From the NCBI RefSeq assembly GCF_008326305.1, contig NZ_BIXY01000003.1, positions 1 to 64,000 of the forward strand: a stretch of DNA of 64,000 nucleotides, read 5' to 3'. The notes below the pieces were generated by a model that had not been told where the DNA came from, ran no database searches, and worked only from the letters and a program-made list of their open reading frames with translations. The DNA comes from Dictyobacter arantiisoli. GTDB lineage: Bacteria > Chloroflexota > Ktedonobacteria > Ktedonobacterales > Ktedonobacteraceae. Both the position numbers and the translations under genes were made by a program. Numbering within the stretch: position 1 is the stretch's first letter; each line of letters opens with the position of its first letter. Of this stretch, positions 1 to 64,000 are shown in pieces.

Positions 1-147
1 GGAAAGAAGCTAAAAGAAACCATCGTACCATTATATCGACTTCGTTGGGCCTTGAGCCGGCTCTGGATTGAGCATCATCCATTCTTTTCTCTTGCTTTTT
101 CTACCACCCCGAATTGTTCGAACATCGGTTCGAACAATTCGGGGTGA
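1..147 (+). CDS. 3' end of an unidentified gene (partial)
   Basis: Frame 1 is open from the first base of the window to a TGA at 145-147, giving 48 residues that begin GKKLKETIVPLYRLRW. The last 14 codons are written inside the palindrome at 107-144, so that hairpin straddles the stop codon. I do not recognise a family. It may be the tail of a real gene entering from the left or just an open frame; the basic and aromatic composition does not decide it. Confidence 0.3.
   Translation, partial: GKKLKETIVPLYRLRWALSRLWIEHHPFFSLAFSTTPNCSNIGSNNSG
107..144. repeat. Perfect 17-bp inverted repeat at a gene end
   Basis: Arms 107-123 and 128-144 are perfect complements around a 4-nt loop. There is no T-run directly after it. 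It overlaps the stop codon of the open frame entering the window and is followed 20 bp later by a second, longer hairpin. It probably helps end transcription. Confidence 0.5.
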
Positions 148-164
148 CCCGTGTAGTATATTAT

Positions 165-220
165 TGCAGAACGAAGAAGGATGCAGGCGCTGATGCGTCT
201 GCATCCTTCTTCGTTCTGCA
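165..220. terminator. Long hairpin, 22-bp perfect stem
   Basis: Arms 165-186 and 199-220 are perfectly complementary, with a 12-nt loop. It lies in the 217-base gap before the COG4280-type gene. No strong U-tract follows, so it may act through its strong stem alone. Between it and the start codon at 365 the DNA is AT-rich and probably holds that gene's promoter, but no convincing -35/-10 pair stands out. Confidence 0.5.
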
Positions 221-364
221 ATGTATGGATAAAGATTATCGGAGCCTTATATTTTTGTTAAAAAATTGCGTGCTTGTTAAAAGTCACACTTGTTACATTG
301 TGTATGTGTTACAATATGGGAATGGAATAATAGCTTTAGCGCGGATTGTGAAGGAGTTTTTTTT

Positions 365-1153
365 ATGGAATGGGCCGTTACGCTCTCTTCTTTTATGGCT
401 TCGGCTGTGGAGTTTGTTGAGGCTTTTACAATTGTGCTGGTGGTTGGGGTGACGATTAATTGGCGAAGTTCTATTGTCGGTGCGTTGGCCGCTGCGGCCT
501 GCCTGGCTGTTATTGTAGCTGTGTTTGGTGTAGCAATTGTCCAATATGTTCCTCTGGAGCTATTACGCATTGTGGTTGGCGTAATCCTGGTGCTCTTTGG
601 CTTGAAATGGCTTAAGAAAGCTTTGTTGCGCTATAGTGGCCTGAAGTCTCTGCACGATGAAGAGGCAATTTATGAGGAGACGATGGCGCAGTTGAAGGCG
701 AGTGGGGATGTCTCTTTTTCTAAGAAGCTGCAACCGGCTGCGGTGGCGATGTCGTTTAAGTCAGTGTTATTGGAAGGACTGGAAGTGGCCTTTATTGTGA
801 TCACTTTCGGTAGTAGCTCGGCGGTAAAATCGACGACTGGTCTGGGCGGCATCGGTTCCGCTACGGTGGGCGCGGTAGTGGCAGGGCTACTGGTTATTCT
901 GCTTGGTTTTCTGGTGCGTGCTCCTCTGACCAAAGTTCCCGAAAATAGTTTAAAGTTTGTGGTTGGTATTATGCTGACAACCTTTGGCACTTTCTGGGCT
1001 GTCGAGGGATTTGGCGGTTCGTGGCCGCTGTCAGATGGCTTCCTGCCTATCCTGGCTGCGATCTATCTGCTTATCAACGTTTTGATCGTGCTCTGGCTGA
1101 AATCGACAAAGCAGCGTACCACCTCATCGGCCGCGACGGCACCTCGTTCTTAA
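365..1153 (+). CDS. COG4280-type integral membrane protein
   Basis: A 262-residue polytopic membrane protein with about six to seven hydrophobic segments. The first helix carries VEFVEAFTIVLVVG, an acidic motif inside a membrane helix that recalls the REGxE helices of FTR1-like iron permeases and is typical of the uncharacterised COG4280 family. A hydrophilic cytoplasmic loop lies around residues 85-125, followed by SVLLEGLEVAFIV, a second Glu-containing helix, which suggests an internal duplication. I chose ATG 365, preceded by GAAGGAG, over an in-frame upstream start at 290 that adds 25 non-membrane residues. Substrate unknown; a metal-ion transport role is inference only. Confidence 0.65.
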   Translation: MEWAVTLSSFMASAVEFVEAFTIVLVVGVTINWRSSIVGALAAAACLAVIVAVFGVAIVQYVPLELLRIVVGVILVLFGLKWLKKALLRYSGLKSLHDEEAIYEETMAQLKASGDVSFSKKLQPAAVAMSFKSVLLEGLEVAFIVITFGSSSAVKSTTGLGGIGSATVGAVVAGLLVILLGFLVRAPLTKVPENSLKFVVGIMLTTFGTFWAVEGFGGSWPLSDGFLPILAAIYLLINVLIVLWLKSTKQRTTSSAATAPRS

Positions 1154-1191
1154 TCAGTAAGTTCAGGAATTGGAAAGGAACAGGATAAGCT

Positions 1192-1404
1192 ATGAAACCT
1201 ATTAAGGCTGTCTATTACTTTATTGTTGGCGATATGATTATCCTCATCGGTATCTTGATCGCTGTGGTGCTTTTGCTCCTGATTGATAATGTAGGGGCGC
1301 TCACTTCTTTACGCAGTATATCCGCGCCTCTCTTTGTGATAATCACGGTCATTAGCCTGGTTGCCACATTGGCACGAGAGGCCTATAGCAGCAAACGCCA
1401 TTAA
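1192..1404 (+). CDS. Small two-helix membrane protein
   Basis: 70 residues with two predicted membrane helices (about residues 8-32 and 43-62) and a short basic C-terminus, AREAYSSKRH. The start is preceded by GGAAAGGAACAGG. It lies 38 bp after the COG4280-type gene on the same strand, so the two are probably co-transcribed and it may be an accessory subunit. No family recognised. Confidence 0.55.
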   Translation: MKPIKAVYYFIVGDMIILIGILIAVVLLLLIDNVGALTSLRSISAPLFVIITVISLVATLAREAYSSKRH

Positions 1405-1458
1405 ACAGTGCTGGCTCTGGCAATCATCAACATGAAGGTTGGCAGAGCGCTCTATCAA

Positions 1459-1645
1459 AGTGTTTGATTCCCATTGTCTTCGCCATCCTGGCGCATGAGT
1501 TTTCGCACCAATGGTGCTCAAACAGATTTTTATTATGTGATGTAGAAAAGGTTCTTCGAACCTTTTCTACATCACATAATAAAAAGGGCGCAGGCGCGCC
1601 TGCGCCTGCCAGCAGGTATCCCGATGGTGATGGGAATCAAACACT
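1459..1645. mobile_element. MITE-like palindromic element, copy A
   Basis: About 187 bp with 16-bp terminal inverted repeats (1459-1474 and 1630-1645) and a central 28-bp perfect hairpin (1527-1554 / 1558-1585, 3-nt loop). The hairpin is framed by TTTTT and AAAAA, so it could act as a terminator on both strands. CTCTAT occurs close to both ends and may be a target-site duplication. It encodes no protein. It matches the element at 45033-45227 in inverted orientation, including GCATGAGTTTTCGCACC and GGGCGCAGGCGCGC. It sits between two convergent genes. Confidence 0.7.
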
Positions 1646-1651
1646 CTCTAT

Positions 1652-1748
1652 GCTCGACTTTGTACATTTTTAGGCTTTTGAGCTTGCGAAAAAGGGTGAG
1701 TGTGACGCATTTTCGAGCTCACGTTTTCAAAAATGTACAAAGTCGAGC
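1652..1748. repeat. 20-bp inverted repeat with 57-nt spacer
   Basis: Arms 1652-1671 and 1729-1748 are perfect complements beginning GCTCGACTTTGTAC. The repeat immediately follows MITE copy A and precedes the 3' end of the minus-strand ChrB-like gene. It could be a terminator for that gene or a second, unrelated small element. Confidence 0.55.
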
Positions 1749-1767
1749 TATGAAAGTGTGTGGTGGA

Positions 1768-2388
1768 TTATGAGGAGTGGCGGCGCTCTAATCTGCGGGG
1801 ATGCAGGTGGTTCTTCTTTTCGCTGCTCTCTGGACTGGTAGAGGATTCATCGGCCTCCTGCGTTAAGAAGACTTTCTCTTCAAATGTTTCTAGCAGCTTT
1901 TCACAGGCCTCGATACTCTTCTTTGCGTCGTCACTCTGTCCAGCGCCAAACCAGTCGCGTTCAAAGACGCGCTCGTACCAGCGTTGGATTTTATCCAGCT
2001 CCTGATGAATCTCTTCGGCTTCGGCATAGGTGAAGTTTTCGCGGAACGTCTCAAACTCGATCTCTTTTTTGAAATTGACCTCACAATTTTCGATGATCTC
2101 ATCATATTGCAGATTAGCCTGGGCGATAAAGCCATCGATAATCTTGGTCTCTTCCTCCTCGGAGAGCGTGGTAAGCGGCAGGAGATGATAGGTTCCGTTG
2201 AGTTCATCGATGCGCTCAGTGATCTTTTGTAGCGCGGCCAGCAGGGCTTCGGTATGGGGAAAGACACAGACGCTTTGTTGCAGGTAGAGGCCCCCCAGGC
2301 GCTTCAGCTCACGCCAGATACCCACGCGGGCCGCTGAAGGTTGGCTCGGCACCTGATAAATCAAAAGTAGATATTTATGTGGGATCAT
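1768..2388 (-). CDS. ChrB N-terminal-domain-like protein
   Basis: 206 residues. The N-terminus (KYLLLIYQVPSQPSAARVGIW, then LGGLYLQQSVCVFP) matches the pattern of the ChrB N-terminal domain found in chromate-resistance regulators, where a short helical segment is followed by an LQxGVWVLP-like strand. Residues 60-150 are acidic and helical; the last 45 are low complexity and charged. The C-terminal ChrB domain with its chromate-sensing part is absent and no chrA transporter is adjacent, so a chromate role is doubtful. It may be a stand-alone regulatory or RNA-binding module. The ATG has no strong ribosome site. Confidence 0.55.
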   Translation of the reverse strand: MIPHKYLLLIYQVPSQPSAARVGIWRELKRLGGLYLQQSVCVFPHTEALLAALQKITERIDELNGTYHLLPLTTLSEEEETKIIDGFIAQANLQYDEIIENCEVNFKKEIEFETFRENFTYAEAEEIHQELDKIQRWYERVFERDWFGAGQSDDAKKSIEACEKLLETFEEKVFLTQEADESSTSPESSEKKNHLHPRRLERRHSS

Positions 2389-2474
2389 TTAGCTCTTCCA
2401 ATCAATCTGCATGATAGTGTAAGGAGAATAGGCATTGTATATAAATTTAACAGATATCCATTGTATTTTACCAC

Positions 2475-2513
2475 AAAGGGATAACCCCATCCTTGCGGTG
2501 GGGTTATCCCTTT
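2475..2513 (-). terminator. Hairpin terminator after the serine hydrolase
   Basis: 15-bp perfect arms 2475-2489 and 2499-2513 (AAAGGGATAACCCCA and complement) with a 9-nt loop. Read on the minus strand, it lies 60 bp downstream of the serine hydrolase stop codon and ends in CCCTTT. Confidence 0.65.
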
Positions 2514-2573
2514 ATGAATGACTATGTCCTTATAGTGAGATCGTCTTTATCGATCTATCCTACGATGTGTGGT

Positions 2574-3500
2574 CTAGGCCAGAAGATGGGTGGCTATATT
2601 TTGACAGACCTGTTCGAGAATGGATTGTCCTGCCGCCATGCTTGGGTTTTCCTGTGTATAGACAGAAACGATATAGCTTTGGTTGCCACGGTTGACAATA
2701 CCTGATGTGTTGACGGCCCACAGATTGTCTGGTCCGGGTACCCAGCCATTTTTCATGGCAACACTGGTTCCGGCGGGCGTGGTATCTCCAACGCCGAAGC
2801 GCTGATCGGATTCAACACTGCTCATCAAATTCAGTGCCAGGGTGCGATGGTTGGCGTTTACGGCGCTCCCATTCTGTAAACGTGTCAGCAGGTCTACCAT
2901 GCCTTGTGGTGTCATGGTGCTATAGCCCCAGGCATTGTCATTTGGAGTAAAGCCTGCTACTCCAATGCTCTGCAAATAATTAGCGATTGCTGCGCCGTGT
3001 CCAATTTCATTATAAAGTGCTGTTGCGGAATCATTATTTGAATTTTCAATCATGGTGGTTAATAGTGAGAGTTCATTCGCATTTGGCTCGCGGCCCTGTT
3101 GTTCCATTGAATGCAGAAATGTCAACATAATCGGCACTTTCATCGAGCTTGCCATGATATATGCATTGGAACCATTATATGAATAGTATTGCTGACGGTT
3201 GATATCATAGACTACGGCACCGACGTTTCCACCATGGCTGGCAAGATTGCTTGCGATATCTGGTGCCAGAGCATCGAAGCCCGTTGATGCATTGGTAGCA
3301 CTGATTTGACGGCTGTTCGCATGAGCGATCACGCTCATCGAGAGCGATCCAATCCCGACCATCACGGCGAGTAGCATGCTAATAACTACTTTTGTGGTAT
3401 AGAAAAAGCGAGGTGTGCTTGCCTGTGCCCGGTTGGCTGACTGCGTTGTTGTAACTACATCTACGGATGTACTGCTAGAATGGTGTGTATCCTGTTTCAT
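2574..3500 (-). CDS. Membrane-anchored class A-like serine hydrolase
   Basis: 308 residues: a short cytoplasmic tail, one hydrophobic anchor or uncleaved signal (about 35-58), then a beta-lactamase/DD-peptidase fold outside the membrane. The three active-site motifs are present: S118-S-M-K121, S154-N-N156 and K250-N-G252 (KTG-like). No clear ExxxN omega-loop glutamate is seen in the region of Glu166 of class A beta-lactamases, so a peptidoglycan peptidase or esterase role is as likely as beta-lactam hydrolysis. I chose ATG 3500, with GAGGGGGG just upstream, over a GTG at 3518. Stand-alone gene, terminated by the hairpin at 2475-2513. Confidence 0.7.
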   Translation of the reverse strand: MKQDTHHSSSTSVDVVTTTQSANRAQASTPRFFYTTKVVISMLLAVMVGIGSLSMSVIAHANSRQISATNASTGFDALAPDIASNLASHGGNVGAVVYDINRQQYYSYNGSNAYIMASSMKVPIMLTFLHSMEQQGREPNANELSLLTTMIENSNNDSATALYNEIGHGAAIANYLQSIGVAGFTPNDNAWGYSTMTPQGMVDLLTRLQNGSAVNANHRTLALNLMSSVESDQRFGVGDTTPAGTSVAMKNGWVPGPDNLWAVNTSGIVNRGNQSYIVSVYTQENPSMAAGQSILEQVCQNIATHLLA

Positions 3501-3733
3501 AACCCCCCTCAATCTCACATCTGGCCGGTCCTTGCTTACCAGTTTGCAGTAAGATGCTCAAAAAATTGGTAAGAAATGCTAAGCAATTTGCGAGTATTAT
3601 AGCGTGCTCGGGTTTATTCTGGGGGCGGAATGGATCACATTAATCTCTCAATGGAAGAGATGCGTCGGTATTGACTGGTTGTGAAGAGGATGCGGTTGCT
3701 GGCTGGCTGAATATGATAAGCTGATACTAAAAC

Positions 3734-4663
3734 ATGCCCACGAGGATGAATATGGACAAAGCTTTCTGGCGTTCTATCGCTATTGATCACTATCGCGTTC
3801 CCGCCGGTTATCAGCTTGAACCGCTGACCGACGAGCTATTGCACACACTGGGTGCTAGCGATCCCGAGCGGCGCGACTACTATATCTACACCACTCTGGA
3901 GAATTGGATCAAGCAGGGGCTTTATACGCCTGAGCAACTGCGAGCTATGATTGTGCAACTGTTGGCGAATATCAAGCTGAAGTTGGGAGAGCAGGGCGAC
4001 GATACGGTCCTGTTGCGTTCATTCTCCGCCTTAACCCTATCTGAAGTAATTAAATATGATAACGCGCATCCTTTCTTAACAGAATCTGAAGTGCGGCAAT
4101 TAGTAGAGCAGAGCATCAACTATCTGATCAAAGAACAGGATCTGCGCGGTTATGTGGCGGGAAAAGGTTGGATACACGCAGTGGCCCATGCCAGCGATCT
4201 GCTGGGTGTCCTGGCCCGCAACCGTTATGTAGATACCAATGAACTGGAAAAGATCCTCAGCGCCATTGCTGAAAAGATCACAACTCCAGTTGAGCATGTC
4301 TATATTACTGTTGAGGACGAGCGCCTCGCGCTGGCTGTGATTGCAGCCCTGACCCGTAATCACATTCAGTCCTCATTCTGGCGCTGGTGGTGTCGCCAGT
4401 TATCCGTAGTCGAGGAATCCTTAAATTGGGAAAATATTGCGCGTTTTGCCCGTCAGGCTGACATCTGTGCCTATCACAATACACGCCTGTTCTTGCATGC
4501 GCTCTACTTTCAACTGACGCTGGCAGGCTATCAACTGGCTGGAGCGGCAGAACTCCTGGCCGCCGTCACTAACGCCATTCATCGCCTGGACGCTGGCTTC
4601 TACTCCGTAGAGGTCCTCAAAGTTGTCGATCCAGACATCGACACCGACCAACTCCGCCCATAA
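3734..4663 (+). CDS. DUF2785 family protein
   Basis: 309 residues, soluble and mostly helical. The segment GKGWIHAVAHASDLL at about residue 143 matches the conserved GWxHxxAHxxDLL signature of DUF2785; the rest fits the family's helical-repeat design. Function of the family is unknown. Starts at 3734, 3746 and 3752 are all possible; no strong ribosome site distinguishes them. Convergent with the amine oxidase gene, 80 bp apart. Confidence 0.65.
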   Translation: MPTRMNMDKAFWRSIAIDHYRVPAGYQLEPLTDELLHTLGASDPERRDYYIYTTLENWIKQGLYTPEQLRAMIVQLLANIKLKLGEQGDDTVLLRSFSALTLSEVIKYDNAHPFLTESEVRQLVEQSINYLIKEQDLRGYVAGKGWIHAVAHASDLLGVLARNRYVDTNELEKILSAIAEKITTPVEHVYITVEDERLALAVIAALTRNHIQSSFWRWWCRQLSVVEESLNWENIARFARQADICAYHNTRLFLHALYFQLTLAGYQLAGAAELLAAVTNAIHRLDAGFYSVEVLKVVDPDIDTDQLRP

Positions 4664-4743
4664 ATTATCGATCATATGATCCCTCTCACCATGCTCACCT
4701 ATTAGCCAACATCCACGTTGGAGGAGGGTTTCGATCATTTTCG

Positions 4744-6696
4744 TCAGGCAGTGTGTGCGCAGCAGTGGCCTTGTTTGGGCTCGGATGGCGGTATGTCAAG
4801 GGCTGGATTGTGATCAAAGAAGCCGACGGGTTTGAGCATGAAGTTGATGTAGTGGGCAGGCATGACCGGCCAGTCTTCGGGACTGGGGATATGATGGATG
4901 TTCATGGTATACCATACGACGATGTCGGTGTTCTCAACCGAGCGGTCTGCCTGTGTCCAGCTGGGTAGTCCTGCCCCTCCTTTATGCTGATTGGGATATT
5001 CTCCGGCCGGGAAGCGTTCTTCGGGCTGGTAAGGTGTGACCCAGAGATGCTTTTGGATGAAACCAGCACGTTGTGCGACATACGAGTCCGGTTGGACGAA
5101 GGGAAAAGTATTGCTACCTGGCATGAGTTTGTACGCCACAGGATCTCCCAGGGCGTTGCGACTCTCTGGATTGGTGATTTTCCAGTAGCGGGCGCTATGT
5201 GGTTCGATGGTGCGCTGTGCTGCCAGCTCATGCTCCAGCAGGGTCGCCTCAGCATAGTAGGCATTGCCATGTGGATTGGCTGGTCCGCCGGGTTCGCTGA
5301 CGGTATTTACCTCATAAACAGAATTGTTCAGGCCATCCACCATCATGTCCAGGCGCACATTAAAGATATGCTGGTGGATTGGCGCATACAGTTGTGGAGC
5401 AATCAATTGACCGTATTTAGACTTTACCCCTGGAGGCAGGGCTCCCGTATTCATGATACCCGTCAATTTGATCTCAAATTCAATCGTGCCGTCCTGATAG
5501 AGATACCAGAAGTAGCCATATTCGTAGTTGCCGACCGTAGCAATAAAGGAGATCACCAGGCGGCGTGAGCGCCTGACTTCGGTTTGATTGGTACGCCAGT
5601 CAACATGTTTCCAGAGAATGCCATGATCCTCCTCATGCATGCAGACAGCGTTTTTAATGGTGAATAGATTGCCGTGGCTATTGGTCATATTGGCATCAAA
5701 ATAGTGGATATGACCCAGACAATCACAGCCCAGTTCCAGCGAGTTGGTAAGCATACCCAGGCCATATTCCCCGATGTCGAAGGCGTTTTTACGGTTATGT
5801 TCGCTGCCTGGATCGCCATATGGCACCACCATCTCGCCCAGGGCGGCGCGGTAGATAATCGGGCGTAGCTTTCCCTGATCTTCATAGTTTACGGTATGCA
5901 ATACCAGCCCTTCGCGGGTCGTAAAGCCGATGCGCAAATGCCATTTCTCCCATTGAACGGCATAGCCATCGACGCTAAAGCTGGGACCATCCGGCTGTTG
6001 AATATCAATCGTTTTAATACTTGTGCGCAGCGGTCCCACCGCTTCCGGGGTATAGTTTCCTGGTGCTGGTGGGAGCGGCACGATTTCATTGTCCACAATG
6101 CTCACAACCTCCATCGTATTGAGATCGACAAAGGCAATCAAACCCTGTACCGGATGAGCATAACCATTGTCACCGGGCGTGGAACGCACCCACGTCAACG
6201 CTTGCGCAAGCCGTCGCTTCTCATCTTTATCCCCATAGTAACCAGCCGACCAGGGATCGACCATCAATAAATCCAAATCGGTGATGCCACGTTTACGCAA
6301 CGCCTCTTGATAATTGGCATCTGTTTTGACGGCCTGTTCGCATTCAAAAAATTCGTCGAGCAGAAACGGTGGTTGCACATCAGGAATATGTTTCCAGGAT
6401 GATACGTGACCCTCGCTAAGCGAGACAATAGCCTCATAGGTTGCGCCATCCAGATTATCAAGCAGTACGATCAGCGCTTCACGTGCAATGGGCGAGCCTG
6501 CTGTGAATTGTAAAACAACCTCTTTGGCTGGTTCATGTAGATTGACGGAAACAAATCTGACGCGTTGATCGAGTTGGCGTTGCTGGCGTATAATCTGGAC
6601 CGCCAGCGCAACCTCTGCTCCCGAAAGTTGATCCAAAGGATGTGCCGCAACCTGTGCTGTTGCCAGGACTGGTAGCGCTTGATGAAGATCGGTCAT
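4744..6696 (-). CDS. Copper-containing primary amine oxidase
   Basis: 650 residues. Oxidises primary amines to aldehydes with release of ammonia and hydrogen peroxide, using copper and the self-made cofactor topaquinone. The cofactor tyrosine is Y391 in N390-Y-E-Y; the catalytic base is D307 in AFDIGEYG; copper ligands are H441 and H443 (HQH) and a third His at 601 or 602 (MNIHH). The 84-residue gap between D307 and Y391 matches that known for the Arthrobacter enzyme. No signal peptide is seen, so it is probably cytoplasmic. The permease gene lies 22 bp upstream in the same transcript, so the pair probably imports an amine and degrades it. Confidence 0.93.
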   Translation of the reverse strand: MTDLHQALPVLATAQVAAHPLDQLSGAEVALAVQIIRQQRQLDQRVRFVSVNLHEPAKEVVLQFTAGSPIAREALIVLLDNLDGATYEAIVSLSEGHVSSWKHIPDVQPPFLLDEFFECEQAVKTDANYQEALRKRGITDLDLLMVDPWSAGYYGDKDEKRRLAQALTWVRSTPGDNGYAHPVQGLIAFVDLNTMEVVSIVDNEIVPLPPAPGNYTPEAVGPLRTSIKTIDIQQPDGPSFSVDGYAVQWEKWHLRIGFTTREGLVLHTVNYEDQGKLRPIIYRAALGEMVVPYGDPGSEHNRKNAFDIGEYGLGMLTNSLELGCDCLGHIHYFDANMTNSHGNLFTIKNAVCMHEEDHGILWKHVDWRTNQTEVRRSRRLVISFIATVGNYEYGYFWYLYQDGTIEFEIKLTGIMNTGALPPGVKSKYGQLIAPQLYAPIHQHIFNVRLDMMVDGLNNSVYEVNTVSEPGGPANPHGNAYYAEATLLEHELAAQRTIEPHSARYWKITNPESRNALGDPVAYKLMPGSNTFPFVQPDSYVAQRAGFIQKHLWVTPYQPEERFPAGEYPNQHKGGAGLPSWTQADRSVENTDIVVWYTMNIHHIPSPEDWPVMPAHYINFMLKPVGFFDHNPALDIPPSEPKQGHCCAHTA

Positions 6697-6718
6697 AATG
6701 GTGCTCCCTATTTTTCGA

Positions 6719-8395
6719 TCATACGGTTTCAGATGCCAATACTACAGTTTCTAGCGCTTCAGGATGGACATCGGTACGTATCATCAGTCCAATGGCTGAA
6801 TAGCGTTCGGGGGCTCGACGAGCTACATAGTTGGCGTAGACAATCCCGATGATCAGCCAGACGACTACGAAGATGGGCAGGATATTGAGCGGAAAGGGCG
6901 TGGACGCGAAGCCCAGCCCTGTAAAGTAAGAGCCAATCGGTCCAGGGATGGCTGGCATGATAAAGGAGACCAGCGGGATCAATAAGACCAGGCTACTGAG
7001 TATGGGGGCGATGATATGGGTGAAAACACGGAAGTTCTGCCTGTCATGGCGGATAGCAAACGTGGGCGCCGCGATATTAATCGTAATGTAGACCACCACG
7101 AAGGCGATAGTCCCGATAATTGCCAGCCAGCCATACATGGCTAAGCCATCAATCTGCGTAAAGTTCTTGCCATCTCCGATACCGAATGAATAGCTATAGG
7201 CCCCGCTGGTGTTCGGCCTGGTCGATTGTAGGATAAAGGCTGAGAACAGGATTACCAGCAGCGTAAAGATGGTTTGTGTAATGATGGCGATATTGGGACT
7301 GTGATATTTGGGATGCGTCTTGCCAAAGACCTGTCCCAGAATTCCTTCTCGTCCCATCGCATAGAGATAATGGGCCATGCCATTGTGGAAGGCCAGTGCA
7401 CAGGCCAGAGAACTGGTGCTGATCGCGATAATCATCAATGCTTCCAGCAGACCTCCGGTATAGGTATTGGCTAACTGATAGAAAGCAGGCGTGGTAGCGG
7501 TCAGATTGCCCAGTTGATCGATGGAATGGAGCCAGCCGAAGCCAATCGTGGCCGAGTATGAGGTCCAGGTATAGAGCAATGTCAGGATGAGGATCACTGC
7601 GAAGACGGCAAAAGGGACTGCCTTCCGTGGATTGCGTGCCTCTTCACCATAGACCGCTCCGGCTTCAAAACCAACCCAGGACCAGACACCCAGCGCCATC
7701 GCCACGCCAATGCCCAGTATGCCGCCCGGCGCCGCATTCTTTAAGTTCGCGCCAGCCGCTGTAAAGGTATGCACGACATCATGACCGGATGCGCCACCAT
7801 GAATATTAATAGCGATATCCAGCACAATCAGCACGCCCATTTCAAGGATCATAAAGGGGGCCATCGCATAGACCGACCACTTGACGTCGAAATAGGAAAG
7901 GAAAAAGATCAAGGCGGCACCGATCAACGCATAGGTCACCCATCCGCCTGGCATTTGAAAATGGAGATAGGTTGCAAGTGAGCTATTTGTATAAGAACCA
8001 AAGCCGCCCAGCATCGACGCCTCAAACAGGGCATAGCCTCCCATCATCAGCCAGCCCGATTGAAATGCCATCCCTTTGCCCAGCCCATGCCGGACCCAGG
8101 TATAGAAGCCACCAGCCGAGGTCAGACGCCGTGAAAAATAGACGATTGAGGCTCCTAACAAGAGGAGCGCGATGCCTGAAAGTAAAAATACCAGCGGGGT
8201 AGCTGCTCCAGCCTGTGATGCCATCGTGGGGACATTAAAGAGCATGGCTGAAACGGGGGCGGAGCCAGCGAGACAGAAATAGAGGACACCGGGCAATCCT
8301 ATCGCGTTTTTGTGCAACTTATCGACATTTGCTTGATCGACATCGATTCCTCCGGGGAGTGTACTTGCCTGGATCGGTTCTTGTTTAAGTGCCAC
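6719..8395 (-). CDS. APC-superfamily amino acid/amine permease
   Basis: 558 residues with about 12 membrane helices. The first helix (ALIGLPGVLYF-like; IGLPGVLYFCLAG) and WVGFEAGAVYGEEARNPRKAVP are typical of amino-acid permeases of the APC superfamily. The start is GTG 8395 with GGAGG five bases upstream. It is the first gene of a two-gene operon with the copper amine oxidase, so a primary amine such as tyramine, phenethylamine or putrescine is the likely cargo (inference). An ordinary intact member; the C-terminus is soluble and short. Confidence 0.88.
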   Translation of the reverse strand: MALKQEPIQASTLPGGIDVDQANVDKLHKNAIGLPGVLYFCLAGSAPVSAMLFNVPTMASQAGAATPLVFLLSGIALLLLGASIVYFSRRLTSAGGFYTWVRHGLGKGMAFQSGWLMMGGYALFEASMLGGFGSYTNSSLATYLHFQMPGGWVTYALIGAALIFFLSYFDVKWSVYAMAPFMILEMGVLIVLDIAINIHGGASGHDVVHTFTAAGANLKNAAPGGILGIGVAMALGVWSWVGFEAGAVYGEEARNPRKAVPFAVFAVILILTLLYTWTSYSATIGFGWLHSIDQLGNLTATTPAFYQLANTYTGGLLEALMIIAISTSSLACALAFHNGMAHYLYAMGREGILGQVFGKTHPKYHSPNIAIITQTIFTLLVILFSAFILQSTRPNTSGAYSYSFGIGDGKNFTQIDGLAMYGWLAIIGTIAFVVVYITINIAAPTFAIRHDRQNFRVFTHIIAPILSSLVLLIPLVSFIMPAIPGPIGSYFTGLGFASTPFPLNILPIFVVVWLIIGIVYANYVARRAPERYSAIGLMIRTDVHPEALETVVLASETV

Positions 8396-8864
8396 ATTTG
8401 CCTCCTTGGGTACGAATCATCAAGAGACCAGGGAATCAGGGTGTCAGTGCGCAGTGCAATTTTCCTTTGTTGCACCCTTCTTGTTACACTATCCCTATGG
8501 AACTTTTCTAGGCTTATCTATAGAATCGAGGCGGCTCTGGCACGTATTTCGTGTTCCATTTGCAACATTGCGAATTTGTAGAGTTGTGAAGAAGAGTGGG
8601 ACAACGTAAGAAAAATGGATATAATCAAGATATACCATTTAGCTGGATAGAAGTCAACACAAGCTATAATAAATGTATATATTTAATATAAATGAGGCTT
8701 GAATTGTCAGCTATCAAGCCCTTTACAGGCTGCTTTCTTGCTCTTTATGGTAAACACTACATAAGTTCCTGACGCTATGAACGCAGTATTGAGGCTGCTT
8801 GAAGCGCTTTATCGTGTATGGCTGCCCTTGTCTTGATCAAATGTATTATTTGACTATGCCGAGC
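8396..8864. other. 469-base gap between permease and NB-ARC genes
   Basis: Both flanking genes are on the minus strand, so this gap should hold the permease-operon promoter and the end of the NB-ARC transcript. It is AT-rich around 8640-8700. I see no strong hairpin with a U-run and no convincing gene; the open frames here are short and without a ribosome site. Confidence 0.4.
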
Positions 8865-10850
8865 TTAAATGCGCTTGGCTGGGGATCGCGAAGAATATTT
8901 TTGATTGCTCTGATCGGCTGGATGTTCCCGCGCTGCCTGGTTATTCTCGCTATCCGTGAGCCGTTTATTTGTTTCGTCTTCCTTGCGGATATCGTCCAGC
9001 AGCATGAGATATTCCCTTTGCAGTTGTTGCATATTGGGATGGTGCGCGCGTGGAGACTGTTCATAGAGTGCGCGTATCTGGGCATAAAGTGGGGCTGCCT
9101 GCCTGTATTTGTGCTGCTCATAGTAGAGGTGCGCCAGGCCATACAGTGGCTGCATGAGCTCTGGATGCTTGGTACCATAGATATTTTTGCATATCTGAAT
9201 GCAGAGGAGATAATATTCTTCAGCTTCTTGTTGTTTCTTCTGCTCCCGCATGATATGTCCCAGTTGTAAGCGTGGAGCAACAATTTCGAGATGCTCTGGT
9301 CCCACCAACTGTATACGGATAGTGAGGCATCGCTGTAATAATTGTTCAGCTTTTTTGTGGTTGCCTTGAGACCGGAGATAGCATGCCGCCGTATACAGTA
9401 GTTCCGCGCATATTTCAGCATAATCCACACCTGGTGGCTCGGATGAGAGCCGTTCCAGATGGTCCAGTGCTGCCAGCACATGCGGGAGCAGGCGTTCACT
9501 GAGCGCTGCAACGGTAGGTTCCCGATAATGGCTGGTTGGAAACAACTGCTGTAACGATTGCAAGATACCTTTTAGCCAGTACAGTTGTTCTTCTTTATTC
9601 AATTGTTCACGTATGATCATCTGTACCAGTCGGTGCATTTGAAAATTACGGGTATCCGTGTTGCGGTAGATGAGCGATGTAGTACGCAAGGTTGCAATAG
9701 CCGTATCTAATTGCCACATCTTGTCATGCCTATCAGGGGTGATGCGTTCAGCCAGAGAGGTATCTTGATAGAAGAGTTCCTCGGGGATGGCAGTCGCATC
9801 CAGGAAGGCACAGAGACGTAACAGATTCATCGCAATCGCCGAGCGCTGCTCTATTTTCCCCAGTATATGGGTAATCGTATGGTGAACGGAAGATTGTGCA
9901 TGTTGTTCCTGTTTCAGTAAGGCTATGCCATGGTGTTGCATATATTTAATATAATCCGCCAGGCTGCATCCAGTCTCTTCAATAAATGCTCCGGCCTGCT
10001 CAATCGCCAGGGGATAGCCTGTCAGATCGCCGCTGATCTGTAATGCTAATGCTTGCTGCTTTTCTTCCGCATGGGCAAGGGTTTGACGATAATCCAGCAA
10101 TTTAGCGCGCCGTAACAATAAGTGCGCGCCTTCTTCATCCGACATTTCTGTGATGTCGATACGGGAGGCAAATGGACCAGTAATCTGTTGTCTTGTCGTA
10201 ATGATGACATGACCAGAAAAATCAAAGGGTAATAGCTCACGTACCAGAGTTAGATCTTCCACATGGTCGAGAATGAGTAGCCAGTTATTGTTGTCACGCA
10301 TCCAATGCGTAAAAGCCATATGCACCTGTTGAGAGGTTTGTGTGGGTTGTTCTGGTAGATCGAGCAGAGAGGCGTGATTGAGTATATCTGCCGTAAGCGT
10401 GGTGGGCGTTTCTGCTTGTAGCCAGAAGATAGCAGAATAGTGATCGCGAAATCGATAGGCATATTCAAGCGCGACCTGCGATTTACCCATACCGGCCAGG
10501 CCACTAATAATTTGTACCTGTGCGCTGGCTGCCTCTTGTGTGGACTGTAACAGTGCATGATGCAATCTTTGCAGCAGTTCCTCTTGCCCGGTGAAGAAGA
10601 GATTACGTGCGAATGGTAAAGACCAGAATAAATCATCATTCCTGTTCTGTTGCTCTGGTGTTAAACCCAGTTCCAGTTCAGATAATCCAAACAGCTCACA
10701 CAAGCGCGCACGAAAGTGAGGTCCAGGGAAGGACTTTCCCTGTTCCCAGCGATTGATGGTGAGACGCGTCGTGCTCAGTTCATGTGCGAGCATCTGCTGG
10801 CTCCAATTTTGTTTCTTACGCGCTTTACGCAATGCATTATTTGGCTTCAT
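8865..10850 (-). CDS. XRE helix-turn-helix / NB-ARC / TPR regulator
   Basis: 661 residues in three parts. Residues 5-60 are an XRE-type helix-turn-helix (WSQQMLAHELSTTRLTINRW). Residues about 85-380 are an NB-ARC STAND ATPase with Walker A G117-LAGMGKS and Walker B LLILD at 191-195, followed by GHVIITTR. Residues about 430-600 form tetratricopeptide repeats. Such proteins work as signal-gated switches in which the TPR part senses a ligand and the ATPase controls oligomerisation and DNA binding. Single gene; the 550 bases upstream are AT-rich and contain direct repeats. Target unknown. Confidence 0.85.
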   Translation of the reverse strand: MKPNNALRKARKKQNWSQQMLAHELSTTRLTINRWEQGKSFPGPHFRARLCELFGLSELELGLTPEQQNRNDDLFWSLPFARNLFFTGQEELLQRLHHALLQSTQEAASAQVQIISGLAGMGKSQVALEYAYRFRDHYSAIFWLQAETPTTLTADILNHASLLDLPEQPTQTSQQVHMAFTHWMRDNNNWLLILDHVEDLTLVRELLPFDFSGHVIITTRQQITGPFASRIDITEMSDEEGAHLLLRRAKLLDYRQTLAHAEEKQQALALQISGDLTGYPLAIEQAGAFIEETGCSLADYIKYMQHHGIALLKQEQHAQSSVHHTITHILGKIEQRSAIAMNLLRLCAFLDATAIPEELFYQDTSLAERITPDRHDKMWQLDTAIATLRTTSLIYRNTDTRNFQMHRLVQMIIREQLNKEEQLYWLKGILQSLQQLFPTSHYREPTVAALSERLLPHVLAALDHLERLSSEPPGVDYAEICAELLYTAACYLRSQGNHKKAEQLLQRCLTIRIQLVGPEHLEIVAPRLQLGHIMREQKKQQEAEEYYLLCIQICKNIYGTKHPELMQPLYGLAHLYYEQHKYRQAAPLYAQIRALYEQSPRAHHPNMQQLQREYLMLLDDIRKEDETNKRLTDSENNQAAREHPADQSNQKYSSRSPAKRI

Positions 10851-11014
10851 GCTAACTGCTCCCTCTACCGGAAAGGCAGAATCTGGTTTTTGTAGAAGGC
10901 TAGATTCTTAGTGCTCCTGTGACACTAATTACTATAAATGATACATTAAAAAATAAAAATATGATACCTATATCATCCAAAAATACTGTAACTACTTTAC
11001 TGTTATGATACTTA

Positions 11015-11330
11015 AGAGGTCAAGCATGCTGAATGGATAAGTGGAGATGAAAAATCAATAGTAGATAAAGGGTTTTTTCATGAACTTATCCGGCAATAAC
11101 GCTGTCCATATTTCAGGTTGAAGTGTTTATTCCAGATAGTGGGGTGGCATAGTAGCCGTATTTGCATCTTCTTATCTGCGGATCAAAATCGGCATTTACG
11201 GCTGGCATTTACGCTACTGCAGCGTTGAGACGCCAGGCAGTATGCCTGAAATAGAGTAGGCCTCTGTAAAAATGATATCGAGAGAGTCAATCATGCTAGA
11301 GGGATAAGTGAAAGCAAAAAATGAATCATA
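11015..11330. repeat. Pair of diverged ~47-bp direct repeats in a long gap
   Basis: Segments 11015-11061 and 11281-11330 align: AGAGGTCAAGCATGCTGAATGG... against AGAGAGTCAATCATGCTAGA..., both followed by GATAAGTG and an A-rich run. They flank about 220 bp with no gene. The whole 10851-11402 gap lies upstream of the NB-ARC gene and downstream of the 624-residue repeat protein. The repeats may be binding sites or the edges of a decayed insertion. Confidence 0.35.
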
Positions 11331-11346
11331 GGGCGAATAGATGTTT

Positions 11347-11387
11347 AAAAAGGGATCAGCACCATTGTAATGATACTGATCCCTTTT
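11347..11387 (-). terminator. Intrinsic terminator of the 624-residue gene
   Basis: Arms 11348-11359 and 11376-11387 pair over about 12 bp (AAAAGGGATCAG) and, read on the minus strand, the stem ends in CCCTTTTTAAA. It lies just after the stop codon of the minus-strand gene ending at 11403. Confidence 0.7.
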
Positions 11388-11402
11388 GGACTGGATGGTG
11401 GG

Positions 11403-13277
11403 TTAGCCTTGCAGGGAGGCGGATTCGATTTCGAGGCCCCCCCTTGCGATTGAGGTATTCTCTCCAATCAATTTCCAGTTGAGCACCAGCAGGGTACCTG
11501 GATGATTTGAGCGGAAGGTGAAGGTATAGACTGCGTTATCCGACAGATAGGAAGAACCTATCGTGTTGAGCGAACTGTCGACATAGGTCGATGCGCCCTG
11601 CATGGAGGCTGTCATCTGCCCATGACCTTCATATGCGCCGACGTAGAAGCGCAGCGTACGCCAGGAGGTACTGGCTGGCACAGTAATCGTCCAACTGTTG
11701 CCCAGGGTATGACAATAGATTGCGGATGTTGTTGTTCCGACCGCACCATCAGGATTGCCATCATTCCATCCAAAATCGATGGGCCATTTTTGGTCTGGAT
11801 AGATATGTGACCCAATTGCCTCTGAGAAGTTACTGATCAATGGGGTCACGCCAGCTTTGCGGTCAACTGCGGTGTTAACACCATTCAGCCCCCAATGTAT
11901 CCAGTCGAGATTGCCATAGTTGCTCAGGTTTGTAAAAATATTGTATTCCTGATAAGAGCTACTCAGGTCGGAAATCAGTGGCACGGGAGTTGGCGGCGGT
12001 GCTGCTGATGTCGTTCCACCGCTTGTCGTTGCTGGTGTTGTTGAACCGCCTGTATTTGAGCCAGGATTGTTCGAAGTGCCACCCGATCCATTGCCACCTC
12101 CGCTATGGGTAGTATTGGAGGATGAACCAGTTGGTGTGTTTCCGCTTTGTTGGTTCGGAGATTGCTGGTTGGTGGAGGCCTGGATTTGTTTACCAGATTG
12201 ATGGCTGTTATGGTTTGTTGTCTGAGACTTGTGACCGCCAGTAGTGGTTGACGTGCTGAGATTGGTGATTGGATGACCCGTGGCCAGATCCCAGAATGCT
12301 ACAGGTGCTGATGCTGGCACACCGCGTAGCGAGACGCTTTGCAGCGGGCTGTTGAATGGCAGTAAAGAGTAGGAAATAAGCGAGCCAATCACTGCCGCTG
12401 CTACTGCTACCTGGACTGTCAGAGTAAAACGTTTCTTGCGCATCGGTAGAAATGCTACGCCACCAGTGGTCTCAGTACTGACAAGACTTTCCATGTTACT
12501 GACCGGGGTGATTGGTCCCTGCGCCGGAGCAACACTGGCGGTTAGATTCTTGATACCGGAGAACCGCTTTTTTGTCAGGTCCGGCTGTTGCTGTAACGCC
12601 TCAATCGTAGTCTCTTCAAGTGCTAAGGGCGACTCGGATTCTTTCTGCTCACTGACATCCTGTTTCTGCTCAGTTGCTGTTTCATCTGGCTGCTCGTCAG
12701 TGATAGGATCGCCAGCGAGAATCTCAGCAGGATGCTCGTCAGTGATAGGATCGCCAGCGAGAATCTCAGCAGGATGCTCGTCAGTGATAGGATCGCCAGC
12801 GAGAATCTCAGCAGGATGCTCGTCAGTGATAGGTGCATCTGCCAGTGCTTCCGCTGTCGCATATTGCTCGGTTGCCGGGGTGCTCTGTGCCTCCCTGGTT
12901 ATTGTCGCCTGTATCGTCCCATTGTGTGTGTCTGAGACATCCTGTGCAATGGGTGCAGTCAGCGGGCCTGTGATAGGGCGTTGTGTGGCCTGCGAGGTGA
13001 ACAAGGATAACAAAGCATCCGTATTGCGTTGCGTAGCGGCAGGAGCAGCCTCCTGTCCCTGTGTGACGGCAAGCGCCTGTTCCTTTTGTTGCTTGCTGAT
13101 CTCATCCGTGGTAGGATCCTCGGACGCGGCGGGGATTGTTGCTGTCTGCGTACCTTTGAGTATTCCGGTGGGAATATTCCCGGTCTGCTTATCCATCTCC
13201 TCAAGCAGAGCCCGTTTGGATTGGTTTCTCCGCGAGCGCGGCAGTGGAAACTCCGGTGGATGAAATGGTTGCTGCAT
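11403..13277 (-). CDS. Single-pass surface protein with repeats and a beta-sandwich C-terminus
   Basis: 624 residues. Order: Pro/Arg-rich and Gln/Ala/Thr-rich cytoplasmic part (1-280) containing three and a half copies of a 14-residue repeat, DPITDEHPAEILAG; one membrane helix (about 288-308, VQVAVAAAVIGSLISYSLL); a Ser/Asn/Gly/Thr-rich linker (345-420); and a C-terminal domain of about 190 residues rich in aromatic and Gly positions that resembles a carbohydrate-binding beta-sandwich. This gives a type II topology with an exposed binding domain. Its promoter carries the locus-wide box on the minus strand at 13485-13503 and diverges from the GH18-like gene. No family recognised. Confidence 0.65.
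   Translation of the reverse strand: MQQPFHPPEFPLPRSRRNQSKRALLEEMDKQTGNIPTGILKGTQTATIPAASEDPTTDEISKQQKEQALAVTQGQEAAPAATQRNTDALLSLFTSQATQRPITGPLTAPIAQDVSDTHNGTIQATITREAQSTPATEQYATAEALADAPITDEHPAEILAGDPITDEHPAEILAGDPITDEHPAEILAGDPITDEQPDETATEQKQDVSEQKESESPLALEETTIEALQQQPDLTKKRFSGIKNLTASVAPAQGPITPVSNMESLVSTETTGGVAFLPMRKKRFTLTVQVAVAAAVIGSLISYSLLPFNSPLQSVSLRGVPASAPVAFWDLATGHPITNLSTSTTTGGHKSQTTNHNSHQSGKQIQASTNQQSPNQQSGNTPTGSSSNTTHSGGGNGSGGTSNNPGSNTGGSTTPATTSGGTTSAAPPPTPVPLISDLSSSYQEYNIFTNLSNYGNLDWIHWGLNGVNTAVDRKAGVTPLISNFSEAIGSHIYPDQKWPIDFGWNDGNPDGAVGTTTSAIYCHTLGNSWTITVPASTSWRTLRFYVGAYEGHGQMTASMQGASTYVDSSLNTIGSSYLSDNAVYTFTFRSNHPGTLLVLNWKLIGENTSIARGGLEIESASLQG
12691..12833. repeat. 42-bp tandem repeat (3.4 copies) inside a gene
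   Basis: Units at 12691-12732, 12733-12774 and 12775-12816 are identical by eye, followed by a 17-base partial copy. They encode the 14-residue repeat of the minus-strand surface protein. Identity at the DNA level points to recent expansion, and 42 bp keeps the frame. Confidence 0.85.
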
Positions 13278-13458
13278 ATAACTATCCTATTTATACTCTA
13301 CTTATGGGCGCGTCAATGAATAATTCTAAATATACTGCTTTTTTTGAAAATTCTCGCTATTGATAGCAGATCCATGTCAGTCCTTACTTTCGATTGAGAA
13401 TGAAGCTACCTCAAAAGCATATGTTTAGCCATGGGATTATAAATACCATACCAACTAT

Positions 13459-13503
13459 ACTGTATGGGTTTTTATAGATAAATACAAGTCGAAAAGAGGG
13501 ACG
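13459..13503 (-). promoter_or_regulatory. Box promoter P1-minus for the 624-residue gene
   Basis: On the minus strand the box reads CGTCCCTCTTTTCGACTTG (13503 down to 13485), and a -10 hexamer TACAGT starts exactly 39 bp after the box's first base (13464-13459). The leader to the start codon at 13277 is about 175 nt. One of nine matching promoters in the locus. Confidence 0.7.
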
Positions 13504-13526
13504 TTTTACCCTTGTTTTGTTGAATT

Positions 13527-13573
13527 TGTCCCTCTGTTCCTCTCGCTATTTCGACTCAACTGGGCCTACTATA
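13527..13573 (+). promoter_or_regulatory. Box promoter P1-plus for the GH18-like gene
   Basis: Box TGTCCCTCTGTTCCTCTCG begins at 13527 and the -10 region TACTATA begins at 13567. Offset is 40 bp, one more than in the other promoters, explained by one extra base (the G in CTGTTCC) inside the box. It diverges from P1-minus, with the two boxes 23 bp apart. Confidence 0.7.
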
Positions 13574-13656
13574 GTAGGCAGTTATTTATAAAATTCTAGT
13601 GTGCACTGACCGCTATCACTTATAACCTCGTCTGCTATGGGACAAACCCTTTTCTT

Positions 13657-13696
13657 GTTGAGGATGGAGCCAGGCACGGTCGGCTCCATCCTCAAC
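13657..13696 (+). promoter_or_regulatory. 15-bp hairpin in the leader of the GH18-like gene
   Basis: Arms 13657-13671 and 13682-13696 are perfectly complementary (GTTGAGGATGGAGCC) with a 10-nt loop. It lies inside the predicted 215-nt leader between P1-plus and the start codon. There is no U-run after it, so it is more likely a stabilising or attenuating leader structure than a terminator. Confidence 0.5.
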
Positions 13697-13791
13697 TTAA
13701 ACCTCCCCGCTCTGGCGGGCAACGAATGCTAGATCAGCAATATTTTTGCTTCTTTTATTGAAAATGGACACTTGAAGGATGGATTTATTGT

Positions 13792-15435
13792 ATGTATTCT
13801 TTTGGTAGTAACAGGCGCTTTATGCTGGTTGTTGGCATCTTTGGTGTCGCCATGCTGGTCGCTGTCATCGTGGTCTTCATTATTCCACTTTTTAGTCCTT
13901 CTGCTCCCTCTTCTTCCGCTTCTCATACTAAGAGCACTGCTCCGGCTGCTTATCAGGGAATTGCGTATCCTAAATATTCTTTTGCTCCCTATGTCGATGT
14001 CACGGCCACCAAAAATCTTTTTACTTTGATCAATGCTGCTCAGCAACAGGACAACGGCGGAACACGCTTTTTTACGCTGGCATTTGTGACTGCTACGACC
14101 AATTGTCAGGCGACATGGGAGGGTGCACAGGCGATTACCGCTAAAAGTGCGCCTTATCAGAATGAGATAAAAACGCTGCAAGCCAGCGGTGGGGATGCGA
14201 TTGTTTCGTTTGGTGGACCAGTTGCGGGTGCGGGGGTAGAGCAGCAGGATCTTGCGTTGTCCTGTCATGATGTAGCCAGTTTACGCCAACAATATCAAAT
14301 GGTCATTGATCAATATCGCTTGACTCATATCGATTTTGATATTGAAGCAGCATCCTTGCAAGATGATCTATCCATTGATATGCGCAATCAAGCCCTGGCC
14401 CTCTTACACTCCGGTGTAAAGGGCAAGCCTCTCTCAATATCCTATACTCTGCCAGCCACGCCTGCCGTTGGCCTGAGCCCTGCTGGCTATAATCTCTTAG
14501 CGAATGCTATGAAGAACCATGTTACCATCAGTACCGTCAATCTGCTGACAATGAATTTGTATAACAACGATATCTCCGCGCATAAGATGGGGGCGAACAT
14601 TATCAAAGCGGTAGCCAGGGTCTTCAGCCAGCTTGAGAAACTGCAGCAAGATACCAATGTCATGCTCCCGGCGGGCATTGGCATTACTCCAATGCTGGGA
14701 CAAAATACAGATCCGACAGAACGTTTCACGCTGGATGATGCCCAGCAGTTGCTTATCTTTTCTGAGCTGCATAAGCAAGAGATTACCCGTCTCTCGCTCT
14801 GGTCATTGCAGCGTGATCAACCCTGTACGACAGATGGCCCCTCGGATGTACATGATACCTGCAGTGGTTTGACCCAGCCATCCTATGCCTTCAACCGCTT
14901 ATTGAATACTTTTACGAGCGATTCCACGGTGGCGCCAGCAGTAACGCCAACCCCGACACCATCACCGACGCCAAAGCCAAAGCCAAAGCCTACTCCCCGA
15001 CCAACCCCAACGGCGTCCGCACCGTTGCCGCCGCCTGTCGTACCTACTCTACCAGTGCCAACCCCGACAACCCCACCACGGCGGGGCAATTTCGTCGCCA
15101 ATCCTACTTTTAATGGTTTGACAGGGTGGGCATGCGATTCTCATGATGTGGCTCAAAACAATACCCTGCGCATCATCCCAAGTTCGAGCACCAATGGGAG
15201 TTGCTCGCAGGTTATCACAGGCTTGCAGACCAACCATACCTACACCTTGCAGGCGTATGTCAAAGGCAGTTACGCGTATTTACAGGCCAACGGACAGGTA
15301 AATTCGGCCTTTAGTACTGATTATACACTCTTACGCGTCCAATTTTCGACCCATGCATCCACCAGCGTCACGATCTCGATCATGGCTGGCTATGCCCAGC
15401 CCGAGGTTGATGTGCAGAATGTATCCCTGCAATAG
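13792..15435 (+). CDS. GH18-like glycosidase with C-terminal binding module
   Basis: 547 residues. A short N-terminus and one hydrophobic anchor or signal (about 10-33) put the rest outside the cell. Residues 60-370 look like a glycoside hydrolase 18 barrel: the beta-3 motif SFGG at 139-142 and the catalytic DxDxE at D181-F-D-I-E185. A Pro/Thr/Lys-rich linker (about 385-425, PTPTPSPTPKPKPKPTP) leads to a C-terminal beta-sandwich of about 115 residues starting NFVANPTFNGL that resembles carbohydrate-binding modules. Likely acts on chitin, peptidoglycan or a related glycan. ATG 13792 has GAAGGATGG upstream. Controlled by P1-plus. Confidence 0.72.
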   Translation: MYSFGSNRRFMLVVGIFGVAMLVAVIVVFIIPLFSPSAPSSSASHTKSTAPAAYQGIAYPKYSFAPYVDVTATKNLFTLINAAQQQDNGGTRFFTLAFVTATTNCQATWEGAQAITAKSAPYQNEIKTLQASGGDAIVSFGGPVAGAGVEQQDLALSCHDVASLRQQYQMVIDQYRLTHIDFDIEAASLQDDLSIDMRNQALALLHSGVKGKPLSISYTLPATPAVGLSPAGYNLLANAMKNHVTISTVNLLTMNLYNNDISAHKMGANIIKAVARVFSQLEKLQQDTNVMLPAGIGITPMLGQNTDPTERFTLDDAQQLLIFSELHKQEITRLSLWSLQRDQPCTTDGPSDVHDTCSGLTQPSYAFNRLLNTFTSDSTVAPAVTPTPTPSPTPKPKPKPTPRPTPTASAPLPPPVVPTLPVPTPTTPPRRGNFVANPTFNGLTGWACDSHDVAQNNTLRIIPSSSTNGSCSQVITGLQTNHTYTLQAYVKGSYAYLQANGQVNSAFSTDYTLLRVQFSTHASTSVTISIMAGYAQPEVDVQNVSLQ

Positions 15436-15461
15436 CGTTTGGTGAGCCGGCTTAGCAAGAG

Positions 15462-15502
15462 CAATAAGCAAGCCCTGGTCAACGGCCAGGGCTTGCTTAT
15501 TG
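15462..15502. terminator. Bidirectional terminator between convergent genes
   Basis: Arms 15462-15478 and 15486-15502 are a perfect 17-bp stem (CAATAAGCAAGCCCTGG) with a 7-nt loop. It lies between the plus-strand GH18-like gene and the minus-strand VirB8-like gene, so it can serve both. Confidence 0.7.
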
Positions 15503-15545
15503 TTGTGAGTCGCTGTAATTGGATATTATTGCCTATGTTTGCTGA

Positions 15546-16280
15546 TTACTGCTGGCTTTCACGATAATCTGTGATTTGCCAGCCGGTGCCCTTGTTCTGT
15601 GAATCAGGGGCGATTGACTTGAGTAATACAGTCTCACTGCTATCCTGTACTGTTGTCTGCCCATCGATCTGTTGCACGAGCTTATAGGGAACGACCATCG
15701 TAATATAGAGCGTATTATTGTCAAACTCTGAATTAGATAATGCGGGACGGTTTTGTATCTGTGCTACTTCAATGAGCTTACGCTGCTGAATTTTGGTCTG
15801 CCAGGATGCATCGGTACGGATACTTGCGCCTACATTGCTGCTGCCCTTATAGAAACGATACTTGGCCGCGCTTGAGAGCATCGGTATCGCAGCTTCGAGT
15901 GTCTGAAGATTGCGATAATCGAAGGAGTTATAATTCTCAACGAAGGCTCCAGCACAGGCCTGGGCGTTCGCCAGATCTTGTTGGGTACGGTTGGCTTTAT
16001 TCCATTCCGCAGGAAGAGTGGTGGTATCCTGTGTTGCGGTATTTGGTAGATTGGCTGCCTTTAAATAGGTAATATCTTTGGGATCAGCCGTGCATTGTCC
16101 TTCTGGATAATGCACAGTTGGCTGGGATGCCGAGTTTCCCTGCCCAGTGATACTCACGGTGGGAAGCAAGAAACTGGCGATTGGAATTGCTCCTATGCCT
16201 GCCAGGCAAACAATCAGCAGCAATGGATAGAGAAATTTTTTGGTGAATTCTCCCACAATGAGATCTGCGATACTGCTCAT
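15546..16280 (-). CDS. VirB8/TcpC-like bitopic membrane protein
   Basis: 244 residues: about 14 cytoplasmic residues, one membrane helix (15-38, FLYPLLLIVCLAGIGAIPIA), a linker, then a soluble C-terminal domain of about 150 residues. That domain has a helix-rich start (AQACAGAFVENYNSFDYRNLQTLEA) and strands ending GTGWQITDYRESQ, the pattern of NTF2-fold domains in VirB8 and TcpC proteins of type IV secretion channels. The assignment rests on topology, fold pattern and neighbours, not on a known signature. Third gene of a minus-strand unit after the pseudokinase and the 389-residue membrane protein. Confidence 0.5.
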   Translation of the reverse strand: MSSIADLIVGEFTKKFLYPLLLIVCLAGIGAIPIASFLLPTVSITGQGNSASQPTVHYPEGQCTADPKDITYLKAANLPNTATQDTTTLPAEWNKANRTQQDLANAQACAGAFVENYNSFDYRNLQTLEAAIPMLSSAAKYRFYKGSSNVGASIRTDASWQTKIQQRKLIEVAQIQNRPALSNSEFDNNTLYITMVVPYKLVQQIDGQTTVQDSSETVLLKSIAPDSQNKGTGWQITDYRESQQ

Positions 16281-16298
16281 ACTCTGCGAGCCTTTCCA

Positions 16299-17468
16299 TT
16301 AATTTTTATTGATGAGCTGTTCTTTTGGTCGTTGAATGGTCATCTCGTCATCTCTCTCTGCCTCTTCAATGGGGGCATATTCTGCCATATCCTCATTGTC
16401 AGGTACGGAAAATGCCTGTGCAGATTGACGCCACTCATCAGCCGTGATGGCCTGATCGCTGATAACTTTGGCGGCTGTAATTACAATGGCGTTAGCTTGT
16501 TGGAATTGTTGCGCGAAACTATAGAGTTCTGCCATCATGGGCTCGGCCATATCGCTGGTTTCATGGATATCCTCAAGCATAGTTTCCAGAAGCCGAATTT
16601 GTTGTTCCATGTTGTGTTTAATCTGTCCGACCAGCGTGGGCTCCTCGATTGCTGGTGCGCCGTCTGCGGGCAAAGATTGGTCCTGTTCCTCCTGGATATA
16701 GGTTTGCGTTTCCTGGGCCAGTTCGACGCTGGATTGCAGGGTGCTATCGATGCGTTGCAGACAGGTCACGATTTTTTCGACCGCCTCAGTGACCGTGACG
16801 ATTCTCTGTGTAAGCTGTTCGGTGATATGTGCCCATTCTTCTGACGTATCCAGCAGGCTATGCGACGTTTGAATAATCTGTTCCGCCATATATTGTGTCC
16901 ATTGCACCAGGGCGGCCAGATCCTCGATCAAACCATTACATAATTTGGCGATGATGCCAGGGCTGCCAGCGGTGATGGTACTTCTGACTGTCAGATTGCC
17001 ATCCATAATAGGGCTGAGCTCATAGGCCAGTTGTCTTAATTGTCCGCTGAGTTGGTTGATCTCCTCCTGCGGTGCAAGATAGCTTTTTTCAAAGCCTGTT
17101 TGATAGCTATCTAACAGGATATTGAGCGTTGTCGCCAGGGATTTCGTATTATCCTCGGCTACAACGGGGATGCGGGCCTCTTTGTGCCCGGACAAAAACT
17201 CGACACAGATAGCTTCGATATGAGTAAGTTGTTCTTCGTTTGTCTTTTGTACATGCGAAATGATCATTCGCTCCATATAAAATACGGCAATGGCACAGGA
17301 GACAAATGAGATAATAAACAGGTTGGTTTGCATATGCAACGTTCCCAGCAGTCCTAAAATAAGAATAGCAAGCATGGGAATCGCTGGCGCTAACAATAAT
17401 TCAAATTGTAATAATGAGTGCGGAATGATGGATGTGGATTCAGTTGTTTTTAGTTCTGTTTGCGTCAT
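16299..17468 (-). CDS. Two-helix membrane protein with HAMP/coiled-coil-like body
   Basis: 389 residues. Two membrane helices (about 22-42 and 48-65) with almost no external loop, then a long helical cytoplasmic part. Two stretches (about 85-125 and 135-190, with LSPIMDGNLTVRSTI) look like HAMP-type modules, and the remainder is coiled coil, as in methyl-accepting chemotaxis proteins, but the conserved signalling tip is not present. It lies 13 bp after the pseudokinase gene and 18 bp before the VirB8-like gene, so the three are one operon. It may scaffold or relay a signal at the membrane. Confidence 0.5.
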   Translation of the reverse strand: MTQTELKTTESTSIIPHSLLQFELLLAPAIPMLAILILGLLGTLHMQTNLFIISFVSCAIAVFYMERMIISHVQKTNEEQLTHIEAICVEFLSGHKEARIPVVAEDNTKSLATTLNILLDSYQTGFEKSYLAPQEEINQLSGQLRQLAYELSPIMDGNLTVRSTITAGSPGIIAKLCNGLIEDLAALVQWTQYMAEQIIQTSHSLLDTSEEWAHITEQLTQRIVTVTEAVEKIVTCLQRIDSTLQSSVELAQETQTYIQEEQDQSLPADGAPAIEEPTLVGQIKHNMEQQIRLLETMLEDIHETSDMAEPMMAELYSFAQQFQQANAIVITAAKVISDQAITADEWRQSAQAFSVPDNEDMAEYAPIEEAERDDEMTIQRPKEQLINKN

Positions 17469-17481
17469 AAAATAGAGTCCC

Positions 17482-19203
17482 TTAAAGAGCTATATGGCGT
17501 TTCGTCCTTCTTTGGGTTGATTGGAGTTGCGTTGTATCCTCAGACGCTGCTGGGGTTGTGAAGGTTGGGATTTCACTTTCTATCATTGAAAATAGTTCAT
17601 CGCTCAGGGTGTCGAGCTTCAATGCGAGTTGCGGCTCATCCAGCTCTTCTTCTTCTTCCGCTTCAGTCAGCTCGTCTACCTCATCTGAAGCGTTGAGATG
17701 AGATAACATATCTGATGTATGGGTATCGAGCCAGGCATCCTCGGCGCTGCTATTTTCGTCTACAAAGGTGGCCAGTTGCTTATCTTGTTCCGCAACCTCC
17801 TCTTCAAATGGATTATCGAATAGATCAAGTGGTACTATTTCATCCCTGTCTGCTTGCGAGAGCCATGCAGTATCCTCGTCCTCGTCCTCCTCGTCCTCTG
17901 CAAAAGGATTAACCGGGAAACTGGTGGTTGGATCGTCGGCAGCGGCGCTGGCATATTCTGACATTGTGGCCAGATCATCGCGTAGCGCAGCAAAGAAATC
18001 CTCTTTTTCATCCTCATGTAACGTTTTGGGATCTTGTGCGGTAAGCCACTCATCCTCAGTCGTATCGGTCTGAGGCGAATTGAGCCAGTCTTCTTTTTGT
18101 AGATCTTCAGGCGAGGATGCGACTACAACCACTTCCATCTCAAGGGATGCTGCTGGCTCTTCTGTGAGGCTGGTTACTCCATTTTCATTGGATGTGGCGG
18201 CATCCGCAACCGCTTCTATCGTTCCCTCCCTCAGGGCCAGCGGTGTCGCATGGACGCTCGGCACTATTGATAAGGTGGAATGCGTGATCGCCTGAATCTG
18301 CGCGATGGGCGATACACTGCTGATATCGAGCGGTTTCTCCGTAAGGAACTGGCGGAGCGCTTGCATGAATTCTGCTGTTGTCTGGAAGCGCCGCCTGGGA
18401 TCTCGTTGCAGCGCGCGATTGACGACCATCTCGAGCGCGGCTGGTACTGCGGGCGCGAGTTTATGCAGGGAAGGCAAGGATTCATGGATATGCTTTTGTA
18501 CCACCTCCAGATAGCCTTCACCGGCAAAGGGCACCTGACCACTTAATAATGCAAAGAGTATGACGCCCAGCGTGTAGATATCGGAACGTGTATCCGCTTC
18601 CGCCCCTTTAACAACTTCGGGGGCCAGATACTCCGGGGCTCCCAGATAGCTGCCACTGATATCCTTCAGGTATGGACGGGTGAGCAAGGATTGTTTTTCG
18701 GTATGCACGCCTTTCAGGCCTAGCATCTGTGCCAGCCCCACTCGCATCATCGCCGGTGGATTCCTGCTACCCCTCAGGATAATATTTGCTGGATTGAGAA
18801 ATTGATGAATGACTTTTTGGCTATGCAAATAGGAGAGTCCATGGGCCAGCGGAGCCAGTATGGAATAGACCTGTTCGAGTTCCCAGGGTTGTTGCTCGCT
18901 ACTGAGGCGCTCTGCCAATGTTTCTCCTGTCTGCGGTGGCAAAATAAGATATGGCAAACCACCCTCCTCTCCATACCCATAGAGCGGAGATAGCGAAGGA
19001 TGGCGTAGTCGCATCAAACGCCTGGCAAGTGTCGTAAAGCGTTCATCAAAACGAGCTTTTTCCTGTTCCGTTAACGTCTGGACCGCAGGTAACAATAAGA
19101 TGAATACTTCTGACGGTAGCCAGAGCTCTTCGGTACGTGCGCGATACAGCAGAGTAACCGTTCCATCTTCCAACAGTTCTTCCAGGCAGTATCCACGGAT
19201 CAT
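17482..19203 (-). CDS. Ser/Thr protein pseudokinase with acidic tail
   Basis: 573 residues from ATG 19203 (AAAGGACGG just upstream; an in-frame start at 19305 would translate into the GC-rich repeat and is less likely). Residues 1-270 follow the kinase fold, and APEYLAPEV plus the helix TRSDIYTLGVILFALLSGQVPF are well kept. All three catalytic landmarks are lost: the VAIK lysine position is Leu36 in VFILLL, HRDLKPxN is H133-Q-F-L-N-P-A-N, and DFG is R154-V-G. It should therefore bind partners rather than phosphorylate. The tail (300-573) is acidic and low complexity. First gene of the operon with the HAMP-like and VirB8-like proteins. Confidence 0.75.
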   Translation of the reverse strand: MIRGYCLEELLEDGTVTLLYRARTEELWLPSEVFILLLPAVQTLTEQEKARFDERFTTLARRLMRLRHPSLSPLYGYGEEGGLPYLILPPQTGETLAERLSSEQQPWELEQVYSILAPLAHGLSYLHSQKVIHQFLNPANIILRGSRNPPAMMRVGLAQMLGLKGVHTEKQSLLTRPYLKDISGSYLGAPEYLAPEVVKGAEADTRSDIYTLGVILFALLSGQVPFAGEGYLEVVQKHIHESLPSLHKLAPAVPAALEMVVNRALQRDPRRRFQTTAEFMQALRQFLTEKPLDISSVSPIAQIQAITHSTLSIVPSVHATPLALREGTIEAVADAATSNENGVTSLTEEPAASLEMEVVVVASSPEDLQKEDWLNSPQTDTTEDEWLTAQDPKTLHEDEKEDFFAALRDDLATMSEYASAAADDPTTSFPVNPFAEDEEDEDEDTAWLSQADRDEIVPLDLFDNPFEEEVAEQDKQLATFVDENSSAEDAWLDTHTSDMLSHLNASDEVDELTEAEEEEELDEPQLALKLDTLSDELFSMIESEIPTFTTPAASEDTTQLQSTQRRTKRHIAL

Positions 19204-19261
19204 CCGTCCTTTATAGGGATTAACAGTAGACCCTACCAATGACACCAATAATACCGGTCCT

Positions 19262-19660
19262 TTCTCCTGTGTTCTATGCTTCCCTCTCGCCGCCTGCGGC
19301 GGCAAAGAAAAGAAGAAAAAAGGGTATTTGGGGACACCCCAAACCCCGGCAAAGGGCTGGCCGCCCTTTGCAATCCCGCTTGAAAAGCCTTACGTTCGCG
19401 CCTATGGAGGACATCCCCATAAGTGTGAACTTAAGCGGGATTGTTAAGGGTGCAACCCTTAACCTGGGGTCCGGGGCTGAGCCCCGGCCTCTTATCTCCT
19501 TCTCGCCGCCGCAGGCGGAGAGCTCTTTGCAATCCCGCTTAAGTTTGTGCGGGAGCGGGATTGTTAAGGGTTGCACCCTTAACCTGGGGCTCGGGGCTGA
19601 GCCCCGGTCTCTTACCTCCCTCTCGCCGCCGCAGGCGGAGAGCTCTTTGCAATCCTGCTG
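19262..19660. repeat. GC-rich palindromic repeat cluster
   Basis: Two tandem units of about 120 bp (starting near 19438 and 19558) share GGGATTGTTAAGGG, CGGGGCTGAGCCCCGG, CTCGCCGCCGCAGGCGGAG and CTTTGCAATCC, each holding three small hairpins. A partial unit with CGCCGCCTGCGGCGG lies at 19285-19310. The region has higher GC than its surroundings. Open frames across it on both strands are long only because the repeat lacks stops. It sits between a possible promoter at 19.7 kb and the pseudokinase start. Confidence 0.75.
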
Positions 19661-19696
19661 AAAACATAGACAGGCTGCTATTTCCAGGCATTCAAG

Positions 19697-19744
19697 ATTA
19701 GTATGCGGGCCATCAAAAGCCCTGCCAAGGGGAAGAGAGGGACA
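19697..19744 (-). promoter_or_regulatory. Weak match to the locus box, minus strand
   Basis: Minus strand from 19744: TGTCCCTCTCTTCCCCTTGG, then TACTAAT beginning at 19703, 41 bp after the first base. The left half of the box is perfect and the right half degenerate. If real it would drive the pseudokinase operon through about 500 bp of repeat DNA. Confidence 0.3.
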
Positions 19745-19946
19745 AAATTTTGTATCTTCGAGAAAATGATACAAAAAATGATACATACTTGATACCTTTT
19801 ATTTCCCAAAATCTTGTATGTTTCTTAGGAGAAACAATAATCTGTTTCGTAGTTAATTGTATATCGTACTTGAATGTGTTTATCGCTTGAAGAAATCTTT
19901 TTGATTTCTGTGTCTTTCGTACATTTCGGAAGGAGAAACACTATCA

Positions 19947-20282
19947 ATGACTATCTTGCTTGATCACTACGAAGCTCCTATCCTCATCAAAAATATTCAA
20001 TGGTGCAATGAACGTCATAAGATAATCATCAAAAATACGACTATTGAGTTAACAAAGACAGAATATCGTCTGCTCTTCCCACTTCGTTATGGTGTCCCTG
20101 TTACCTATACCGATCTCGCCTTTAGTGTCTATGGCTGCCATGTCGATGATAAGGTGCGTACCATGATGGATAAGCACATCGATCGCATTCGTGGCAAGCT
20201 ACGCGGTACCGGGATCTACGTGTATTGTGTGCTCGGTTACGGGTATTTACTTCTGCCTGAAGTCGTGCAAGAAGAATTTTGA
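19947..20282 (+). CDS. Stand-alone OmpR/PhoB-type winged-helix regulator
   Basis: 111 residues that correspond almost entirely to the DNA-binding domain of OmpR/PhoB response regulators: ELTKTEYRLL, then the recognition region DDKVRTMMDKHIDRIRGKL and the wing VYCVLGYGYLL. There is no receiver domain, so activity is not set by phosphorylation of this chain. ATG 19947 has GGAAGGAG ten bases upstream. Proteins with this domain usually bind direct repeats overlapping -35 and activate. The nine box promoters in this locus have that architecture, making this gene the best local candidate for their regulator (inference). Confidence 0.75.
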   Translation: MTILLDHYEAPILIKNIQWCNERHKIIIKNTTIELTKTEYRLLFPLRYGVPVTYTDLAFSVYGCHVDDKVRTMMDKHIDRIRGKLRGTGIYVYCVLGYGYLLLPEVVQEEF

Positions 20283-20334
20283 TATTTATTTATCTGGGTA
20301 CATACCTGTGCATATGCTAGCCCTGGTTGAGTAC

Positions 20335-21399
20335 TTACTTTGAGAATAAGGGCTTGCTGAGGGCATTCAGTATAGTGGCTACTCCTTGTTGTATACCTTG
20401 AATCGTGATCCTGGGCAGACTGAAGTGAAATGGGAGCAGTGTTTTTGTCTGGATATAGAACAAGGTGATCATAAAGATAAACATTAATACAATGGCTGGT
20501 AACAGGATATTGGGAGCGGCGGTACTGACAACGCTATGGGTTGTGTGATCATAGCCTTTGCGCGCTATTAAGATACCCTTGCGCTTTCTTCCCCAGAATG
20601 AGACCAGATCACCCTGCTCAATATCAGCTCCACGCATATTGCCGCGCACAATGACGTCGCGGGTCCTGCCGGACTCGGTGCGGACGCGTACTCTATTCAC
20701 CATGATGCGATCAGTTTCTTTGTTGGTCTGGATATTGGGTAAGACCCAGATAAGTTCAGCTAGAAGCGAGAAGATCACTGCCATGATGCCAGGATAGTCA
20801 TTGGGCATTTCCCGGCTCTCCATATGGATGACGTTTCCGTGGACCTTCGGCTTCGTCAGGGCGAACAAAAAAGGTAATTTTCCTGCTTCTGCGGCCTGGG
20901 AGGCAGTCTCAACCGTGTTATTGGCGATGGAGGCAGCGCTGGCGAAATCAGGAATTTGATAGATCTCAAGCGCACTGGCAGGTACGCGTGTCGCGTACGG
21001 TGAATCCTCTTCATCCCGATTGTGCATCGCCCGGGTTGTGAGTGAGCGGGAGGAAGGACGCAGTGCTGGAACATTGCTTACAGTGGAGCTTTTTTGTAAC
21101 TGCACTGGAGCCTTTTTTGCAGGTGCATTGCGAGGGATTTGCACCGGAGCCTTTTGAGCAGGTGCGTTACGCTGTTGTTGCTGCTGCTGTACTGGTACTT
21201 TTCGCGGTTGAGGTTTTAGTGCAGCCTGAGCCAGAGGTGGTATGATTTCCTCATCTGGAAAAGCCGGTACTACCTGCTCGTTAGTTGGTTGAGCACGATA
21301 AGACCGTGCTAGAGGGATAAGTTTAGCATCGCAATTGGCGCATATCCTCGCGGCTTGTGAATTACGATGTCCACATTCCGAACATTTAATCTGTGCCAT
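20335..21399 (-). CDS. Zinc-ribbon membrane protein
   Basis: 354 residues. N-terminal zinc ribbon with C6-x-x-C9 and C20-x-x-C23 (CSECGHRN, CANCD); a Pro/Gln/Ala/Lys-rich linker (60-125) with repeated NAPAxKAPVQ; a compact domain at about 185-275 that includes one hydrophobic stretch (GIMAVIFSLLAELIWVL) and a strand-rich part (DVIVRGNMRGADIEQGDLVSFW) resembling an OB fold; and a membrane helix near 290-312. Cytoplasmic zinc ribbon and membrane anchor suggest an assembly or sensor role. Last gene of the minus-strand unit that begins at 24997. Confidence 0.55.
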   Translation of the reverse strand: MAQIKCSECGHRNSQAARICANCDAKLIPLARSYRAQPTNEQVVPAFPDEEIIPPLAQAALKPQPRKVPVQQQQQQRNAPAQKAPVQIPRNAPAKKAPVQLQKSSTVSNVPALRPSSRSLTTRAMHNRDEEDSPYATRVPASALEIYQIPDFASAASIANNTVETASQAAEAGKLPFLFALTKPKVHGNVIHMESREMPNDYPGIMAVIFSLLAELIWVLPNIQTNKETDRIMVNRVRVRTESGRTRDVIVRGNMRGADIEQGDLVSFWGRKRKGILIARKGYDHTTHSVVSTAAPNILLPAIVLMFIFMITLFYIQTKTLLPFHFSLPRITIQGIQQGVATILNALSKPLFSK

Positions 21400-21468
21400 A
21401 GAAACTTGCTTCCCTTCACTTGTTCAGTTAGAGGTATATTTTTTAGATAATACCATCAATTTGCTTTT

Positions 21469-22551
21469 TTATCCATTTACTTTTTTAGCAGCTTCTTCGA
21501 CAAACTTTTGGCGCAATGACGTAATGCCATTGACTGCCCTGTCATTGCCGCCCGTGAAGATATCTATCACGCGTTCCTTAATACTGGTTCTTTCTTGCAC
21601 AAAATTTTGTAATCTTGTATCAATACTATTATTAAGGTTCAATTTAGTAATTTGCTCGTCAATCACTGTCTGAATAGCATAAAGTTCTTTCTGGGCATCG
21701 TCTTGCATGGCTGAAACTTTCGCAAATTTGTCCAGCCGACCGCCAATCATTTCATCTATTTGTCCTTGAAGTATTTTACATTGGTCCCATACAATTTTAC
21801 GCATAGTTTCCAAATCGTCAATAGTGCTTCCTGCGGCCCACGCGTTTCGCTCAGTGCTTATCGCGTTACTTGTACGTTCCTGCAATGCTTCTGTTATTCT
21901 TTGATCGAGCTGTTTATAAACACGATGTTCCTCTGCATCCTGGCTGAGAATCACATCGTGGAGCCTGATATTAGTATTTATAGCTGACTGTGTTTTTTCT
22001 CCTCTGACTAATCCTGGCAATCCTTCTATAACCTTTGTTGCGCGGGCTTTTTTTTGCTCTTCTGTGTCTTGAATGGTATAGATATCTGTTTCCGGTTGCA
22101 TATTCTTCCATCCTCGGAAGGCAGCGCGAAAGGACTCACTGCGATATTTCTGTGTTTGGACGCTCTCGACAGCCGCTGTAAGGAGTTGATTCCTCACTTC
22201 TGGAGGGGTACGTGTATCCTTTTGGATTTTGAGCTTAAAATTCCATTTTGACGGTGATGCTACTATTGATGGGAACGCGGTTTTTTCAGTCGCTGACTGA
22301 ATATACTCTTGTGGACGGCGCCAGAGTTCACCATGCGAGGGGCCTGCTTCTCTTGCCGATTGATCCAGGAAGCGCCTGACTTCTGGCAGTTCTTCTTCAT
22401 GGTTGATGGTTTGGCTCACCTGGTCTTTGAGATCGAGGAGCGTTTTTCTGGCTTCATTCGTATCAAGATCCATCAAACCGACAAAAAAAGATTTCGGCTC
22501 AAGCGATTGCATTTCTCGCGTTGAAGTGCTCATTTCTGAATAGTTTTTCAT
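21469..22551 (-). CDS. Hypothetical helical protein
   Basis: 360 residues, soluble, strongly helical with long charged stretches typical of coiled coil (about 170-320) and no membrane helix. The N-terminus LEPKSFFVGLMDLDTNEARKT may be a small folded region. No family recognised. It lies 55 bp after the 832-residue coiled-coil gene and 69 bp before the zinc-ribbon gene and is probably in one transcript with them from P2-minus. The start ATG has GGAAGGAAAAGAGG upstream. Confidence 0.55.
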   Translation of the reverse strand: MKNYSEMSTSTREMQSLEPKSFFVGLMDLDTNEARKTLLDLKDQVSQTINHEEELPEVRRFLDQSAREAGPSHGELWRRPQEYIQSATEKTAFPSIVASPSKWNFKLKIQKDTRTPPEVRNQLLTAAVESVQTQKYRSESFRAAFRGWKNMQPETDIYTIQDTEEQKKARATKVIEGLPGLVRGEKTQSAINTNIRLHDVILSQDAEEHRVYKQLDQRITEALQERTSNAISTERNAWAAGSTIDDLETMRKIVWDQCKILQGQIDEMIGGRLDKFAKVSAMQDDAQKELYAIQTVIDEQITKLNLNNSIDTRLQNFVQERTSIKERVIDIFTGGNDRAVNGITSLRQKFVEEAAKKVNG

Positions 22552-22606
22552 TAAATCCTCTTTTCCTTCCTCTCTTCTAGCAGACTGTAACGGTTCTTAC
22601 GCTTAC

Positions 22607-24997
22607 TTAGCGTGTGGGTGTTGTATAAGGTGTAAAAACCCCTTTCACTATATTAGCGCCAACACCACCACTAAAACCTGCGGGAATATTTTCAATGCCA
22701 CGGCCAGTTAGATGTACCATTTTGCTCAGAAGAGAGTTACGGGCATCGGCTACCTGTCCTAACGTTGCTAGATATGCTTCAGTTGCACCCATGATATTAA
22801 TCAGTCCATTGATTTTATACATAGTGAGAATGGCGTTTTTCGCGGGCCCATAGATATTTTTGTAGAGCGCCTTTTGGTAGTTTTGGAAATCATGGATAAG
22901 CATAGGATCATTGAGTTCTCTGAAATATCCTTTGCGTGCGTAATTAATATTGGTTTCTATTTGTTTTATGGTTTCAACGCGTCTCATAAGATCCTCATGC
23001 GCTTCCGGTACTTCAGCTCGAATGGCGCTGGTCAAAGCTATTTGTGCGTCGTCCCTTTGTTGTTTTTGCTGTCTTATGATTTCAAGATTTTTTTGAGCAT
23101 TTGTCATATGTTCAATAACTTTTGCTTCAGCGGTTGCAATTTCTTTCAGCTTATTTTTGTTCGTATCACTGGTGAGCTGGAGAAGCACTATTTTGATGGC
23201 CTCTGGCAAGGTCTGGTTTCTTCTCTCTCCATTGACGATGGTTGCAAGTTCACTTTCCAGGGTAGACCTCACATCACGGGTACGCCATTCATAAAATTTG
23301 CGGGCAACCCATGGCGATCCATGTACGAGCTTGTTTTGCTTTTCCCGTAAGTCGTTCTCCTTTGCTCCTAGCGTTGTTTCGGCACCTTTGATTTGCAGAG
23401 CAAGTTTTTGGAGGATGTTCATCCTCTCTATCGCTGCCTGCTCTGCCAGGGGAACATTTGGTCTCTGCTCTGCCACATATTTCTGATGCAGGGCTGTAAA
23501 CTCTGTATGCTCCTGGATTGTGAGCTGTTGCAGTTGTTCAAAGTGCGTAAGCTTTTGGGTATCCGCATAGGTCATGCTACTGAGTTTGTTTAATGCTTCT
23601 AACTGCTCAGGAATGGTAATATGGTTGTCATAGATTTCCTGGAGTCGGGTACGCTCGGCTGGAGAAAGATCGCTGGTATTCCAAAAGGTCTTCGATAGTG
23701 TGCTCACCTCGCCCGCTTGCGGACTTTTCTGTGGAATGATTTTATGCAGAGTTTCGAGTTGATCAAGAATGAGTACATTTCGTTCATGCAGTTCATCTAA
23801 TTCAGCGATGTTGCCATTGAGCTCAAACTCAGCTTTACATGCCTCTAATGCCAGGCTATCAGTGATCAGGAGACGGTGTTGTTTACTTTCGAGTGCCTCA
23901 AGCTGTTTTTTGGGTATGGCGAAATGGTCATAGAGATTTTGTAGCTGCATGCGCTGTGGGTCGTTGATATCGCCCAGCCTATTGGCTTCATCTGCAATAT
24001 ATGCATCCCTCAATGCTTCAACTTCCTGCCGATTATCTGCTGGGAGATGTCCAATCTCGCTGAGCTCCTGAAGCATGTTGCGTTGTGTTATTTCATGATC
24101 ATAGTAGAGATCAAGGGAATCCCGATCATTTTGATCGAACTGTAAATATTCTTTGCGCTCAAGTGTATTTTTGAATCTCTGGCGGTCGCCCTCGATGATC
24201 GCCGGATTTTGACTTAATTCATGAAGTTTAGCTATCGTGCCCGAGTAATTATTGGTGAGTTCTTGTAGACGCGCTCGATCAGCCATGTCAAGCTGTTGAT
24301 TATTTTCAAAGTTATTGGTGATTCTATCTAGTTGCTGGTGTTGAGTGGTTGGGAGCGCATCTAGCTGGCGCAGATCTGTAAGCCAACGGGGATGTTCAAC
24401 ATACTGCTGATGGAGCGTCTCTAATTGATTGTGATTGATGTGATCCAGACGTCCATCAGTCGTATAGCGTGTATGTAATGTGTTGGCTAGCGTGCGTTGA
24501 GCAGGAGTAAGTTGCCCATTGATTGGGTCGTTGCGCAATGCTGCGATTTTATCAGGCGTCATGATACAGCGGTCATATACTTCCAGAAACGCTACTCTTC
24601 TCGTATCAACCTCTGCCCTGGTTATCTTTTCGGTGTTGACATTCTGATAATACGTTTCCAGAGCGCGTGCGGTCGCCTTGTCGTCACGCGGAACATCGGG
24701 ACGTGAGATGAGGTCTTTAATTTTCTGGATATCGTCATAAACAGTTTCTTTGAGCTGGCGATTGTCGCGTATCTCGCCTTTGATGGTCCTGATCTCGCCT
24801 TTGAGGTGGGTTGCAAGTTGCTCATAGCGCCAGCCCCAGGCATGTCTTTCCAGAAAAGGGCTTTTCTTTTTTTCTATTTTTTCCGTAATCGTCTGTAGAC
24901 CATACGCCATGATTTCTTTTTGCTGCTCCAGCAATGCCTGCTCAGGCGTAACATGTACTACTTCCGAAGCTGTGTTGCCAAATTCTTTTATTGCCAT
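22607..24997 (-). CDS. Large helical repeat protein
   Basis: 796 residues from ATG 24997, which has GAGG at good spacing; the in-frame start at 25105 adds 36 Cys/Arg-rich residues and lacks a ribosome site. From about residue 195 to 540 there are six to seven degenerate units of 50-60 residues, each ending in a pattern like LQxLYDxxxxxxxQLEALxxL (for example LQNLYDHFAIPKKQLEAL and LQEIYDNHITIPEQLEAL). The C-terminal 250 residues are coiled coil with a mildly hydrophobic end (GRGIENIPAGFSGGVGANIV). No family recognised. It is the first gene after P2-minus and may form a filament or scaffold for the secretion locus. Confidence 0.6.
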   Translation of the reverse strand: MAIKEFGNTASEVVHVTPEQALLEQQKEIMAYGLQTITEKIEKKKSPFLERHAWGWRYEQLATHLKGEIRTIKGEIRDNRQLKETVYDDIQKIKDLISRPDVPRDDKATARALETYYQNVNTEKITRAEVDTRRVAFLEVYDRCIMTPDKIAALRNDPINGQLTPAQRTLANTLHTRYTTDGRLDHINHNQLETLHQQYVEHPRWLTDLRQLDALPTTQHQQLDRITNNFENNQQLDMADRARLQELTNNYSGTIAKLHELSQNPAIIEGDRQRFKNTLERKEYLQFDQNDRDSLDLYYDHEITQRNMLQELSEIGHLPADNRQEVEALRDAYIADEANRLGDINDPQRMQLQNLYDHFAIPKKQLEALESKQHRLLITDSLALEACKAEFELNGNIAELDELHERNVLILDQLETLHKIIPQKSPQAGEVSTLSKTFWNTSDLSPAERTRLQEIYDNHITIPEQLEALNKLSSMTYADTQKLTHFEQLQQLTIQEHTEFTALHQKYVAEQRPNVPLAEQAAIERMNILQKLALQIKGAETTLGAKENDLREKQNKLVHGSPWVARKFYEWRTRDVRSTLESELATIVNGERRNQTLPEAIKIVLLQLTSDTNKNKLKEIATAEAKVIEHMTNAQKNLEIIRQQKQQRDDAQIALTSAIRAEVPEAHEDLMRRVETIKQIETNINYARKGYFRELNDPMLIHDFQNYQKALYKNIYGPAKNAILTMYKINGLINIMGATEAYLATLGQVADARNSLLSKMVHLTGRGIENIPAGFSGGVGANIVKGVFTPYTTPTR

Positions 24998-25148
24998 AAA
25001 TACCTCATTATTGCCGCGCGCACAGTGTCGGCGTGCATAAATGGGTTCCTCCCTATTCAAGCTTGCTGCTATCGATCTGTCCCGCGCTGTGCAAGCTATT
25101 TCCATTGTCTCCGTATCTGCTGCCAGGACGAGAGTGCTCCTGTGAAAA

Positions 25149-25193
25149 AGTGTAGGAGAATGCAGATAGAAAAACTAGTCGGAAAGAGGGAAA
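25149..25193 (-). promoter_or_regulatory. Box promoter P2-minus for the coiled-coil operon
   Basis: Minus strand box TTTCCCTCTTTCCGACTAG (25193 down to 25175), then TACACT starting 39 bp after the first base (25154-25149). The leader to ATG 24997 is about 145 nt. Confidence 0.7.
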
Positions 25194-25262
25194 AATGGGA
25201 GTATTTTGCCTGTTAAGCAGCATCTTTTACTAAGATTTAACAATGTTAATTTAGCATTAAAT

Positions 25263-25307
25263 TGACCCTAATTCCGACTTATTTTTGTCACATTTATCAG
25301 GTATGAT
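25263..25307 (+). promoter_or_regulatory. Box promoter P2-plus for the frameshifted repeat gene
   Basis: Box TGACCCTAATTCCGACTTA begins at 25263 and -10 TATGAT begins at 25302, again 39 bp after the first base. The leader to ATG 25579 is about 265 nt. The box is one of the more diverged copies but keeps CCCT and CCGACT. Confidence 0.6.
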
Positions 25308-25578
25308 ATTTATATTGGGGTAGTGTTCTTATCAGGATGGTTATTTATATCTGTGCTATTTCCGTTTATGCTCTTTATGTTTATATGCACTCATTAAGAT
25401 ATAGATAATATAGCCAATCAACCGAAGCTTTTCGATTGAATATGATGCCTCTACGTTGATAGTTGCTCTTTCCTGATGAATTATGCACAATGCGTGTTGC
25501 CCGCAGATAGCCCCTATGTGCTTTCCTACCCTTTTTACCCATTTGCTGTACGAGGCAGTACTAGCAGGAGATAAAGAC

Positions 25579-26001
25579 ATGTCAAGCAGCAAGATTGAAG
25601 TATCGGAGATGATTCGGGGAAGTGATACAAATTTATCCCGTGCGTCTGTAGACGATCGTTCATCCATTGTTGAACTAGTTTCAATAGATGGCAGTGAGAA
25701 AGAAGCTGATAGAGAAAAAGACAAAGTAACGAATGACAAAGATTCAATGCGGCCTAATGACACTGCTAGAAATGCTACTGACCTTCAACGGACTGTCTTC
25801 CAATGGCTCGACACTGTAAAAGATGGGAGCGATGAATTCGTCGCAGATCTGAAAGAGCCAACCCCGATTGCTACGAGTAGTAGATGGCCCTCTTTTAAAA
25901 ACATTTTCGAAGCTCCTCTAAATTTTAATGAAGATCAAACTCATGTCAATAAATCGGTTGTGCCTGCCTCAAATGAATCGGTCGAGGTTCGACTCAAATG
26001 A
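25579..26001 (+). CDS. Hypothetical acidic protein, 5' part of a frameshifted gene
   Basis: ATG 25579 has AGGAG twelve bases upstream. 140 residues, acidic, Ser/Asp-rich, no membrane helix, no family recognised. It enters a 48-bp repeat at 25952, but the first repeat copy is 49 bases long: it reads GTCGAGGTTC where the second reads GTCGAGTTC. The extra G near 25986 shifts the frame and the protein stops at 26001. Removing one base would join it to the frame ending at 26224 and give 214 residues. It is either a real lesion, a switch or a sequencing error. Confidence 0.55.
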   Translation: MSSSKIEVSEMIRGSDTNLSRASVDDRSSIVELVSIDGSEKEADREKDKVTNDKDSMRPNDTARNATDLQRTVFQWLDTVKDGSDEFVADLKEPTPIATSSRWPSFKNIFEAPLNFNEDQTHVNKSVVPASNESVEVRLK

Positions 26002-26224
26002 ATCGGTTGTGCCTGCCTCAAATGAAACGGTCGAGTTCGACTCAAATGAATCGGTTGCTCCTGCCTCAAATGAAACCAACTCTAGTCACGGTGAGCAGGT
26101 GAATAATGATAATACTGAGGAACGTCCTGATCACATAGTGATAGAGATGCCGAATGATGAATTAGAGGGACCAGACCGGGACGATATTTTAATAGATGTT
26201 GCAGAGGCTCAAATCATGAATTGA
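25928..26224 (+). pseudogene. 3' part of the frameshifted repeat gene
   Basis: This frame continues the acidic protein after the one-base shift: repeats of FDSNESVVPASNET followed by an acidic tail, ending at TGA 26222-26224. The residues before about 25990 in this frame are read out of register and are not part of the original protein. No ribosome site precedes ATG 25928. Best seen as the displaced C-terminus of the gene starting at 25579. Confidence 0.5.
25952..26090. repeat. 48-bp tandem repeat with a 49-base first copy
   Basis: Units 25952-26000 (49 bases), 26001-26048 (48 bases) and a partial third from 26049. They begin AATCGGTTGTGCCTGCCTCA. The length difference is the cause of the frameshift in the host gene. 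Confidence 0.8.
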
Positions 26225-26655
26225 CACAGGTCCTGAATGAGGTAGGGGGCAAATTTGGTAGTCTTGGTGAATTAGATGTGAACGATAGCAATGCATTGCC
26301 GGTGGAGCACAAACTTACACTGGAATTGAGAAAGATTCAACGTTTAAAGGCTAAATTAGAGGCGAAAACTAGTGATTATTTGGATAAGGCAAGTGCTGTT
26401 CAAGTTCAAGTCTTTCGAGCTATGAATAGCGATCAACTCGCCTTTGATACCCATCTGGCCAGCCTTGATCTTGAGCAGTTTGTAGCGCAAGCCACGCGAA
26501 CCGGCGAAGCTATTGGCACTCCGCTCAATGTGATCTCCAAAGCCCTTACTAAGGCAGCCGTTGATTTATTAACTACCTGGCCGTCAGCATTGGGTAACAA
26601 AAAGTTAATCGAACTGTTCCCAACTATAACAAATCATATTACAGTAACTGTTTAG
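26221..26655 (+). CDS. Hypothetical helical protein
   Basis: 144 residues beginning at a TTG that overlaps the upstream TGA (TTGA, 26221-26224), which suggests translational coupling; an AGAGG lies about 13 bases upstream. The body (KLTLELRKIQRLKAKLEAKTSDYLDK and on) is helical and charged, and the C-terminus is mildly hydrophobic. No family recognised. It could also be a further displaced piece of the preceding gene, since its frame equals that of the 25579 start, but stops at 26104-26109 separate them. Confidence 0.45.
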   Translation: MTQVLNEVGGKFGSLGELDVNDSNALPVEHKLTLELRKIQRLKAKLEAKTSDYLDKASAVQVQVFRAMNSDQLAFDTHLASLDLEQFVAQATRTGEAIGTPLNVISKALTKAAVDLLTTWPSALGNKKLIELFPTITNHITVTV

Positions 26656-26924
26656 CCGTATCCAGTAGCTGCCACGGACCCGTACGATCACCGTGATCCG
26701 TGCCAGGCCCGACTTTGTGATGCGAAGCCTTCATACGTGCCTCCAGCGCGTCTTCGGTGCCAGGTTTGCTCGTACGACTCTCTCCCCCCAACGCTCTGGA
26801 ATGTCCACTGGCCCCGCTGTTGGGGTACGGATGAGCCTACGAGGGCAATGGTGGTACGAGGAACGGGAAAGCGCACCTCGGTTGCGACCTCGGCACGCAC
26901 CTACAGTATTCGTCGAGATTCCTT
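26656..26924. other. GC-rich gap between convergent genes
   Basis: 269 bases with clearly higher GC than both neighbours. It starts with a nested palindrome near 26675-26705 (ACGGA...GATCACCGTGATC...TCCGT) that could end both convergent transcripts. GTACG occurs four times. Open frames on both strands are Arg-rich, overlap each other and lack ribosome sites, so I do not call a gene. Confidence 0.4.
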
Positions 26925-29900
26925 TTAAGAGGCACCGAAGAAATAGGATTTGAGATTGTTCGCGAGATGGGCATGCTCAAAATCGTTAAAGCCTGAGCGA
27001 ACCAGGACATGGACGGCGCTACAATAGCTGATCGCCATAGTATCTTTATCGGGTTCCGTGCCTGGATCATCTCCCAGCCAGCTTTGTGCAATGGCAATTG
27101 ACATCTGTGATGCGCTTGAGAAGCGTTCCTCATCACCCTTTTGTCCCTTTGTCAGTTCGGCATGAATCCATTCGCGGTTCTGCTGGGTGAGTAAGAGCTG
27201 GACATCGGATCGGAAATTGCATTTGGCGGGACAATTGATGCAACCGACAAAGGGTCCCTGGCGCCGTTTTGTCAATGCTAAGAACTGTTCGGCGAAGGTG
27301 GAGAGTACCTGACTGGCCTCCTCCATTTCCTTGTTGAATTGTGTTTCCAGCGTTTCTAACTCTTCAGGCGTGGTGATATTAGCGGCGGCAGAGGTCATTG
27401 TATACATATGGAAGAAGTTGAGCATGCCACGTGTGAGCAGGACGCGGAGTTCTTCAACTTGCTCATAGGTCCAGCCATTGCGTGCGCCGCGTTTATGCAG
27501 TAATTCCGCGCTACCTCTAACCAGGATCATACGCAGAGTGGCATCATGCTCGCCCGGAGAAAAATGTGGCATCAGATTTTCCAGGAACTCTGAAAAATGT
27601 GACAATGTATCGAAGATGTTAGCTGGTTTTGCAATCAGCCGTAACAGCATATGGGACCAGAGTTGTTTGTTCTTGGCGGAGTCCAGTATTTTGGTTGTAG
27701 CCTGGAAGATAGCGGGATCGGGTCCGCCTGAGAGGGCGAGTGGAATCTCGTATTGGTCGATATCCAGGATACTTTGAAATGGTCTGACGGAGGCATAGAC
27801 GCTACTCTTTTTGCGCAACTGCGCTTCAGGCAGAGGAGAGATCTTGCGTTTATAGTTCTCAAGGCGTAGCAGATAGGCGTGGTCGGCACCTTCTGCATAG
27901 ACGGCGGCCATACCTGGTAGCAGTGTCCCCAGATGCATCTGCTGATCCTCGGTCAGATTCATCGTCTGTCCAATGCTCTCGCGATCATCTTTCGCGATCA
28001 AACGATGGCAGATCTTCAAGTTGGTGTTTTTAAGCACATCGGGTGCTAACTTACTGGGGATCTGTTCCGCGACCAGTACGCCCTGTCCATAGGCGCGAAC
28101 CTCAGAGAGCATATTCGTAAAGACTTCGATGGCCTGCGCACGGGGATTTGAAGAGTCAGCTGCGACATCGACTGAGGTGTTTTTGAGCAGGCGATGAGCC
28201 TCTTCAAAGACGATCATATGTTGCAGTCCCTGTGGTAACTTCCCGCTCTGGAACTGCAAGCGGCGATATTCATACAGGCGTGCCAGGAAGAGTCCCATAA
28301 TAAAGGTCTTCTCGTCGTCGTTACCGATACTCTCCAATTCCAGAATCGTTGGTACCGAAAGCAGATCATGCATGGGAATGCCGCGAGGTGTATCCAGCAT
28401 CAATCCTTTGGAACCGATACGCAGCGAACCAATGCGGGACTTCAAGGCCGCCTTCACATTGGATTCCACCTCTTTATCATAGCCCAGGCGTGTCGTAACC
28501 TCTTCGACCTTATTATAGAGATCTGAGAGGGTGGGGAAGATCGGATGGTGATGACGTTGCGACCAATCTACCAATCGTCTATTGATACCATTTGTGAGAT
28601 CCCAGCCTTTATCCTCATAGACCTCATGTAATGCTTCTTCCAACACCTGTGGCATCGGAGCGTAGAGGGGGAAGGCCGCATTGAAGACAGCTTTCAGGAA
28701 GTCGATATGGGTCAAAACGGGTGCGTTGCCCGGTTCATCCTCCATCTCAAACTCAAAAGGATTCAGCCTGAAAGGCGCGATAGTTTCGTTGCCCAGGGTA
28801 TAGACATGCAGCGGTTTGGGTGCAATCGCTGAGTGCAAGGAGCGGTATTCCGTTTTTGCTGGCTCAATCACCAGAAATGGCCGATCCTCCTGCACCACTC
28901 GATCAATCAGATTCATCACCGTCGTCGTCTTACCACTACCAGTGACGCCAATTACGACGGCGTGCTTGGCGAGAGCATCCAGCGAGATATCAAAGGTTTC
29001 GGTCGTATTTTTGCCATTGTGCTGGATGGCTCCCAATGGAAGAGCATGGGGATCAGTGGTATGGAAGTCAACGTCGAAGCGCACATAGTCGCTCAGCGCA
29101 TAGCCGGGTGTCTCTTCGCGTGGTAGCTGAACCAGCGTACTCAATTCCTGCGAAGTCAGGAAGGTTTGAAAGGCATCCAGTGCATGACCGCGCGGCTCAC
29201 ATAAGGCGACCCGTACCGGCTCTGGACGTGAATCAGCGCCCGCCAGCGTGCCGATTAACAGCGAACCCAGGCGTTGCACATTGTCGCTTGTATCGGCCCC
29301 AAAATACGTCTTGACGATCCATTGACCAGCCGCCATCGCCTGATCCAGACGCTCCAGTTCGCGTTGCAGGGATTGAATTAAATATTGCGCACGATAATTG
29401 ATCGTCTCACCGCTGAAGGATTGGGATGAGCCGCCAGATTGACTGGTCGTCGTCTGCTGGTTATCGGAGCGCGAGGAGGACCACTGACGGCGTGAGCGAT
29501 TGGTGACCTGGGTGAGCAGATCGATGGTCTTCATACGCTCTTCAACCACTTTGCTGCGTGGTCGTGGATGCGCCTGCACGATATAGCACCACTGGGTACC
29601 ATACATACCGCGTACAATGCGTTCAAGCTTGGTAGGTGTTTGTCCCGTTGGCGTTGAGGGACGGGGAGGTTGTCCTGGTTGATTGTTGGATTGGGCATAT
29701 TGGGCATAGCCCTTCTGGCTGGGAATGCCTGTGATGACGCCTTTCATCACGCTATGGGGGCGCAACTGCTGATTTAACACCTGGGTATCGATGGGCGTGA
29801 GTTTGATACCTGGGAAAATTGCTTCCAGAATCGTTTCTGTAGACTCGGCACTTCCCAATGAAATATAGACCGAGAGTTTGCTCGACATGCCCTGTAGTAC

Positions 29901-30155
29901 TAATGTCAGATCGGCCTGATGCTGATTATGGACTCCGATCACAAGGTCACTCATATATTGACCAAAATCAGCTTGATTGTCGCGCTGCCAGAAATTCGCC
30001 AGACCTTCGATATGAAAGAAAGCCTGTTCCTCATCCTCAAACAGATCATCTGTATCATAGGCTTCGGGAATCGCGCCTTCCAGATGGAAACGTTCGAGTC
30101 TGCTAATCATCTTGCCCAGCACATTGAGTAATTCAACATCCATCGAGGGGACCAT
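26925..30155 (-). CDS. HerA/DUF87-like P-loop ATPase
   Basis: 1076 residues. The N-terminal 380 are not recognised and hold a Ser/Gln/Thr-rich insert (225-250). Residues about 395-800 are a HerA/VirB4-superfamily ATPase: Walker A G403-VTGSGKT, followed by FLVIEPAKTEYRSL, and Walker B HMIVFEEAHRLL near 655, with the RAYGQGVLVAEQIP sensor region. The C-terminal part contains CINCPAKC, a compact Cys cluster that could bind zinc or an Fe-S cluster. It could be the coupling or substrate-feeding motor in place of VirD4 (inference). ATG 30155 has GAAGGAG. Controlled by P3-minus. Confidence 0.75.
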   Translation of the reverse strand: MVPSMDVELLNVLGKMISRLERFHLEGAIPEAYDTDDLFEDEEQAFFHIEGLANFWQRDNQADFGQYMSDLVIGVHNQHQADLTLVLQGMSSKLSVYISLGSAESTETILEAIFPGIKLTPIDTQVLNQQLRPHSVMKGVITGIPSQKGYAQYAQSNNQPGQPPRPSTPTGQTPTKLERIVRGMYGTQWCYIVQAHPRPRSKVVEERMKTIDLLTQVTNRSRRQWSSSRSDNQQTTTSQSGGSSQSFSGETINYRAQYLIQSLQRELERLDQAMAAGQWIVKTYFGADTSDNVQRLGSLLIGTLAGADSRPEPVRVALCEPRGHALDAFQTFLTSQELSTLVQLPREETPGYALSDYVRFDVDFHTTDPHALPLGAIQHNGKNTTETFDISLDALAKHAVVIGVTGSGKTTTVMNLIDRVVQEDRPFLVIEPAKTEYRSLHSAIAPKPLHVYTLGNETIAPFRLNPFEFEMEDEPGNAPVLTHIDFLKAVFNAAFPLYAPMPQVLEEALHEVYEDKGWDLTNGINRRLVDWSQRHHHPIFPTLSDLYNKVEEVTTRLGYDKEVESNVKAALKSRIGSLRIGSKGLMLDTPRGIPMHDLLSVPTILELESIGNDDEKTFIMGLFLARLYEYRRLQFQSGKLPQGLQHMIVFEEAHRLLKNTSVDVAADSSNPRAQAIEVFTNMLSEVRAYGQGVLVAEQIPSKLAPDVLKNTNLKICHRLIAKDDRESIGQTMNLTEDQQMHLGTLLPGMAAVYAEGADHAYLLRLENYKRKISPLPEAQLRKKSSVYASVRPFQSILDIDQYEIPLALSGGPDPAIFQATTKILDSAKNKQLWSHMLLRLIAKPANIFDTLSHFSEFLENLMPHFSPGEHDATLRMILVRGSAELLHKRGARNGWTYEQVEELRVLLTRGMLNFFHMYTMTSAAANITTPEELETLETQFNKEMEEASQVLSTFAEQFLALTKRRQGPFVGCINCPAKCNFRSDVQLLLTQQNREWIHAELTKGQKGDEERFSSASQMSIAIAQSWLGDDPGTEPDKDTMAISYCSAVHVLVRSGFNDFEHAHLANNLKSYFFGAS

Positions 30156-30235
30156 ACGTGCTCCTTCATCCAGCCTTATGATATATCGTATAGGGGAACG
30201 GTGTGTACATAGAAATAATAGTGACTATTCGCTTT

Positions 30236-30280
30236 AGAGTACTATAGCTAAGCTTTATTTGCTAGTCGGAAATAGGGAAA
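30236..30280 (-). promoter_or_regulatory. Box promoter P3-minus for the HerA-like gene
   Basis: Minus strand box TTTCCCTATTTCCGACTAG (30280 down to 30262), then TACTCT 39 bp after the first base (30241-30236). The leader to ATG 30155 is about 75 nt. Confidence 0.7.
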
Positions 30281-30310
30281 GTTTGCCAATTGAGCCGCAG
30301 CGAGACAAAT

Positions 30311-30355
30311 ATTCCCTACTTCTGACTAGTATTTAACCAGCGTTCCCTTTATACT
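30311..30355 (+). promoter_or_regulatory. Box promoter P3-plus for the 521-residue repeat gene
   Basis: Box ATTCCCTACTTCTGACTAG begins at 30311 and -10 TATACT begins at 30350, 39 bp after the first base. It diverges from P3-minus with 30 bp between the boxes. Confidence 0.7.
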
Positions 30356-30484
30356 TCTTGTTATATATATTTAAATAGTACCATTGTTTTTATACATGCA
30401 TAGTCTACATAAAGAATAGTATAGTAAAAATTAGCAGTACTCTTTTCAAAGTGCGCTCAATGATCAGCTAAAAAGGAGGTAACC

Positions 30485-32050
30485 ATGGCTTTTATACCGG
30501 CCCTCATAGAGGGAATTGTTGGTGCGGTGGAAGCAGCCACTACAGCAATTCCAGAGATAATCGCTCCTATAGCTGAAATTGGAATAGAAGCAGGCGCGGA
30601 GGCTGGAGCGGAGGTAGGTGCAGAGATAGGCGCGGAAATAGCGACCGAGTTAGGGTTAGAAGCAGGCGAGAGTGCTGCTGCCAACGGTACCAGATTTGGT
30701 GTTGAAGCGGGGGAACGATTAGCGGGAGAGGGCGGGGAAGGCATCTCACGCGAGATACCTGAATTTTTACGCTCAGCCTTTAGGCTGGGCTCCAGGATCG
30801 AGAGTAAAGTTGATTTCTCCTTTTCCAGATTAGGGCAATTTGGGGAAGAGGGAATTGAGGAAGAATCCTCTTTGACTGAGACGGCAGGCGAAAAGGGGAT
30901 TGCAGAAGAACTGCCAACCTACGAACAAGCATTTGGAAAAGGGCAACCCCCATCTTATTTTGATACAATCATGAAGCCCCCCGAGTATGAGAGCCTCAAT
31001 GTCCTTGACGAAGGATCCTCTTTGACTGAGACGGCAGGCGAAACCGCTCCAGAAAAATTATCTTTTGAAATCCCCAGAGGATTGGTCAATAATACACGCT
31101 TTGTTAATATTGCTCAAACTGAAATACGTCTTGACGCTAGCGTGTTCCGTAATGCTTTCTCAGACCTCAAGTTTACTGGTAACGCCGCAAAGGAGGGCGA
31201 ACAGTCAATAAACTATTTTGCGCGCTTCATGAATTTTGCTAACAAGGGCGGCGATCTCAAAGGTGCTGGTAATGAAATGTTCCAGGTCCTGGAAAAAGGC
31301 ATCAGTGAAGAGGTAGCGCCAATAAGTGAAGAGGCGTCGACCTTTAGTGAAGAGGTAGCGCCAATAAGCGAAGAGGCGTCGACCTTTAGTGAAGAGGTAG
31401 CGCCAATAAGTGAAGAGGCGTCGACCTTTAGTGAAGAGGTAGCGCCAATAAGTGAAGAGGCGTCGACCTTTAGTGAAGAGGTAGCGCCAATAAGCGAAGA
31501 GGCGTCGACCTTTAGTGAAGAGGTAGCGCCAATAAGCGAAGAGGTATCACCAATAAGCGAAGAGGCGTCGATCTCAAGTAGGGAATCGATCAGTGATAGC
31601 GAATCGACCTTCAGCAGGGCATCGTCTGATAGCGAATCGATCTTCAGTAGGGCATCGTCTGATAGCGAATCGACCTTCAGTAGGGAATCGATCAGTGATA
31701 GCGAATCGATCTTCAGTAGGGCATCGTCTGATAGCGAGTCGATCTTCAGTAGGGCATCGTCTGATAGCGAATCTAGAGCAAGTTCTGAGGGAGAGCAAAC
31801 CACTGATGGAGAGCAAACCCCTGAGTCTAAGTGGAAGACGTTTATGAAGAACGGATTCAATATATTTATGGCTGTTTTCGGTATTGCTCAAATTCCTATA
31901 ATGACTTATCAAATGGTCGATAGCCAGAAAAAATATAATGAGCAGACAAAGCAACATGATGAAGATGTGCTCAGGCAGGCAGTAGAGTCGAATGAGCAAC
32001 TATTTGCGCAGGGAATCATGGAAGTAATGCAAAATAGCAGTAGAAACTAG
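30485..32050 (+). CDS. Acidic repeat protein with Ala/Gly-rich N-terminus
   Basis: 521 residues. The start has a textbook AAAGGAGGT. Residues 1-85 are Ala/Glu/Gly-rich with a GAEAGAEVGAEIGAEI ladder. Residues 274-365 are five to six copies of a 14-residue repeat EEVAPISEEASTFS; 366-435 are copies of SDSESIFSRAS. The C-terminus has one likely membrane helix (about 457-478, NIFMAVFGIAQIPIMTYQMV) followed by a charged tail. Overall strongly acidic and probably disordered. It stands alone under P3-plus next to the VirB6-like genes. No family recognised; a secreted or surface role is a guess. Confidence 0.6.
   Translation: MAFIPALIEGIVGAVEAATTAIPEIIAPIAEIGIEAGAEAGAEVGAEIGAEIATELGLEAGESAAANGTRFGVEAGERLAGEGGEGISREIPEFLRSAFRLGSRIESKVDFSFSRLGQFGEEGIEEESSLTETAGEKGIAEELPTYEQAFGKGQPPSYFDTIMKPPEYESLNVLDEGSSLTETAGETAPEKLSFEIPRGLVNNTRFVNIAQTEIRLDASVFRNAFSDLKFTGNAAKEGEQSINYFARFMNFANKGGDLKGAGNEMFQVLEKGISEEVAPISEEASTFSEEVAPISEEASTFSEEVAPISEEASTFSEEVAPISEEASTFSEEVAPISEEASTFSEEVAPISEEVSPISEEASISSRESISDSESTFSRASSDSESIFSRASSDSESTFSRESISDSESIFSRASSDSESIFSRASSDSESRASSEGEQTTDGEQTPESKWKTFMKNGFNIFMAVFGIAQIPIMTYQMVDSQKKYNEQTKQHDEDVLRQAVESNEQLFAQGIMEVMQNSSRN
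31304..31775. repeat. Two adjoining tandem-repeat blocks inside the acidic repeat gene
   Basis: Block 1, 31304-31575: 42-bp units starting at 31304, 31346, 31388, 31430 and 31472 plus a diverged sixth, nearly identical at DNA level with a few synonymous T/C changes. Block 2, 31587-31775: shorter units built on GATAGCGAATCGA(T/C)CTTCAG. Both keep the frame. Confidence 0.85.
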
Positions 32051-32102
32051 CTATACTGCGTATTTTACATCAAGCTTATGCCTGCTGGTCGTGAAGAGAA
32101 TT

Positions 32103-32148
32103 TGTCCCTCTTTCTCTCTCGTTATTCAGCGCGTTTTTCTCTACTATA
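32103..32148 (+). promoter_or_regulatory. Box promoter P4 for the first VirB6-like gene
   Basis: Box TGTCCCTCTTTCTCTCTCG begins at 32103; TACTATA begins at 32142, 39 bp later. The leader to ATG 32258 is about 100 nt. Confidence 0.75.
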
Positions 32149-32257
32149 CAGAGGAACTCTCTGTGTTATTACTGTGTTCGCAATATATATATGATGATAT
32201 CTGATATATGCATGATAAATTTGGGGATATGATTTTGGATATCTGGAGCCGTAGGCG

Positions 32258-34036
32258 ATGAAGGAATTACTACATCGCTACTATCTCAGGGCTATTGATA
32301 AGGTTTCGCTCTATGTAACCCCGGCTGCGAAAAAAGATGTCTGGCGTGCCAGGCTTGAGCAAGCTATGGATACAGCTCTGATACGTTTGCGGCAAGGTCC
32401 AGAGGCGGCGCAAAAGCCACGGCTCGTCGTGCGCATTTTTGTGTTACTCATGTGTGGCCTGCTTGGCTTTTATTTGCTCCTTACCACCCATCAATTCTCC
32501 AGCTTTTCTAGCACAAAGACGGGCACTGTGACGGCTATAGCAGCGCTTGCTACTCCCACTCACAAAGCGAGCACAGCAGCTTCCACCTCTCCTTCCTATC
32601 GACCAGGTAAAGGTGGGGTTGAGCAGGCAACAACGATAAAATCAGCTCAACAAGCTCAAAAAGCGTATGCGGATGTTACCTGTGATATCAATAAAACTCC
32701 CAATGACTATGCTCTCGGCAGCCCTGGCAATACGCTTGGTGGCTGTCACATCAAAACGGATCAGTATGATTGTAATTATAGTCCGATTATGGATGCACAA
32801 ATAGCAACCGCTCCACCGGGAACTCCTCCAACTTATAAGTTTGATTGTACTTTTAACGGCAAGCTGTATGACTGCCCTTTTTCTAATTTCAGTATCATTA
32901 TTGGTAATATTACTTGTAACTATAGCGGCGGCGAGCACTGTACTATTGCTGAGTGTCCGCTGGTCGGGCAGACGTGTGCGACGGTAGACAATGCCAATCC
33001 GGTGACTGGTTTGCCTCAACCCACACCTCCTGCTTCCTCAACGAATGGTACGACTGCCGCGCCAGACAATAAGCTGTGTGCGGTGCCGGTTCCCATCGAT
33101 TGTACGACTATTGCCGTGGGCGCGACCGATGTTCTGCAAGGTAATACTGGCTTGCTCACCTCTACGCCTGCGGCTGCTACCTATCAATCCGCTGCCGTTA
33201 CAAACTCCTGGACCACGATGCTGTCCATTGTGGGGGCGCTACTGGCATTTATGCTGGTGCTGGCTGGCTATCAAGTATTGCTGGGACCCTACAGTGCCCG
33301 CTACGTGACCTCTTCAGAGGCGCTTGGTCGCGTGATTATGATCCTGGTTGCTGCCGTCGCCAGTCTGTGGATGACTGGACTCCTGATCGAGGTCATGAAT
33401 GGGCTGAGCACGTTTTTCAAAGGATTTATCTTTGGAACAGGAACGCCAATTGGCGTGCCTTCGGCCCGCTGGGGTTGTAATGTCAAGCAGCTCTTTGGCA
33501 ACATCTACAATCTCTCGATTTACAACTTGCAGGTTACTAATCAACAAATTACGGCGGATCAGCATTCCAAACTGGTCTTCATGGATATGGCTGGCCTGAT
33601 TAATCATATCAGCGACTATATCCTGACTATCCTGACCGTTGTGCTGGCGCTGCAACTGATGATCCGGTTGATCTTTCTCAATGGCTATATCATTATGACC
33701 CCTCTGATGTTCTTTTGTGGGGCCTTACCTGGTAATGTGGGATCAGGGATTATGCGGGCCTGGATCAAAGAGTTTCTGGCTCTGATAGCGGTTCAGTTCT
33801 TCCAACTGTTTGCGACCGGGATACTGGCATTTCTGTTTGAGGCGGCGCAGCCAGCGCTTGGGTCGAGTACCTATCCAGGACAACTCTTTGCTAAAATCGC
33901 GCCAATCCTGTGTATGATTGTCATATTGGGCGTACCCAGACTCTTGAATTCGTCTGCGACGAACTTGCTGTCCACCATGAGTTCATCTATGTCGGGGGCG
34001 ATGACTGGCATTATCCTGATTGTACGCGGGCTCTAG
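32258..34036 (+). CDS. VirB6/TrbL-like polytopic protein with Cys-rich domain, paralog 1
   Basis: 592 residues. Residues 1-57: basic amphipathic cytoplasmic segment. 58-77: membrane helix (VVRIFVLLMCGLLGFYLLL). Then a linker with YRPGKGGVE, a Cys-rich exported domain (about 140-275, with YDCNYSP, FDCTFNGKLYDCPF and ITCNYSGGEHC), and a C-terminal membrane domain of about six helices (320-592) with RWGCNVKQLFGNIYNLSIYNLQ and ILGVPRLLNSSAT. The membrane part resembles VirB6/TrbL channel proteins; the Cys domain, probably disulphide-bonded, is unusual. Paralogous to the next three genes. Own promoter P4. Confidence 0.65.
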   Translation: MKELLHRYYLRAIDKVSLYVTPAAKKDVWRARLEQAMDTALIRLRQGPEAAQKPRLVVRIFVLLMCGLLGFYLLLTTHQFSSFSSTKTGTVTAIAALATPTHKASTAASTSPSYRPGKGGVEQATTIKSAQQAQKAYADVTCDINKTPNDYALGSPGNTLGGCHIKTDQYDCNYSPIMDAQIATAPPGTPPTYKFDCTFNGKLYDCPFSNFSIIIGNITCNYSGGEHCTIAECPLVGQTCATVDNANPVTGLPQPTPPASSTNGTTAAPDNKLCAVPVPIDCTTIAVGATDVLQGNTGLLTSTPAAATYQSAAVTNSWTTMLSIVGALLAFMLVLAGYQVLLGPYSARYVTSSEALGRVIMILVAAVASLWMTGLLIEVMNGLSTFFKGFIFGTGTPIGVPSARWGCNVKQLFGNIYNLSIYNLQVTNQQITADQHSKLVFMDMAGLINHISDYILTILTVVLALQLMIRLIFLNGYIIMTPLMFFCGALPGNVGSGIMRAWIKEFLALIAVQFFQLFATGILAFLFEAAQPALGSSTYPGQLFAKIAPILCMIVILGVPRLLNSSATNLLSTMSSSMSGAMTGIILIVRGL

Positions 34037-34041
34037 CATTT

Positions 34042-34087
34042 TGTCCCTCTTTTCTACTCGCCTTTAGGGATATCTTTCTCTACTATA
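34042..34087 (+). promoter_or_regulatory. Box promoter P5 for VirB6-like paralogs 2 and 3
   Basis: Box TGTCCCTCTTTTCTACTCG begins at 34042, only 6 bp after the preceding stop codon; TACTATA begins at 34081, 39 bp later. Confidence 0.75.
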
Positions 34088-34236
34088 ACAAGAGCTATCA
34101 TGATCAGGCTGATGGTGACTTGAAAAATACATATACAGACTTTAGCATTATATTTTGAACTATGGAACAGTATTTTTAACTGCCGCGCTATTTTATATAT
34201 GGGGTTGATGAGCTTGAATATTAGGAATCATGGACG

Positions 34237-36042
34237 ATGAAGGAGACCTTGCGCCACCTTTATCGGCGGGCAAATGATAAAGCAAAATTATATATCGTGC
34301 CAGCCACTATTGGCGATACATGGCAGGCTGTGTTCGAGCGGGTCGCAGATAAAGCCACTCAGCGTCTACAACGTGGCAGCGCGCCAGCTCCAAAGCGCGG
34401 CTTTCTCTATCGTTTTGGTGTCACACTGCTCTGTTTCCTGCTCGGCCTGTATCTATTGATCAGCACCCATCCTATCTCTTTTAATGGCAACTCTACTGTT
34501 GCTAGCGCTGTCGCAACCCCTGCAGCCACTAGCAGTATCGCAAAGATTACCGCCTCGACCGGCTCTTTGTATGCACCCGGTAAAGGTGGTGTGGCACAGA
34601 CCCAGAATACCCATACTACTACTCAGACCAATCAGCTAGCGGCGACCGGTGTAACCTGTGATCCGACCAATCCGATGTCTTATTATCAGGCCGGTTGTGA
34701 TTTTTCAGACAGTAACTATCAATGCACCTATAATGCAGCCCCCGATACGGGCGGATCAGATAAGGCTGGAAGTCATCCAGCATCTGCCAATGATTATGCG
34801 TCATTCCATTGCACAGCCAATGGCAATACCTATAGCTGCAGAATTGCGGATTACACCGTTCCGATTTATAACCTGACCTGTAGTTATGGCTTTGCTTCAA
34901 CTTGTCGATTGGCGGACTGTGTACTGAAAGGTATTACCTGTTACAATGCAGATCCGAAAAATCCGATTACGGGCTTACCGGAGCCTGCTCCCACCACCAC
35001 TACTACTACTACCAATACTCTGCAAGAAGTGTGTCCTGTGCAGGTGAATCAGGATTGTTCTATCGTGCAATCAACTGGCAGCGATGTGCTAACGGGCGCG
35101 CATGGATTGTTGGGAGAGACGCCTGCCGCATCAACTTTCCAGGCACCTGCGGTGGCGAATGCCTGGCAGTCTATGTTGACAATTGTGGGTGCATTGTTTA
35201 CCTTCGCCCTGGTAGTAGCCGGGTATCAGGTGTTGTTGGGACCTTTTAGCTCACGTTATGTCAATCTATCAGAGGCTGCGGGACGTGTGATTATTGCCGG
35301 AATCGCAGCTGTTGCCAGCTTATATGTCATCGGGCTGCTAATCGCGCTTACCAATGGTTTGAGTGTGTTTGTTGAAGGATTGCAATTTGGCGGAGGTAAT
35401 GGGGGGAGTGTGATTGCCTCTATCTTACAATTTTTCGGTATTCAAACGGTGAGAGTAGGAACTCCTTCGGGGCAGTGGGGATGCAATGTGCAACAGTTCC
35501 TGGGAAATATTTTTAATCTCTCAATCTATAATCTGCAAGCAGCGAATAAGCAAATCACGGCTGATCAGCAGTCAGTCCTGGTATATGGAGACATCTCTAC
35601 CATTGTGAATCATCTGACCGACTATATTATGACTCTATTAACGGTAGTACTGGCAATTCAGCTGATGATCCGTCTGGTCTTTCTCAATGGTTATATTATT
35701 ATCAGCCCTCTGATGATTTTCTGCAATGCGTTACCGGGTGATACTGGTGCTAGCTTGATGCGACACTGGCTCAAAGATTTTCTGGCGCTCTTATTTGTAC
35801 AGGTCTTGCAACTCTTCGCCGTGGTAGCGCTGGGAATGTTCTTTGCCGCGGCACAAACTGCTTTCGGCAATGATCCCTGGTCTCAGGCTATGATTGGCAA
35901 GATGGCACCCGTAGTTGGCTTGATGATTGTCTTGCGTGTGCCTAAATTGTTGAATTCTACCGCGACGTCAGTACTCTCATCGATCAGTTCTTCAATCACT
36001 GGCTCGGTCAGCGGTATTATCTTGATTGTGCGAGGTCTCTAG
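34237..36042 (+). CDS. VirB6/TrbL-like polytopic protein with Cys-rich domain, paralog 2
   Basis: 601 residues with the same plan as paralog 1: cytoplasmic segment with DKAKLYIVPATIGDTW, membrane helix near 53-73, YAPGKGGVA, Cys-rich exported domain (about 145-270; YQCTYNAAP, FHCTANGNTYSCRI, LTCSYG), then the multi-helix C-terminal domain with QWGCNVQQFLGNIFNLSIYNLQ and LRVPKLLNSTAT. It has an insert of about 20 residues (GGGNGGSVIASILQFFG) before the WGCNV motif that paralog 1 lacks. The stop codon directly abuts the next start. Confidence 0.65.
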   Translation: MKETLRHLYRRANDKAKLYIVPATIGDTWQAVFERVADKATQRLQRGSAPAPKRGFLYRFGVTLLCFLLGLYLLISTHPISFNGNSTVASAVATPAATSSIAKITASTGSLYAPGKGGVAQTQNTHTTTQTNQLAATGVTCDPTNPMSYYQAGCDFSDSNYQCTYNAAPDTGGSDKAGSHPASANDYASFHCTANGNTYSCRIADYTVPIYNLTCSYGFASTCRLADCVLKGITCYNADPKNPITGLPEPAPTTTTTTTNTLQEVCPVQVNQDCSIVQSTGSDVLTGAHGLLGETPAASTFQAPAVANAWQSMLTIVGALFTFALVVAGYQVLLGPFSSRYVNLSEAAGRVIIAGIAAVASLYVIGLLIALTNGLSVFVEGLQFGGGNGGSVIASILQFFGIQTVRVGTPSGQWGCNVQQFLGNIFNLSIYNLQAANKQITADQQSVLVYGDISTIVNHLTDYIMTLLTVVLAIQLMIRLVFLNGYIIISPLMIFCNALPGDTGASLMRHWLKDFLALLFVQVLQLFAVVALGMFFAAAQTAFGNDPWSQAMIGKMAPVVGLMIVLRVPKLLNSTATSVLSSISSSITGSVSGIILIVRGL

Positions 36043-37824
36043 ATGAAAGAGCGATTGCAGCACTGGCATGCCCTATGGACCGAGAAATCCTCTTCCTATC
36101 TTGATCCTCTTTTTGGAACAGAACAGCCTGAAGCAGGGCACAGGCGGCCTCACTTAAGACATATGGTGAGAAATGCTATCAAGGATTGGCAACAGGCTTC
36201 AGAGCCAGCTCCGAAGAAAAGTATCTGGTCTCGTCTGCTTGTCACGCTGGCTTGCTTTGCGATTGGTTTTTTGCTCTTACTCAATACTCATCCTGTTGCC
36301 TGGCAGGCAAGCTCTACCACGAGTGCAAACACACGCGCAGCTTCAGCACAGGGGATAAAACTTCCGAGCTATCAACCAGGCAAGGGTGCGGTCAACGACA
36401 CGAACACCTTGCAATGTAATCTCAATGAGCCCGCATCTTATTATTTCCCCAATAACACCAGTGATAGTACGAAGGAGGCTCCGAATAATCCCAATGGCGG
36501 TTGTGCGTTCTCCACAGCCAATTATAGCTGTTCGTATGATCCGCTGGGCTCGGCCAATGGGAATGGTGACACCTTCGCCTCCTGCACGATTAACGGTGTT
36601 TTTTATGAATGTCCGATAACAGATGATAATGCCGCGCTCAGTACCCTGACCTGCCGAGATGGCAATGGTCATACCTGTAACATTACAAACTGTCCTATCA
36701 ACGGGCCATGCATCAATACAGGGAAGACAGATGCTATCACTGGATTGCCTATCGTCGCAACTCCAACGGTGACCAGTGGAACGGCTTCACCGGAGTCTAC
36801 TGATACCTTGGATGTTTGTCCCTTACCTGTGAAGGAGGATTGCACGACCATTGCAGCGGGGGGAAATGATGTGATTGGAGGGACGACTGGCTTATTAAGC
36901 ACGACACCCGATACCTCAACCTATAACTCTGCCCAGGTCACAACAGCATGGCAATCGGTCTTGCTGGTAGTGGGTGGATTGGTTGCTTTTGCCCTGACAA
37001 TCGCTGGCTATCGAGTGATGCTAAGTCCTTTCAGCACACGCTATGCCACTTCTGCTGAGACCATTGGCCGGGTAGTGATTGCTGGTGTGGCTGCCATTGT
37101 GAGTCTGTTCTTCATTGGTGAGTTGATCAGTATCCTGAACGCGTTCAGTGCCGTTGTAAAGACGTTTACCTTTAACAATGGCCTCAGCGGTGATTTTTCT
37201 ACCGCCTTTGCCTCATTTTCAGGCAATAGTTTATCGTCAGTGGGTGTCCCCTCATCGCGCTGGGGCTGTAATGTGCAGCAGTTCTTCGGCAATGTGTTCA
37301 ACATGTCAGTCTATAATTTACAGGCCGCCCGGAAGGATATCAATGCTACCCAGCATGCATCGCTGATATTTACTGCTTCCGCCAATTTGATCAATCATAT
37401 ACCTGATTATCTACTGACCTTGATGACAATTTTGCTGGCAATCCAACTGATGTTGCGTCTGGTATTTGTCAATGGCTATATTGTGATCAGCCCATTAATT
37501 ATCTTTTGTTCTGCGCTACCAGGCGCGTTGAGTAGCGGTATTTTGCGGCGCTGGCTCCATGATTTTCTGGCCCTGCTAGCAGTCCAGTTTATTCAGTTAT
37601 TCGCGGCAGTAGTTATAATTTTATTATTTGATGGTGCCCAGGCTGCTTTTGGTACTTCATGGCCAGGCCAGCTTATTGCCCGTTTCCTGCCGATCATTAG
37701 CATGATGATCATTTTAAATATACCCAGACTGCTCAATTCGTCGGCAACGACCCTGCTGTCATCGATTACATCCTCAATATCGGGATCAATCACAGGCATT
37801 ACCCTGATCATTCGTGGCCTTTGA
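36043..37824 (+). CDS. VirB6/TrbL-like polytopic protein with Cys-rich domain, paralog 3
   Basis: 593 residues, zero-base gap from paralog 2, so the two are certainly co-transcribed and probably translationally coupled. Same architecture: membrane helix at about 64-83, YQPGKGAVN, Cys-rich exported domain (about 122-235; YSCSYDP, CTINGVFYECPI, LTCRDGNGHTC), C-terminal helices with RWGCNVQQFFGNVFNMSVYNLQ and LNIPRLLNSSAT. Divergence from its siblings is spread over the length, so the duplication is not recent. Confidence 0.65.
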   Translation: MKERLQHWHALWTEKSSSYLDPLFGTEQPEAGHRRPHLRHMVRNAIKDWQQASEPAPKKSIWSRLLVTLACFAIGFLLLLNTHPVAWQASSTTSANTRAASAQGIKLPSYQPGKGAVNDTNTLQCNLNEPASYYFPNNTSDSTKEAPNNPNGGCAFSTANYSCSYDPLGSANGNGDTFASCTINGVFYECPITDDNAALSTLTCRDGNGHTCNITNCPINGPCINTGKTDAITGLPIVATPTVTSGTASPESTDTLDVCPLPVKEDCTTIAAGGNDVIGGTTGLLSTTPDTSTYNSAQVTTAWQSVLLVVGGLVAFALTIAGYRVMLSPFSTRYATSAETIGRVVIAGVAAIVSLFFIGELISILNAFSAVVKTFTFNNGLSGDFSTAFASFSGNSLSSVGVPSSRWGCNVQQFFGNVFNMSVYNLQAARKDINATQHASLIFTASANLINHIPDYLLTLMTILLAIQLMLRLVFVNGYIVISPLIIFCSALPGALSSGILRRWLHDFLALLAVQFIQLFAAVVIILLFDGAQAAFGTSWPGQLIARFLPIISMMIILNIPRLLNSSATTLLSSITSSISGSITGITLIIRGL

Positions 37825-37829
37825 TATTT

Positions 37830-37875
37830 TGTCCCTCTTTCCTACTCGCTATTTGTACGAGAATTTCTTACTATA
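37830..37875 (+). promoter_or_regulatory. Box promoter P6 for VirB6-like paralog 4 and the channel genes
   Basis: Box TGTCCCTCTTTCCTACTCG begins at 37830, 6 bp after the stop of paralog 3; TACTATA begins at 37869, 39 bp later. It is the last box in the locus and probably serves the run of genes to 45028. Confidence 0.75.
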
Positions 37876-38029
37876 GTGGAAGCCGTAGCATCGGCAATCA
37901 CGATGTCAGCGGCATACAGTACCTTACCTATGAATCATCAAAAAATATTTATTTTCTCTCTGTATTACATGTGCTGAGAATCGTTTTATACATGATGGAT
38001 ACCATTTTGCATGTCAGGAGCATAGGGAG

Positions 38030-39523
38030 ATGAAAAAAAAGCTTCTCCGCTCTATTACAATTATGATGCGTGCCATGTATGCATGGCTCAAACATTTTGC
38101 CTCACACGAAAACAAGCCCAGGGGCTTTCTTTATCGTGCAGGTGCGACTGTGCTATGCTTTGTAATTGGATTGTTTTTTTTATCCCTGGCCCATCCCATC
38201 TCTCTGTTTGCCTCTTCCAACCATTCTCAAAAGATTGTCATGCACGCTGTGGCGAAAGGGAATTCTAGCTCTACCATTCACGCGTATGTGCCTGGTAAAG
38301 GTGGCGTTACCAGCGCGTCCATGAATGCAGCTGATCCGGTCACCATTTGTTATACGAATGGGAATGGAAATACTGGCAATACGAGTACCCCTGATCCAAT
38401 TACGAACTTGCCGCAAATTAAGGCCACTGGCACTGCCACTGCCACAACCAACGAGAAGGACCAATTAAATGGACAGCAGGCACCGATTTGTGAAGTGCCC
38501 GTGGATGCCACCTGTACTAGCACTCTTGGGGCTGATGATGCATTGGTGGGAACCAATGGTTTGCTGAACTCAACACCGGCTGCATCTACCTATTCATCAG
38601 GTGAGATCGTCACGGCTGAAAAGTCTATGCTAGGCATTGCGCTGGCTCTGCTGGTGATTCCCTTCGCCCTGGCTGGTTATCAGATTATGCTGAGCCCTTT
38701 TAGTGCGCGCTATGCCAATGGCGTTGAGCTGGTTGGTCGTATTATTATTACCGCCGCTGCCGCCGCTGTTAGTTTATACTTTATTGGCCTGGCTATCGAC
38801 TTCTTGAATGGACTGGGCGCAACCATTTCTACCATCTCGTTTGGTACCATCGATCCCCAGGTGATTGCAATTCTGGCGAAATTTTTCCCATTTCTCGCAG
38901 GCCTGTCTAATGTTCATCGGACGGTTGCGATTGGTATGCCATCAGGAGCCTGGCAATGCAATGTACACCAATTTTTGGGGAATATCTTCAATCTCTCGGT
39001 CTATAACTTAGAGGCGGCAAATCAGCAAATCGATTCCGCCTCACAAGCTCAAAAGATATATGTTGCTACCGCGCACCTGATCAGCAACTTGCCCAACTAT
39101 ATCCTGACATTGTTGACGATTGTACTGGCAATTCAACTGACAGTGCGACTGGTATTTGTCAATGCCTACATCATTATCAGTCCTTTGATGATTGTGGTAG
39201 GAGCATTGCCGGGGGCGGAAGAGATTGGTCCAAGCATTATGCGGGGATGGTTGCGAGGTTTTATGGGTTTGTTAGCAGTGCAATTCGTGCAGCTATTTGC
39301 GGCCGTTGCCAGCATGCTATTGTTTACCACCGCGCAGGCCGACTTTGCCAATGATCCATGGGCATCAAGTCTGGTGGGAACGATGATTCCGATTGTCAGT
39401 GTCATGCTGGTACTGAATGTACCCAGATTACTTAACTCGTCAGCTACCTCGATGATTGCACAGATTGCCTCATCGATCAGTGGTTCTATGACGGGTATTG
39501 TTTTGATCATTCGAGGTTTCTAA
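38030..39523 (+). CDS. VirB6/TrbL-like polytopic protein, short paralog 4
   Basis: 497 residues. It keeps the N-terminal membrane helix (about 36-55), YVPGKGGVT and the C-terminal membrane domain (AWQCNVHQFLGNIFNLSVYNLE, LNVPRLLNSSAT), but the Cys-rich exported domain is mostly deleted; only the short stretch with VTICYTNGNGNTG and CEVPVDATC remains. It has an insert before WQCNV like paralog 2. GGGAG precedes the ATG. First gene of the presumed channel operon with CHAP, pilin-like, PrgI-like and VirB4-like genes. Confidence 0.65.
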   Translation: MKKKLLRSITIMMRAMYAWLKHFASHENKPRGFLYRAGATVLCFVIGLFFLSLAHPISLFASSNHSQKIVMHAVAKGNSSSTIHAYVPGKGGVTSASMNAADPVTICYTNGNGNTGNTSTPDPITNLPQIKATGTATATTNEKDQLNGQQAPICEVPVDATCTSTLGADDALVGTNGLLNSTPAASTYSSGEIVTAEKSMLGIALALLVIPFALAGYQIMLSPFSARYANGVELVGRIIITAAAAAVSLYFIGLAIDFLNGLGATISTISFGTIDPQVIAILAKFFPFLAGLSNVHRTVAIGMPSGAWQCNVHQFLGNIFNLSVYNLEAANQQIDSASQAQKIYVATAHLISNLPNYILTLLTIVLAIQLTVRLVFVNAYIIISPLMIVVGALPGAEEIGPSIMRGWLRGFMGLLAVQFVQLFAAVASMLLFTTAQADFANDPWASSLVGTMIPIVSVMLVLNVPRLLNSSATSMIAQIASSISGSMTGIVLIIRGF

Positions 39524-39566
39524 GGATGCTGATTCATTCCTGCACAATCAATGGGGAGTCAGTCCA

Positions 39567-40454
39567 ATGCTGAGACGCTGGCTGAGAACGCGCAGGGCGC
39601 GCAGACGTTTGCGGCTTGGTCTGATTGTGGTAGGAATCGTAAGCATTTTTATCGTTGCAACCTGGAATGTAGGAGAGAGCGCTACAGACATTGCTCCATC
39701 GCAACCTGTGCACGCTCAGGCCAGTCGCATGACACCGGCTGTGTGGGCAAGCACTACCGTGGCTACGCCTGCTCCAACGATAACCGATAATACGTCAGCG
39801 GCGCTTCCTCTGCGAACAGGACCATTGGGAGCACGGCTGGCAGCTATAGCAAGCGCCATGCAAGGACATCTTTATGGTCCGCTTGCCAATCAATATGACG
39901 CGCATGATGTTGTGTTACAGAGTGCTTTACATTATTGGAAGAGCACCTGCCATAATCCTGATGGTTCGTTTTGCGATGAGGCAAAGAGTGGCTCACTGCA
40001 ATGCGTCGAATTTGTCACTGGTGTCTTTGCTGCGGTTGGTGATCCACTCCCGGTCAGTGGTATTGGTCAGGCCAATCAGTTCTGGCAACTCTATCAGCGG
40101 CGTGCCGGTTGGCAGGAGATTCCTGCCGGTGGTATGCCCCAGCCGGGCGATATCGTGACCTGGAGTGAGGACCCTGATCCTTTGAATCCAACGCAAGAGG
40201 TCTATGGACATCTGGCATTGGTCGTGGCAGTGCAGGCCCCGGTTGGACTGCGTGATGGCTCTATCAAGATCGCGCAGGCGAATGCGCCGGGCTCGCTCTA
40301 TCCAGGCAGTGGACATACTGGCAACTTTTATCTGTTACAGTGGCATGGGCCAGCCTATCTTAAGGTTCATCGGGCTGACAAACATCCGCCTGAGGCCCTT
40401 GTTTCATGGCCGCGCTTCCATGTGCAAGGATTTATTCGCCAGCTGGATCAGTAA
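39567..40454 (+). CDS. CHAP-domain peptidoglycan hydrolase (VirB1-like role)
   Basis: 295 residues. Basic N-terminus with a membrane helix (about 17-37) anchors an exported C-terminal domain. Residues about 130-285 match a CHAP amidase/peptidase: catalytic Cys in SLQCVEFVTGVF, then MPQPGDIVTWSED, and the catalytic His in GHLALVVAV. In type IV systems of monoderm bacteria CHAP or NlpC/P60 enzymes open the cell wall for the channel, the job VirB1 does elsewhere. Position between VirB6-like and pilin-like genes supports this. ATG 39567 has GGGGAG upstream. Confidence 0.75.
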   Translation: MLRRWLRTRRARRRLRLGLIVVGIVSIFIVATWNVGESATDIAPSQPVHAQASRMTPAVWASTTVATPAPTITDNTSAALPLRTGPLGARLAAIASAMQGHLYGPLANQYDAHDVVLQSALHYWKSTCHNPDGSFCDEAKSGSLQCVEFVTGVFAAVGDPLPVSGIGQANQFWQLYQRRAGWQEIPAGGMPQPGDIVTWSEDPDPLNPTQEVYGHLALVVAVQAPVGLRDGSIKIAQANAPGSLYPGSGHTGNFYLLQWHGPAYLKVHRADKHPPEALVSWPRFHVQGFIRQLDQ

Positions 40455-40528
40455 GCGTATTATTTTGTCACGCTTCATTTTTTGATTTTTTATGCGAAAT
40501 GCATAAGATACAGAAAGGAATTCATCAG

Positions 40529-40882
40529 ATGTCTACAATAGCTACAATTGCATTAAACATACCTTTTAGTGCTATCCATGTTTCACTGACCTCATATTAT
40601 CAGATGACGCACCATATTGCTACCGTCTGTCCTGTCAATTCTCCTAATGCCCCGACACAAATAGAAAGCGCGATTACTAATATTGTGAACTTTATGTCCT
40701 CCCTCGGAGCTGTTGTTTGCGCCCTGGGTATTGCAGTAGGCGGATTGATGCGTGCAACTTCCTTTGGTAACGAGCGTCGCGTCTCAGAATCCAATATGGC
40801 GATTACCTGTGCTGTGATTGGCCTGGGTACAGTCTTGCTGGCTCAGACACTGGGCACCTGGCTTGGTGGTATGTTTTGTTAA
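40529..40882 (+). CDS. Small two-helix VirB2/pilin-like protein
   Basis: 117 residues from ATG 40529, which has GAAAGG upstream; the in-frame start at 40406 would overlap the CHAP gene. Two hydrophobic helices (about 54-74 and 88-113) are joined by a short polar loop, SFGNERRVSES, and preceded by about 50 residues. This is the topology of VirB2/TrbC-type pilins and of the small subunits beside PrgI in Gram-positive type IV loci. Its place directly before the VirB3- and VirB4-like genes is the usual virB2-virB3-virB4 order. Assignment is by topology and order. Confidence 0.5.
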   Translation: MSTIATIALNIPFSAIHVSLTSYYQMTHHIATVCPVNSPNAPTQIESAITNIVNFMSSLGAVVCALGIAVGGLMRATSFGNERRVSESNMAITCAVIGLGTVLLAQTLGTWLGGMFC

Positions 40883-40944
40883 GATATGTGTTGCCGTGCA
40901 GCCATATCTGGTTGTTTAAGATATGTGCTGCCGTGCAGTCTTAT
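40879..40944. repeat. 29-bp direct repeat spanning a stop codon
   Basis: Copies 40879-40907 and 40916-40944 share TTAAGATATGTG(T/C)TGCCGTGCAG. The first copy includes the stop codon of the pilin-like gene, so the repeat looks like a local duplication of the gene end. Confidence 0.65.
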
Positions 40945-40987
40945 TTGACATCGTCAATAAGTGTTCCCCTGGAAAGAGTCGCAAGGG

Positions 40988-41380
40988 ATGAAGAAAGAAG
41001 AGTTTCCAACTTTTTTAAATCAGCAACCGACGGTCGTTTTTGGACGTACCGGACGGGAACTGTTGATTTTTTGTATTGGGCTGGGTCTGGGTTTTATGAT
41101 CTGGACAGACCTGCGTTTACCGGCTACAGGCGTCGGTGTCATTGTGTTGAAGGCTATTCTGGCGGTTATCCCTATGATCCTGTGCCTGATTGTGGCTTTT
41201 GTCAAAGTTTCGTCTCGACCGCTGGAAGATTGGGCTGTGGTATTACTGTTATATATCGCTCTTCCAAAGGTCTATCTCTATATGCCGCTTGAAGAAAACG
41301 ATGACGATGATGATCTTACTGATGCGTATTCTGGTTTAAATAGACCAATCAATCCTGATGATGATGATCGCTACAATTAA
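40988..41380 (+). CDS. PrgI/VirB3-like membrane protein
   Basis: 130 residues from ATG 40988 (AAGGG just upstream is close; GAAAGAGTCGCAAGGG precedes). N-terminus FPTFLNQQPTVVFGRTGRELL leads into two membrane helices (about 27-46 and 52-74) and an acidic tail ending in DDDDR. This is the size and topology of PrgI/TcpE/VirB3 proteins, which dock the VirB4 ATPase to the channel. The VirB4-like gene starts 18 bp downstream. Confidence 0.6.
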   Translation: MKKEEFPTFLNQQPTVVFGRTGRELLIFCIGLGLGFMIWTDLRLPATGVGVIVLKAILAVIPMILCLIVAFVKVSSRPLEDWAVVLLLYIALPKVYLYMPLEENDDDDDLTDAYSGLNRPINPDDDDRYN

Positions 41381-41398
41381 TAAAGGAGGAAGGTATCT

Positions 41399-44053
41399 AT
41401 GTCAACTGCTCCAAAACCTCCAGGTATGTTGGTAAATACGCCACTGAATGTTTTGAACACCTTTGTGAAGCTGCGTGATGTGACCAACGATGTGGCGTGC
41501 GTCAATCTTGGCCGGAAAAGTCTCGATTACCGTGCTATTGTCAAAGTCTTTCCAATGAACTTTGCACTGCTTTCTGAGGATGAGCAAGAAGGTGTTATCG
41601 AGGGCTTTAAAGAATTTCTGAATGGTATTTCCTTTCCGATTCAGGTGCTGATTCGCAATCTGCCCCATAACTTGAATAGCTATTTGCATGTGATGGAATC
41701 GGTGGAAGGGGATCTGGAAGAGATGGCGCACGACCATGCGAAGTTTGTACGCCAGCTTTCCTCACGACGCGCGCTGGTGAAGCGCGAGTTCTATATTATC
41801 TTGCCCGCCGATCAGCAACCAAGCAAAAATTCGGCTGAGTCGGCTATGAATGCGCAGATGCAGCTTAAATTGCGTGTCGATGAGCTGTTACGCCAATTGG
41901 AACGCGTTGGCTTGAATGGACAGCGTCTGACCAGCCTGGAGATTGTACGGCTCTATCAGGGTTGCTTTGTGTCCACCGAGGGATGGAGCCGTCCCACGAC
42001 GAAAACGATGCTGGACGGTACCAATAGCTTGATGCGCTCTGCCTGGGAGCCTGAATCTCGTCCCTCCTCAGCCCTCTCGCAGATGGCACGCTCTGAGAAC
42101 AAGCAGGCTGCCGCACAGGCGGGTAAAAAACAGCCCAAGAAGAAGCCGCAGAAGCAGAAAAAGAAGATTCCTGGCCTTACCCAGGTGGCGGAATTGATCT
42201 CTCCCAGCTCAATTGAAATTACGCCTTCCTACCTGCGGATTGATGGCGAGAACGATCATGAATATACACGAACCCTGGCCCTGGTAAGTTATCCCCGTAG
42301 CGCTTATCCGGGATGGTTTGAGAGTATCATTCAGGTTGATGAGCCGAACGTGGATTTCAGCATTCATATTCAACCCTTGCCTCCTGAAGAAGTAAATGCA
42401 CGCCTGGCACGTAAGGCGGTCGAGTTCCGTGGCTCGGTGATTTTTTCTGAGCGCCAGGGACGGACGGCTAATCCTACTTCGACGATTGCGTTGAATGACG
42501 TCGAGAAGTTACGCGAGAACCTTGCCCGTGGTGATGAGCGCGTCTTTAATATCTCTACTTTTGTGCTGGTACGTGGCCGTGATCGCCGCGAATTGAGCGA
42601 GCGGAGTGATCGTCTGATCGCGGTTATCCGTAGTATGGACTTCCGCGCCCTGCCAGTGCGCTGGCAACACCATATGGGCTTGCTCAGTTGTTTGCCCGAT
42701 CTCAATAATCAGATCATGCGTGGACGCCTCTTTGGTACTAATTCCGCCGCCACCTTCTACCCCTTCACCGGTAGCAATATCAGTATGGACACTGGCGTGA
42801 TGTTTGGAGTCGATCCCAATGGTGGTTTGATTATCCTGGACCCCTTTAATAGCGAAATATTGGAAAATGCCAATATGGTTGTCTTTGCTAAATCGGGTGC
42901 CGGTAAAAGCTTCTTCCTGAAAACGGTCACCTGCCGCCTGCTGCCTACAGCCAACGTCTTTGTCATCGATCCAGAGGCTGAATATAACCATCTGTGTGAG
43001 CAGGTGAATGGACAGTATGTGCGCCTCTCATCTGAATCCTTAGAGATCAATCCCTTTGAATTGTATGGGAATACCGGCAAGGCTCCTGATCCTGAGAATG
43101 AGGATGATGCAGTGGAAGAAGGGAATTTCTTCCGTGAGAAATTGCTCAATCTGATCACCTTACTGGAATTGCTGCTGTCGGATGAAGGTGTTCTGACCCA
43201 GAAAGAGAAGGCTTTTCTCTATCGCTGTCTGATCAAGACCTACCAGAACCGTGGTATTACGATGGAGAGTTCCACTCATGGACGCGTGCCACCCAATATG
43301 CAGGAGTTCTATGTGATCATGTCGAGCTCGCTGCGGGGCGACAAACGTTTCGGGGTTGGCGATGATACCTATGGATTGAGCGAGCGTCTGGAACGTTACC
43401 TGCACCTTTTCCCATCCCGCACCAAAGTTGTGCTGGATAATCGTTTCATTGATTTTAATATTCGCGAGTTGAATAATACGCTGAAGCCAGTGGGACTCTT
43501 TTTGATCACCGAGTTCCTGTGGACGAAGATGCGTCAGGCTCGCCAGGCTCTGGAGGGTGAGGCAAAAAATACAATTGTGCTGATTGACGAAGCATGGTTG
43601 TTGATGCAATTCCAGCAAGGAGCCAAGTTTCTTGAGGAATTTGCCCGCAGAATTCGTAAATATGGTGGTGGCCTCTGGTGTACCACACAGAATTCGGATG
43701 ACTTCTTGAGCTCGGATGAAGGAAAGACGATCCTGGCGATGGCAACGATGAAGTTTTTGATGAAGCAGGATAGCAGCACCATTGATTCGGTTACCAAAAC
43801 CTTCCGTCTAAGCCCTCGCCAGCGTAGTATGTTGTTGGGTGCCCGCCGTGGTGAAGGTCTCTTCGCCACTCGCAACTGGACTCCCATGGAGGTCGTTGCC
43901 TCGCCGAAAGAGGCAGAGATGGCAAATACCACCATTGCTTCTTCGTTATCTCATACTGTGGCGGAACAGGAGGCTGAGTTAAACAATCTGGCGGAGTTTG
44001 ATGAGAATATGCTGTTTCAGGGTGCCTTCGCAGATGGGGGAGAAAGGCTGTAA
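41399..44053 (+). CDS. VirB4/TraE-like type IV secretion ATPase
   Basis: 884 residues. Start ATG with AAGGAGGAAGG. The N-terminal third is the partner-binding domain of VirB4-type ATPases and contains a Lys-rich insert (about 235-255, KKQPKKKPQKQKKK). C-terminal motor: Walker A FAKSGAGKSFFLK near residue 500, FVIDPEAEYNHL just after, Walker B IVLIDEAWLLM near 727, and the GGGLWCTTQN sensor. It powers assembly of the channel or pilus and substrate transfer at the inner face of the membrane. It is the clearest marker that this locus is type IV secretion related. Confidence 0.85.
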   Translation: MSTAPKPPGMLVNTPLNVLNTFVKLRDVTNDVACVNLGRKSLDYRAIVKVFPMNFALLSEDEQEGVIEGFKEFLNGISFPIQVLIRNLPHNLNSYLHVMESVEGDLEEMAHDHAKFVRQLSSRRALVKREFYIILPADQQPSKNSAESAMNAQMQLKLRVDELLRQLERVGLNGQRLTSLEIVRLYQGCFVSTEGWSRPTTKTMLDGTNSLMRSAWEPESRPSSALSQMARSENKQAAAQAGKKQPKKKPQKQKKKIPGLTQVAELISPSSIEITPSYLRIDGENDHEYTRTLALVSYPRSAYPGWFESIIQVDEPNVDFSIHIQPLPPEEVNARLARKAVEFRGSVIFSERQGRTANPTSTIALNDVEKLRENLARGDERVFNISTFVLVRGRDRRELSERSDRLIAVIRSMDFRALPVRWQHHMGLLSCLPDLNNQIMRGRLFGTNSAATFYPFTGSNISMDTGVMFGVDPNGGLIILDPFNSEILENANMVVFAKSGAGKSFFLKTVTCRLLPTANVFVIDPEAEYNHLCEQVNGQYVRLSSESLEINPFELYGNTGKAPDPENEDDAVEEGNFFREKLLNLITLLELLLSDEGVLTQKEKAFLYRCLIKTYQNRGITMESSTHGRVPPNMQEFYVIMSSSLRGDKRFGVGDDTYGLSERLERYLHLFPSRTKVVLDNRFIDFNIRELNNTLKPVGLFLITEFLWTKMRQARQALEGEAKNTIVLIDEAWLLMQFQQGAKFLEEFARRIRKYGGGLWCTTQNSDDFLSSDEGKTILAMATMKFLMKQDSSTIDSVTKTFRLSPRQRSMLLGARRGEGLFATRNWTPMEVVASPKEAEMANTTIASSLSHTVAEQEAELNNLAEFDENMLFQGAFADGGERL

Positions 44054-45028
44054 ATGAAGCTATTTGGAAATGAGGAAGCCGCTGAACCAGCTTCTACACG
44101 CGAACAACTTGCGGTCCGCTTAGGAATTATTTTCCTGGCGGCCGTATTGATCATCTGGCTCTCTGGCGGTTTTCCACCCACTGTCTGGACCCTGTTAATA
44201 AAGATTTTCCTGTACTGGAATGTCTATTGGTCCACCAAACACAATGGATTGGGCGTACCCCTGATTATCTTAATTATCCAGTCACTGCTGCTGCTGGTTG
44301 CCTGGATCTTGTTAATTGTGAGTGTGGTACGTGAAATCAGAGGCTTTTTATCCCCTGAGGATTATAGCTCTCCCATTGAGCCTGTGCCGGCTGTTCAGGC
44401 TGTTCAGACGCCTGAGCCAGCCGCAGTGGAGAATGTGGTTAGTCGTAGCAAAACGGCTCGACAGGCGACTCAGATGCTACCACCAACCCCAACAGCTACG
44501 CGGAAGCGTGCACCTGCACCGGATGCAACGGAAAATACCGGCAGCCTACGTAATCCATTTGAGATAGATACCCAACCCACGGTGGTAAAGGCGGGAACTC
44601 GCAAGCAGACGACGGCTAAAAAATCGTCAGATGCAAGCAATTCACGCACCACTAAAGTCCCCGAGCCTGCCAGTAAAGCTTATACCCCCCGTGATCCTTT
44701 TGATGTGCAATTGGATGTGCTGGATCTATTTGATCAGGCGCAGCAATCAGAAGATGATCCTTTCTCACATGACAAGGTGGATATTGCAGAGGAACAAACA
44801 ATTGTAGAGGAGCCAGAGCAAGAAGAGCCAGCAGAATTCGTGTATGGAAATCCTTTTGAAGGACCGCTCCCTGAAGTTTTTGAGTACGATGCAGACCTCA
44901 AGCGATCAGTTGATGATATGAACACGGAGCGGGATGCTAAGGCCGCTGAAAAGCTTGCTGCCAGTAAAGATAAGGACAGCAAAAAGATTGCCTCAACCAA
45001 AAAAACTGCTGTAGATCCAGACGCATAA
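44054..45028 (+). CDS. Membrane protein with long acidic cytoplasmic tail
   Basis: 324 residues, starting directly after the VirB4-like stop codon. Two to three membrane helices in the first 100 residues (LGIIFLAAVLIIWLSGG, then IILIIQSLLLLVAWILLIV), then a low-complexity tail rich in Pro, Thr, Lys, Glu and Asp with repeated short motifs such as NPFEID, DPFDVQLD and NPFEGP. No family recognised. The spacing makes it part of the channel operon; the tail could bind partner proteins through its NPF/DPF motifs (inference). Confidence 0.55.
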   Translation: MKLFGNEEAAEPASTREQLAVRLGIIFLAAVLIIWLSGGFPPTVWTLLIKIFLYWNVYWSTKHNGLGVPLIILIIQSLLLLVAWILLIVSVVREIRGFLSPEDYSSPIEPVPAVQAVQTPEPAAVENVVSRSKTARQATQMLPPTPTATRKRAPAPDATENTGSLRNPFEIDTQPTVVKAGTRKQTTAKKSSDASNSRTTKVPEPASKAYTPRDPFDVQLDVLDLFDQAQQSEDDPFSHDKVDIAEEQTIVEEPEQEEPAEFVYGNPFEGPLPEVFEYDADLKRSVDDMNTERDAKAAEKLAASKDKDSKKIASTKKTAVDPDA

Positions 45029-45032
45029 GAAT

Positions 45033-45227
45033 GTGTTAGCCTCCCAGTACCATCGGGATCTTGCTGCTCACTGACTGGCAGGCGCTTGCGCGCCTGCGCC
45101 CTTTTTATTGTGTGGTGCAGGAAAGGTGCGCAGCACCTTTCCTGCACCACACAATAAAAAGATGTTTGAGCACCGCAGGTGCGAAAACTCATGCACAGAG
45201 ACCGTGGAGACCACGGGGGGCTGACAC
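45033..45227. mobile_element. MITE-like palindromic element, copy B
   Basis: About 195 bp, 5 bp after the stop of the channel operon. Ends GTGTTAGCCTCCC and complement-like GGGGGGCTGACAC. The centre is a 29-bp perfect hairpin, 45101-45129 / 45133-45161, framed by CTTTTT and AAAAAG. It is homologous to 1459-1645 in the opposite orientation. Five stem base pairs differ between the copies and all five keep pairing. Placed, like copy A, between convergent genes, where it would end both transcripts. Confidence 0.7.
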
Positions 45228-45371
45228 TCTCTGAGGGGATGTTAGTCACCCCTCTTTCATTGAACAGGAATACACCTATAATGCATTCTCCCTTAATCAA
45301 CTTTCAAAGAAAGGCATCTCATTCATTTACAGGTGTGGACCATGAGACGCTGACGCTTCGTTATGAGCGGT

Positions 45372-48300
45372 TTACCAACCAGTATCGATGTTGATCTGAT
45401 CTTTATAGCGTTTCTTGCGCTCTTCCAGCCAGCTATCCAGATCATTGCGCTCTTTCAAGAGTCGTTCGGCGAAGCGTTCACGGCGGCGGAAGATACGCAA
45501 TACCTGTTTAACGTCCGTCTCGGTAAAGGCATGATCCTCGACAAGTACCCGATAGGTATCTGGTTGATAGGCTTGAAAATGATCCAGTACCCGTTGTTCC
45601 AGTAAGAACTCTTCAATGCCGCACTGTCCCTGCTTGATACGGGATTCGATACCCGAGTTAATAAAGACGTTATCAATAAGATCCTCAAGTGCTTTCTTGC
45701 GCAGGAATTGTTCATTGTGTTGCTGCCATTCCTGCAGATCTTTCTTCTCTTTCTTATAGTATGAGCGGTCTTTACTATTCCAGGGGGCATTTTTGATCAA
45801 GGGATCGATGATGCTCAAGCGATAGCTGATATAGAGGCGCTTGAAGGTATGGACTTTATTGAGCTGATCCAGCATGATAGATTTGGATTGCACGGTACCA
45901 ATGCTGGTACGCGCCTGCGTTTCCTGGATGGATTGCTCAAGGGCTTTGAGGATTTCCGCGTTGGGTTGCGCGATGAGTTTAGAGAGTACACGCGATTCGC
46001 GGGGCTTGCGCAGTGGGCGTGTGGCGCGACTTTGTGCTGCCAGTTCTTCTGGCAAGTTTGTGATGGCCTGCTCTATCTCGGGCGTATAGATGATGCGTTC
46101 TCGATGGATTGATTGTTGTACCTCCTGGTGTGCCTGTTGGAGCGCTGCGAAATCTTGCAGTTTGTAGGAACTTACCACGTCCCCGGCCAGCAGTGCGATA
46201 TCCCTTTCCTCATGGCTGACATGGGTACCTGGATATTGTACCTCTTTAAGAACATTTTGATAGGCTTGCGCGATCGCTTCAACATCTCCATTCTGGATAG
46301 CATACTTGAATTGTTGTAAGACAGCATCAGCGTAGACCTGATGCCGGCGCTGGAGATAGTCATGCCAGAGCGTCTGAAGCGCAGGCTGCCAGAGGGCGCT
46401 CTGGCCCGTAATGCGGGTGTGAACTGTGATATCGATATCCGCAAAGAGTGCCTGGCAGAAGGCATCCAGGAAGGTTTCTTTATAGGGATCGAGGAGCTCT
46501 TGTGCCTGTTCCAGCGCGATTTTAAGATAGGGCATCAGCCGTACAATCTCCGGTTGTCGCTGGTAGCGGTCATTGACATGTGGAGCGATATCGAGCAGGA
46601 CGGTGGTGCTGATCGTTGTCTCAGCCACCTCGGCGTTCTGTCCTGTCAGGATGGGTCCCAGGTTGTCGATCAGCCGCGTAAGATCCATTTCTGTATCTAT
46701 ATGCTCAACGAGAATGGGATAGATGCTGGCGGCCAGATGTGTGCGAGCTTCCAGTTGCAACTGCTGCATCTTTTGAATCTGTGGCTGTGTTGGAGGTTTC
46801 GCCAGGCGTACCCAGCGTTTACTCAGTTCCGGTTGCTGGAGCAACTCACCAATTGAAAGCCAGCCCTGGATATAGTCGATCAACTCAGGAGTCAGCTTAA
46901 GGGCGGCGCTCTGGGAGCGTGTGTGCAAGAGTTGTAAAAATGTCCGGGTGCTCTCCTGCGTGAGGTGACTGGCGTCGAAAGTCGTCAGATAATGGGTGAG
47001 TAGTGGTGCAAAGGCTTCAGGCCAGTTATCCTGTTGAATCAAGGCCAGACAATCGTTCTCAATGAAGGTGATTGTTTCCTCCGGGGTCAAGCAGGCTAAT
47101 TGTAGTAATTCTTCCACCAGGGCGGGCTGTTCCCGTGCCGCAAGCAGTAAGTTACCCAGCATCTGTGTTTTATTTGGATAGGCGATCTCGATGAGATGCT
47201 GGAAGAAGTGCAACGTGTTCGGAGCGGTCTCCTCATTGATAATCAACCTCTGCAGGACAGTCTCAAATGTTTGCCCGCCTTGTGGACTGGTTAGCAAGCT
47301 CGTGAGCCTGGATGCTTCCAGGGTGACGGGAGTGCGCAATACCTGTTCCACCGCGCGGTTATGCCAGCTCGTGGGAAGATTTTCATTAGCGATCAGCCGC
47401 CCAACCGTATCCCATGAAACGTCGAGCCAGGGATGAAGCGCGCTATGGTTATGGAGTGTCTCCAGTTGTGCCCAGGTTTCCAGCAAGCCACGCTGAATTT
47501 CCCAGGGATAAATCAAATCCACTTTGTCGTTTTGCAGGGTCTCGGTAAGATAGTCCAATAAGCCAGAACCTTCGTCAATCCATACCGCTTCCAGATAGTG
47601 CTGTGGCAAGGCGTGGACCAGGACACGTAAGAGTATAAAGAGATTGTGCTTTGAAACTTCGCGGACAGCGTGCTCTTCCTGACTGAGCATCCGATCAATC
47701 TGGCTGTAGATTAAAGGGAGCATCGATTCAAAAATAAAGATTTCCAGGTTCTGGGCTACTTCGCTATCGGGAGCAGCTTCTGTGCATTGCCGAATAATAA
47801 TAGAACATTCTGAACCCTGGCGCTGCCACCATTGCTCGTAGGTGGATGTGAAGATGTACGGCCAGAGATGTCCCCAGAGATTAAGCCAGATCTGGCAGGC
47901 CCCGATATCCGTGGCCCGTAAGGCGGTCAGAGTAGAGAGCATCTCATTCCAGATCGACCAGACAGGCCAATCTGCTGAAGAGTGTAGCCCCTTCTGACTA
48001 TCCGTCTGTTGAATGATGGCAACGGCGTTTTTGACGAGCAGATCTCCAATCTGATAGAGATGTTCTGCGATGAAGGGATTGTGTTGAGCGAGCTGATTGA
48101 GTTCAGAGGCGCGCTGTTTGCCATACGCATTCCACCATTCCCAGTGTAGTTCGCTATATGGTTGTGTTGCAATGAGCTGAAAAAGATAGATCCAGACCAC
48201 TGGCTCCTGCTGTGGCGTTGCGATCTTGCTGAGCTTTTCGTGCCAGTCATCGATTGCCCAGCGGTCCTTTTCCTGGAGTGCTGAGAGGATCTTATCTACC

Positions 48301-49943
48301 ACCTTTTTGCCGAAGGGGGTCAGGGCAGTAACCAGACTCTCACTACTTTGTAGCTTGAGGGTATGATGGATGGTCAGGAAGATGTTTTCCCCTTTGATTT
48401 GCCACCAGCGTTGAAAGACCCGTCGGGCCAGATCTTCGGCACTGAGCGCTTGTACCAGATGCAGCCAGACCGGCGCAAATTGTCGTAGTGGTGCAGAAAG
48501 CTCTAGCATATCCACCCAGAAGTACATGCTATCAATATTGTTGGCATTGATAGCATCATTGACCTGCGTCGCAACCAGTAATCCTATTTCATTCATCGCG
48601 CTCTGGAGCGTATCGATAACCAGCTGGATATTTGAGGGCAGAGGATAATTGGTATATTTCTCCAGACAGGCGAAACAGGCCACTAAATCCTGGCGGCAGG
48701 TTTGTTCCCACCAGCTACGATTTCTGGCGATCCATTTAACGATGGTCTGTTGGACATTGGGACGCCGGAGACGCTCCAGATCCGCGAGCAGTGGTGTCTC
48801 TTCCTCTACAATATTGTCCAGACGTTGCTTGACGATGTTGATCAGTTCTTGTACATCATTTTGTGTCGGGGCATCCTGGCGCGAAATATAGATGCGCATA
48901 AAATGTGCGAGATCGCTGCACTGTTCTGTCTCAGCCTGTTTGAGCAGGTCTGTGAGGTCACGATAGCTATGCTCATTCTCTTCTAGCAAACAATCGACCG
49001 CAAAGAGGACAAAGCGGGCCAGAACCGTCTCCGGCATCAATGGGGTAACGCGACCATTATAGCAATTCAAGGCGTAGCCGTTAACACCCTGATCCTGATA
49101 GTAGGCAGCGGGCAATTCACCTGTCTGAGAGGTCAGCCAGCAGGTGCCCGTAATGGTAGGCAGGATATTGGTATCCCCTGGATAGCCATAGATCGAGGCT
49201 GGACGGGCGCTATCGACACGTTCATAGGTACTGAACGTTAATTCCTGCATACTCTCCAATGTGCGAGGCAGGCTATGTGTCAGTCCCCAGATCAAGCCTG
49301 CCACGATTTTTGGCTCAGCCGCAATGTAGATACGTTGTCCAGGCTGACGCATCAGGAAAGCGCGTAGCATAAACTCTAATTGCTCGCGTGGTAGCTGATT
49401 GAGATCTTGACGGCTCAGACTGCCTGTACGCATCCGTTCGCTCTCAACAGGGACTGTCTCTGGTTCCTGGAGCGTTGGGAATGCGACACGCGGCAACGTG
49501 CGTTCTTCAGGAGCCAGTTGATCTGAGGTCTTCCAATAACTGGCCCCCCAGAGGCTAATTGCCTCACGGGCCGTAAAAGGGAGGGAGGTATTGAGCGTTG
49601 AAATGGCTGGCAAGTCCGTCAGCAAGTGGGTAAAGAATGATCCTGACGTACTCTCATCATCCGGGGGGAGATAACTCTTATGAACGAGAATACGCTCCTG
49701 GTCCGCTTGCCGAAAGGCCAGCGAAACAGGCGCCTGCTGGGGTGGTAACTCGGATGAATCCTTCTGATTTTGTGGCAGCACATAGGTAACATATTTGAGG
49801 AGTGTCTGTATACGATCACTATGAACATTGACCGAGTTGACCTCCTCCATCAGACCTGGTGACGCCGCACGGATCTGGAAACCCGCATCCCCAAATCCTC
49901 GCGTTGACCAGGTATACCAGAGTTGTTCACTCTCCGTCCTCAT
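45372..49943 (-). CDS. GAP1-like (GTPase-associated protein 1) giant helical protein
   Basis: 1523 residues. The N-terminus (LWYTWSTRGFGDAGFQ, then AASPGL) and the later ELTFSTYERVDSARPASIYG fit the GAP1-N2 pattern of GTPase-associated-system proteins, thought from comparative genomics to act in conflict or signalling systems with a GTPase partner. Residues 380-1350 are helical-repeat-like; 1350-1523 are charged coiled coil with KKEKKDLQEWQQHNEQF. No GTPase gene is next to it here, so it is an orphan or its partner is elsewhere. No box promoter is seen upstream. It runs convergent to the secretion locus and is probably separate from it. Confidence 0.6.
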   Translation of the reverse strand: MRTESEQLWYTWSTRGFGDAGFQIRAASPGLMEEVNSVNVHSDRIQTLLKYVTYVLPQNQKDSSELPPQQAPVSLAFRQADQERILVHKSYLPPDDESTSGSFFTHLLTDLPAISTLNTSLPFTAREAISLWGASYWKTSDQLAPEERTLPRVAFPTLQEPETVPVESERMRTGSLSRQDLNQLPREQLEFMLRAFLMRQPGQRIYIAAEPKIVAGLIWGLTHSLPRTLESMQELTFSTYERVDSARPASIYGYPGDTNILPTITGTCWLTSQTGELPAAYYQDQGVNGYALNCYNGRVTPLMPETVLARFVLFAVDCLLEENEHSYRDLTDLLKQAETEQCSDLAHFMRIYISRQDAPTQNDVQELINIVKQRLDNIVEEETPLLADLERLRRPNVQQTIVKWIARNRSWWEQTCRQDLVACFACLEKYTNYPLPSNIQLVIDTLQSAMNEIGLLVATQVNDAINANNIDSMYFWVDMLELSAPLRQFAPVWLHLVQALSAEDLARRVFQRWWQIKGENIFLTIHHTLKLQSSESLVTALTPFGKKVVDKILSALQEKDRWAIDDWHEKLSKIATPQQEPVVWIYLFQLIATQPYSELHWEWWNAYGKQRASELNQLAQHNPFIAEHLYQIGDLLVKNAVAIIQQTDSQKGLHSSADWPVWSIWNEMLSTLTALRATDIGACQIWLNLWGHLWPYIFTSTYEQWWQRQGSECSIIIRQCTEAAPDSEVAQNLEIFIFESMLPLIYSQIDRMLSQEEHAVREVSKHNLFILLRVLVHALPQHYLEAVWIDEGSGLLDYLTETLQNDKVDLIYPWEIQRGLLETWAQLETLHNHSALHPWLDVSWDTVGRLIANENLPTSWHNRAVEQVLRTPVTLEASRLTSLLTSPQGGQTFETVLQRLIINEETAPNTLHFFQHLIEIAYPNKTQMLGNLLLAAREQPALVEELLQLACLTPEETITFIENDCLALIQQDNWPEAFAPLLTHYLTTFDASHLTQESTRTFLQLLHTRSQSAALKLTPELIDYIQGWLSIGELLQQPELSKRWVRLAKPPTQPQIQKMQQLQLEARTHLAASIYPILVEHIDTEMDLTRLIDNLGPILTGQNAEVAETTISTTVLLDIAPHVNDRYQRQPEIVRLMPYLKIALEQAQELLDPYKETFLDAFCQALFADIDITVHTRITGQSALWQPALQTLWHDYLQRRHQVYADAVLQQFKYAIQNGDVEAIAQAYQNVLKEVQYPGTHVSHEERDIALLAGDVVSSYKLQDFAALQQAHQEVQQSIHRERIIYTPEIEQAITNLPEELAAQSRATRPLRKPRESRVLSKLIAQPNAEILKALEQSIQETQARTSIGTVQSKSIMLDQLNKVHTFKRLYISYRLSIIDPLIKNAPWNSKDRSYYKKEKKDLQEWQQHNEQFLRKKALEDLIDNVFINSGIESRIKQGQCGIEEFLLEQRVLDHFQAYQPDTYRVLVEDHAFTETDVKQVLRIFRRRERFAERLLKERNDLDSWLEERKKRYKDQINIDTGW

Positions 49944-50089
49944 TGTCCTACCGCCTTTGCCTCCCTGATAGTGGAATAGGCTCTATTTATTGTCGCTCTT
50001 ATATGAATTCAAGGAGTAAAATAATATCCTATACACGCAGAATCTATAGAAGTGGATTTATACAGCAATGCGGCTAATTATCATCCTTG

Positions 50090-50215
50090 ATGTGAAAAGC
50101 AGGGGTACCTCGTGATCAAGTGAATTGCAGGGAATGCAATCCCCTGACCGGGTCCAGGGCAGTGCCCTGATCTCTCCCCTCACCTGCTCGCGTAGCGGGC
50201 AAGTTTTCACATGAG
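50090..50215. repeat. Dispersed multi-hairpin repeat, related to the 19.3 kb cluster
   Basis: Bounded by GTGAAAA and TTTTCAC. It contains small palindromes (ATTGCAGGGAATGCAAT, CAGGGCAGTGCCCTG, GCTCGCGTAGCGGGC) arranged like those at 19438-19650 with a shared TGATCTC/TCTCTT-CTCCC joint. It fills most of the gap before the GAP1-like gene. The rest of 49944-50546 shows no gene. Confidence 0.5.
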
Positions 50216-50546
50216 GGTGGTCAGTGTATTAGCAAGATAGATAAGAATTATGACCGTAGCCAGGCTGGAAATCTTGATCAAGTATAATATAGATAGAAAT
50301 ATATTACAAGTTGACAACGATCGATTTTTAAGGCGGGGACAGACGAATAGAGTAACCAAGGAACGCCTTGCAAATATCTGGTCTATTATGACATAGACGC
50401 TTTTGATTGATTGCTCTTTTGCCTTTATCACCTATAAGTCCTATATAAATTCGCTACTACGCGTTACTCCTGCTGAGTTTATGAGAAGGCAGGGCATATT
50501 TCTCTTATTGTGGGCATAAAAAAACGCCATCTTATTAGATGGCGTT

Positions 50547-50621
50547 TGGAGCGGGAGACGGGATTCGAACCCGCGACATCTTCCTTGGCAAGGAAGTGCT
50601 CTACCACTGAGCCACTCCCGC
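50547..50621 (-). tRNA. tRNA-Gly (GCC)
   Basis: On the minus strand the 7-bp acceptor stem GCGGGAG/CTCCCGC, D-arm, anticodon loop CTTGCCAAG with GCC, and T-arm GGTTCGAATCC are all intact. CCA is encoded (complement of 50547-50549). It lies 26 bp downstream of the minus-strand 5S rRNA and is probably cut from the same transcript. Confidence 0.95.
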
Positions 50622-50647
50622 GAATGATTGCCCGTGTGGGCAGGTGA

Positions 50648-50763
50648 AACGGCGATGTCCTATTTTCCCACGCAGTTGCCCACGTAGTATCATCGGGGCG
50701 GAAGAGCTTAACTACCGTGTTCGGGATGGGAACGGGTGTGCCTTCTTCGCTAGAATCACCGGT
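50648..50763 (-). rRNA. rrf: 5S rRNA, copy 1 (not linked to 16S/23S)
   Basis: About 116 nt on the minus strand, with the hallmark CACCCGTTCCCATCCCGAAC, GTAGTTAAGCTCTTCCGCC and terminal helix CGGTGA/TCGCCG. Ends are estimated from that helix. No 16S or 23S sequence flanks it; the upstream DNA holds its own promoter (50802-50830). Differs at a few positions from copy 2 at 54631. Confidence 0.92.
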
Positions 50764-50801
50764 TCGCCTGCACATACAAGCGTTTCGTTTCGACGTGGTT
50801 T

Positions 50802-50830
50802 ATAATAGCAGACCCTATGAATTCTGTCAA
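50802..50830 (-). promoter_or_regulatory. Sigma-70 promoter of 5S copy 1 and tRNA-Gly
   Basis: Minus strand: TTGACA (50830-50825), 17-bp spacer, TATTAT (50807-50802). The start site would lie about 30 bp before the mature 5S. Confidence 0.8.
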
Positions 50831-51306
50831 CACTTTTAGCCAGCAATTTTTGATCATCTCCAAAATTCATAAATGCCCCGTTCCTCGTACAGGCATCTCG
50901 CCCTACCGCCCTATCTGATCCCCATTCTCTCCTGTTCGGGTACGGTTGCGAAGCTTCAGAGGTTAGGAATCGTACGGGTTACAGAGCACGGGCCTGCGCT
51001 GCGTTTCGTGCTGTGCCTACATTATTGAACATTCTAATCTAAAATTACTGTCTACTTGTGATTGTTACAAATGACGGTATGACACGCTTTTCTTTGGATA
51101 AAAAGACATCTTTTGTAAACGTGGATATCGCAGGGCAAAGCCTTAGAGCAAGGTTGAGCTTGGATGAGAAGGCGCTTGAGAGGCGGATCTACGCCACGAT
51201 TTTTTTACGAATTTTCAAAAATGGATCAAAAAAGCTCAAAATTAGCCCCAAACCCTCTTGCATTGCAGTGGTAGATGCACTATAATAGGCAACGTCAAAC
51301 ACACAT
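50831..51306. other. Gap before tRNA-Lys
   Basis: 476 bases. An open frame at 51058-51285 would give 75 residues but has no ribosome site and no recognisable features, so it is not called. The DNA just before the tRNA should contain its promoter; I do not see a clear pair of hexamers. Confidence 0.35.
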
Positions 51307-51381
51307 GAGCGTGTAACTCAGTGGTAGAGTATCCGACTTTTAATCGGGTTGCCGTGGGTTCGAATCCCACCACGCTCACCA
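51307..51381 (+). tRNA. tRNA-Lys (TTT)
   Basis: Acceptor stem GAGCGTG/CACGCTC, anticodon loop CTTTTAA with TTT, T-arm GTGGGTTCGAATCCCAC and an encoded CCA at 51379-51381. A 10-bp perfect hairpin (51541-51563) lies further downstream without a U-run. Confidence 0.95.
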
Positions 51382-51732
51382 TTTTTGTAACTACATTGGT
51401 CTTTCACCTGTCTCCATTGTTTAAAAAGCAGGTTAGTCTTGCAAGCGCAAGCGTTGAAAGCCCGGTGTAGTTTTTTTTATTTGTATTCCTGACAATTTTT
51501 GTAACGTATTAAAGAGTGACACTACTTGCGACCACCTATCGAATCTCTCTACTAGAGAGATTCAAGTAACAGGTAGAGCTTGCTCATGCCCTTGTTTCAA
51601 TGCCTTGTACCGTGATACACTTACTGACAGCACACGAGAGAATAGTTCACGGCGAGTGCTGGCTGGTAGAGTGTTGTAATAGCAATAACAGGAGGCGGTG
51701 CCACCGGGCAGTTGCGCGGAATCTGGTGCTGA

Positions 51733-52134
51733 TTGGATGTGACAAAACGCATACTTGTTGTCGATGACAGAAATGAGCTCCTTCACCTGATGCGTCGTGT
51801 ATTGGAAGATGAGCAGTATCAGGTTTCTATTTTGCAAGAAGGAAAAGACGCTTTTAGTACAGTCAAAAGCATGATACCAGACCTGTTGATCTTGGATCTG
51901 AAACTGGGCGATATGTCCGGACAAGACGTCCTCAAACAGATAAAAAGTGATTCCGCCATTGCCGACATTCCTGTGATTGTCTATACCGCAGCGGTTCTGG
52001 AGGCTGAAGAGGTATCACGTTCCATTGAGAGCGAGCCTCAGTTCTATAATTCTGTTCATTTATTGCGTAAGCCATTTGAACTGACGGCTTTATTAGATAA
52101 GGTCGAGGAACTGCTGGATAATTCGGGCTATTAA
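51733..52134 (+). CDS. Receiver-only response regulator
   Basis: 133 residues forming one receiver domain: acidic pair in ILVVDDRNE, phospho-acceptor Asp in LLILDLKLGDMSG, Thr in VIVYTAA and the conserved Lys in LLRKPFE. No output domain, so it passes phosphate or acts by protein contact, like CheY or Spo0F. No histidine kinase gene is adjacent. Start uncertain: TTG 51733 is listed; GTG 51739 is equally possible, and neither has a clear ribosome site. Confidence 0.85.
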   Translation: MDVTKRILVVDDRNELLHLMRRVLEDEQYQVSILQEGKDAFSTVKSMIPDLLILDLKLGDMSGQDVLKQIKSDSAIADIPVIVYTAAVLEAEEVSRSIESEPQFYNSVHLLRKPFELTALLDKVEELLDNSGY

Positions 52135-52254
52135 TGATGCACAAGTGCTACCTGGTACGTACATAGAGTTGAGGGAAGCTCATTATATACAAACCCTCAA
52201 GGTCTTTTACTTCGGTTATAGGCTATACTGAATGAAAAAGAAAGGAATCGAGCT

Positions 52255-52509
52255 ATGAAATTTATATGGGGCTTGGCTCTGGGCTTTGGCCTGGGTGTTG
52301 CTGCTGGTTTATTGGTTGCTCCTCAAACCGGTGAGGAGACACGTACACAATTGAGCGAGCAGGGAATTCAATTACGTGCCAGTGCTTTTAATGATGATAT
52401 CCGTACTCGTGCTCAGGAGGCATTAGTTCAGGGGCGTGATCTCTATGCACGAACCAAAACGGAATTGAATGATCGTTATACTCGTGCCAAATCCGGTGGC
52501 GAACTCTAG
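52255..52509 (+). CDS. YtxH-like small membrane-anchored protein
   Basis: 84 residues. Glycine-rich N-terminal membrane helix (FIWGLALGFGLGVAAGLLVAPQ) followed by GEETRxQL and a charged helix, the pattern of YtxH/general stress proteins. Often membrane-bound with a cytoplasmic helix; exact role unknown. AAAGGAATCGAGCT precedes the ATG. Followed by a terminator. Confidence 0.75.
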   Translation: MKFIWGLALGFGLGVAAGLLVAPQTGEETRTQLSEQGIQLRASAFNDDIRTRAQEALVQGRDLYARTKTELNDRYTRAKSGGEL

Positions 52510-52536
52510 ACATATTCCCCAATCTAATATCCCGGT

Positions 52537-52571
52537 GGCCTGTTACTCGACCCTGAGTAGCGGGCCTTTTT
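52537..52571 (+). terminator. Intrinsic terminator after the YtxH gene
   Basis: Imperfect stem GGCCTGTTACTC / GAGTAGCGGGCC followed by TTTTTT at 52566-52571. Confidence 0.75.
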
Positions 52572-52709
52572 TGTGTGTATTGAAGAATGTGATTATGGAA
52601 TGTATATCCCGCGAGGGTGTGGTCTATGATATGGTGTAAAATAGGCGGTGGAGCCCACTATTCATGGGTCAATCATCGTTAAAGATTAATAGAAAGAATT
52701 GACGGTACC

Positions 52710-53513
52710 ATGTCAGAAAAAATAGCCTATCTGGATTGTCATTCGGGTGTGAGTGGCGATATGTTGTTGGGAGCGTTTCTGGATGCCGGTCTTTCCTTTG
52801 AGCTCTTACAGGAAGAGCTCCAGGCGTTGCCAGTGAGGGGTTATAAGCTTCATCTCCATCCCTACATCGATCAAGGCATTACGGGATCACGTTTTGAGGT
52901 TGTGCTTACCGATCAGGAACAGCCGACGCGAAGCTTTACAGAGATTGCTGCGTTGTTAGCTGATTCTCATCTCTCTGCCTATGTAAAAGAGACTGCAACG
53001 GCTATTTTTCGTACCCTGGGTGAGGCTGAAGCGGCGGTCCATGGAGTTGTGCTGGATGAAATCCATTTCCATGAAGTGGGTGCGGTCGATGCGCTGGTCG
53101 ATATCGTCGGCAATACTATTGCTATCGAGTCGCTGGGTATCACCCAACTCTATGCTTCACCCTTGCCCCTGACACGCGGTCATTTGCGTATGGCCCATGG
53201 ACTGATGCCCGTGCCCGCACCGGCCACATTAGAGATTCTCAGCGCCGTCAAAGCCCCCTGGGTACCAACACCCATCGAAGGTGAACTGGTTACGCCTACA
53301 GGGGCCGCTATCCTCGCCACACTCGCCCATTTTGATATGCCTGCTATCTCCATTGAGCAGGTCGGCTATGGTTATGGACGCAAACATATGATCTGGCCTA
53401 ACTGCCTGAGGGCCTGTCTGGGCACCGCTTATGGCCTCTCAACGCATCATTTTGAGCACAGCCACGACGCCGAGCACGAACATGAGCATCATGAGCATCC
53501 GCATACACATTAG
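52710..53513 (+). CDS. larC: LarC1-type nickel-insertion protein with His-rich tail
   Basis: 267 residues. MSEKIAYLDCHSGVSGDMLLGA, LDEIHFHEVGAVDALVDIVG, LTRGHLRMAHGLMPVPAPAT and ELVTPTGAAIL are signatures of LarC (DUF111), which inserts nickel into the pincer cofactor of lactate racemase-type enzymes. Full LarC is about 400 residues; here the chain ends after the first domain with HHFEHSHDAEHEHEHHEHPHTH-type His-rich residues. No second domain is found in any frame before the terminator at 53552. In Lactobacillus the two parts are joined by a frameshift; here the second part seems absent. larA, larB and larE are not nearby. The His tail may hold nickel. Confidence 0.8.
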   Translation: MSEKIAYLDCHSGVSGDMLLGAFLDAGLSFELLQEELQALPVRGYKLHLHPYIDQGITGSRFEVVLTDQEQPTRSFTEIAALLADSHLSAYVKETATAIFRTLGEAEAAVHGVVLDEIHFHEVGAVDALVDIVGNTIAIESLGITQLYASPLPLTRGHLRMAHGLMPVPAPATLEILSAVKAPWVPTPIEGELVTPTGAAILATLAHFDMPAISIEQVGYGYGRKHMIWPNCLRACLGTAYGLSTHHFEHSHDAEHEHEHHEHPHTH

Positions 53514-53551
53514 CCCCGAATTTATTTCCCTGTGATTGAGAGAGAGGATGG

Positions 53552-53612
53552 AAGACGTAGGTGTGTGCCAGGGCCGTACCTCGGCTGCGGCCCTGGCACA
53601 CACCTACGTCTT
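53552..53612. terminator. 25-bp perfect hairpin after larC
   Basis: Arms 53552-53576 and 53588-53612 are perfectly complementary with an 11-nt loop; CTTTGTTCATTATTCCTTTT follows. It begins 39 bp after the larC stop codon. Confidence 0.75.
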
Positions 53613-53872
53613 TGTTCATTATTCCTTTTATTTGAGCGATATTGCCCTTCACGTGTGGTTGCTACGGGGATTTGACAATCCCCCAGCTGTTAGGGTATGC
53701 TTGTAATGCATGAATGTAATAGTAAAATGCTCTAAAGCATCCTGCATAAGTCTCAAGAAAGCAAGCTGATAACCTGCTTAAAGAGAATCTTAGTTCGTCT
53801 TTGTTGTGTGTCCAGGGAGGTCAGAGCCAGTTCACATTTGTGTTCAGCTTGTAAACAAGGAGACCGGGGACC

Positions 53873-54418
53873 ATGAAGACAATCGTTCAGTATCCTATCA
53901 GTGGTGAGGCCTTTGGCGCGCGTGGTTGTTCCTCCTGTAGCTGTAGTCCCTGTGATTGTAATCCCTGCCAGTGTGGTTCCAGCCAGCTACCCAGCTATCC
54001 AGACTGGCGTGTCAGTGGTTTTGTTATCTCCAATGGTGTCATCGATACCGTTGATGTCTCGCAGCTCGTGATTCTTGGTCTTTCACGACCTGTAAATCCC
54101 AATCAACACGCCACCTGGCAGGAGATTATCCTGATATCTGATACTGCCACCCCACAGCAAATCAACACCATACTCGCTGCCTTTGAGCGTGTGCTGCATA
54201 GTATGCCAGCCGAAGTAGTCGCGCCGCCGTCAGCGCATCGTACAGTGTATCAAACCCATCTGGTATATACATCGCATGGGGATGCAGCCACGCTCCAGGT
54301 AGATTTTACCTTTCGTAATGCGAAAATGGTGCGTGCCGGTGACGGCATTATCTCCTGGCAGCCCTGGACATATACAGGGCCAATGGCCATTCGTGGTCAA
54401 TTCGATACCCAACGTTAA
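53873..54418 (+). CDS. Cys-rich DUF1326-like protein
   Basis: 181 residues. A Cys cluster near the N-terminus (GCSSCSCSPCDCNPCQCG) is followed by VSGFVISNGVIDTVDVSQ and a strand-rich body with DAATLQVDFTFRNAKMVRAGDG. This fits the DUF1326 pattern (CxCxxxCPC then an alternating strand body), although the Cys cluster is longer than usual. The Cys residues could bind a metal or cluster. AAGGAGACCGGGGACC precedes the ATG. Single gene. Confidence 0.55.
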   Translation: MKTIVQYPISGEAFGARGCSSCSCSPCDCNPCQCGSSQLPSYPDWRVSGFVISNGVIDTVDVSQLVILGLSRPVNPNQHATWQEIILISDTATPQQINTILAAFERVLHSMPAEVVAPPSAHRTVYQTHLVYTSHGDAATLQVDFTFRNAKMVRAGDGIISWQPWTYTGPMAIRGQFDTQR

Positions 54419-54561
54419 CCGAGGCCATACGCTGCTCCGCTTCGGCATACAATGAATGTGGAGCAGCACGATCCTGCTTATAGCGTTTCCTTCCTCTACG
54501 CAAGAAATGATTATTGGAGAGAATGATTTTTTGCTATTGGAAATATTGGTCTCAAAAAAGC

Positions 54562-54590
54562 TTGACTTTTGGCTCTACTTCAGGTATTAT
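54562..54590 (+). promoter_or_regulatory. Sigma-70 promoter of 5S copy 2
   Basis: TTGACT (54562-54567), 17-bp spacer, TATTAT (54585-54590), about 40 bp before the mature 5S. Near-twin of the promoter of copy 1. Confidence 0.8.
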
Positions 54591-54630
54591 TATTTATGTC
54601 GTCAAGACAAACACCTGTTTGTGCAGGTGA

Positions 54631-54746
54631 GCCGGTGATTTTAGCGAAGAGGGTACACCCGTTCCCATCCCGAACACGGTAGTTAAGCTCTTCCGCCCCG
54701 ATGATACTACGTGGGCAACTGCGTGGGAAAATAGGACATCGCCGTT
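54631..54746 (+). rRNA. rrf: 5S rRNA, copy 2 (not linked to 16S/23S)
   Basis: About 116 nt with the same conserved core as copy 1 (CACCCGTTCCCATCCCGAAC, GTAGTTAAGCTCTTCCGCC). The differences from copy 1 lie in the segment TTTTAGCGAAGAGGGTACACC. Own promoter and own terminator; no tRNA or other rRNA adjacent. Confidence 0.92.
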
Positions 54747-54747
54747 T

Positions 54748-54771
54748 CACCCGCCCACACGGGTGTTTTTT
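54748..54771 (+). terminator. Intrinsic terminator of 5S copy 2
   Basis: CACCCG, 6-nt loop, CGGGTG, then TTTTTT. Confidence 0.88.
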
Positions 54772-55034
54772 GTAGCTCAAATATCTCCCTATTTCCTCTG
54801 GTGTTTCTACTTTGAATTGATCGTCTTTCTGCATCACGCTCGCCGAGGTGGTGCGTTCTCTCGCAGGAAAAGCAGAGCCAAGAGCGTCAGAAAATGGTCG
54901 TTATAAAGAGCGAAAGAATGAACTAAGAATCCTTGCCATATCCCAATGTGTGAACATGCTTGTAGAACCATGCTGCTACAAGCACGAGTTGAGTTGTTTA
55001 CTCTTCAGGGTATTTACCAGTTGCGCAAGAGCCT

Positions 55035-55733
55035 TCAAGCCAGAGGAGGCTCCGGCTGATCGTCGTGAGCCTGGTTGCGGGGAGAGCGAACAGACACGCC
55101 CTTGATATAGATACCTCGTATTCCTTCTAAGATCTGTTCTGGCGTATACCCTCGCTTCTGCCGTTGAAAGAGATAGAGGGCAGGATCGGAGGTTGCAATG
55201 AGCGCATCGGCGGTGTAGATGGTGTCCAGCGGCGCAAGTTCCTGCTGGGTAATGGCTTCCTCAAGCAAATGCGCGATGAGGCTATGGGAGGCACGATAGT
55301 ACTGCGTGCTAAACTTCATCTCTCGCTTCTCAGCAGACGATGTATCCATGATTGCCACCAAAAATAATCCTTCCTCCTCGATGAAGGCAATGCATTTGTG
55401 GAGGACGCTGTCCAAGCGCTGTAATGCTGACCATACTTCTCCATCCTGGGCATAAGCCTGGATCTCCTCTACGAATCGCTGGGCGCTCTCATTAAGCAGA
55501 TCCAGAATCAATTCACCCTTATGGGCGTAGCGGCGATAGAGCGTTCCCTGACCAACGCCTGCTTCCCGGGCAATCTGATGCATACTGACATCCTCAATGC
55601 CTCGCTCGGCAAACAACTGCCGAGCCACCCGCAAGATTCGCTGGTCAAAATCGGCTGCCTGACGCCGTTCTGGCCTCCTGCGCATCCCTGCTTCTTTTTT
55701 GACGACTCGTTCCTGTCGTCTCCCTGTTTCCAT
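55035..55733 (-). CDS. TetR-family repressor
   Basis: 232 residues. Residues about 20-75 are a TetR-type helix-turn-helix domain: RILRVARQLFAERGIEDVSMHQIAREAGVGQGTLYRRYAHKGEL. The remainder is a helical ligand-binding domain. ATG 55733 has GAGGGG upstream and is preferred over 55766. It diverges from the esterase gene, and the region between carries two GGACAGTTGTCC sites placed on the esterase promoter, so it very likely represses that gene and possibly itself. Confidence 0.9.
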   Translation of the reverse strand: METGRRQERVVKKEAGMRRRPERRQAADFDQRILRVARQLFAERGIEDVSMHQIAREAGVGQGTLYRRYAHKGELILDLLNESAQRFVEEIQAYAQDGEVWSALQRLDSVLHKCIAFIEEEGLFLVAIMDTSSAEKREMKFSTQYYRASHSLIAHLLEEAITQQELAPLDTIYTADALIATSDPALYLFQRQKRGYTPEQILEGIRGIYIKGVSVRSPRNQAHDDQPEPPLA

Positions 55734-55759
55734 AGCACCCCTCTTTATATGATCTCCTC

Positions 55760-55811
55760 TTGACAAGGGGACAGTTGTCCTTTACAATCTACCTATTGAG
55801 GACAGTTGTCC
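55760..55811 (+). promoter_or_regulatory. Esterase promoter with two TetR-type operators
   Basis: TTGACA (55760-55765), 17-bp spacer, TACAAT (55783-55788): a near-perfect sigma-70 promoter reading to the esterase. Operator 1, GGACAGTTGTCC (55769-55780), lies inside the spacer; operator 2, identical, at 55800-55811, lies just past the expected start of transcription. They are 31 bp apart, about three helical turns, on the same DNA face. Confidence 0.8.
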
Positions 55812-55815
55812 TTCT

Positions 55816-55920
55816 ATGGAGTATAAGACCTCCCGCGACCCTCGTCAAGCGCAGATGAAGTTTGATGCATGGTGCAAAACAGCGCATGTATTTGTCTTGA
55901 AGGTCCGGGACACGGTATAG
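55816..55920 (+). CDS. Possible 34-residue leader ORF
   Basis: ATG 55816 opens MEYKTSRDPRQAQMKFDAW and ends at TAG 55920, inside the 220-nt leader of the esterase mRNA. No clear ribosome site. Too short to judge; listed only because it is the first start codon on that transcript. Confidence 0.15.
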   Translation: MEYKTSRDPRQAQMKFDAWCKTAHVFVLKVRDTV

Positions 55921-56017
55921 CACGCTCGTGCTCATACTGAAGACGGCTGCCACATGCCCTGTTTTCCGTCTTTCCGTCATTAAGCACGAGGAATACGAAT
56001 GAAGGAAGGAAGATACA

Positions 56018-57004
56018 TTGACGACCAGACATCTTGTTGATCCTGAGCTTGCTGCTATCCTTGACCAGATTCCTGCCCCAGTATTAACCGCAGAAACTCT
56101 GAGGCAGATACGCGCCATGAGTTCCCGGGCATCTGCGGACTTGCCCCAGTTTTCTGTTCTTTCCGTGAGCGAGAGCTTCATCCCCGGCCCAGAAGGGGCA
56201 CCCGATGTACGGGTGCTGGTCTACCTGCCGACCTCGGTGCAGGGAGCGGTCCCAGCCCTGCTCTGGATTCACGGGGGCGGGTATATTATGGGTTCGGCTG
56301 ACGCAGAAGATCTCACAGTCAAAAGTATCGTGTCAGCTCTCGGGTGTGCTGCCGTTTCGGTGGACTACCGTCTGGCCCCTGAGACGCCCTATCCTGGTCC
56401 GATCGAGGATTGTTACGCGGCCTTGAAATGGCTCTCTACTCATGCCGACGAGCTGGGCATTGATCCGAAGCGGATCGCGGTTGGGGGTAGCAGCGCCGGA
56501 GGGGGGCTGGCTGCTGCATTAGCGCTCTTGACGCGCGATTGTGGGGAAGTCTCCCTGGCGTTCCAATTCCTGCTCGCTCCCATGCTCGATGACCGCACGT
56601 GTGCGCTGGCGAAACCGCATCCATACACGGGGGAATTCATCTGGACGCCAGAGGCCAACCGTTTTGGTTGGACCTCTTTGTTGGGCCAGGAACCCGGGGG
56701 GCCCGATGTTTCGCCCTATGCTGCGGCGGCACGTGCTGAGCATCTGGAGGGCTTACCTGCCACCTTTCTCTATGTGGGTGCTCTCGATCTATTTCTGGAG
56801 GAAGATCTGGAGTATGCTCGCTGCCTGATGCGAGCAGGCGTGCCAACGGAGTTGCACGTCTATCCTGGTGCCTACCACGGCTTCCGTATGGTTGCCGACG
56901 CCCAGGTGACACAGGTTGCCGAGCGAGATCTGTTGGCTGCTTTAAAACGCGCGTTTGATCTATCCTTCCGCTCAAACGAGCACCCTCAGACCTCTCATTC
57001 CTGA
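56018..57004 (+). CDS. HSL-family alpha/beta hydrolase (acetyl esterase-like)
   Basis: 328 residues. Oxyanion motif HGGG in LLWIHGGGYIMGSA, nucleophile in GGSSAGGGLAAAL (GxSxG), acid in GALDLFLEEDLEY and His in YPGAYHGF: the full hormone-sensitive-lipase-type triad. It hydrolyses short acyl esters in the cytoplasm. Start is a TTG at 56018 with GGAAGGA eight bases before; an ATG at 55999 is out of frame. GC content is higher than in most of the window. Transcribed from the TetR-controlled promoter, so induction by an ester or aromatic compound is likely. Confidence 0.9.
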   Translation: MTTRHLVDPELAAILDQIPAPVLTAETLRQIRAMSSRASADLPQFSVLSVSESFIPGPEGAPDVRVLVYLPTSVQGAVPALLWIHGGGYIMGSADAEDLTVKSIVSALGCAAVSVDYRLAPETPYPGPIEDCYAALKWLSTHADELGIDPKRIAVGGSSAGGGLAAALALLTRDCGEVSLAFQFLLAPMLDDRTCALAKPHPYTGEFIWTPEANRFGWTSLLGQEPGGPDVSPYAAAARAEHLEGLPATFLYVGALDLFLEEDLEYARCLMRAGVPTELHVYPGAYHGFRMVADAQVTQVAERDLLAALKRAFDLSFRSNEHPQTSHS

Positions 57005-57111
57005 AACCCAAAAATTGGCGTCACGAAGTGCGAAGTTGTTTATCCAGACAGCCCTGGCCCAGACGCAAGGGCAGGATTCACTGCTTGCTAGCGCTCGTTG
57101 AGTTTCCCGCA

Positions 57112-57181
57112 ACACTATCGCATATAAAACAAGTAGACAGGCATATTAGCGCCTGTCTACTTGTTTTATATGCGATAGTGT
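57112..57181. terminator. 31-bp perfect hairpin between convergent genes
   Basis: Arms 57112-57142 and 57151-57181 are perfectly complementary with an 8-nt loop. It lies between the ends of the esterase (plus) and DUF4870 (minus) genes. Confidence 0.75.
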
Positions 57182-57211
57182 ATCTCTACCGATGGAATTT
57201 AGCGGCCAGAA

Positions 57212-57847
57212 CTATAACGTTGTGGGCCCCTGGTTGGCATATTTCTCTGCCAGATTACCGATAAAGGGGAGCTTGAAGTACTTGCCCTGGAAACCATTCA
57301 CGACCAATACGATCCAGACGATAAAGGAAGCCAGGCCCACCAGTCCAAGCAAGCAGCCGAATGTCGTTCCGAGAAACCCTGGCATGCCGCTCAGAATACG
57401 CAATAGGCCGTCTATTACGATCACCGCTACAGCATATAAGATTGATTGCATAGCGTGGAAGCGCACCATACGATTTTTCTTTTCCATCAAGAAAATGATG
57501 AGCCCTGAAATCCAACTGAAGAGATAACTGAGGCCGCTGGCAACATTGGAGCTCATACCAATTGAGGTCTCCTGATTGCTTCCGAACTGGTTAAAAGGAT
57601 TCTGTTGACCATAAGGAGCCTGCTGCTGACTATAAGGGCCCTGATTGTAGTTGGGTTGCTGATAGCCTGGTTGCTGGTAGCCACCTGCAGGTGGTTGATA
57701 GCCCTGCTGACCATATCCTGGTTGTTGGTAACCGCCAGCGGGATTACTCTGGGGCTCTCCTTGCTGACCACTATAGGGATCTGTGGGCGGGGGGGTTGGA
57801 TTGTAGCCGCCGTATTGTCCTGGTTGATTTGGATCTTGATAACTCAT
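57212..57847 (-). CDS. DUF4870 membrane protein with Pro/Gln/Tyr-rich N-terminus
   Basis: 211 residues. Residues 1-90 are a disordered repeat of PGQYGGY, GGYQQPGYGQQ and similar. Residues 100-211 hold three to four membrane helices with GLSYLFSWISGLIIFLMEKKNRMVRFHAMQS, the DUF4870/Tic20-like signature. The tail is likely cytoplasmic and able to self-associate; function unknown. The ATG follows AGAGAGGATTGTT. Confidence 0.8.
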   Translation of the reverse strand: MSYQDPNQPGQYGGYNPTPPPTDPYSGQQGEPQSNPAGGYQQPGYGQQGYQPPAGGYQQPGYQQPNYNQGPYSQQQAPYGQQNPFNQFGSNQETSIGMSSNVASGLSYLFSWISGLIIFLMEKKNRMVRFHAMQSILYAVAVIVIDGLLRILSGMPGFLGTTFGCLLGLVGLASFIVWIVLVVNGFQGKYFKLPFIGNLAEKYANQGPTTL

Positions 57848-58103
57848 GATAACAATCCTCTCTTTATCCTTGCTCTATAGCGTAGTAATCCTCGCTGACG
57901 GATGGTAAGAGTCCGTTCTTTTGCACATTAAACGCAGGTATATTGCATCTTTAGTGCCTGGCTTTCTCATTCGAACAAACGCGGTATTTCACAACTATTA
58001 ATTTGCATTTATCGATGTGTAAGCCATCACAGATAATAAGAACAGCTATAAAAATAAAGCTATGGCTATGATTGCGTGTTTTCCTGCTTTAATGTTCGCG
58101 AGT

Positions 58104-58132
58104 GGAGAGACCGTTTACTGTTCAGTCTCTCC
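58104..58132 (-). terminator. Hairpin downstream of lon
   Basis: 8-bp perfect arms 58104-58111 and 58125-58132 (GGAGAGAC), 13-nt loop, about 65 bp past the lon stop codon; no strong U-run. The rest of the 57848-58195 gap shows no gene and should contain the DUF4870 promoter. Confidence 0.45.
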
Positions 58133-58169
58133 AATATTAATTGTACTACTTATATAACGCACGAGATGG

Positions 58170-58213
58170 CCATTTATCCAATATCAGATGACCATTTATC
58201 CGATATCGTGGTC
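58170..58213. repeat. 22-bp tandem duplication over the lon stop codon
   Basis: CCATTTATCC(A/G)ATATC occurs at 58170 and 58192. The second copy contains the lon stop codon (TTA complement at 58196-58198). Confidence 0.6.
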
Positions 58214-60790
58214 ATCTTCTTTTGTATGTGCGGAAGGGAAAAATTTATTTGTGGTTGGATCGGGAGGTGGAATGAAGAATTTCTGTGGGTCCGACTCGTG
58301 TTCCATCTCTGTTTGCTGAGAGGTGGGTGGATGGATGTGCCGTCCCTGCTCTTGCGCGGCAGCAGATTGCTCGGGCGCGCTGATATGGGTGTTATTATTT
58401 TCACTGCTTGCTTCGACTGGCGCTGGCAACAATGCGGCCTCAATCACTTGATCCAGGTTATCGACGAGGGTAAAGTGGATTTGCTGGCGAATTTTAGCCG
58501 GGATGTCCTGAAGATCTTTCTGGTTGGCGGTTGGAATAATCAGGGTATGAATATTGGCCTGTTGCGCGGCCAGGACCTTTTCTTTGAGTCCACCAATCGC
58601 TAATACGCTACCCAGCAGGGTTACCTCACCGGTCATAGCCATATCTGTGCGGACGGGTCGGCGTGTCAGTGCCGAGACAAGAGCGGTTGCGATTGTAATG
58701 CCTGCCGAAGGGCCATCCTTGGGGATACCACCTTCGGGCAGGTGAATGTGCAGATCATAGTTATCCTGGAAGCCAGGATCAATATCCAATTCATCTGTGC
58801 GTGTGCGAATGTAGGAGAGGGCGGCGATCACCGACTCGCGCATCACATCGCCCAGTTGTCCGGTAAGGAGCAGTTCACCTTTGCCTGACATGGTGACGAC
58901 TTCAACCGGCAAGAGTATCCCGCCCATCTCGGTCCAGGCCAGTCCAATGGCAGCTCCGATCTGGGTACGCATCAGCGGCGGCGCATTGGTATAGCGCGGA
59001 GCACCCAGATATTGTTCCAGGTTATGGGTAGTCAGACGGATATGCGTATTGGGCTTCTCGAGCACACGTCGTGCCGCCTTGCGACAGATGCTGGCTAACT
59101 GCCGTTCCAGGTTACGCACCCCCGCTTCACGGGTATATTCAATCACTACCCGTTGCACGACTGTCTGGGGAATACGCAATTGTTCAGATGTCAGCCCATG
59201 TTCTTGTAAGACCTTCGGTATGAGATGTTTCGTGCCGATATTGACTTTTTCTTCCAGCATATAGCCCGGCAGATCCACAATATCCATGCGGTCGGCCAGC
59301 GGTCGTGGAATCTGGTATTTGATATTGCCGGTACAGATGAAGAATACTTCAGACAAATCGAAGGGCAGCTCGAGATAGTGGTCGGTAAAGTTACTGTTCT
59401 GCTGAGGATCGAGCACTTCGAGTAGCGCAGCCGCAGGATCACCTCGATATTCCGAGGAGAGCTTATCGATTTCATCGAGCAGGAAGACTGGATTGCGTAC
59501 TCCGACGGTCTTCATACTCTGGATGATACGTCCAGGGAGCGCTCCAACGTAAGTGCGGCGGTGACCGCGTATTTCAGCCTCATCATGTACGCCTCCCAGG
59601 GAGATGCGAGCAAACTTACGGTTTAACGCTTTCGCAATAGATTGTCCCAGGGAGGTTTTACCGACGCCCGGAGGTCCAATCAAGCAGAGTATCTGTCCCT
59701 GGCTGATCTGTTTCGTATTTCCATTGCGCTGGGCGACCTGAATGCGGAGCTCACGTACGGCCAGAAATTCAAGAATACGTTCTTTGATGCCTTCCAGACC
59801 ATAGTGATCCTGATCCAGGATGTGGCGTGCACTCTCAATATTAAAGGTTTCTTCGTTGCGTTCATTCCAGGGCAGAGCTAATACCCAATCGATATACGAG
59901 CGCATCACCGACAATTCGGCAGATTGAGATGGCGTGCGTTCCAGACGGTCAATCTCTTTGCGAACCTTGAGCTCGGCTTCGGTTGGGAGATGTTTTTGGT
60001 TGAGCTTGGCACGCAGTTCATCTGATTCGGATGAGGTCTCCATGCCCAATTCTTCCTGAATCGCACGCAATTGTTCACGCAGATAAAATTCTTTCTGTGA
60101 ACGATCAACCTGCGAACGCACCCGGCTCCGAATCGTCGTTTCTAGCTCTAGAATCTCAATTTCATTGCCCATGATCACACAGATCTTTTCCAATCTGTCC
60201 ATAGGATCAAGTGTTTCCAACAGATCTTGTTGCTGGGCCATATCAGTGACGACATGGGCAGCTAACGTATCGGACAGAAGCGGAGGTGTTTTGAGGGCGA
60301 CAATGGAATTGATATCTTCAACCGAGAAGCGGCGATTGAGCTGTGCATAACGCTCAAAGAGGCTGGTGGTATGGCGTACCAGCGCATCGGCCTGAGCACC
60401 CGTTGTCTGAGGCTCAGCCAAATCAGAGACGTGTGCACGTATAAACGGTTCGTGATCCACATACTCATCAATTGTAACGCGATTAATACCCCGGATTAAC
60501 ACCTGGAGGGTGCCATCCTGTTGACGGTGCATGGTCACGACCTCAATCAGCGTCCCTGTCCCATAGATATCTTTGGGTTGTGGGTCATCAATTTCGATGC
60601 TACGCTGTGTTGCGGCAACCAGGATGTGCTCGGGCTGCATCATTGCTTCTTCAATCGCACGAATAGTCTTCTCGCGAGCTATTGGAAGCGCCTGACGATT
60701 ATGGGGAAACGCAACGATGCTTTTCAACGCCATTAACGGATACCCATCATTTAACTTTTGGACTACATCCTGGCGTTCTTGCTCACTCAT
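58196..60790 (-). CDS. lon: Lon ATP-dependent protease
   Basis: 864 residues. N-terminal substrate-binding domain (1-200), coiled coil (205-300), AAA+ module with Walker A G372-PPGVGKTS and Walker B FLLDEIDK near 437-444, and a protease domain with catalytic S696 in PKDGPSAG and K739 in GGLKEKV; the 43-residue gap equals that in E. coli Lon. It degrades misfolded and regulatory proteins in the cytoplasm. An acidic, Gln/His-rich tail of about 75 residues extends beyond the normal end. Downstream of clpX, separated by a terminator-like hairpin. Confidence 0.97.
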
Positions 60791-60845
60791 TGGTTTCCAC
60801 CTATCTTCTAACTGTTCAAACCACAGAGATTACATAAGCTCTACG

Positions 60846-60881
60846 AAAAAAACAGATGAGCCTGCATTAAGCAGACTCATC
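60846..60881 (-). terminator. Intrinsic terminator built on the clpX stop codon
   Basis: Minus strand: GATGAGTCTGC (60881-60871), loop TTAAT, GCAGGCTCATC (60865-60855), TGTTTTTTT. The TAA stop of clpX is in the loop, and the left arm is its last codons (EDESA). One mismatch (T/G) in the stem. It should reduce read-through into lon. Confidence 0.75.
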
Positions 60882-62171
60882 TTCAGAATAGGTTGTGCTA
60901 CGCTCGCCACGTGTTACCAGAAGTGGCTTATTATGAGAGTTGATTACATCCCCATTAATTACGACTTTTTTGACATCAGCACGAGAAGGTATCTCATACA
61001 TAATATCTAACAGAACATCTTCAATAATCGTGCGCAAGCCACGAGCGCCAGTGCGTTGTCGCAACGCACATTCAGCGGTCGCTTCCAGTGCATCGTTATT
61101 GAAAACCAGTTCAACGCGATCAAGCTGCAAGATTTTCTGGTACTGCTTGACGATAGCGTTTTTCGGTTCAGTCAAAATACGGATGAGCGCTTCTTTATCC
61201 AGCGTATCCAGAGCGACCTCGACGGGGAGGCGACCGACAAACTCAGGGATCAAGCCGTATTTGAGCAGATCATCAGGGATAAGCTGGGTCAAAACGGTCT
61301 CTTTCTTCTCTTTTGTCGCAGCCTTATCTTGCTCTTCCTTCCCAGAATTGCGGAAGCCCATGGACTTGTTACTGCCGAGGCGTTGCTCCACAATCTTTTC
61401 CAGACCTTCAAAGGCACCACCGCAGATAAACAGAATGTTCGCTGTGTTGATCTGAATAAAATCTTGGTGTGGATGTTTGCGACCACCCTGTGGTGGTACA
61501 TTTGCTACCGTGCCCTCAATGATCTTCAGCAATGCCTGCTGAACGCCCTCGCCCGACACATCACGGGTAATCGAAGGATTGTCCGACTTGCGAGCAATCT
61601 TGTCGATTTCGTCGATGTAGACAATACCACGCTCCGCTCGAGCTACATCGAAATCAGCCATCTGGATCAGGCGCAACAGGATATTCTCGACATCTTCACC
61701 GACATAGCCAGCCTCTGTCAGGGCAGTTGCGTCAGCGATACAGAAGGGAACATCCAGAACTTTGGCGAGGGTCTGAGCCAGAAGGGTCTTACCGCTACCG
61801 GTAGGGCCAATCATCAAGATATTACTCTTGCCCAGTTCCACGTCATCGACCTGCATTCCCACGCCAATGCGTTTGTAGTGGTTGTATACCGCCACTGCCA
61901 ACGATTTCTTAGCACGTTCCTGCCCGATCACATACTGGCTGAGTTGTTCGTAGATCTTTTTTGGGGTTGGTAGCTTGCCTGTCTGAAGGCGCGGCTTGGC
62001 AACGGTGGCTTGCTCTTCTTCGATGATTTCTCGACACAGATCGATACATTCATCGCAGATGTAGACACCGCCAGGGCCAGCGATTAATCGCTGGACCTGA
62101 TCCTGGCTTTTGCCACAAAAAGAGCAACGGTATGTCGTACGCATATTCTTTGAGTTTGCCACTTCTGTCAC
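60867..62171 (-). CDS. clpX: ClpX unfoldase
   Basis: 434 residues. Zinc-binding domain with C16, C19, C39, C42; AAA+ module with Walker A G122-PTGSGKT and Walker B VYIDEIDK. The ClpP-docking loop reads SMGFRN where E. coli has GIGFGA, so docking is probably kept. ClpX unfolds tagged proteins and feeds them to ClpP. GTG 62171 is the start (AGGAAAG upstream), though ATG 62144 is possible. Forty bases after tig; clpP, often between tig and clpX, is absent here. Confidence 0.97.
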
Positions 62172-62211
62172 CTTTCCTGCATGTACAACACAGCACCAGA
62201 TGGTTGCACTT

Positions 62212-63645
62212 CTACTCTACTGTCTCCGTTGTTTCGTTGCCTGGTAGAGATGTTGCTGCCTCAGATTCCTCGGCTTCATTTTCGGTCGCCTCGGTCTCTC
62301 CAGCAATGGCCGCTGCTTCAGCGTTAACTACCGCAGCGTCTTCCTCTGCAACCTCTTCGCTTTCTTCATCGGGATCAGGATCAGTTGTTAATTCGAGCAA
62401 GCGCGACAAGGTTTTTTCGCGGCGGAAGCTAATCATGAGTGCGCGGATCTGTTCTTCCGTACGAGGAAGGTTTTGTCCGATCTGTTCGTAGGCATTAAAT
62501 AAAGCCTCGATCTCATTTGCATCAACCGTGATGTTTTCTTCGCGTGCCAGCTGTTCCAGGACGAGTTGTTGTTTGACGCGCTCCTTGGCCTCAGGATGAA
62601 GTTCCTGATGATACTCCTCGTGCGTCTTGTTGACCATTTTCAGATACTGGTCCATATTGAGGTGCTGTTGCTCAAGCATATGCCCGAACTGATGCTCCAT
62701 CTCATGGACTTCTTCCTCAATCAGAGTCGGGTGAATTACGAACTCTGATTTCTCGATAAGCTCTTTGAGGATCTTATTGCGTAATTCTTCAGTGTTGGTC
62801 CGTTTTTTCTGCTCCAGGATGTTGTCGCCAAGGGCTTTACGTACGTCTTCCAGGGTGTCGAACTGATCATCGCTTACTTTTTTCGCGAATTCATCATCCA
62901 GAGCAGGAAGTTCTTTGGTTTCTACCAGGTGTAGTGTGACATCATAATTCGCTTCTTTACCCGCCAGCTTGGTATTGCTGTAATCTTCTGGGATGGTGGT
63001 GGTGAATGATTTGCTCTCACCGACCTTCATACCGAGGATATGCTCATCCATACCTGTGAACAAGCCCTTGCGGTCATTTGCGATCTCAAACGCATTGTCT
63101 TTCAGATCGGAAATCTGTTGCTCACCTGAGGTCAATTTCAGATCAGCTTTAATGCGATCTCCATACTCAACAGGGCGTTCAATGCTCTTCCACTCGACCG
63201 AGCGGTTCTGGAAGGACTCTAATTCTTTCTCAACCTCTTCTGACGAGACAGTTACCTCTTCACGCTCAAAATGCATCGACTTATAGTCAGCTAATTTGAC
63301 CGGAGTCACAATGGGCACGACCAGGCTGAAATGGTAATCCTTCTCCATCTCGAAGGCAGGAGCATCCAGGGTAGGTTGTGAAATTGGCGTGAGGTCATTT
63401 TCGGATAAAGCGTTTTTATAAGCCTCTGAGATCAGTTCATCAAGGCCCTCTTGATAAATGTACTCTTTCCCTACGCGGCGTTCCAGAATGGCACGTGGAG
63501 CTTTCCCACGGCGGAAGCCCTGGATATCAACTGTTTTGACTAACTTTTTATATGCCTTGTCTGATGCCTTTTGCACTTCGTCCCATGTCAAATCTACATT
63601 CAGGACGGCCTCGCTATTTGGCAATTTTTCTACAGAGACCTTCAC
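62212..63645 (-). CDS. tig: Trigger factor, ribosome-associated chaperone
   Basis: 477 residues. Ribosome-binding domain with the signature loop [15 protein letters not shown] (about 42-56), a peptidyl-prolyl isomerase domain (about 150-240; [13 protein letters not shown]) and a helical C-terminal chaperone domain. It binds nascent chains at the ribosome exit. A Glu/Ala-rich acidic tail of about 50 residues follows position 428. GTG start at 63645 with GGAGG four bases upstream. First gene of the tig-clpX-lon cluster; the 300 bases upstream (63646-63948) hold its promoter but no clear hexamers stand out. Confidence 0.96.
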
Positions 63646-63948
63646 ATTTCCTCCAACAGATTGTTCTTTGTTGTATTTTTATGTCACTTGACAGTGTTAA
63701 AACTTTTTGCGAAGCTGCACTTCACTTTAATCCAGAGATGTGGCCTGCCGAGCAGGTACACTGCACTTATCTGAACAATGGAATTGCGCTATTTGAGAAT
63801 AAGACCGCGGGAAGCGCAGAGAGGCAATCACTATCCATAGACCACCCCACAGCAGAAGTTTGCATGTACCGCATAACCAACATATCTGTATACTTTACAA
63901 ACGCGTTGTGAGCTACGTCTGATGCAGTTTGCTATATGCGCTTACCAT

Positions 63949-63974
63949 AGAGGGCAGCCTCTCGGATGCCCTCT
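63949..63974 (-). terminator. Hairpin after the edge tRNA
   Basis: 8-bp arms AGAGGGCA (63949-63956) and TGCCCTCT (63967-63974), on the minus strand just downstream of the tRNA entering at the right edge. Confidence 0.55.
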
Positions 63975-63986
63975 GTCTAGATAAGT

Positions 63987-64000
63987 TGGAGCGGGAGACG
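63987..64000 (-). tRNA. 3' end of a second tRNA-Gly (partial)
   Basis: The last 14 bases, TGGAGCGGGAGACG, are identical to the 3' end of the tRNA-Gly(GCC) at 50547-50560, including the encoded CCA. The rest lies outside the window, so the anticodon is inferred. Confidence 0.6.

What the first reader, a model, noticed from the sequence alone, without database searches (positions are those of the whole stretch)
13792..45028. A type IV secretion-like machine without relaxase, integrase or classic coupling protein
The locus has a VirB4-like ATPase, PrgI/VirB3-like, pilin-like and VirB8/TcpC-like proteins, a CHAP hydrolase and four VirB6-like proteins, all linked by the shared promoter box to a GH18-like glycosidase, a HerA-like ATPase and long coiled-coil proteins. 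No relaxase, integrase, origin of transfer or att repeat is seen. Inference: a resident protein-export, DNA-uptake or cell-contact device in a monoderm Chloroflexota rather than a conjugative element.
Basis: partly seen in the sequence, partly recalled or inferred. Interest (0 to 1): 0.8.

Follow-up and report, generated by a model that had tools for sequence, protein, structure and literature searches.

The report
Relaxase-free secretion island with HerA
A filamentous, sporulating soil bacterium and its relatives carry on their chromosomes a DNA-transfer-type secretion machine without the DNA-nicking enzyme, always paired with a HerA-type motor and fast-changing parts, so it probably delivers proteins (less likely DNA) to other cells, a job hardly known for such machines in Gram-positive bacteria.

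Summary
Window 13,526-45,028 carries a complete monoderm-type type IV secretion (T4SS) gene set: VirB4, PrgI/VirB3, VirB2-type pilin, four VirB6, a VirB8 (fold-matched to DotI, TraM and TrwG), CHAP hydrolase and GH18 chitinase. It also has a 1,076-aa HerA ATPase, coiled-coil proteins and a kinase, tied together by one promoter box concentrated in this island. The genome holds no VirD4-type coupling protein and no relaxase of the two families tested, and shows no integrase or att repeat near the locus.

Nine informative islands in Ktedonobacteria (Dictyobacter, Ktedonobacter, Ktedonospora, Thermosporothrix, strain brp13) share the set. HerA lies within 12.2 kb of VirB4 in 9 of 9, a relaxase within 20 kb in 0 of 9, a coupling protein within 30 kb in 5 of 9. 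Of 36 other VirB4 loci in the class, 29 have a coupling protein alongside, 19 a relaxase, none HerA. Island VirB4s group together. In Ktedonobacter, a probably extracellular VirB6 loop and the gene after HerA diverge strongly while VirB4 stays 98% identical. Best reading: a domesticated, MOBless T4SS, probably delivering variable proteins; Ced-like DNA exchange is the main rival. The neighbouring GAP1 gene is chromosomal backbone.

The parts
11403..13277 (-). 624-aa protein, one TM helix, disordered repeats and extracellular C-terminal part; regulon member (own box), not conserved
   Evidence: box 13485-13504(-); no Pfam hit; TM
13485..13545 (.). divergent pair of promoter boxes (13485-13504 -, 13526-13545 +)
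13792..15435 (+). GH18 chitinase-family protein, TM anchored, C-terminal CBM-like region
   Evidence: phmmer vs PDB exochitinase E 1.8e-44; CBM_4_9 weak
15546..16280 (-). VirB8/TcpC-like bitopic protein
   Evidence: Foldseek DotI/TraM/IcmL/TrwG E 2e-4 to 4e-3; homologue in a conjugative element, L133, and beside mem389-kinase in L135
16299..17468 (-). mem389: two TM helices plus helical signalling-type region; found in 8 of the 9 islands
   Evidence: weak histidine-kinase match
17482..19305 (-). Ser/Thr protein kinase with acidic tail; kinases of this family in every island region
   Evidence: Pkinase 8.2e-24
19947..20282 (+). stand-alone PhoB/OmpR-type winged-helix DNA-binding protein; candidate binder of the box (inference)
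   Evidence: NCBIfam PhoB C-terminus 4e-7; in every island region
20335..21399 (-). zinc ribbon + OB-like beta domain + TM helix; 9/9 islands
   Evidence: fold match weak
21469..22551 (-). 360-aa soluble helical protein, window only
22607..25105 (-). 832-aa coiled-coil protein at the hypervariable place between HerA and the zinc-ribbon gene; candidate cargo or scaffold
   Evidence: position kept, sequence and length not
25175..25194 (-). promoter box of the coiled-coil gene
26925..30155 (-). HerA/DUF87 ATPase, 1,076 aa
   Evidence: DUF87 1.7e-8; HerA structures; NCBIfam CedD 1.6e-17, ser_rich 2.9e-37; 9/9 islands
30256..30335 (.). divergent HerA/p521 promoter region with two variant boxes (30282 -, 30309 +)
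   Evidence: sites not used to build the matrix
30485..32050 (+). 521-aa repeat protein (EEVAPISEEASTFS repeats); first gene on the T4SS side; window only
32102..32121 (+). promoter box of VirB6-a
32258..34036 (+). VirB6-like a
34041..34060 (+). promoter box of VirB6-b
34237..36042 (+). VirB6-like b
36043..37824 (+). VirB6-like c
37829..37848 (+). promoter box of VirB6-d operon
38030..39523 (+). VirB6-like d
39567..40454 (+). CHAP cell-wall hydrolase (VirB1-like)
   Evidence: CHAP 2.1e-11
40406..40882 (+). VirB2-like pilin (T4SS_pilin)
   Evidence: PF18895 3.2e-8
40961..41380 (+). PrgI/VirB3-like
   Evidence: PrgI 2.3e-5; 36-52% identity in relatives
41399..44053 (+). VirB4 ATPase
   Evidence: PF19044 8.6e-23; NCBIfam conju_CD1110 5.6e-82
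44054..45028 (+). mem324: two TM helices plus cytoplasmic tail with repeated NPF(D/E) motifs; 9/9 islands
45101..45161 (.). perfect 29-nt inverted repeat, probable terminator ending the T4SS operon

Best explanation
This is a chromosomal, relaxase-less (MOBless) type IV secretion island of mycelial, sporulating Ktedonobacteria, descended from a conjugation machine. Inferred mechanism: a standard monoderm channel (VirB4 with VirB3, VirB6 and VirB8, pilin, CHAP and chitinase to open walls) is served by a HerA ATPase recruited from another context. HerA acts in place of, or beside, the VirD4 coupling protein. It hands over the fast-evolving soluble protein encoded right after it, which would be exported to, or into, neighbouring cells. 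The fast-changing VirB6 loop would recognise the partner. The kinase, the membrane signalling protein and a PhoB-type regulator would control assembly through the shared box. Shown by computation: gene content, conservation, absences, common promoter, variability. Inferred: direction, cargo, target, and HerA as substrate receptor.
For: Core set conserved in nine informative islands. Clear split from 36 other VirB4 loci of the same class: HerA 9/9 against 0/36 within 20 kb, relaxase 0/9 against 19/36, adjacent coupling protein 0/9 against 29/36. Island VirB4s on one side of a branch, support 97/94. Coupling protein kept in five islands and absent from the window's genome, so dispensable, while HerA is never lost. 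The gene after HerA is 34-67% identical between species with 97.7-98.4% identical VirB4, and ranges from 103 to 1,694 aa across islands. One VirB6 loop has a block 24-46% identical flanked by 82-100%, with 65% of fourfold sites changed against 14-17% in the flanks, i.e. replaced by recombination (G033 against G034). Two GH18 chitinases at different places joined two islands. Relaxase-less VirB4 clusters were proposed to be mostly protein exporters (PMC3158045).
Against: No cargo is identified: the variable proteins scanned match no toxin or effector family (Pfam, PADLOC) and could be structural scaffolds. HerA-family ATPases mostly move DNA, and the curated matches include CedD of an archaeal DNA-exchange system. 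Some sister islands keep a coupling protein. A shared C-terminal tail, as expected of a secretion signal, is seen in only five variable proteins.
Confidence: 0.5

Rival explanations
1. A bacterial counterpart of archaeal Ced/Ted: a domesticated T4SS that moves chromosomal DNA between kin hyphae or imports it, with HerA supplying or pulling the DNA.
For: VirB4, VirB6 and VirB2 homologues on the chromosome without relaxase, as in Ced/Ted; Ted loci commonly carry a HerA gene (PMC9905601); HerA matches NCBIfam CedD at 1.6e-17; zinc ribbon plus weak OB-like fold in a 9/9-conserved membrane protein.
Against: No nuclease or recombinase (NurA, Rad50, Mre11) found among the island ORFs scanned; related HerAs elsewhere in Chloroflexota lie beside HSP70/FHA, Band_7 or coiled-coil genes, not DNA-repair genes, as far as scanned; the extreme variability of the HerA-linked soluble protein is not expected for DNA transport.
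Confidence: 0.25
2. A decaying or cryptic conjugative element whose relaxase is of an unrecognised type or was lost.
For: Origin from conjugation is clear; islands lie at different chromosomal places in one genus and are missing in some species; other relaxase families were not searched.
Against: All genes intact in several species; same set kept from Dictyobacter to Thermosporothrix; same site in three Ktedonobacter species (flanking families); no integrase or att; no close relative on plasmids (listed best places 22-29% identity).
Confidence: 0.15
3. An adhesion or pilus device that no longer moves substrates, with variable surface loops, as proposed for Bartonella Trw.
For: VirB2-like pilin present; hypervariable, probably extracellular VirB6 loop; no coupling protein in four informative islands.
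Against: Does not explain the strictly kept HerA and its variable soluble partner.
Confidence: 0.1

Closest known systems
MOBless T4SS (Guglielmini et al. 2011, PMC3158045)
   Same: VirB4 cluster, with or without coupling protein, without relaxase, chromosomal, derived from conjugation
   Different: HerA, kinase, zinc-ribbon membrane protein and several VirB6 copies added; a search of the held papers for Ktedonobacter with type IV secretion returned no study of this locus
Archaeal Ced/Ted DNA-exchange systems (PMC9905601, PMC11868833)
   Same: Domesticated VirB4/VirB6/VirB2 machine without relaxase; HerA-type ATPase in or near the system
   Different: Here VirB3, VirB8 and CHAP are kept and no repair genes are linked; HerA is a different, longer protein without predicted TM helix
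Streptococcus suis 89K T4SS and Saccharibacteria T4SS (reviewed in PMC12857230)
   Same: Monoderm VirB1/B3/B4/B6/B8 sets proposed or shown to do something other than conjugation; pilins in the latter
   Different: Both have a VirD4-type protein; neither is described there with HerA or a tandem VirB6 array
Systems lacking VirD4: Ptl, Brucella VirB, Bartonella Trw, Helicobacter ComB (PMC12857230)
   Same: T4SS working without coupling protein; Trw has multiple sequence-variable surface subunits
   Different: Diderm hosts, no HerA described
Rickettsiales rvh T4SS with tandem extended VirB6 (own knowledge)
   Same: Several long VirB6 paralogues in tandem, no conjugation
   Different: Diderm; keeps VirD4; no HerA; not tested here

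Membership tests
Type IV secretion system, monoderm type | VirB4 ATPase | tested here: met
Type IV secretion system, monoderm type | VirB3 (PrgI) and VirB6 membrane subunits | tested here: met
   PrgI by Pfam (just under cut-off) and synteny; VirB6 by topology and homology to the class's conjugative loci
Type IV secretion system, monoderm type | VirB8 NTF2-like protein | tested here: met
   Foldseek to DotI, TraM, TrwG; in other islands only found in G030
Type IV secretion system, monoderm type | VirB1-like cell-wall hydrolase (CHAP) | tested here: met
MOBless T4SS | VirB4 cluster lacking a relaxase | tested here: met
   PF03432 and PF13814 absent from the whole genome; MOB_F, MobA_MobL and Mob_Pre families not searched genome-wide
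Integrative conjugative element | Relaxase with coupling protein | tested here: not met
Integrative conjugative element | Integrase and att repeats at the ends | tested here: not met
Ced/Ted DNA-exchange system | Chromosomal VirB4 + VirB6 + VirB2 without relaxase | tested here: met
Ced/Ted DNA-exchange system | Moves chromosomal DNA | not testable with these tools
   needs genetics
Ced/Ted DNA-exchange system | Linked repair genes (NurA, Rad50) as in some Ted loci | tested here: not met
   no such Pfam hit in the main window ORFs
GAP1-N2 GTPase conflict system (Kaur 2020) | DO-GTPase next to GAP1 | tested here: not met
   GAP1-N2 at 45372-49943, no DO-GTPase-like hit in neighbouring window ORFs; GAP1 is backbone

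The most novel reading that the evidence does not exclude
A monoderm T4SS in which a HerA-type ATPase, recruited together with the gene after it, has displaced the VirD4 coupling protein and delivers rapidly diversifying proteins into other cells, with an exchangeable VirB6 surface loop choosing the partner. This would be a new way of loading a T4SS and a dedicated effector or kin-interaction system in multicellular Chloroflexota.
Probability: 0.3. Interest if true: 0.85.

Novelty: new variant of a known kind. Interest (0 to 1): 0.64.

Why it matters
[quoted passage not shown] Here a relaxase-free machine is conserved across filamentous, sporulating, Gram-positive-staining bacteria, several of them named strains (Ktedonobacter racemifer, Dictyobacter aurantiacus, Thermosporothrix hazakensis), with a candidate cargo gene and natural lineages with and without coupling protein. 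That makes the question testable. If HerA does the coupling, it is a new kind of substrate receptor; if DNA is moved, it would be a bacterial counterpart of Ced/Ted, a domestication whose describers knew of none in other organisms (PMC9905601).

Tried and rejected
GAP1-N2 (45372-49943) as system member: rejected, it belongs to the tig-clpX-lon-larC-GAP1 backbone in four same-genus genomes whose corresponding place has no T4SS. tRNA-Gly as att site: the only full copy is a second tRNA-Gly at 63986, on the far side of clpX-lon, not flanking the island. Phage origin: only distant HerA matches in phage records, PHROG hits limited to generic ATPase regions and low-complexity stretches. Anti-phage defence: PADLOC hits are generic kinase and HerA profiles. 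NPF motif as a system-wide docking code: strong only in mem324 (27 against 0.34 expected); in HerA and VirB4 it lies in the conserved ATPase part, and of the kinases only the window's has it. Promoter box in other islands at up to 4 mismatches: essentially absent, so the box itself is lineage-specific. VirB8 and VirB6 by PDB sequence search: nothing useful. A first region request failed for a one-base overrun; one Pfam call failed for wrong coordinates and was not repeated.

Full report
WHAT IS THERE. The window is the start of a 143-kb contig of a 7.2-Mb Ktedonobacteria genome, in the same genus, by the tool's kinship, as Dictyobacter aurantiacus. VirB4 (41399-44053) hits P-loop_TraG at 8.6e-23 and NCBIfam conju_CD1110 at 5.6e-82. 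Before it lie PrgI/VirB3, a VirB2-type T4SS pilin, a CHAP hydrolase and four polytopic VirB6-like proteins. The 244-aa protein at 15546-16280 had no database hit. Its homologues lie in a Thermosporothrix conjugative element (VirB4, coupling protein and relaxase within 17 kb, L133) and beside the same kinase/membrane pair in a relative (L135). A model built from five such sequences has moderate confidence (mean pLDDT 63), but its best PDB matches are all VirB8-family: DotI, TraM, IcmL-like, TrwG. The GH18-like gene is a chitinase-family protein (1.8e-44).

ONE REGULON. The box TTTGTCCCTCTTTYCTACTCG followed by TACTATA lies before GH18, the 624-aa protein, the coiled-coil gene and three VirB6 genes (the last element is degenerate in two). 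Genome-wide, 7 of 11 matches with up to three mismatches fall in this stretch; the same pattern reversed gives 5 in the whole genome. A weight matrix from six sites gives as its next best window hits the two divergent promoters between HerA and p521 and the one facing p172, none used for training. Which protein reads the box is not shown; a stand-alone PhoB-type DNA-binding protein encoded in the island is the natural candidate.

THE ISLAND IN RELATIVES. VirB4 relatives of 64-75% identity occur in eight further genomes of the 47 searched, among them D. aurantiacus, strain brp13 (two islands), Ktedonobacter racemifer, K. robiniae, K. sp. SOSP1-85, Ktedonospora formicarum and Thermosporothrix hazakensis. 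Neighbourhood comparison shows a shared set: HerA, zinc-ribbon membrane protein, kinase and (8 of 9) mem389, winged-helix protein, one to five VirB6, CHAP, pilin, PrgI, VirB4, mem324. HerA above 50% identity occurs in these nine genomes and two more. More distant HerAs in other Chloroflexota have no VirB4 beside them; their neighbours include HSP70/FHA, Band_7 or coiled-coil genes. So HerA, possibly with a coiled-coil partner, was recruited to the T4SS.

NOT A CONJUGATIVE ELEMENT, WITH A CONTROL. The same class carries 36 other VirB4 loci. Of these, 29 have a coupling protein within 5 kb, 19 have a Replic_Relax or Relaxase gene within 20 kb, and none has this HerA within 20 kb. Among the nine informative island loci the counts are 0 (adjacent coupling protein), 0 (relaxase) and 9 (HerA). 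A VirB4 tree puts the island sequences on one side of one branch, 97/94. The window's genome has neither relaxase family anywhere and no coupling protein by sequence or profile. Other relaxase families were not searched genome-wide, and the assembly is 97% complete. Integrases exist in the genome but none within about 85 kb on this contig; no att-like repeat was found.

CORRECTION ON THE COUPLING PROTEIN. Five islands carry, 11-29 kb from VirB4, a 950-1,110-aa ATPase whose profile finds TrwB and DotL first among solved structures. It is thus an old part of the island, lost in the window's lineage and in the three Ktedonobacter species, while HerA was never lost.

PLACE IN THE CHROMOSOME. Four same-genus genomes share the order tig-clpX-lon-larC-GAP1, and none has a T4SS there; in the window the T4SS operon ends about 340 bp from the GAP1 gene. 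D. aurantiacus and brp13 have their islands elsewhere. In the three Ktedonobacter species flanking gene families agree. The island therefore changes place over longer times but is stable over shorter ones. GAP1 is not part of it.

FAST-CHANGING PARTS. In Ktedonobacter pairs whose VirB4 is 97.7-98.4% identical, the gene after HerA is 34-67% identical with length changes. Across islands this position holds proteins of 103 to 1,694 aa with unrelated bodies; in Ktedonobacter, Ktedonospora and Thermosporothrix the last residues are alike. The last VirB6 has a ~200-residue block in the large loop between its third and fourth TM helices (probably outside, by the positive-inside rule) at 24-46% identity between stretches of 82-100%. 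Fourfold sites in the block differ at 65%, flanks at 14-17%, so the block was exchanged rather than mutated step by step (K. robiniae against K. sp. SOSP1-85).

MECHANISM. Shown by computation: composition, conservation, absences, common promoter, variability. Inferred: the variable proteins are cargo, the VirB6 loop contacts the partner, and HerA stands in for the coupling protein. I rank protein export or contact delivery first (0.5) because relaxase-less T4SS were argued to be mostly protein exporters (PMC3158045), and because a hypervariable soluble partner and surface loop fit interaction with other cells. Ced-like DNA exchange is second (0.25): HerA matches CedD and Ted loci carry HerA (PMC9905601), but repair genes are missing.

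VERDICT. A new variant of a known kind (MOBless T4SS), not a new kind of machine; unusual in its host type, its HerA partner and its optional coupling protein, and testable in named strains.

Noticed in passing
45372-49943: GAP1-N2 protein of the Kaur 2020 conflict systems, conserved at the tig-clpX-lon-larC backbone in four same-genus genomes, with no GTPase partner among the neighbouring window genes scanned.
   Followed up: partly
50547-50621 and 63986-64061 (just past the window): Two identical tRNA-Gly genes in the same orientation bracket the larC-lon-clpX-tig stretch.
   Followed up: no
30485-32050: 521-aa protein with near-perfect 21-nt-based SEEVAPISEEASTF repeats, Ser/Glu-rich tail and a C-terminal hydrophobic stretch; first gene on the T4SS side, found only in this genome.
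   Followed up: no
44054-45028 and orthologues: Cytoplasmic tail of mem324 carries repeated NPF(D/E) motifs in all nine islands (27 against 0.34 expected by shuffling) and a conserved VFGNPFEGPLPDVF; binding partner unknown.
   Followed up: partly
L035:5311-6216 and five other islands: A leucine carboxyl methyltransferase (LCM) gene adjoins the zinc-ribbon membrane gene in six islands but not in the window.
   Followed up: no
G033, G034 (L037, L041), G032 and G043 regions between HerA and ZnTM: The short variable proteins carry repeats such as VNINQVNINQVNNHYNVTNNITINN or GNVTVNN, reminiscent of amyloid-signalling motifs.
   Followed up: no
L095:1176-2018: In genome G021, HerA without T4SS is preceded by an Imm49 immunity-protein gene, a hint of a toxin link of this HerA family.
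   Followed up: no
8865-10850: NB-ARC/TPR protein with N-terminal HTH beside the island; relatives of it also occur near the D. aurantiacus island and near a conjugative-type T4SS locus of Ktedonospora formicarum.
   Followed up: no
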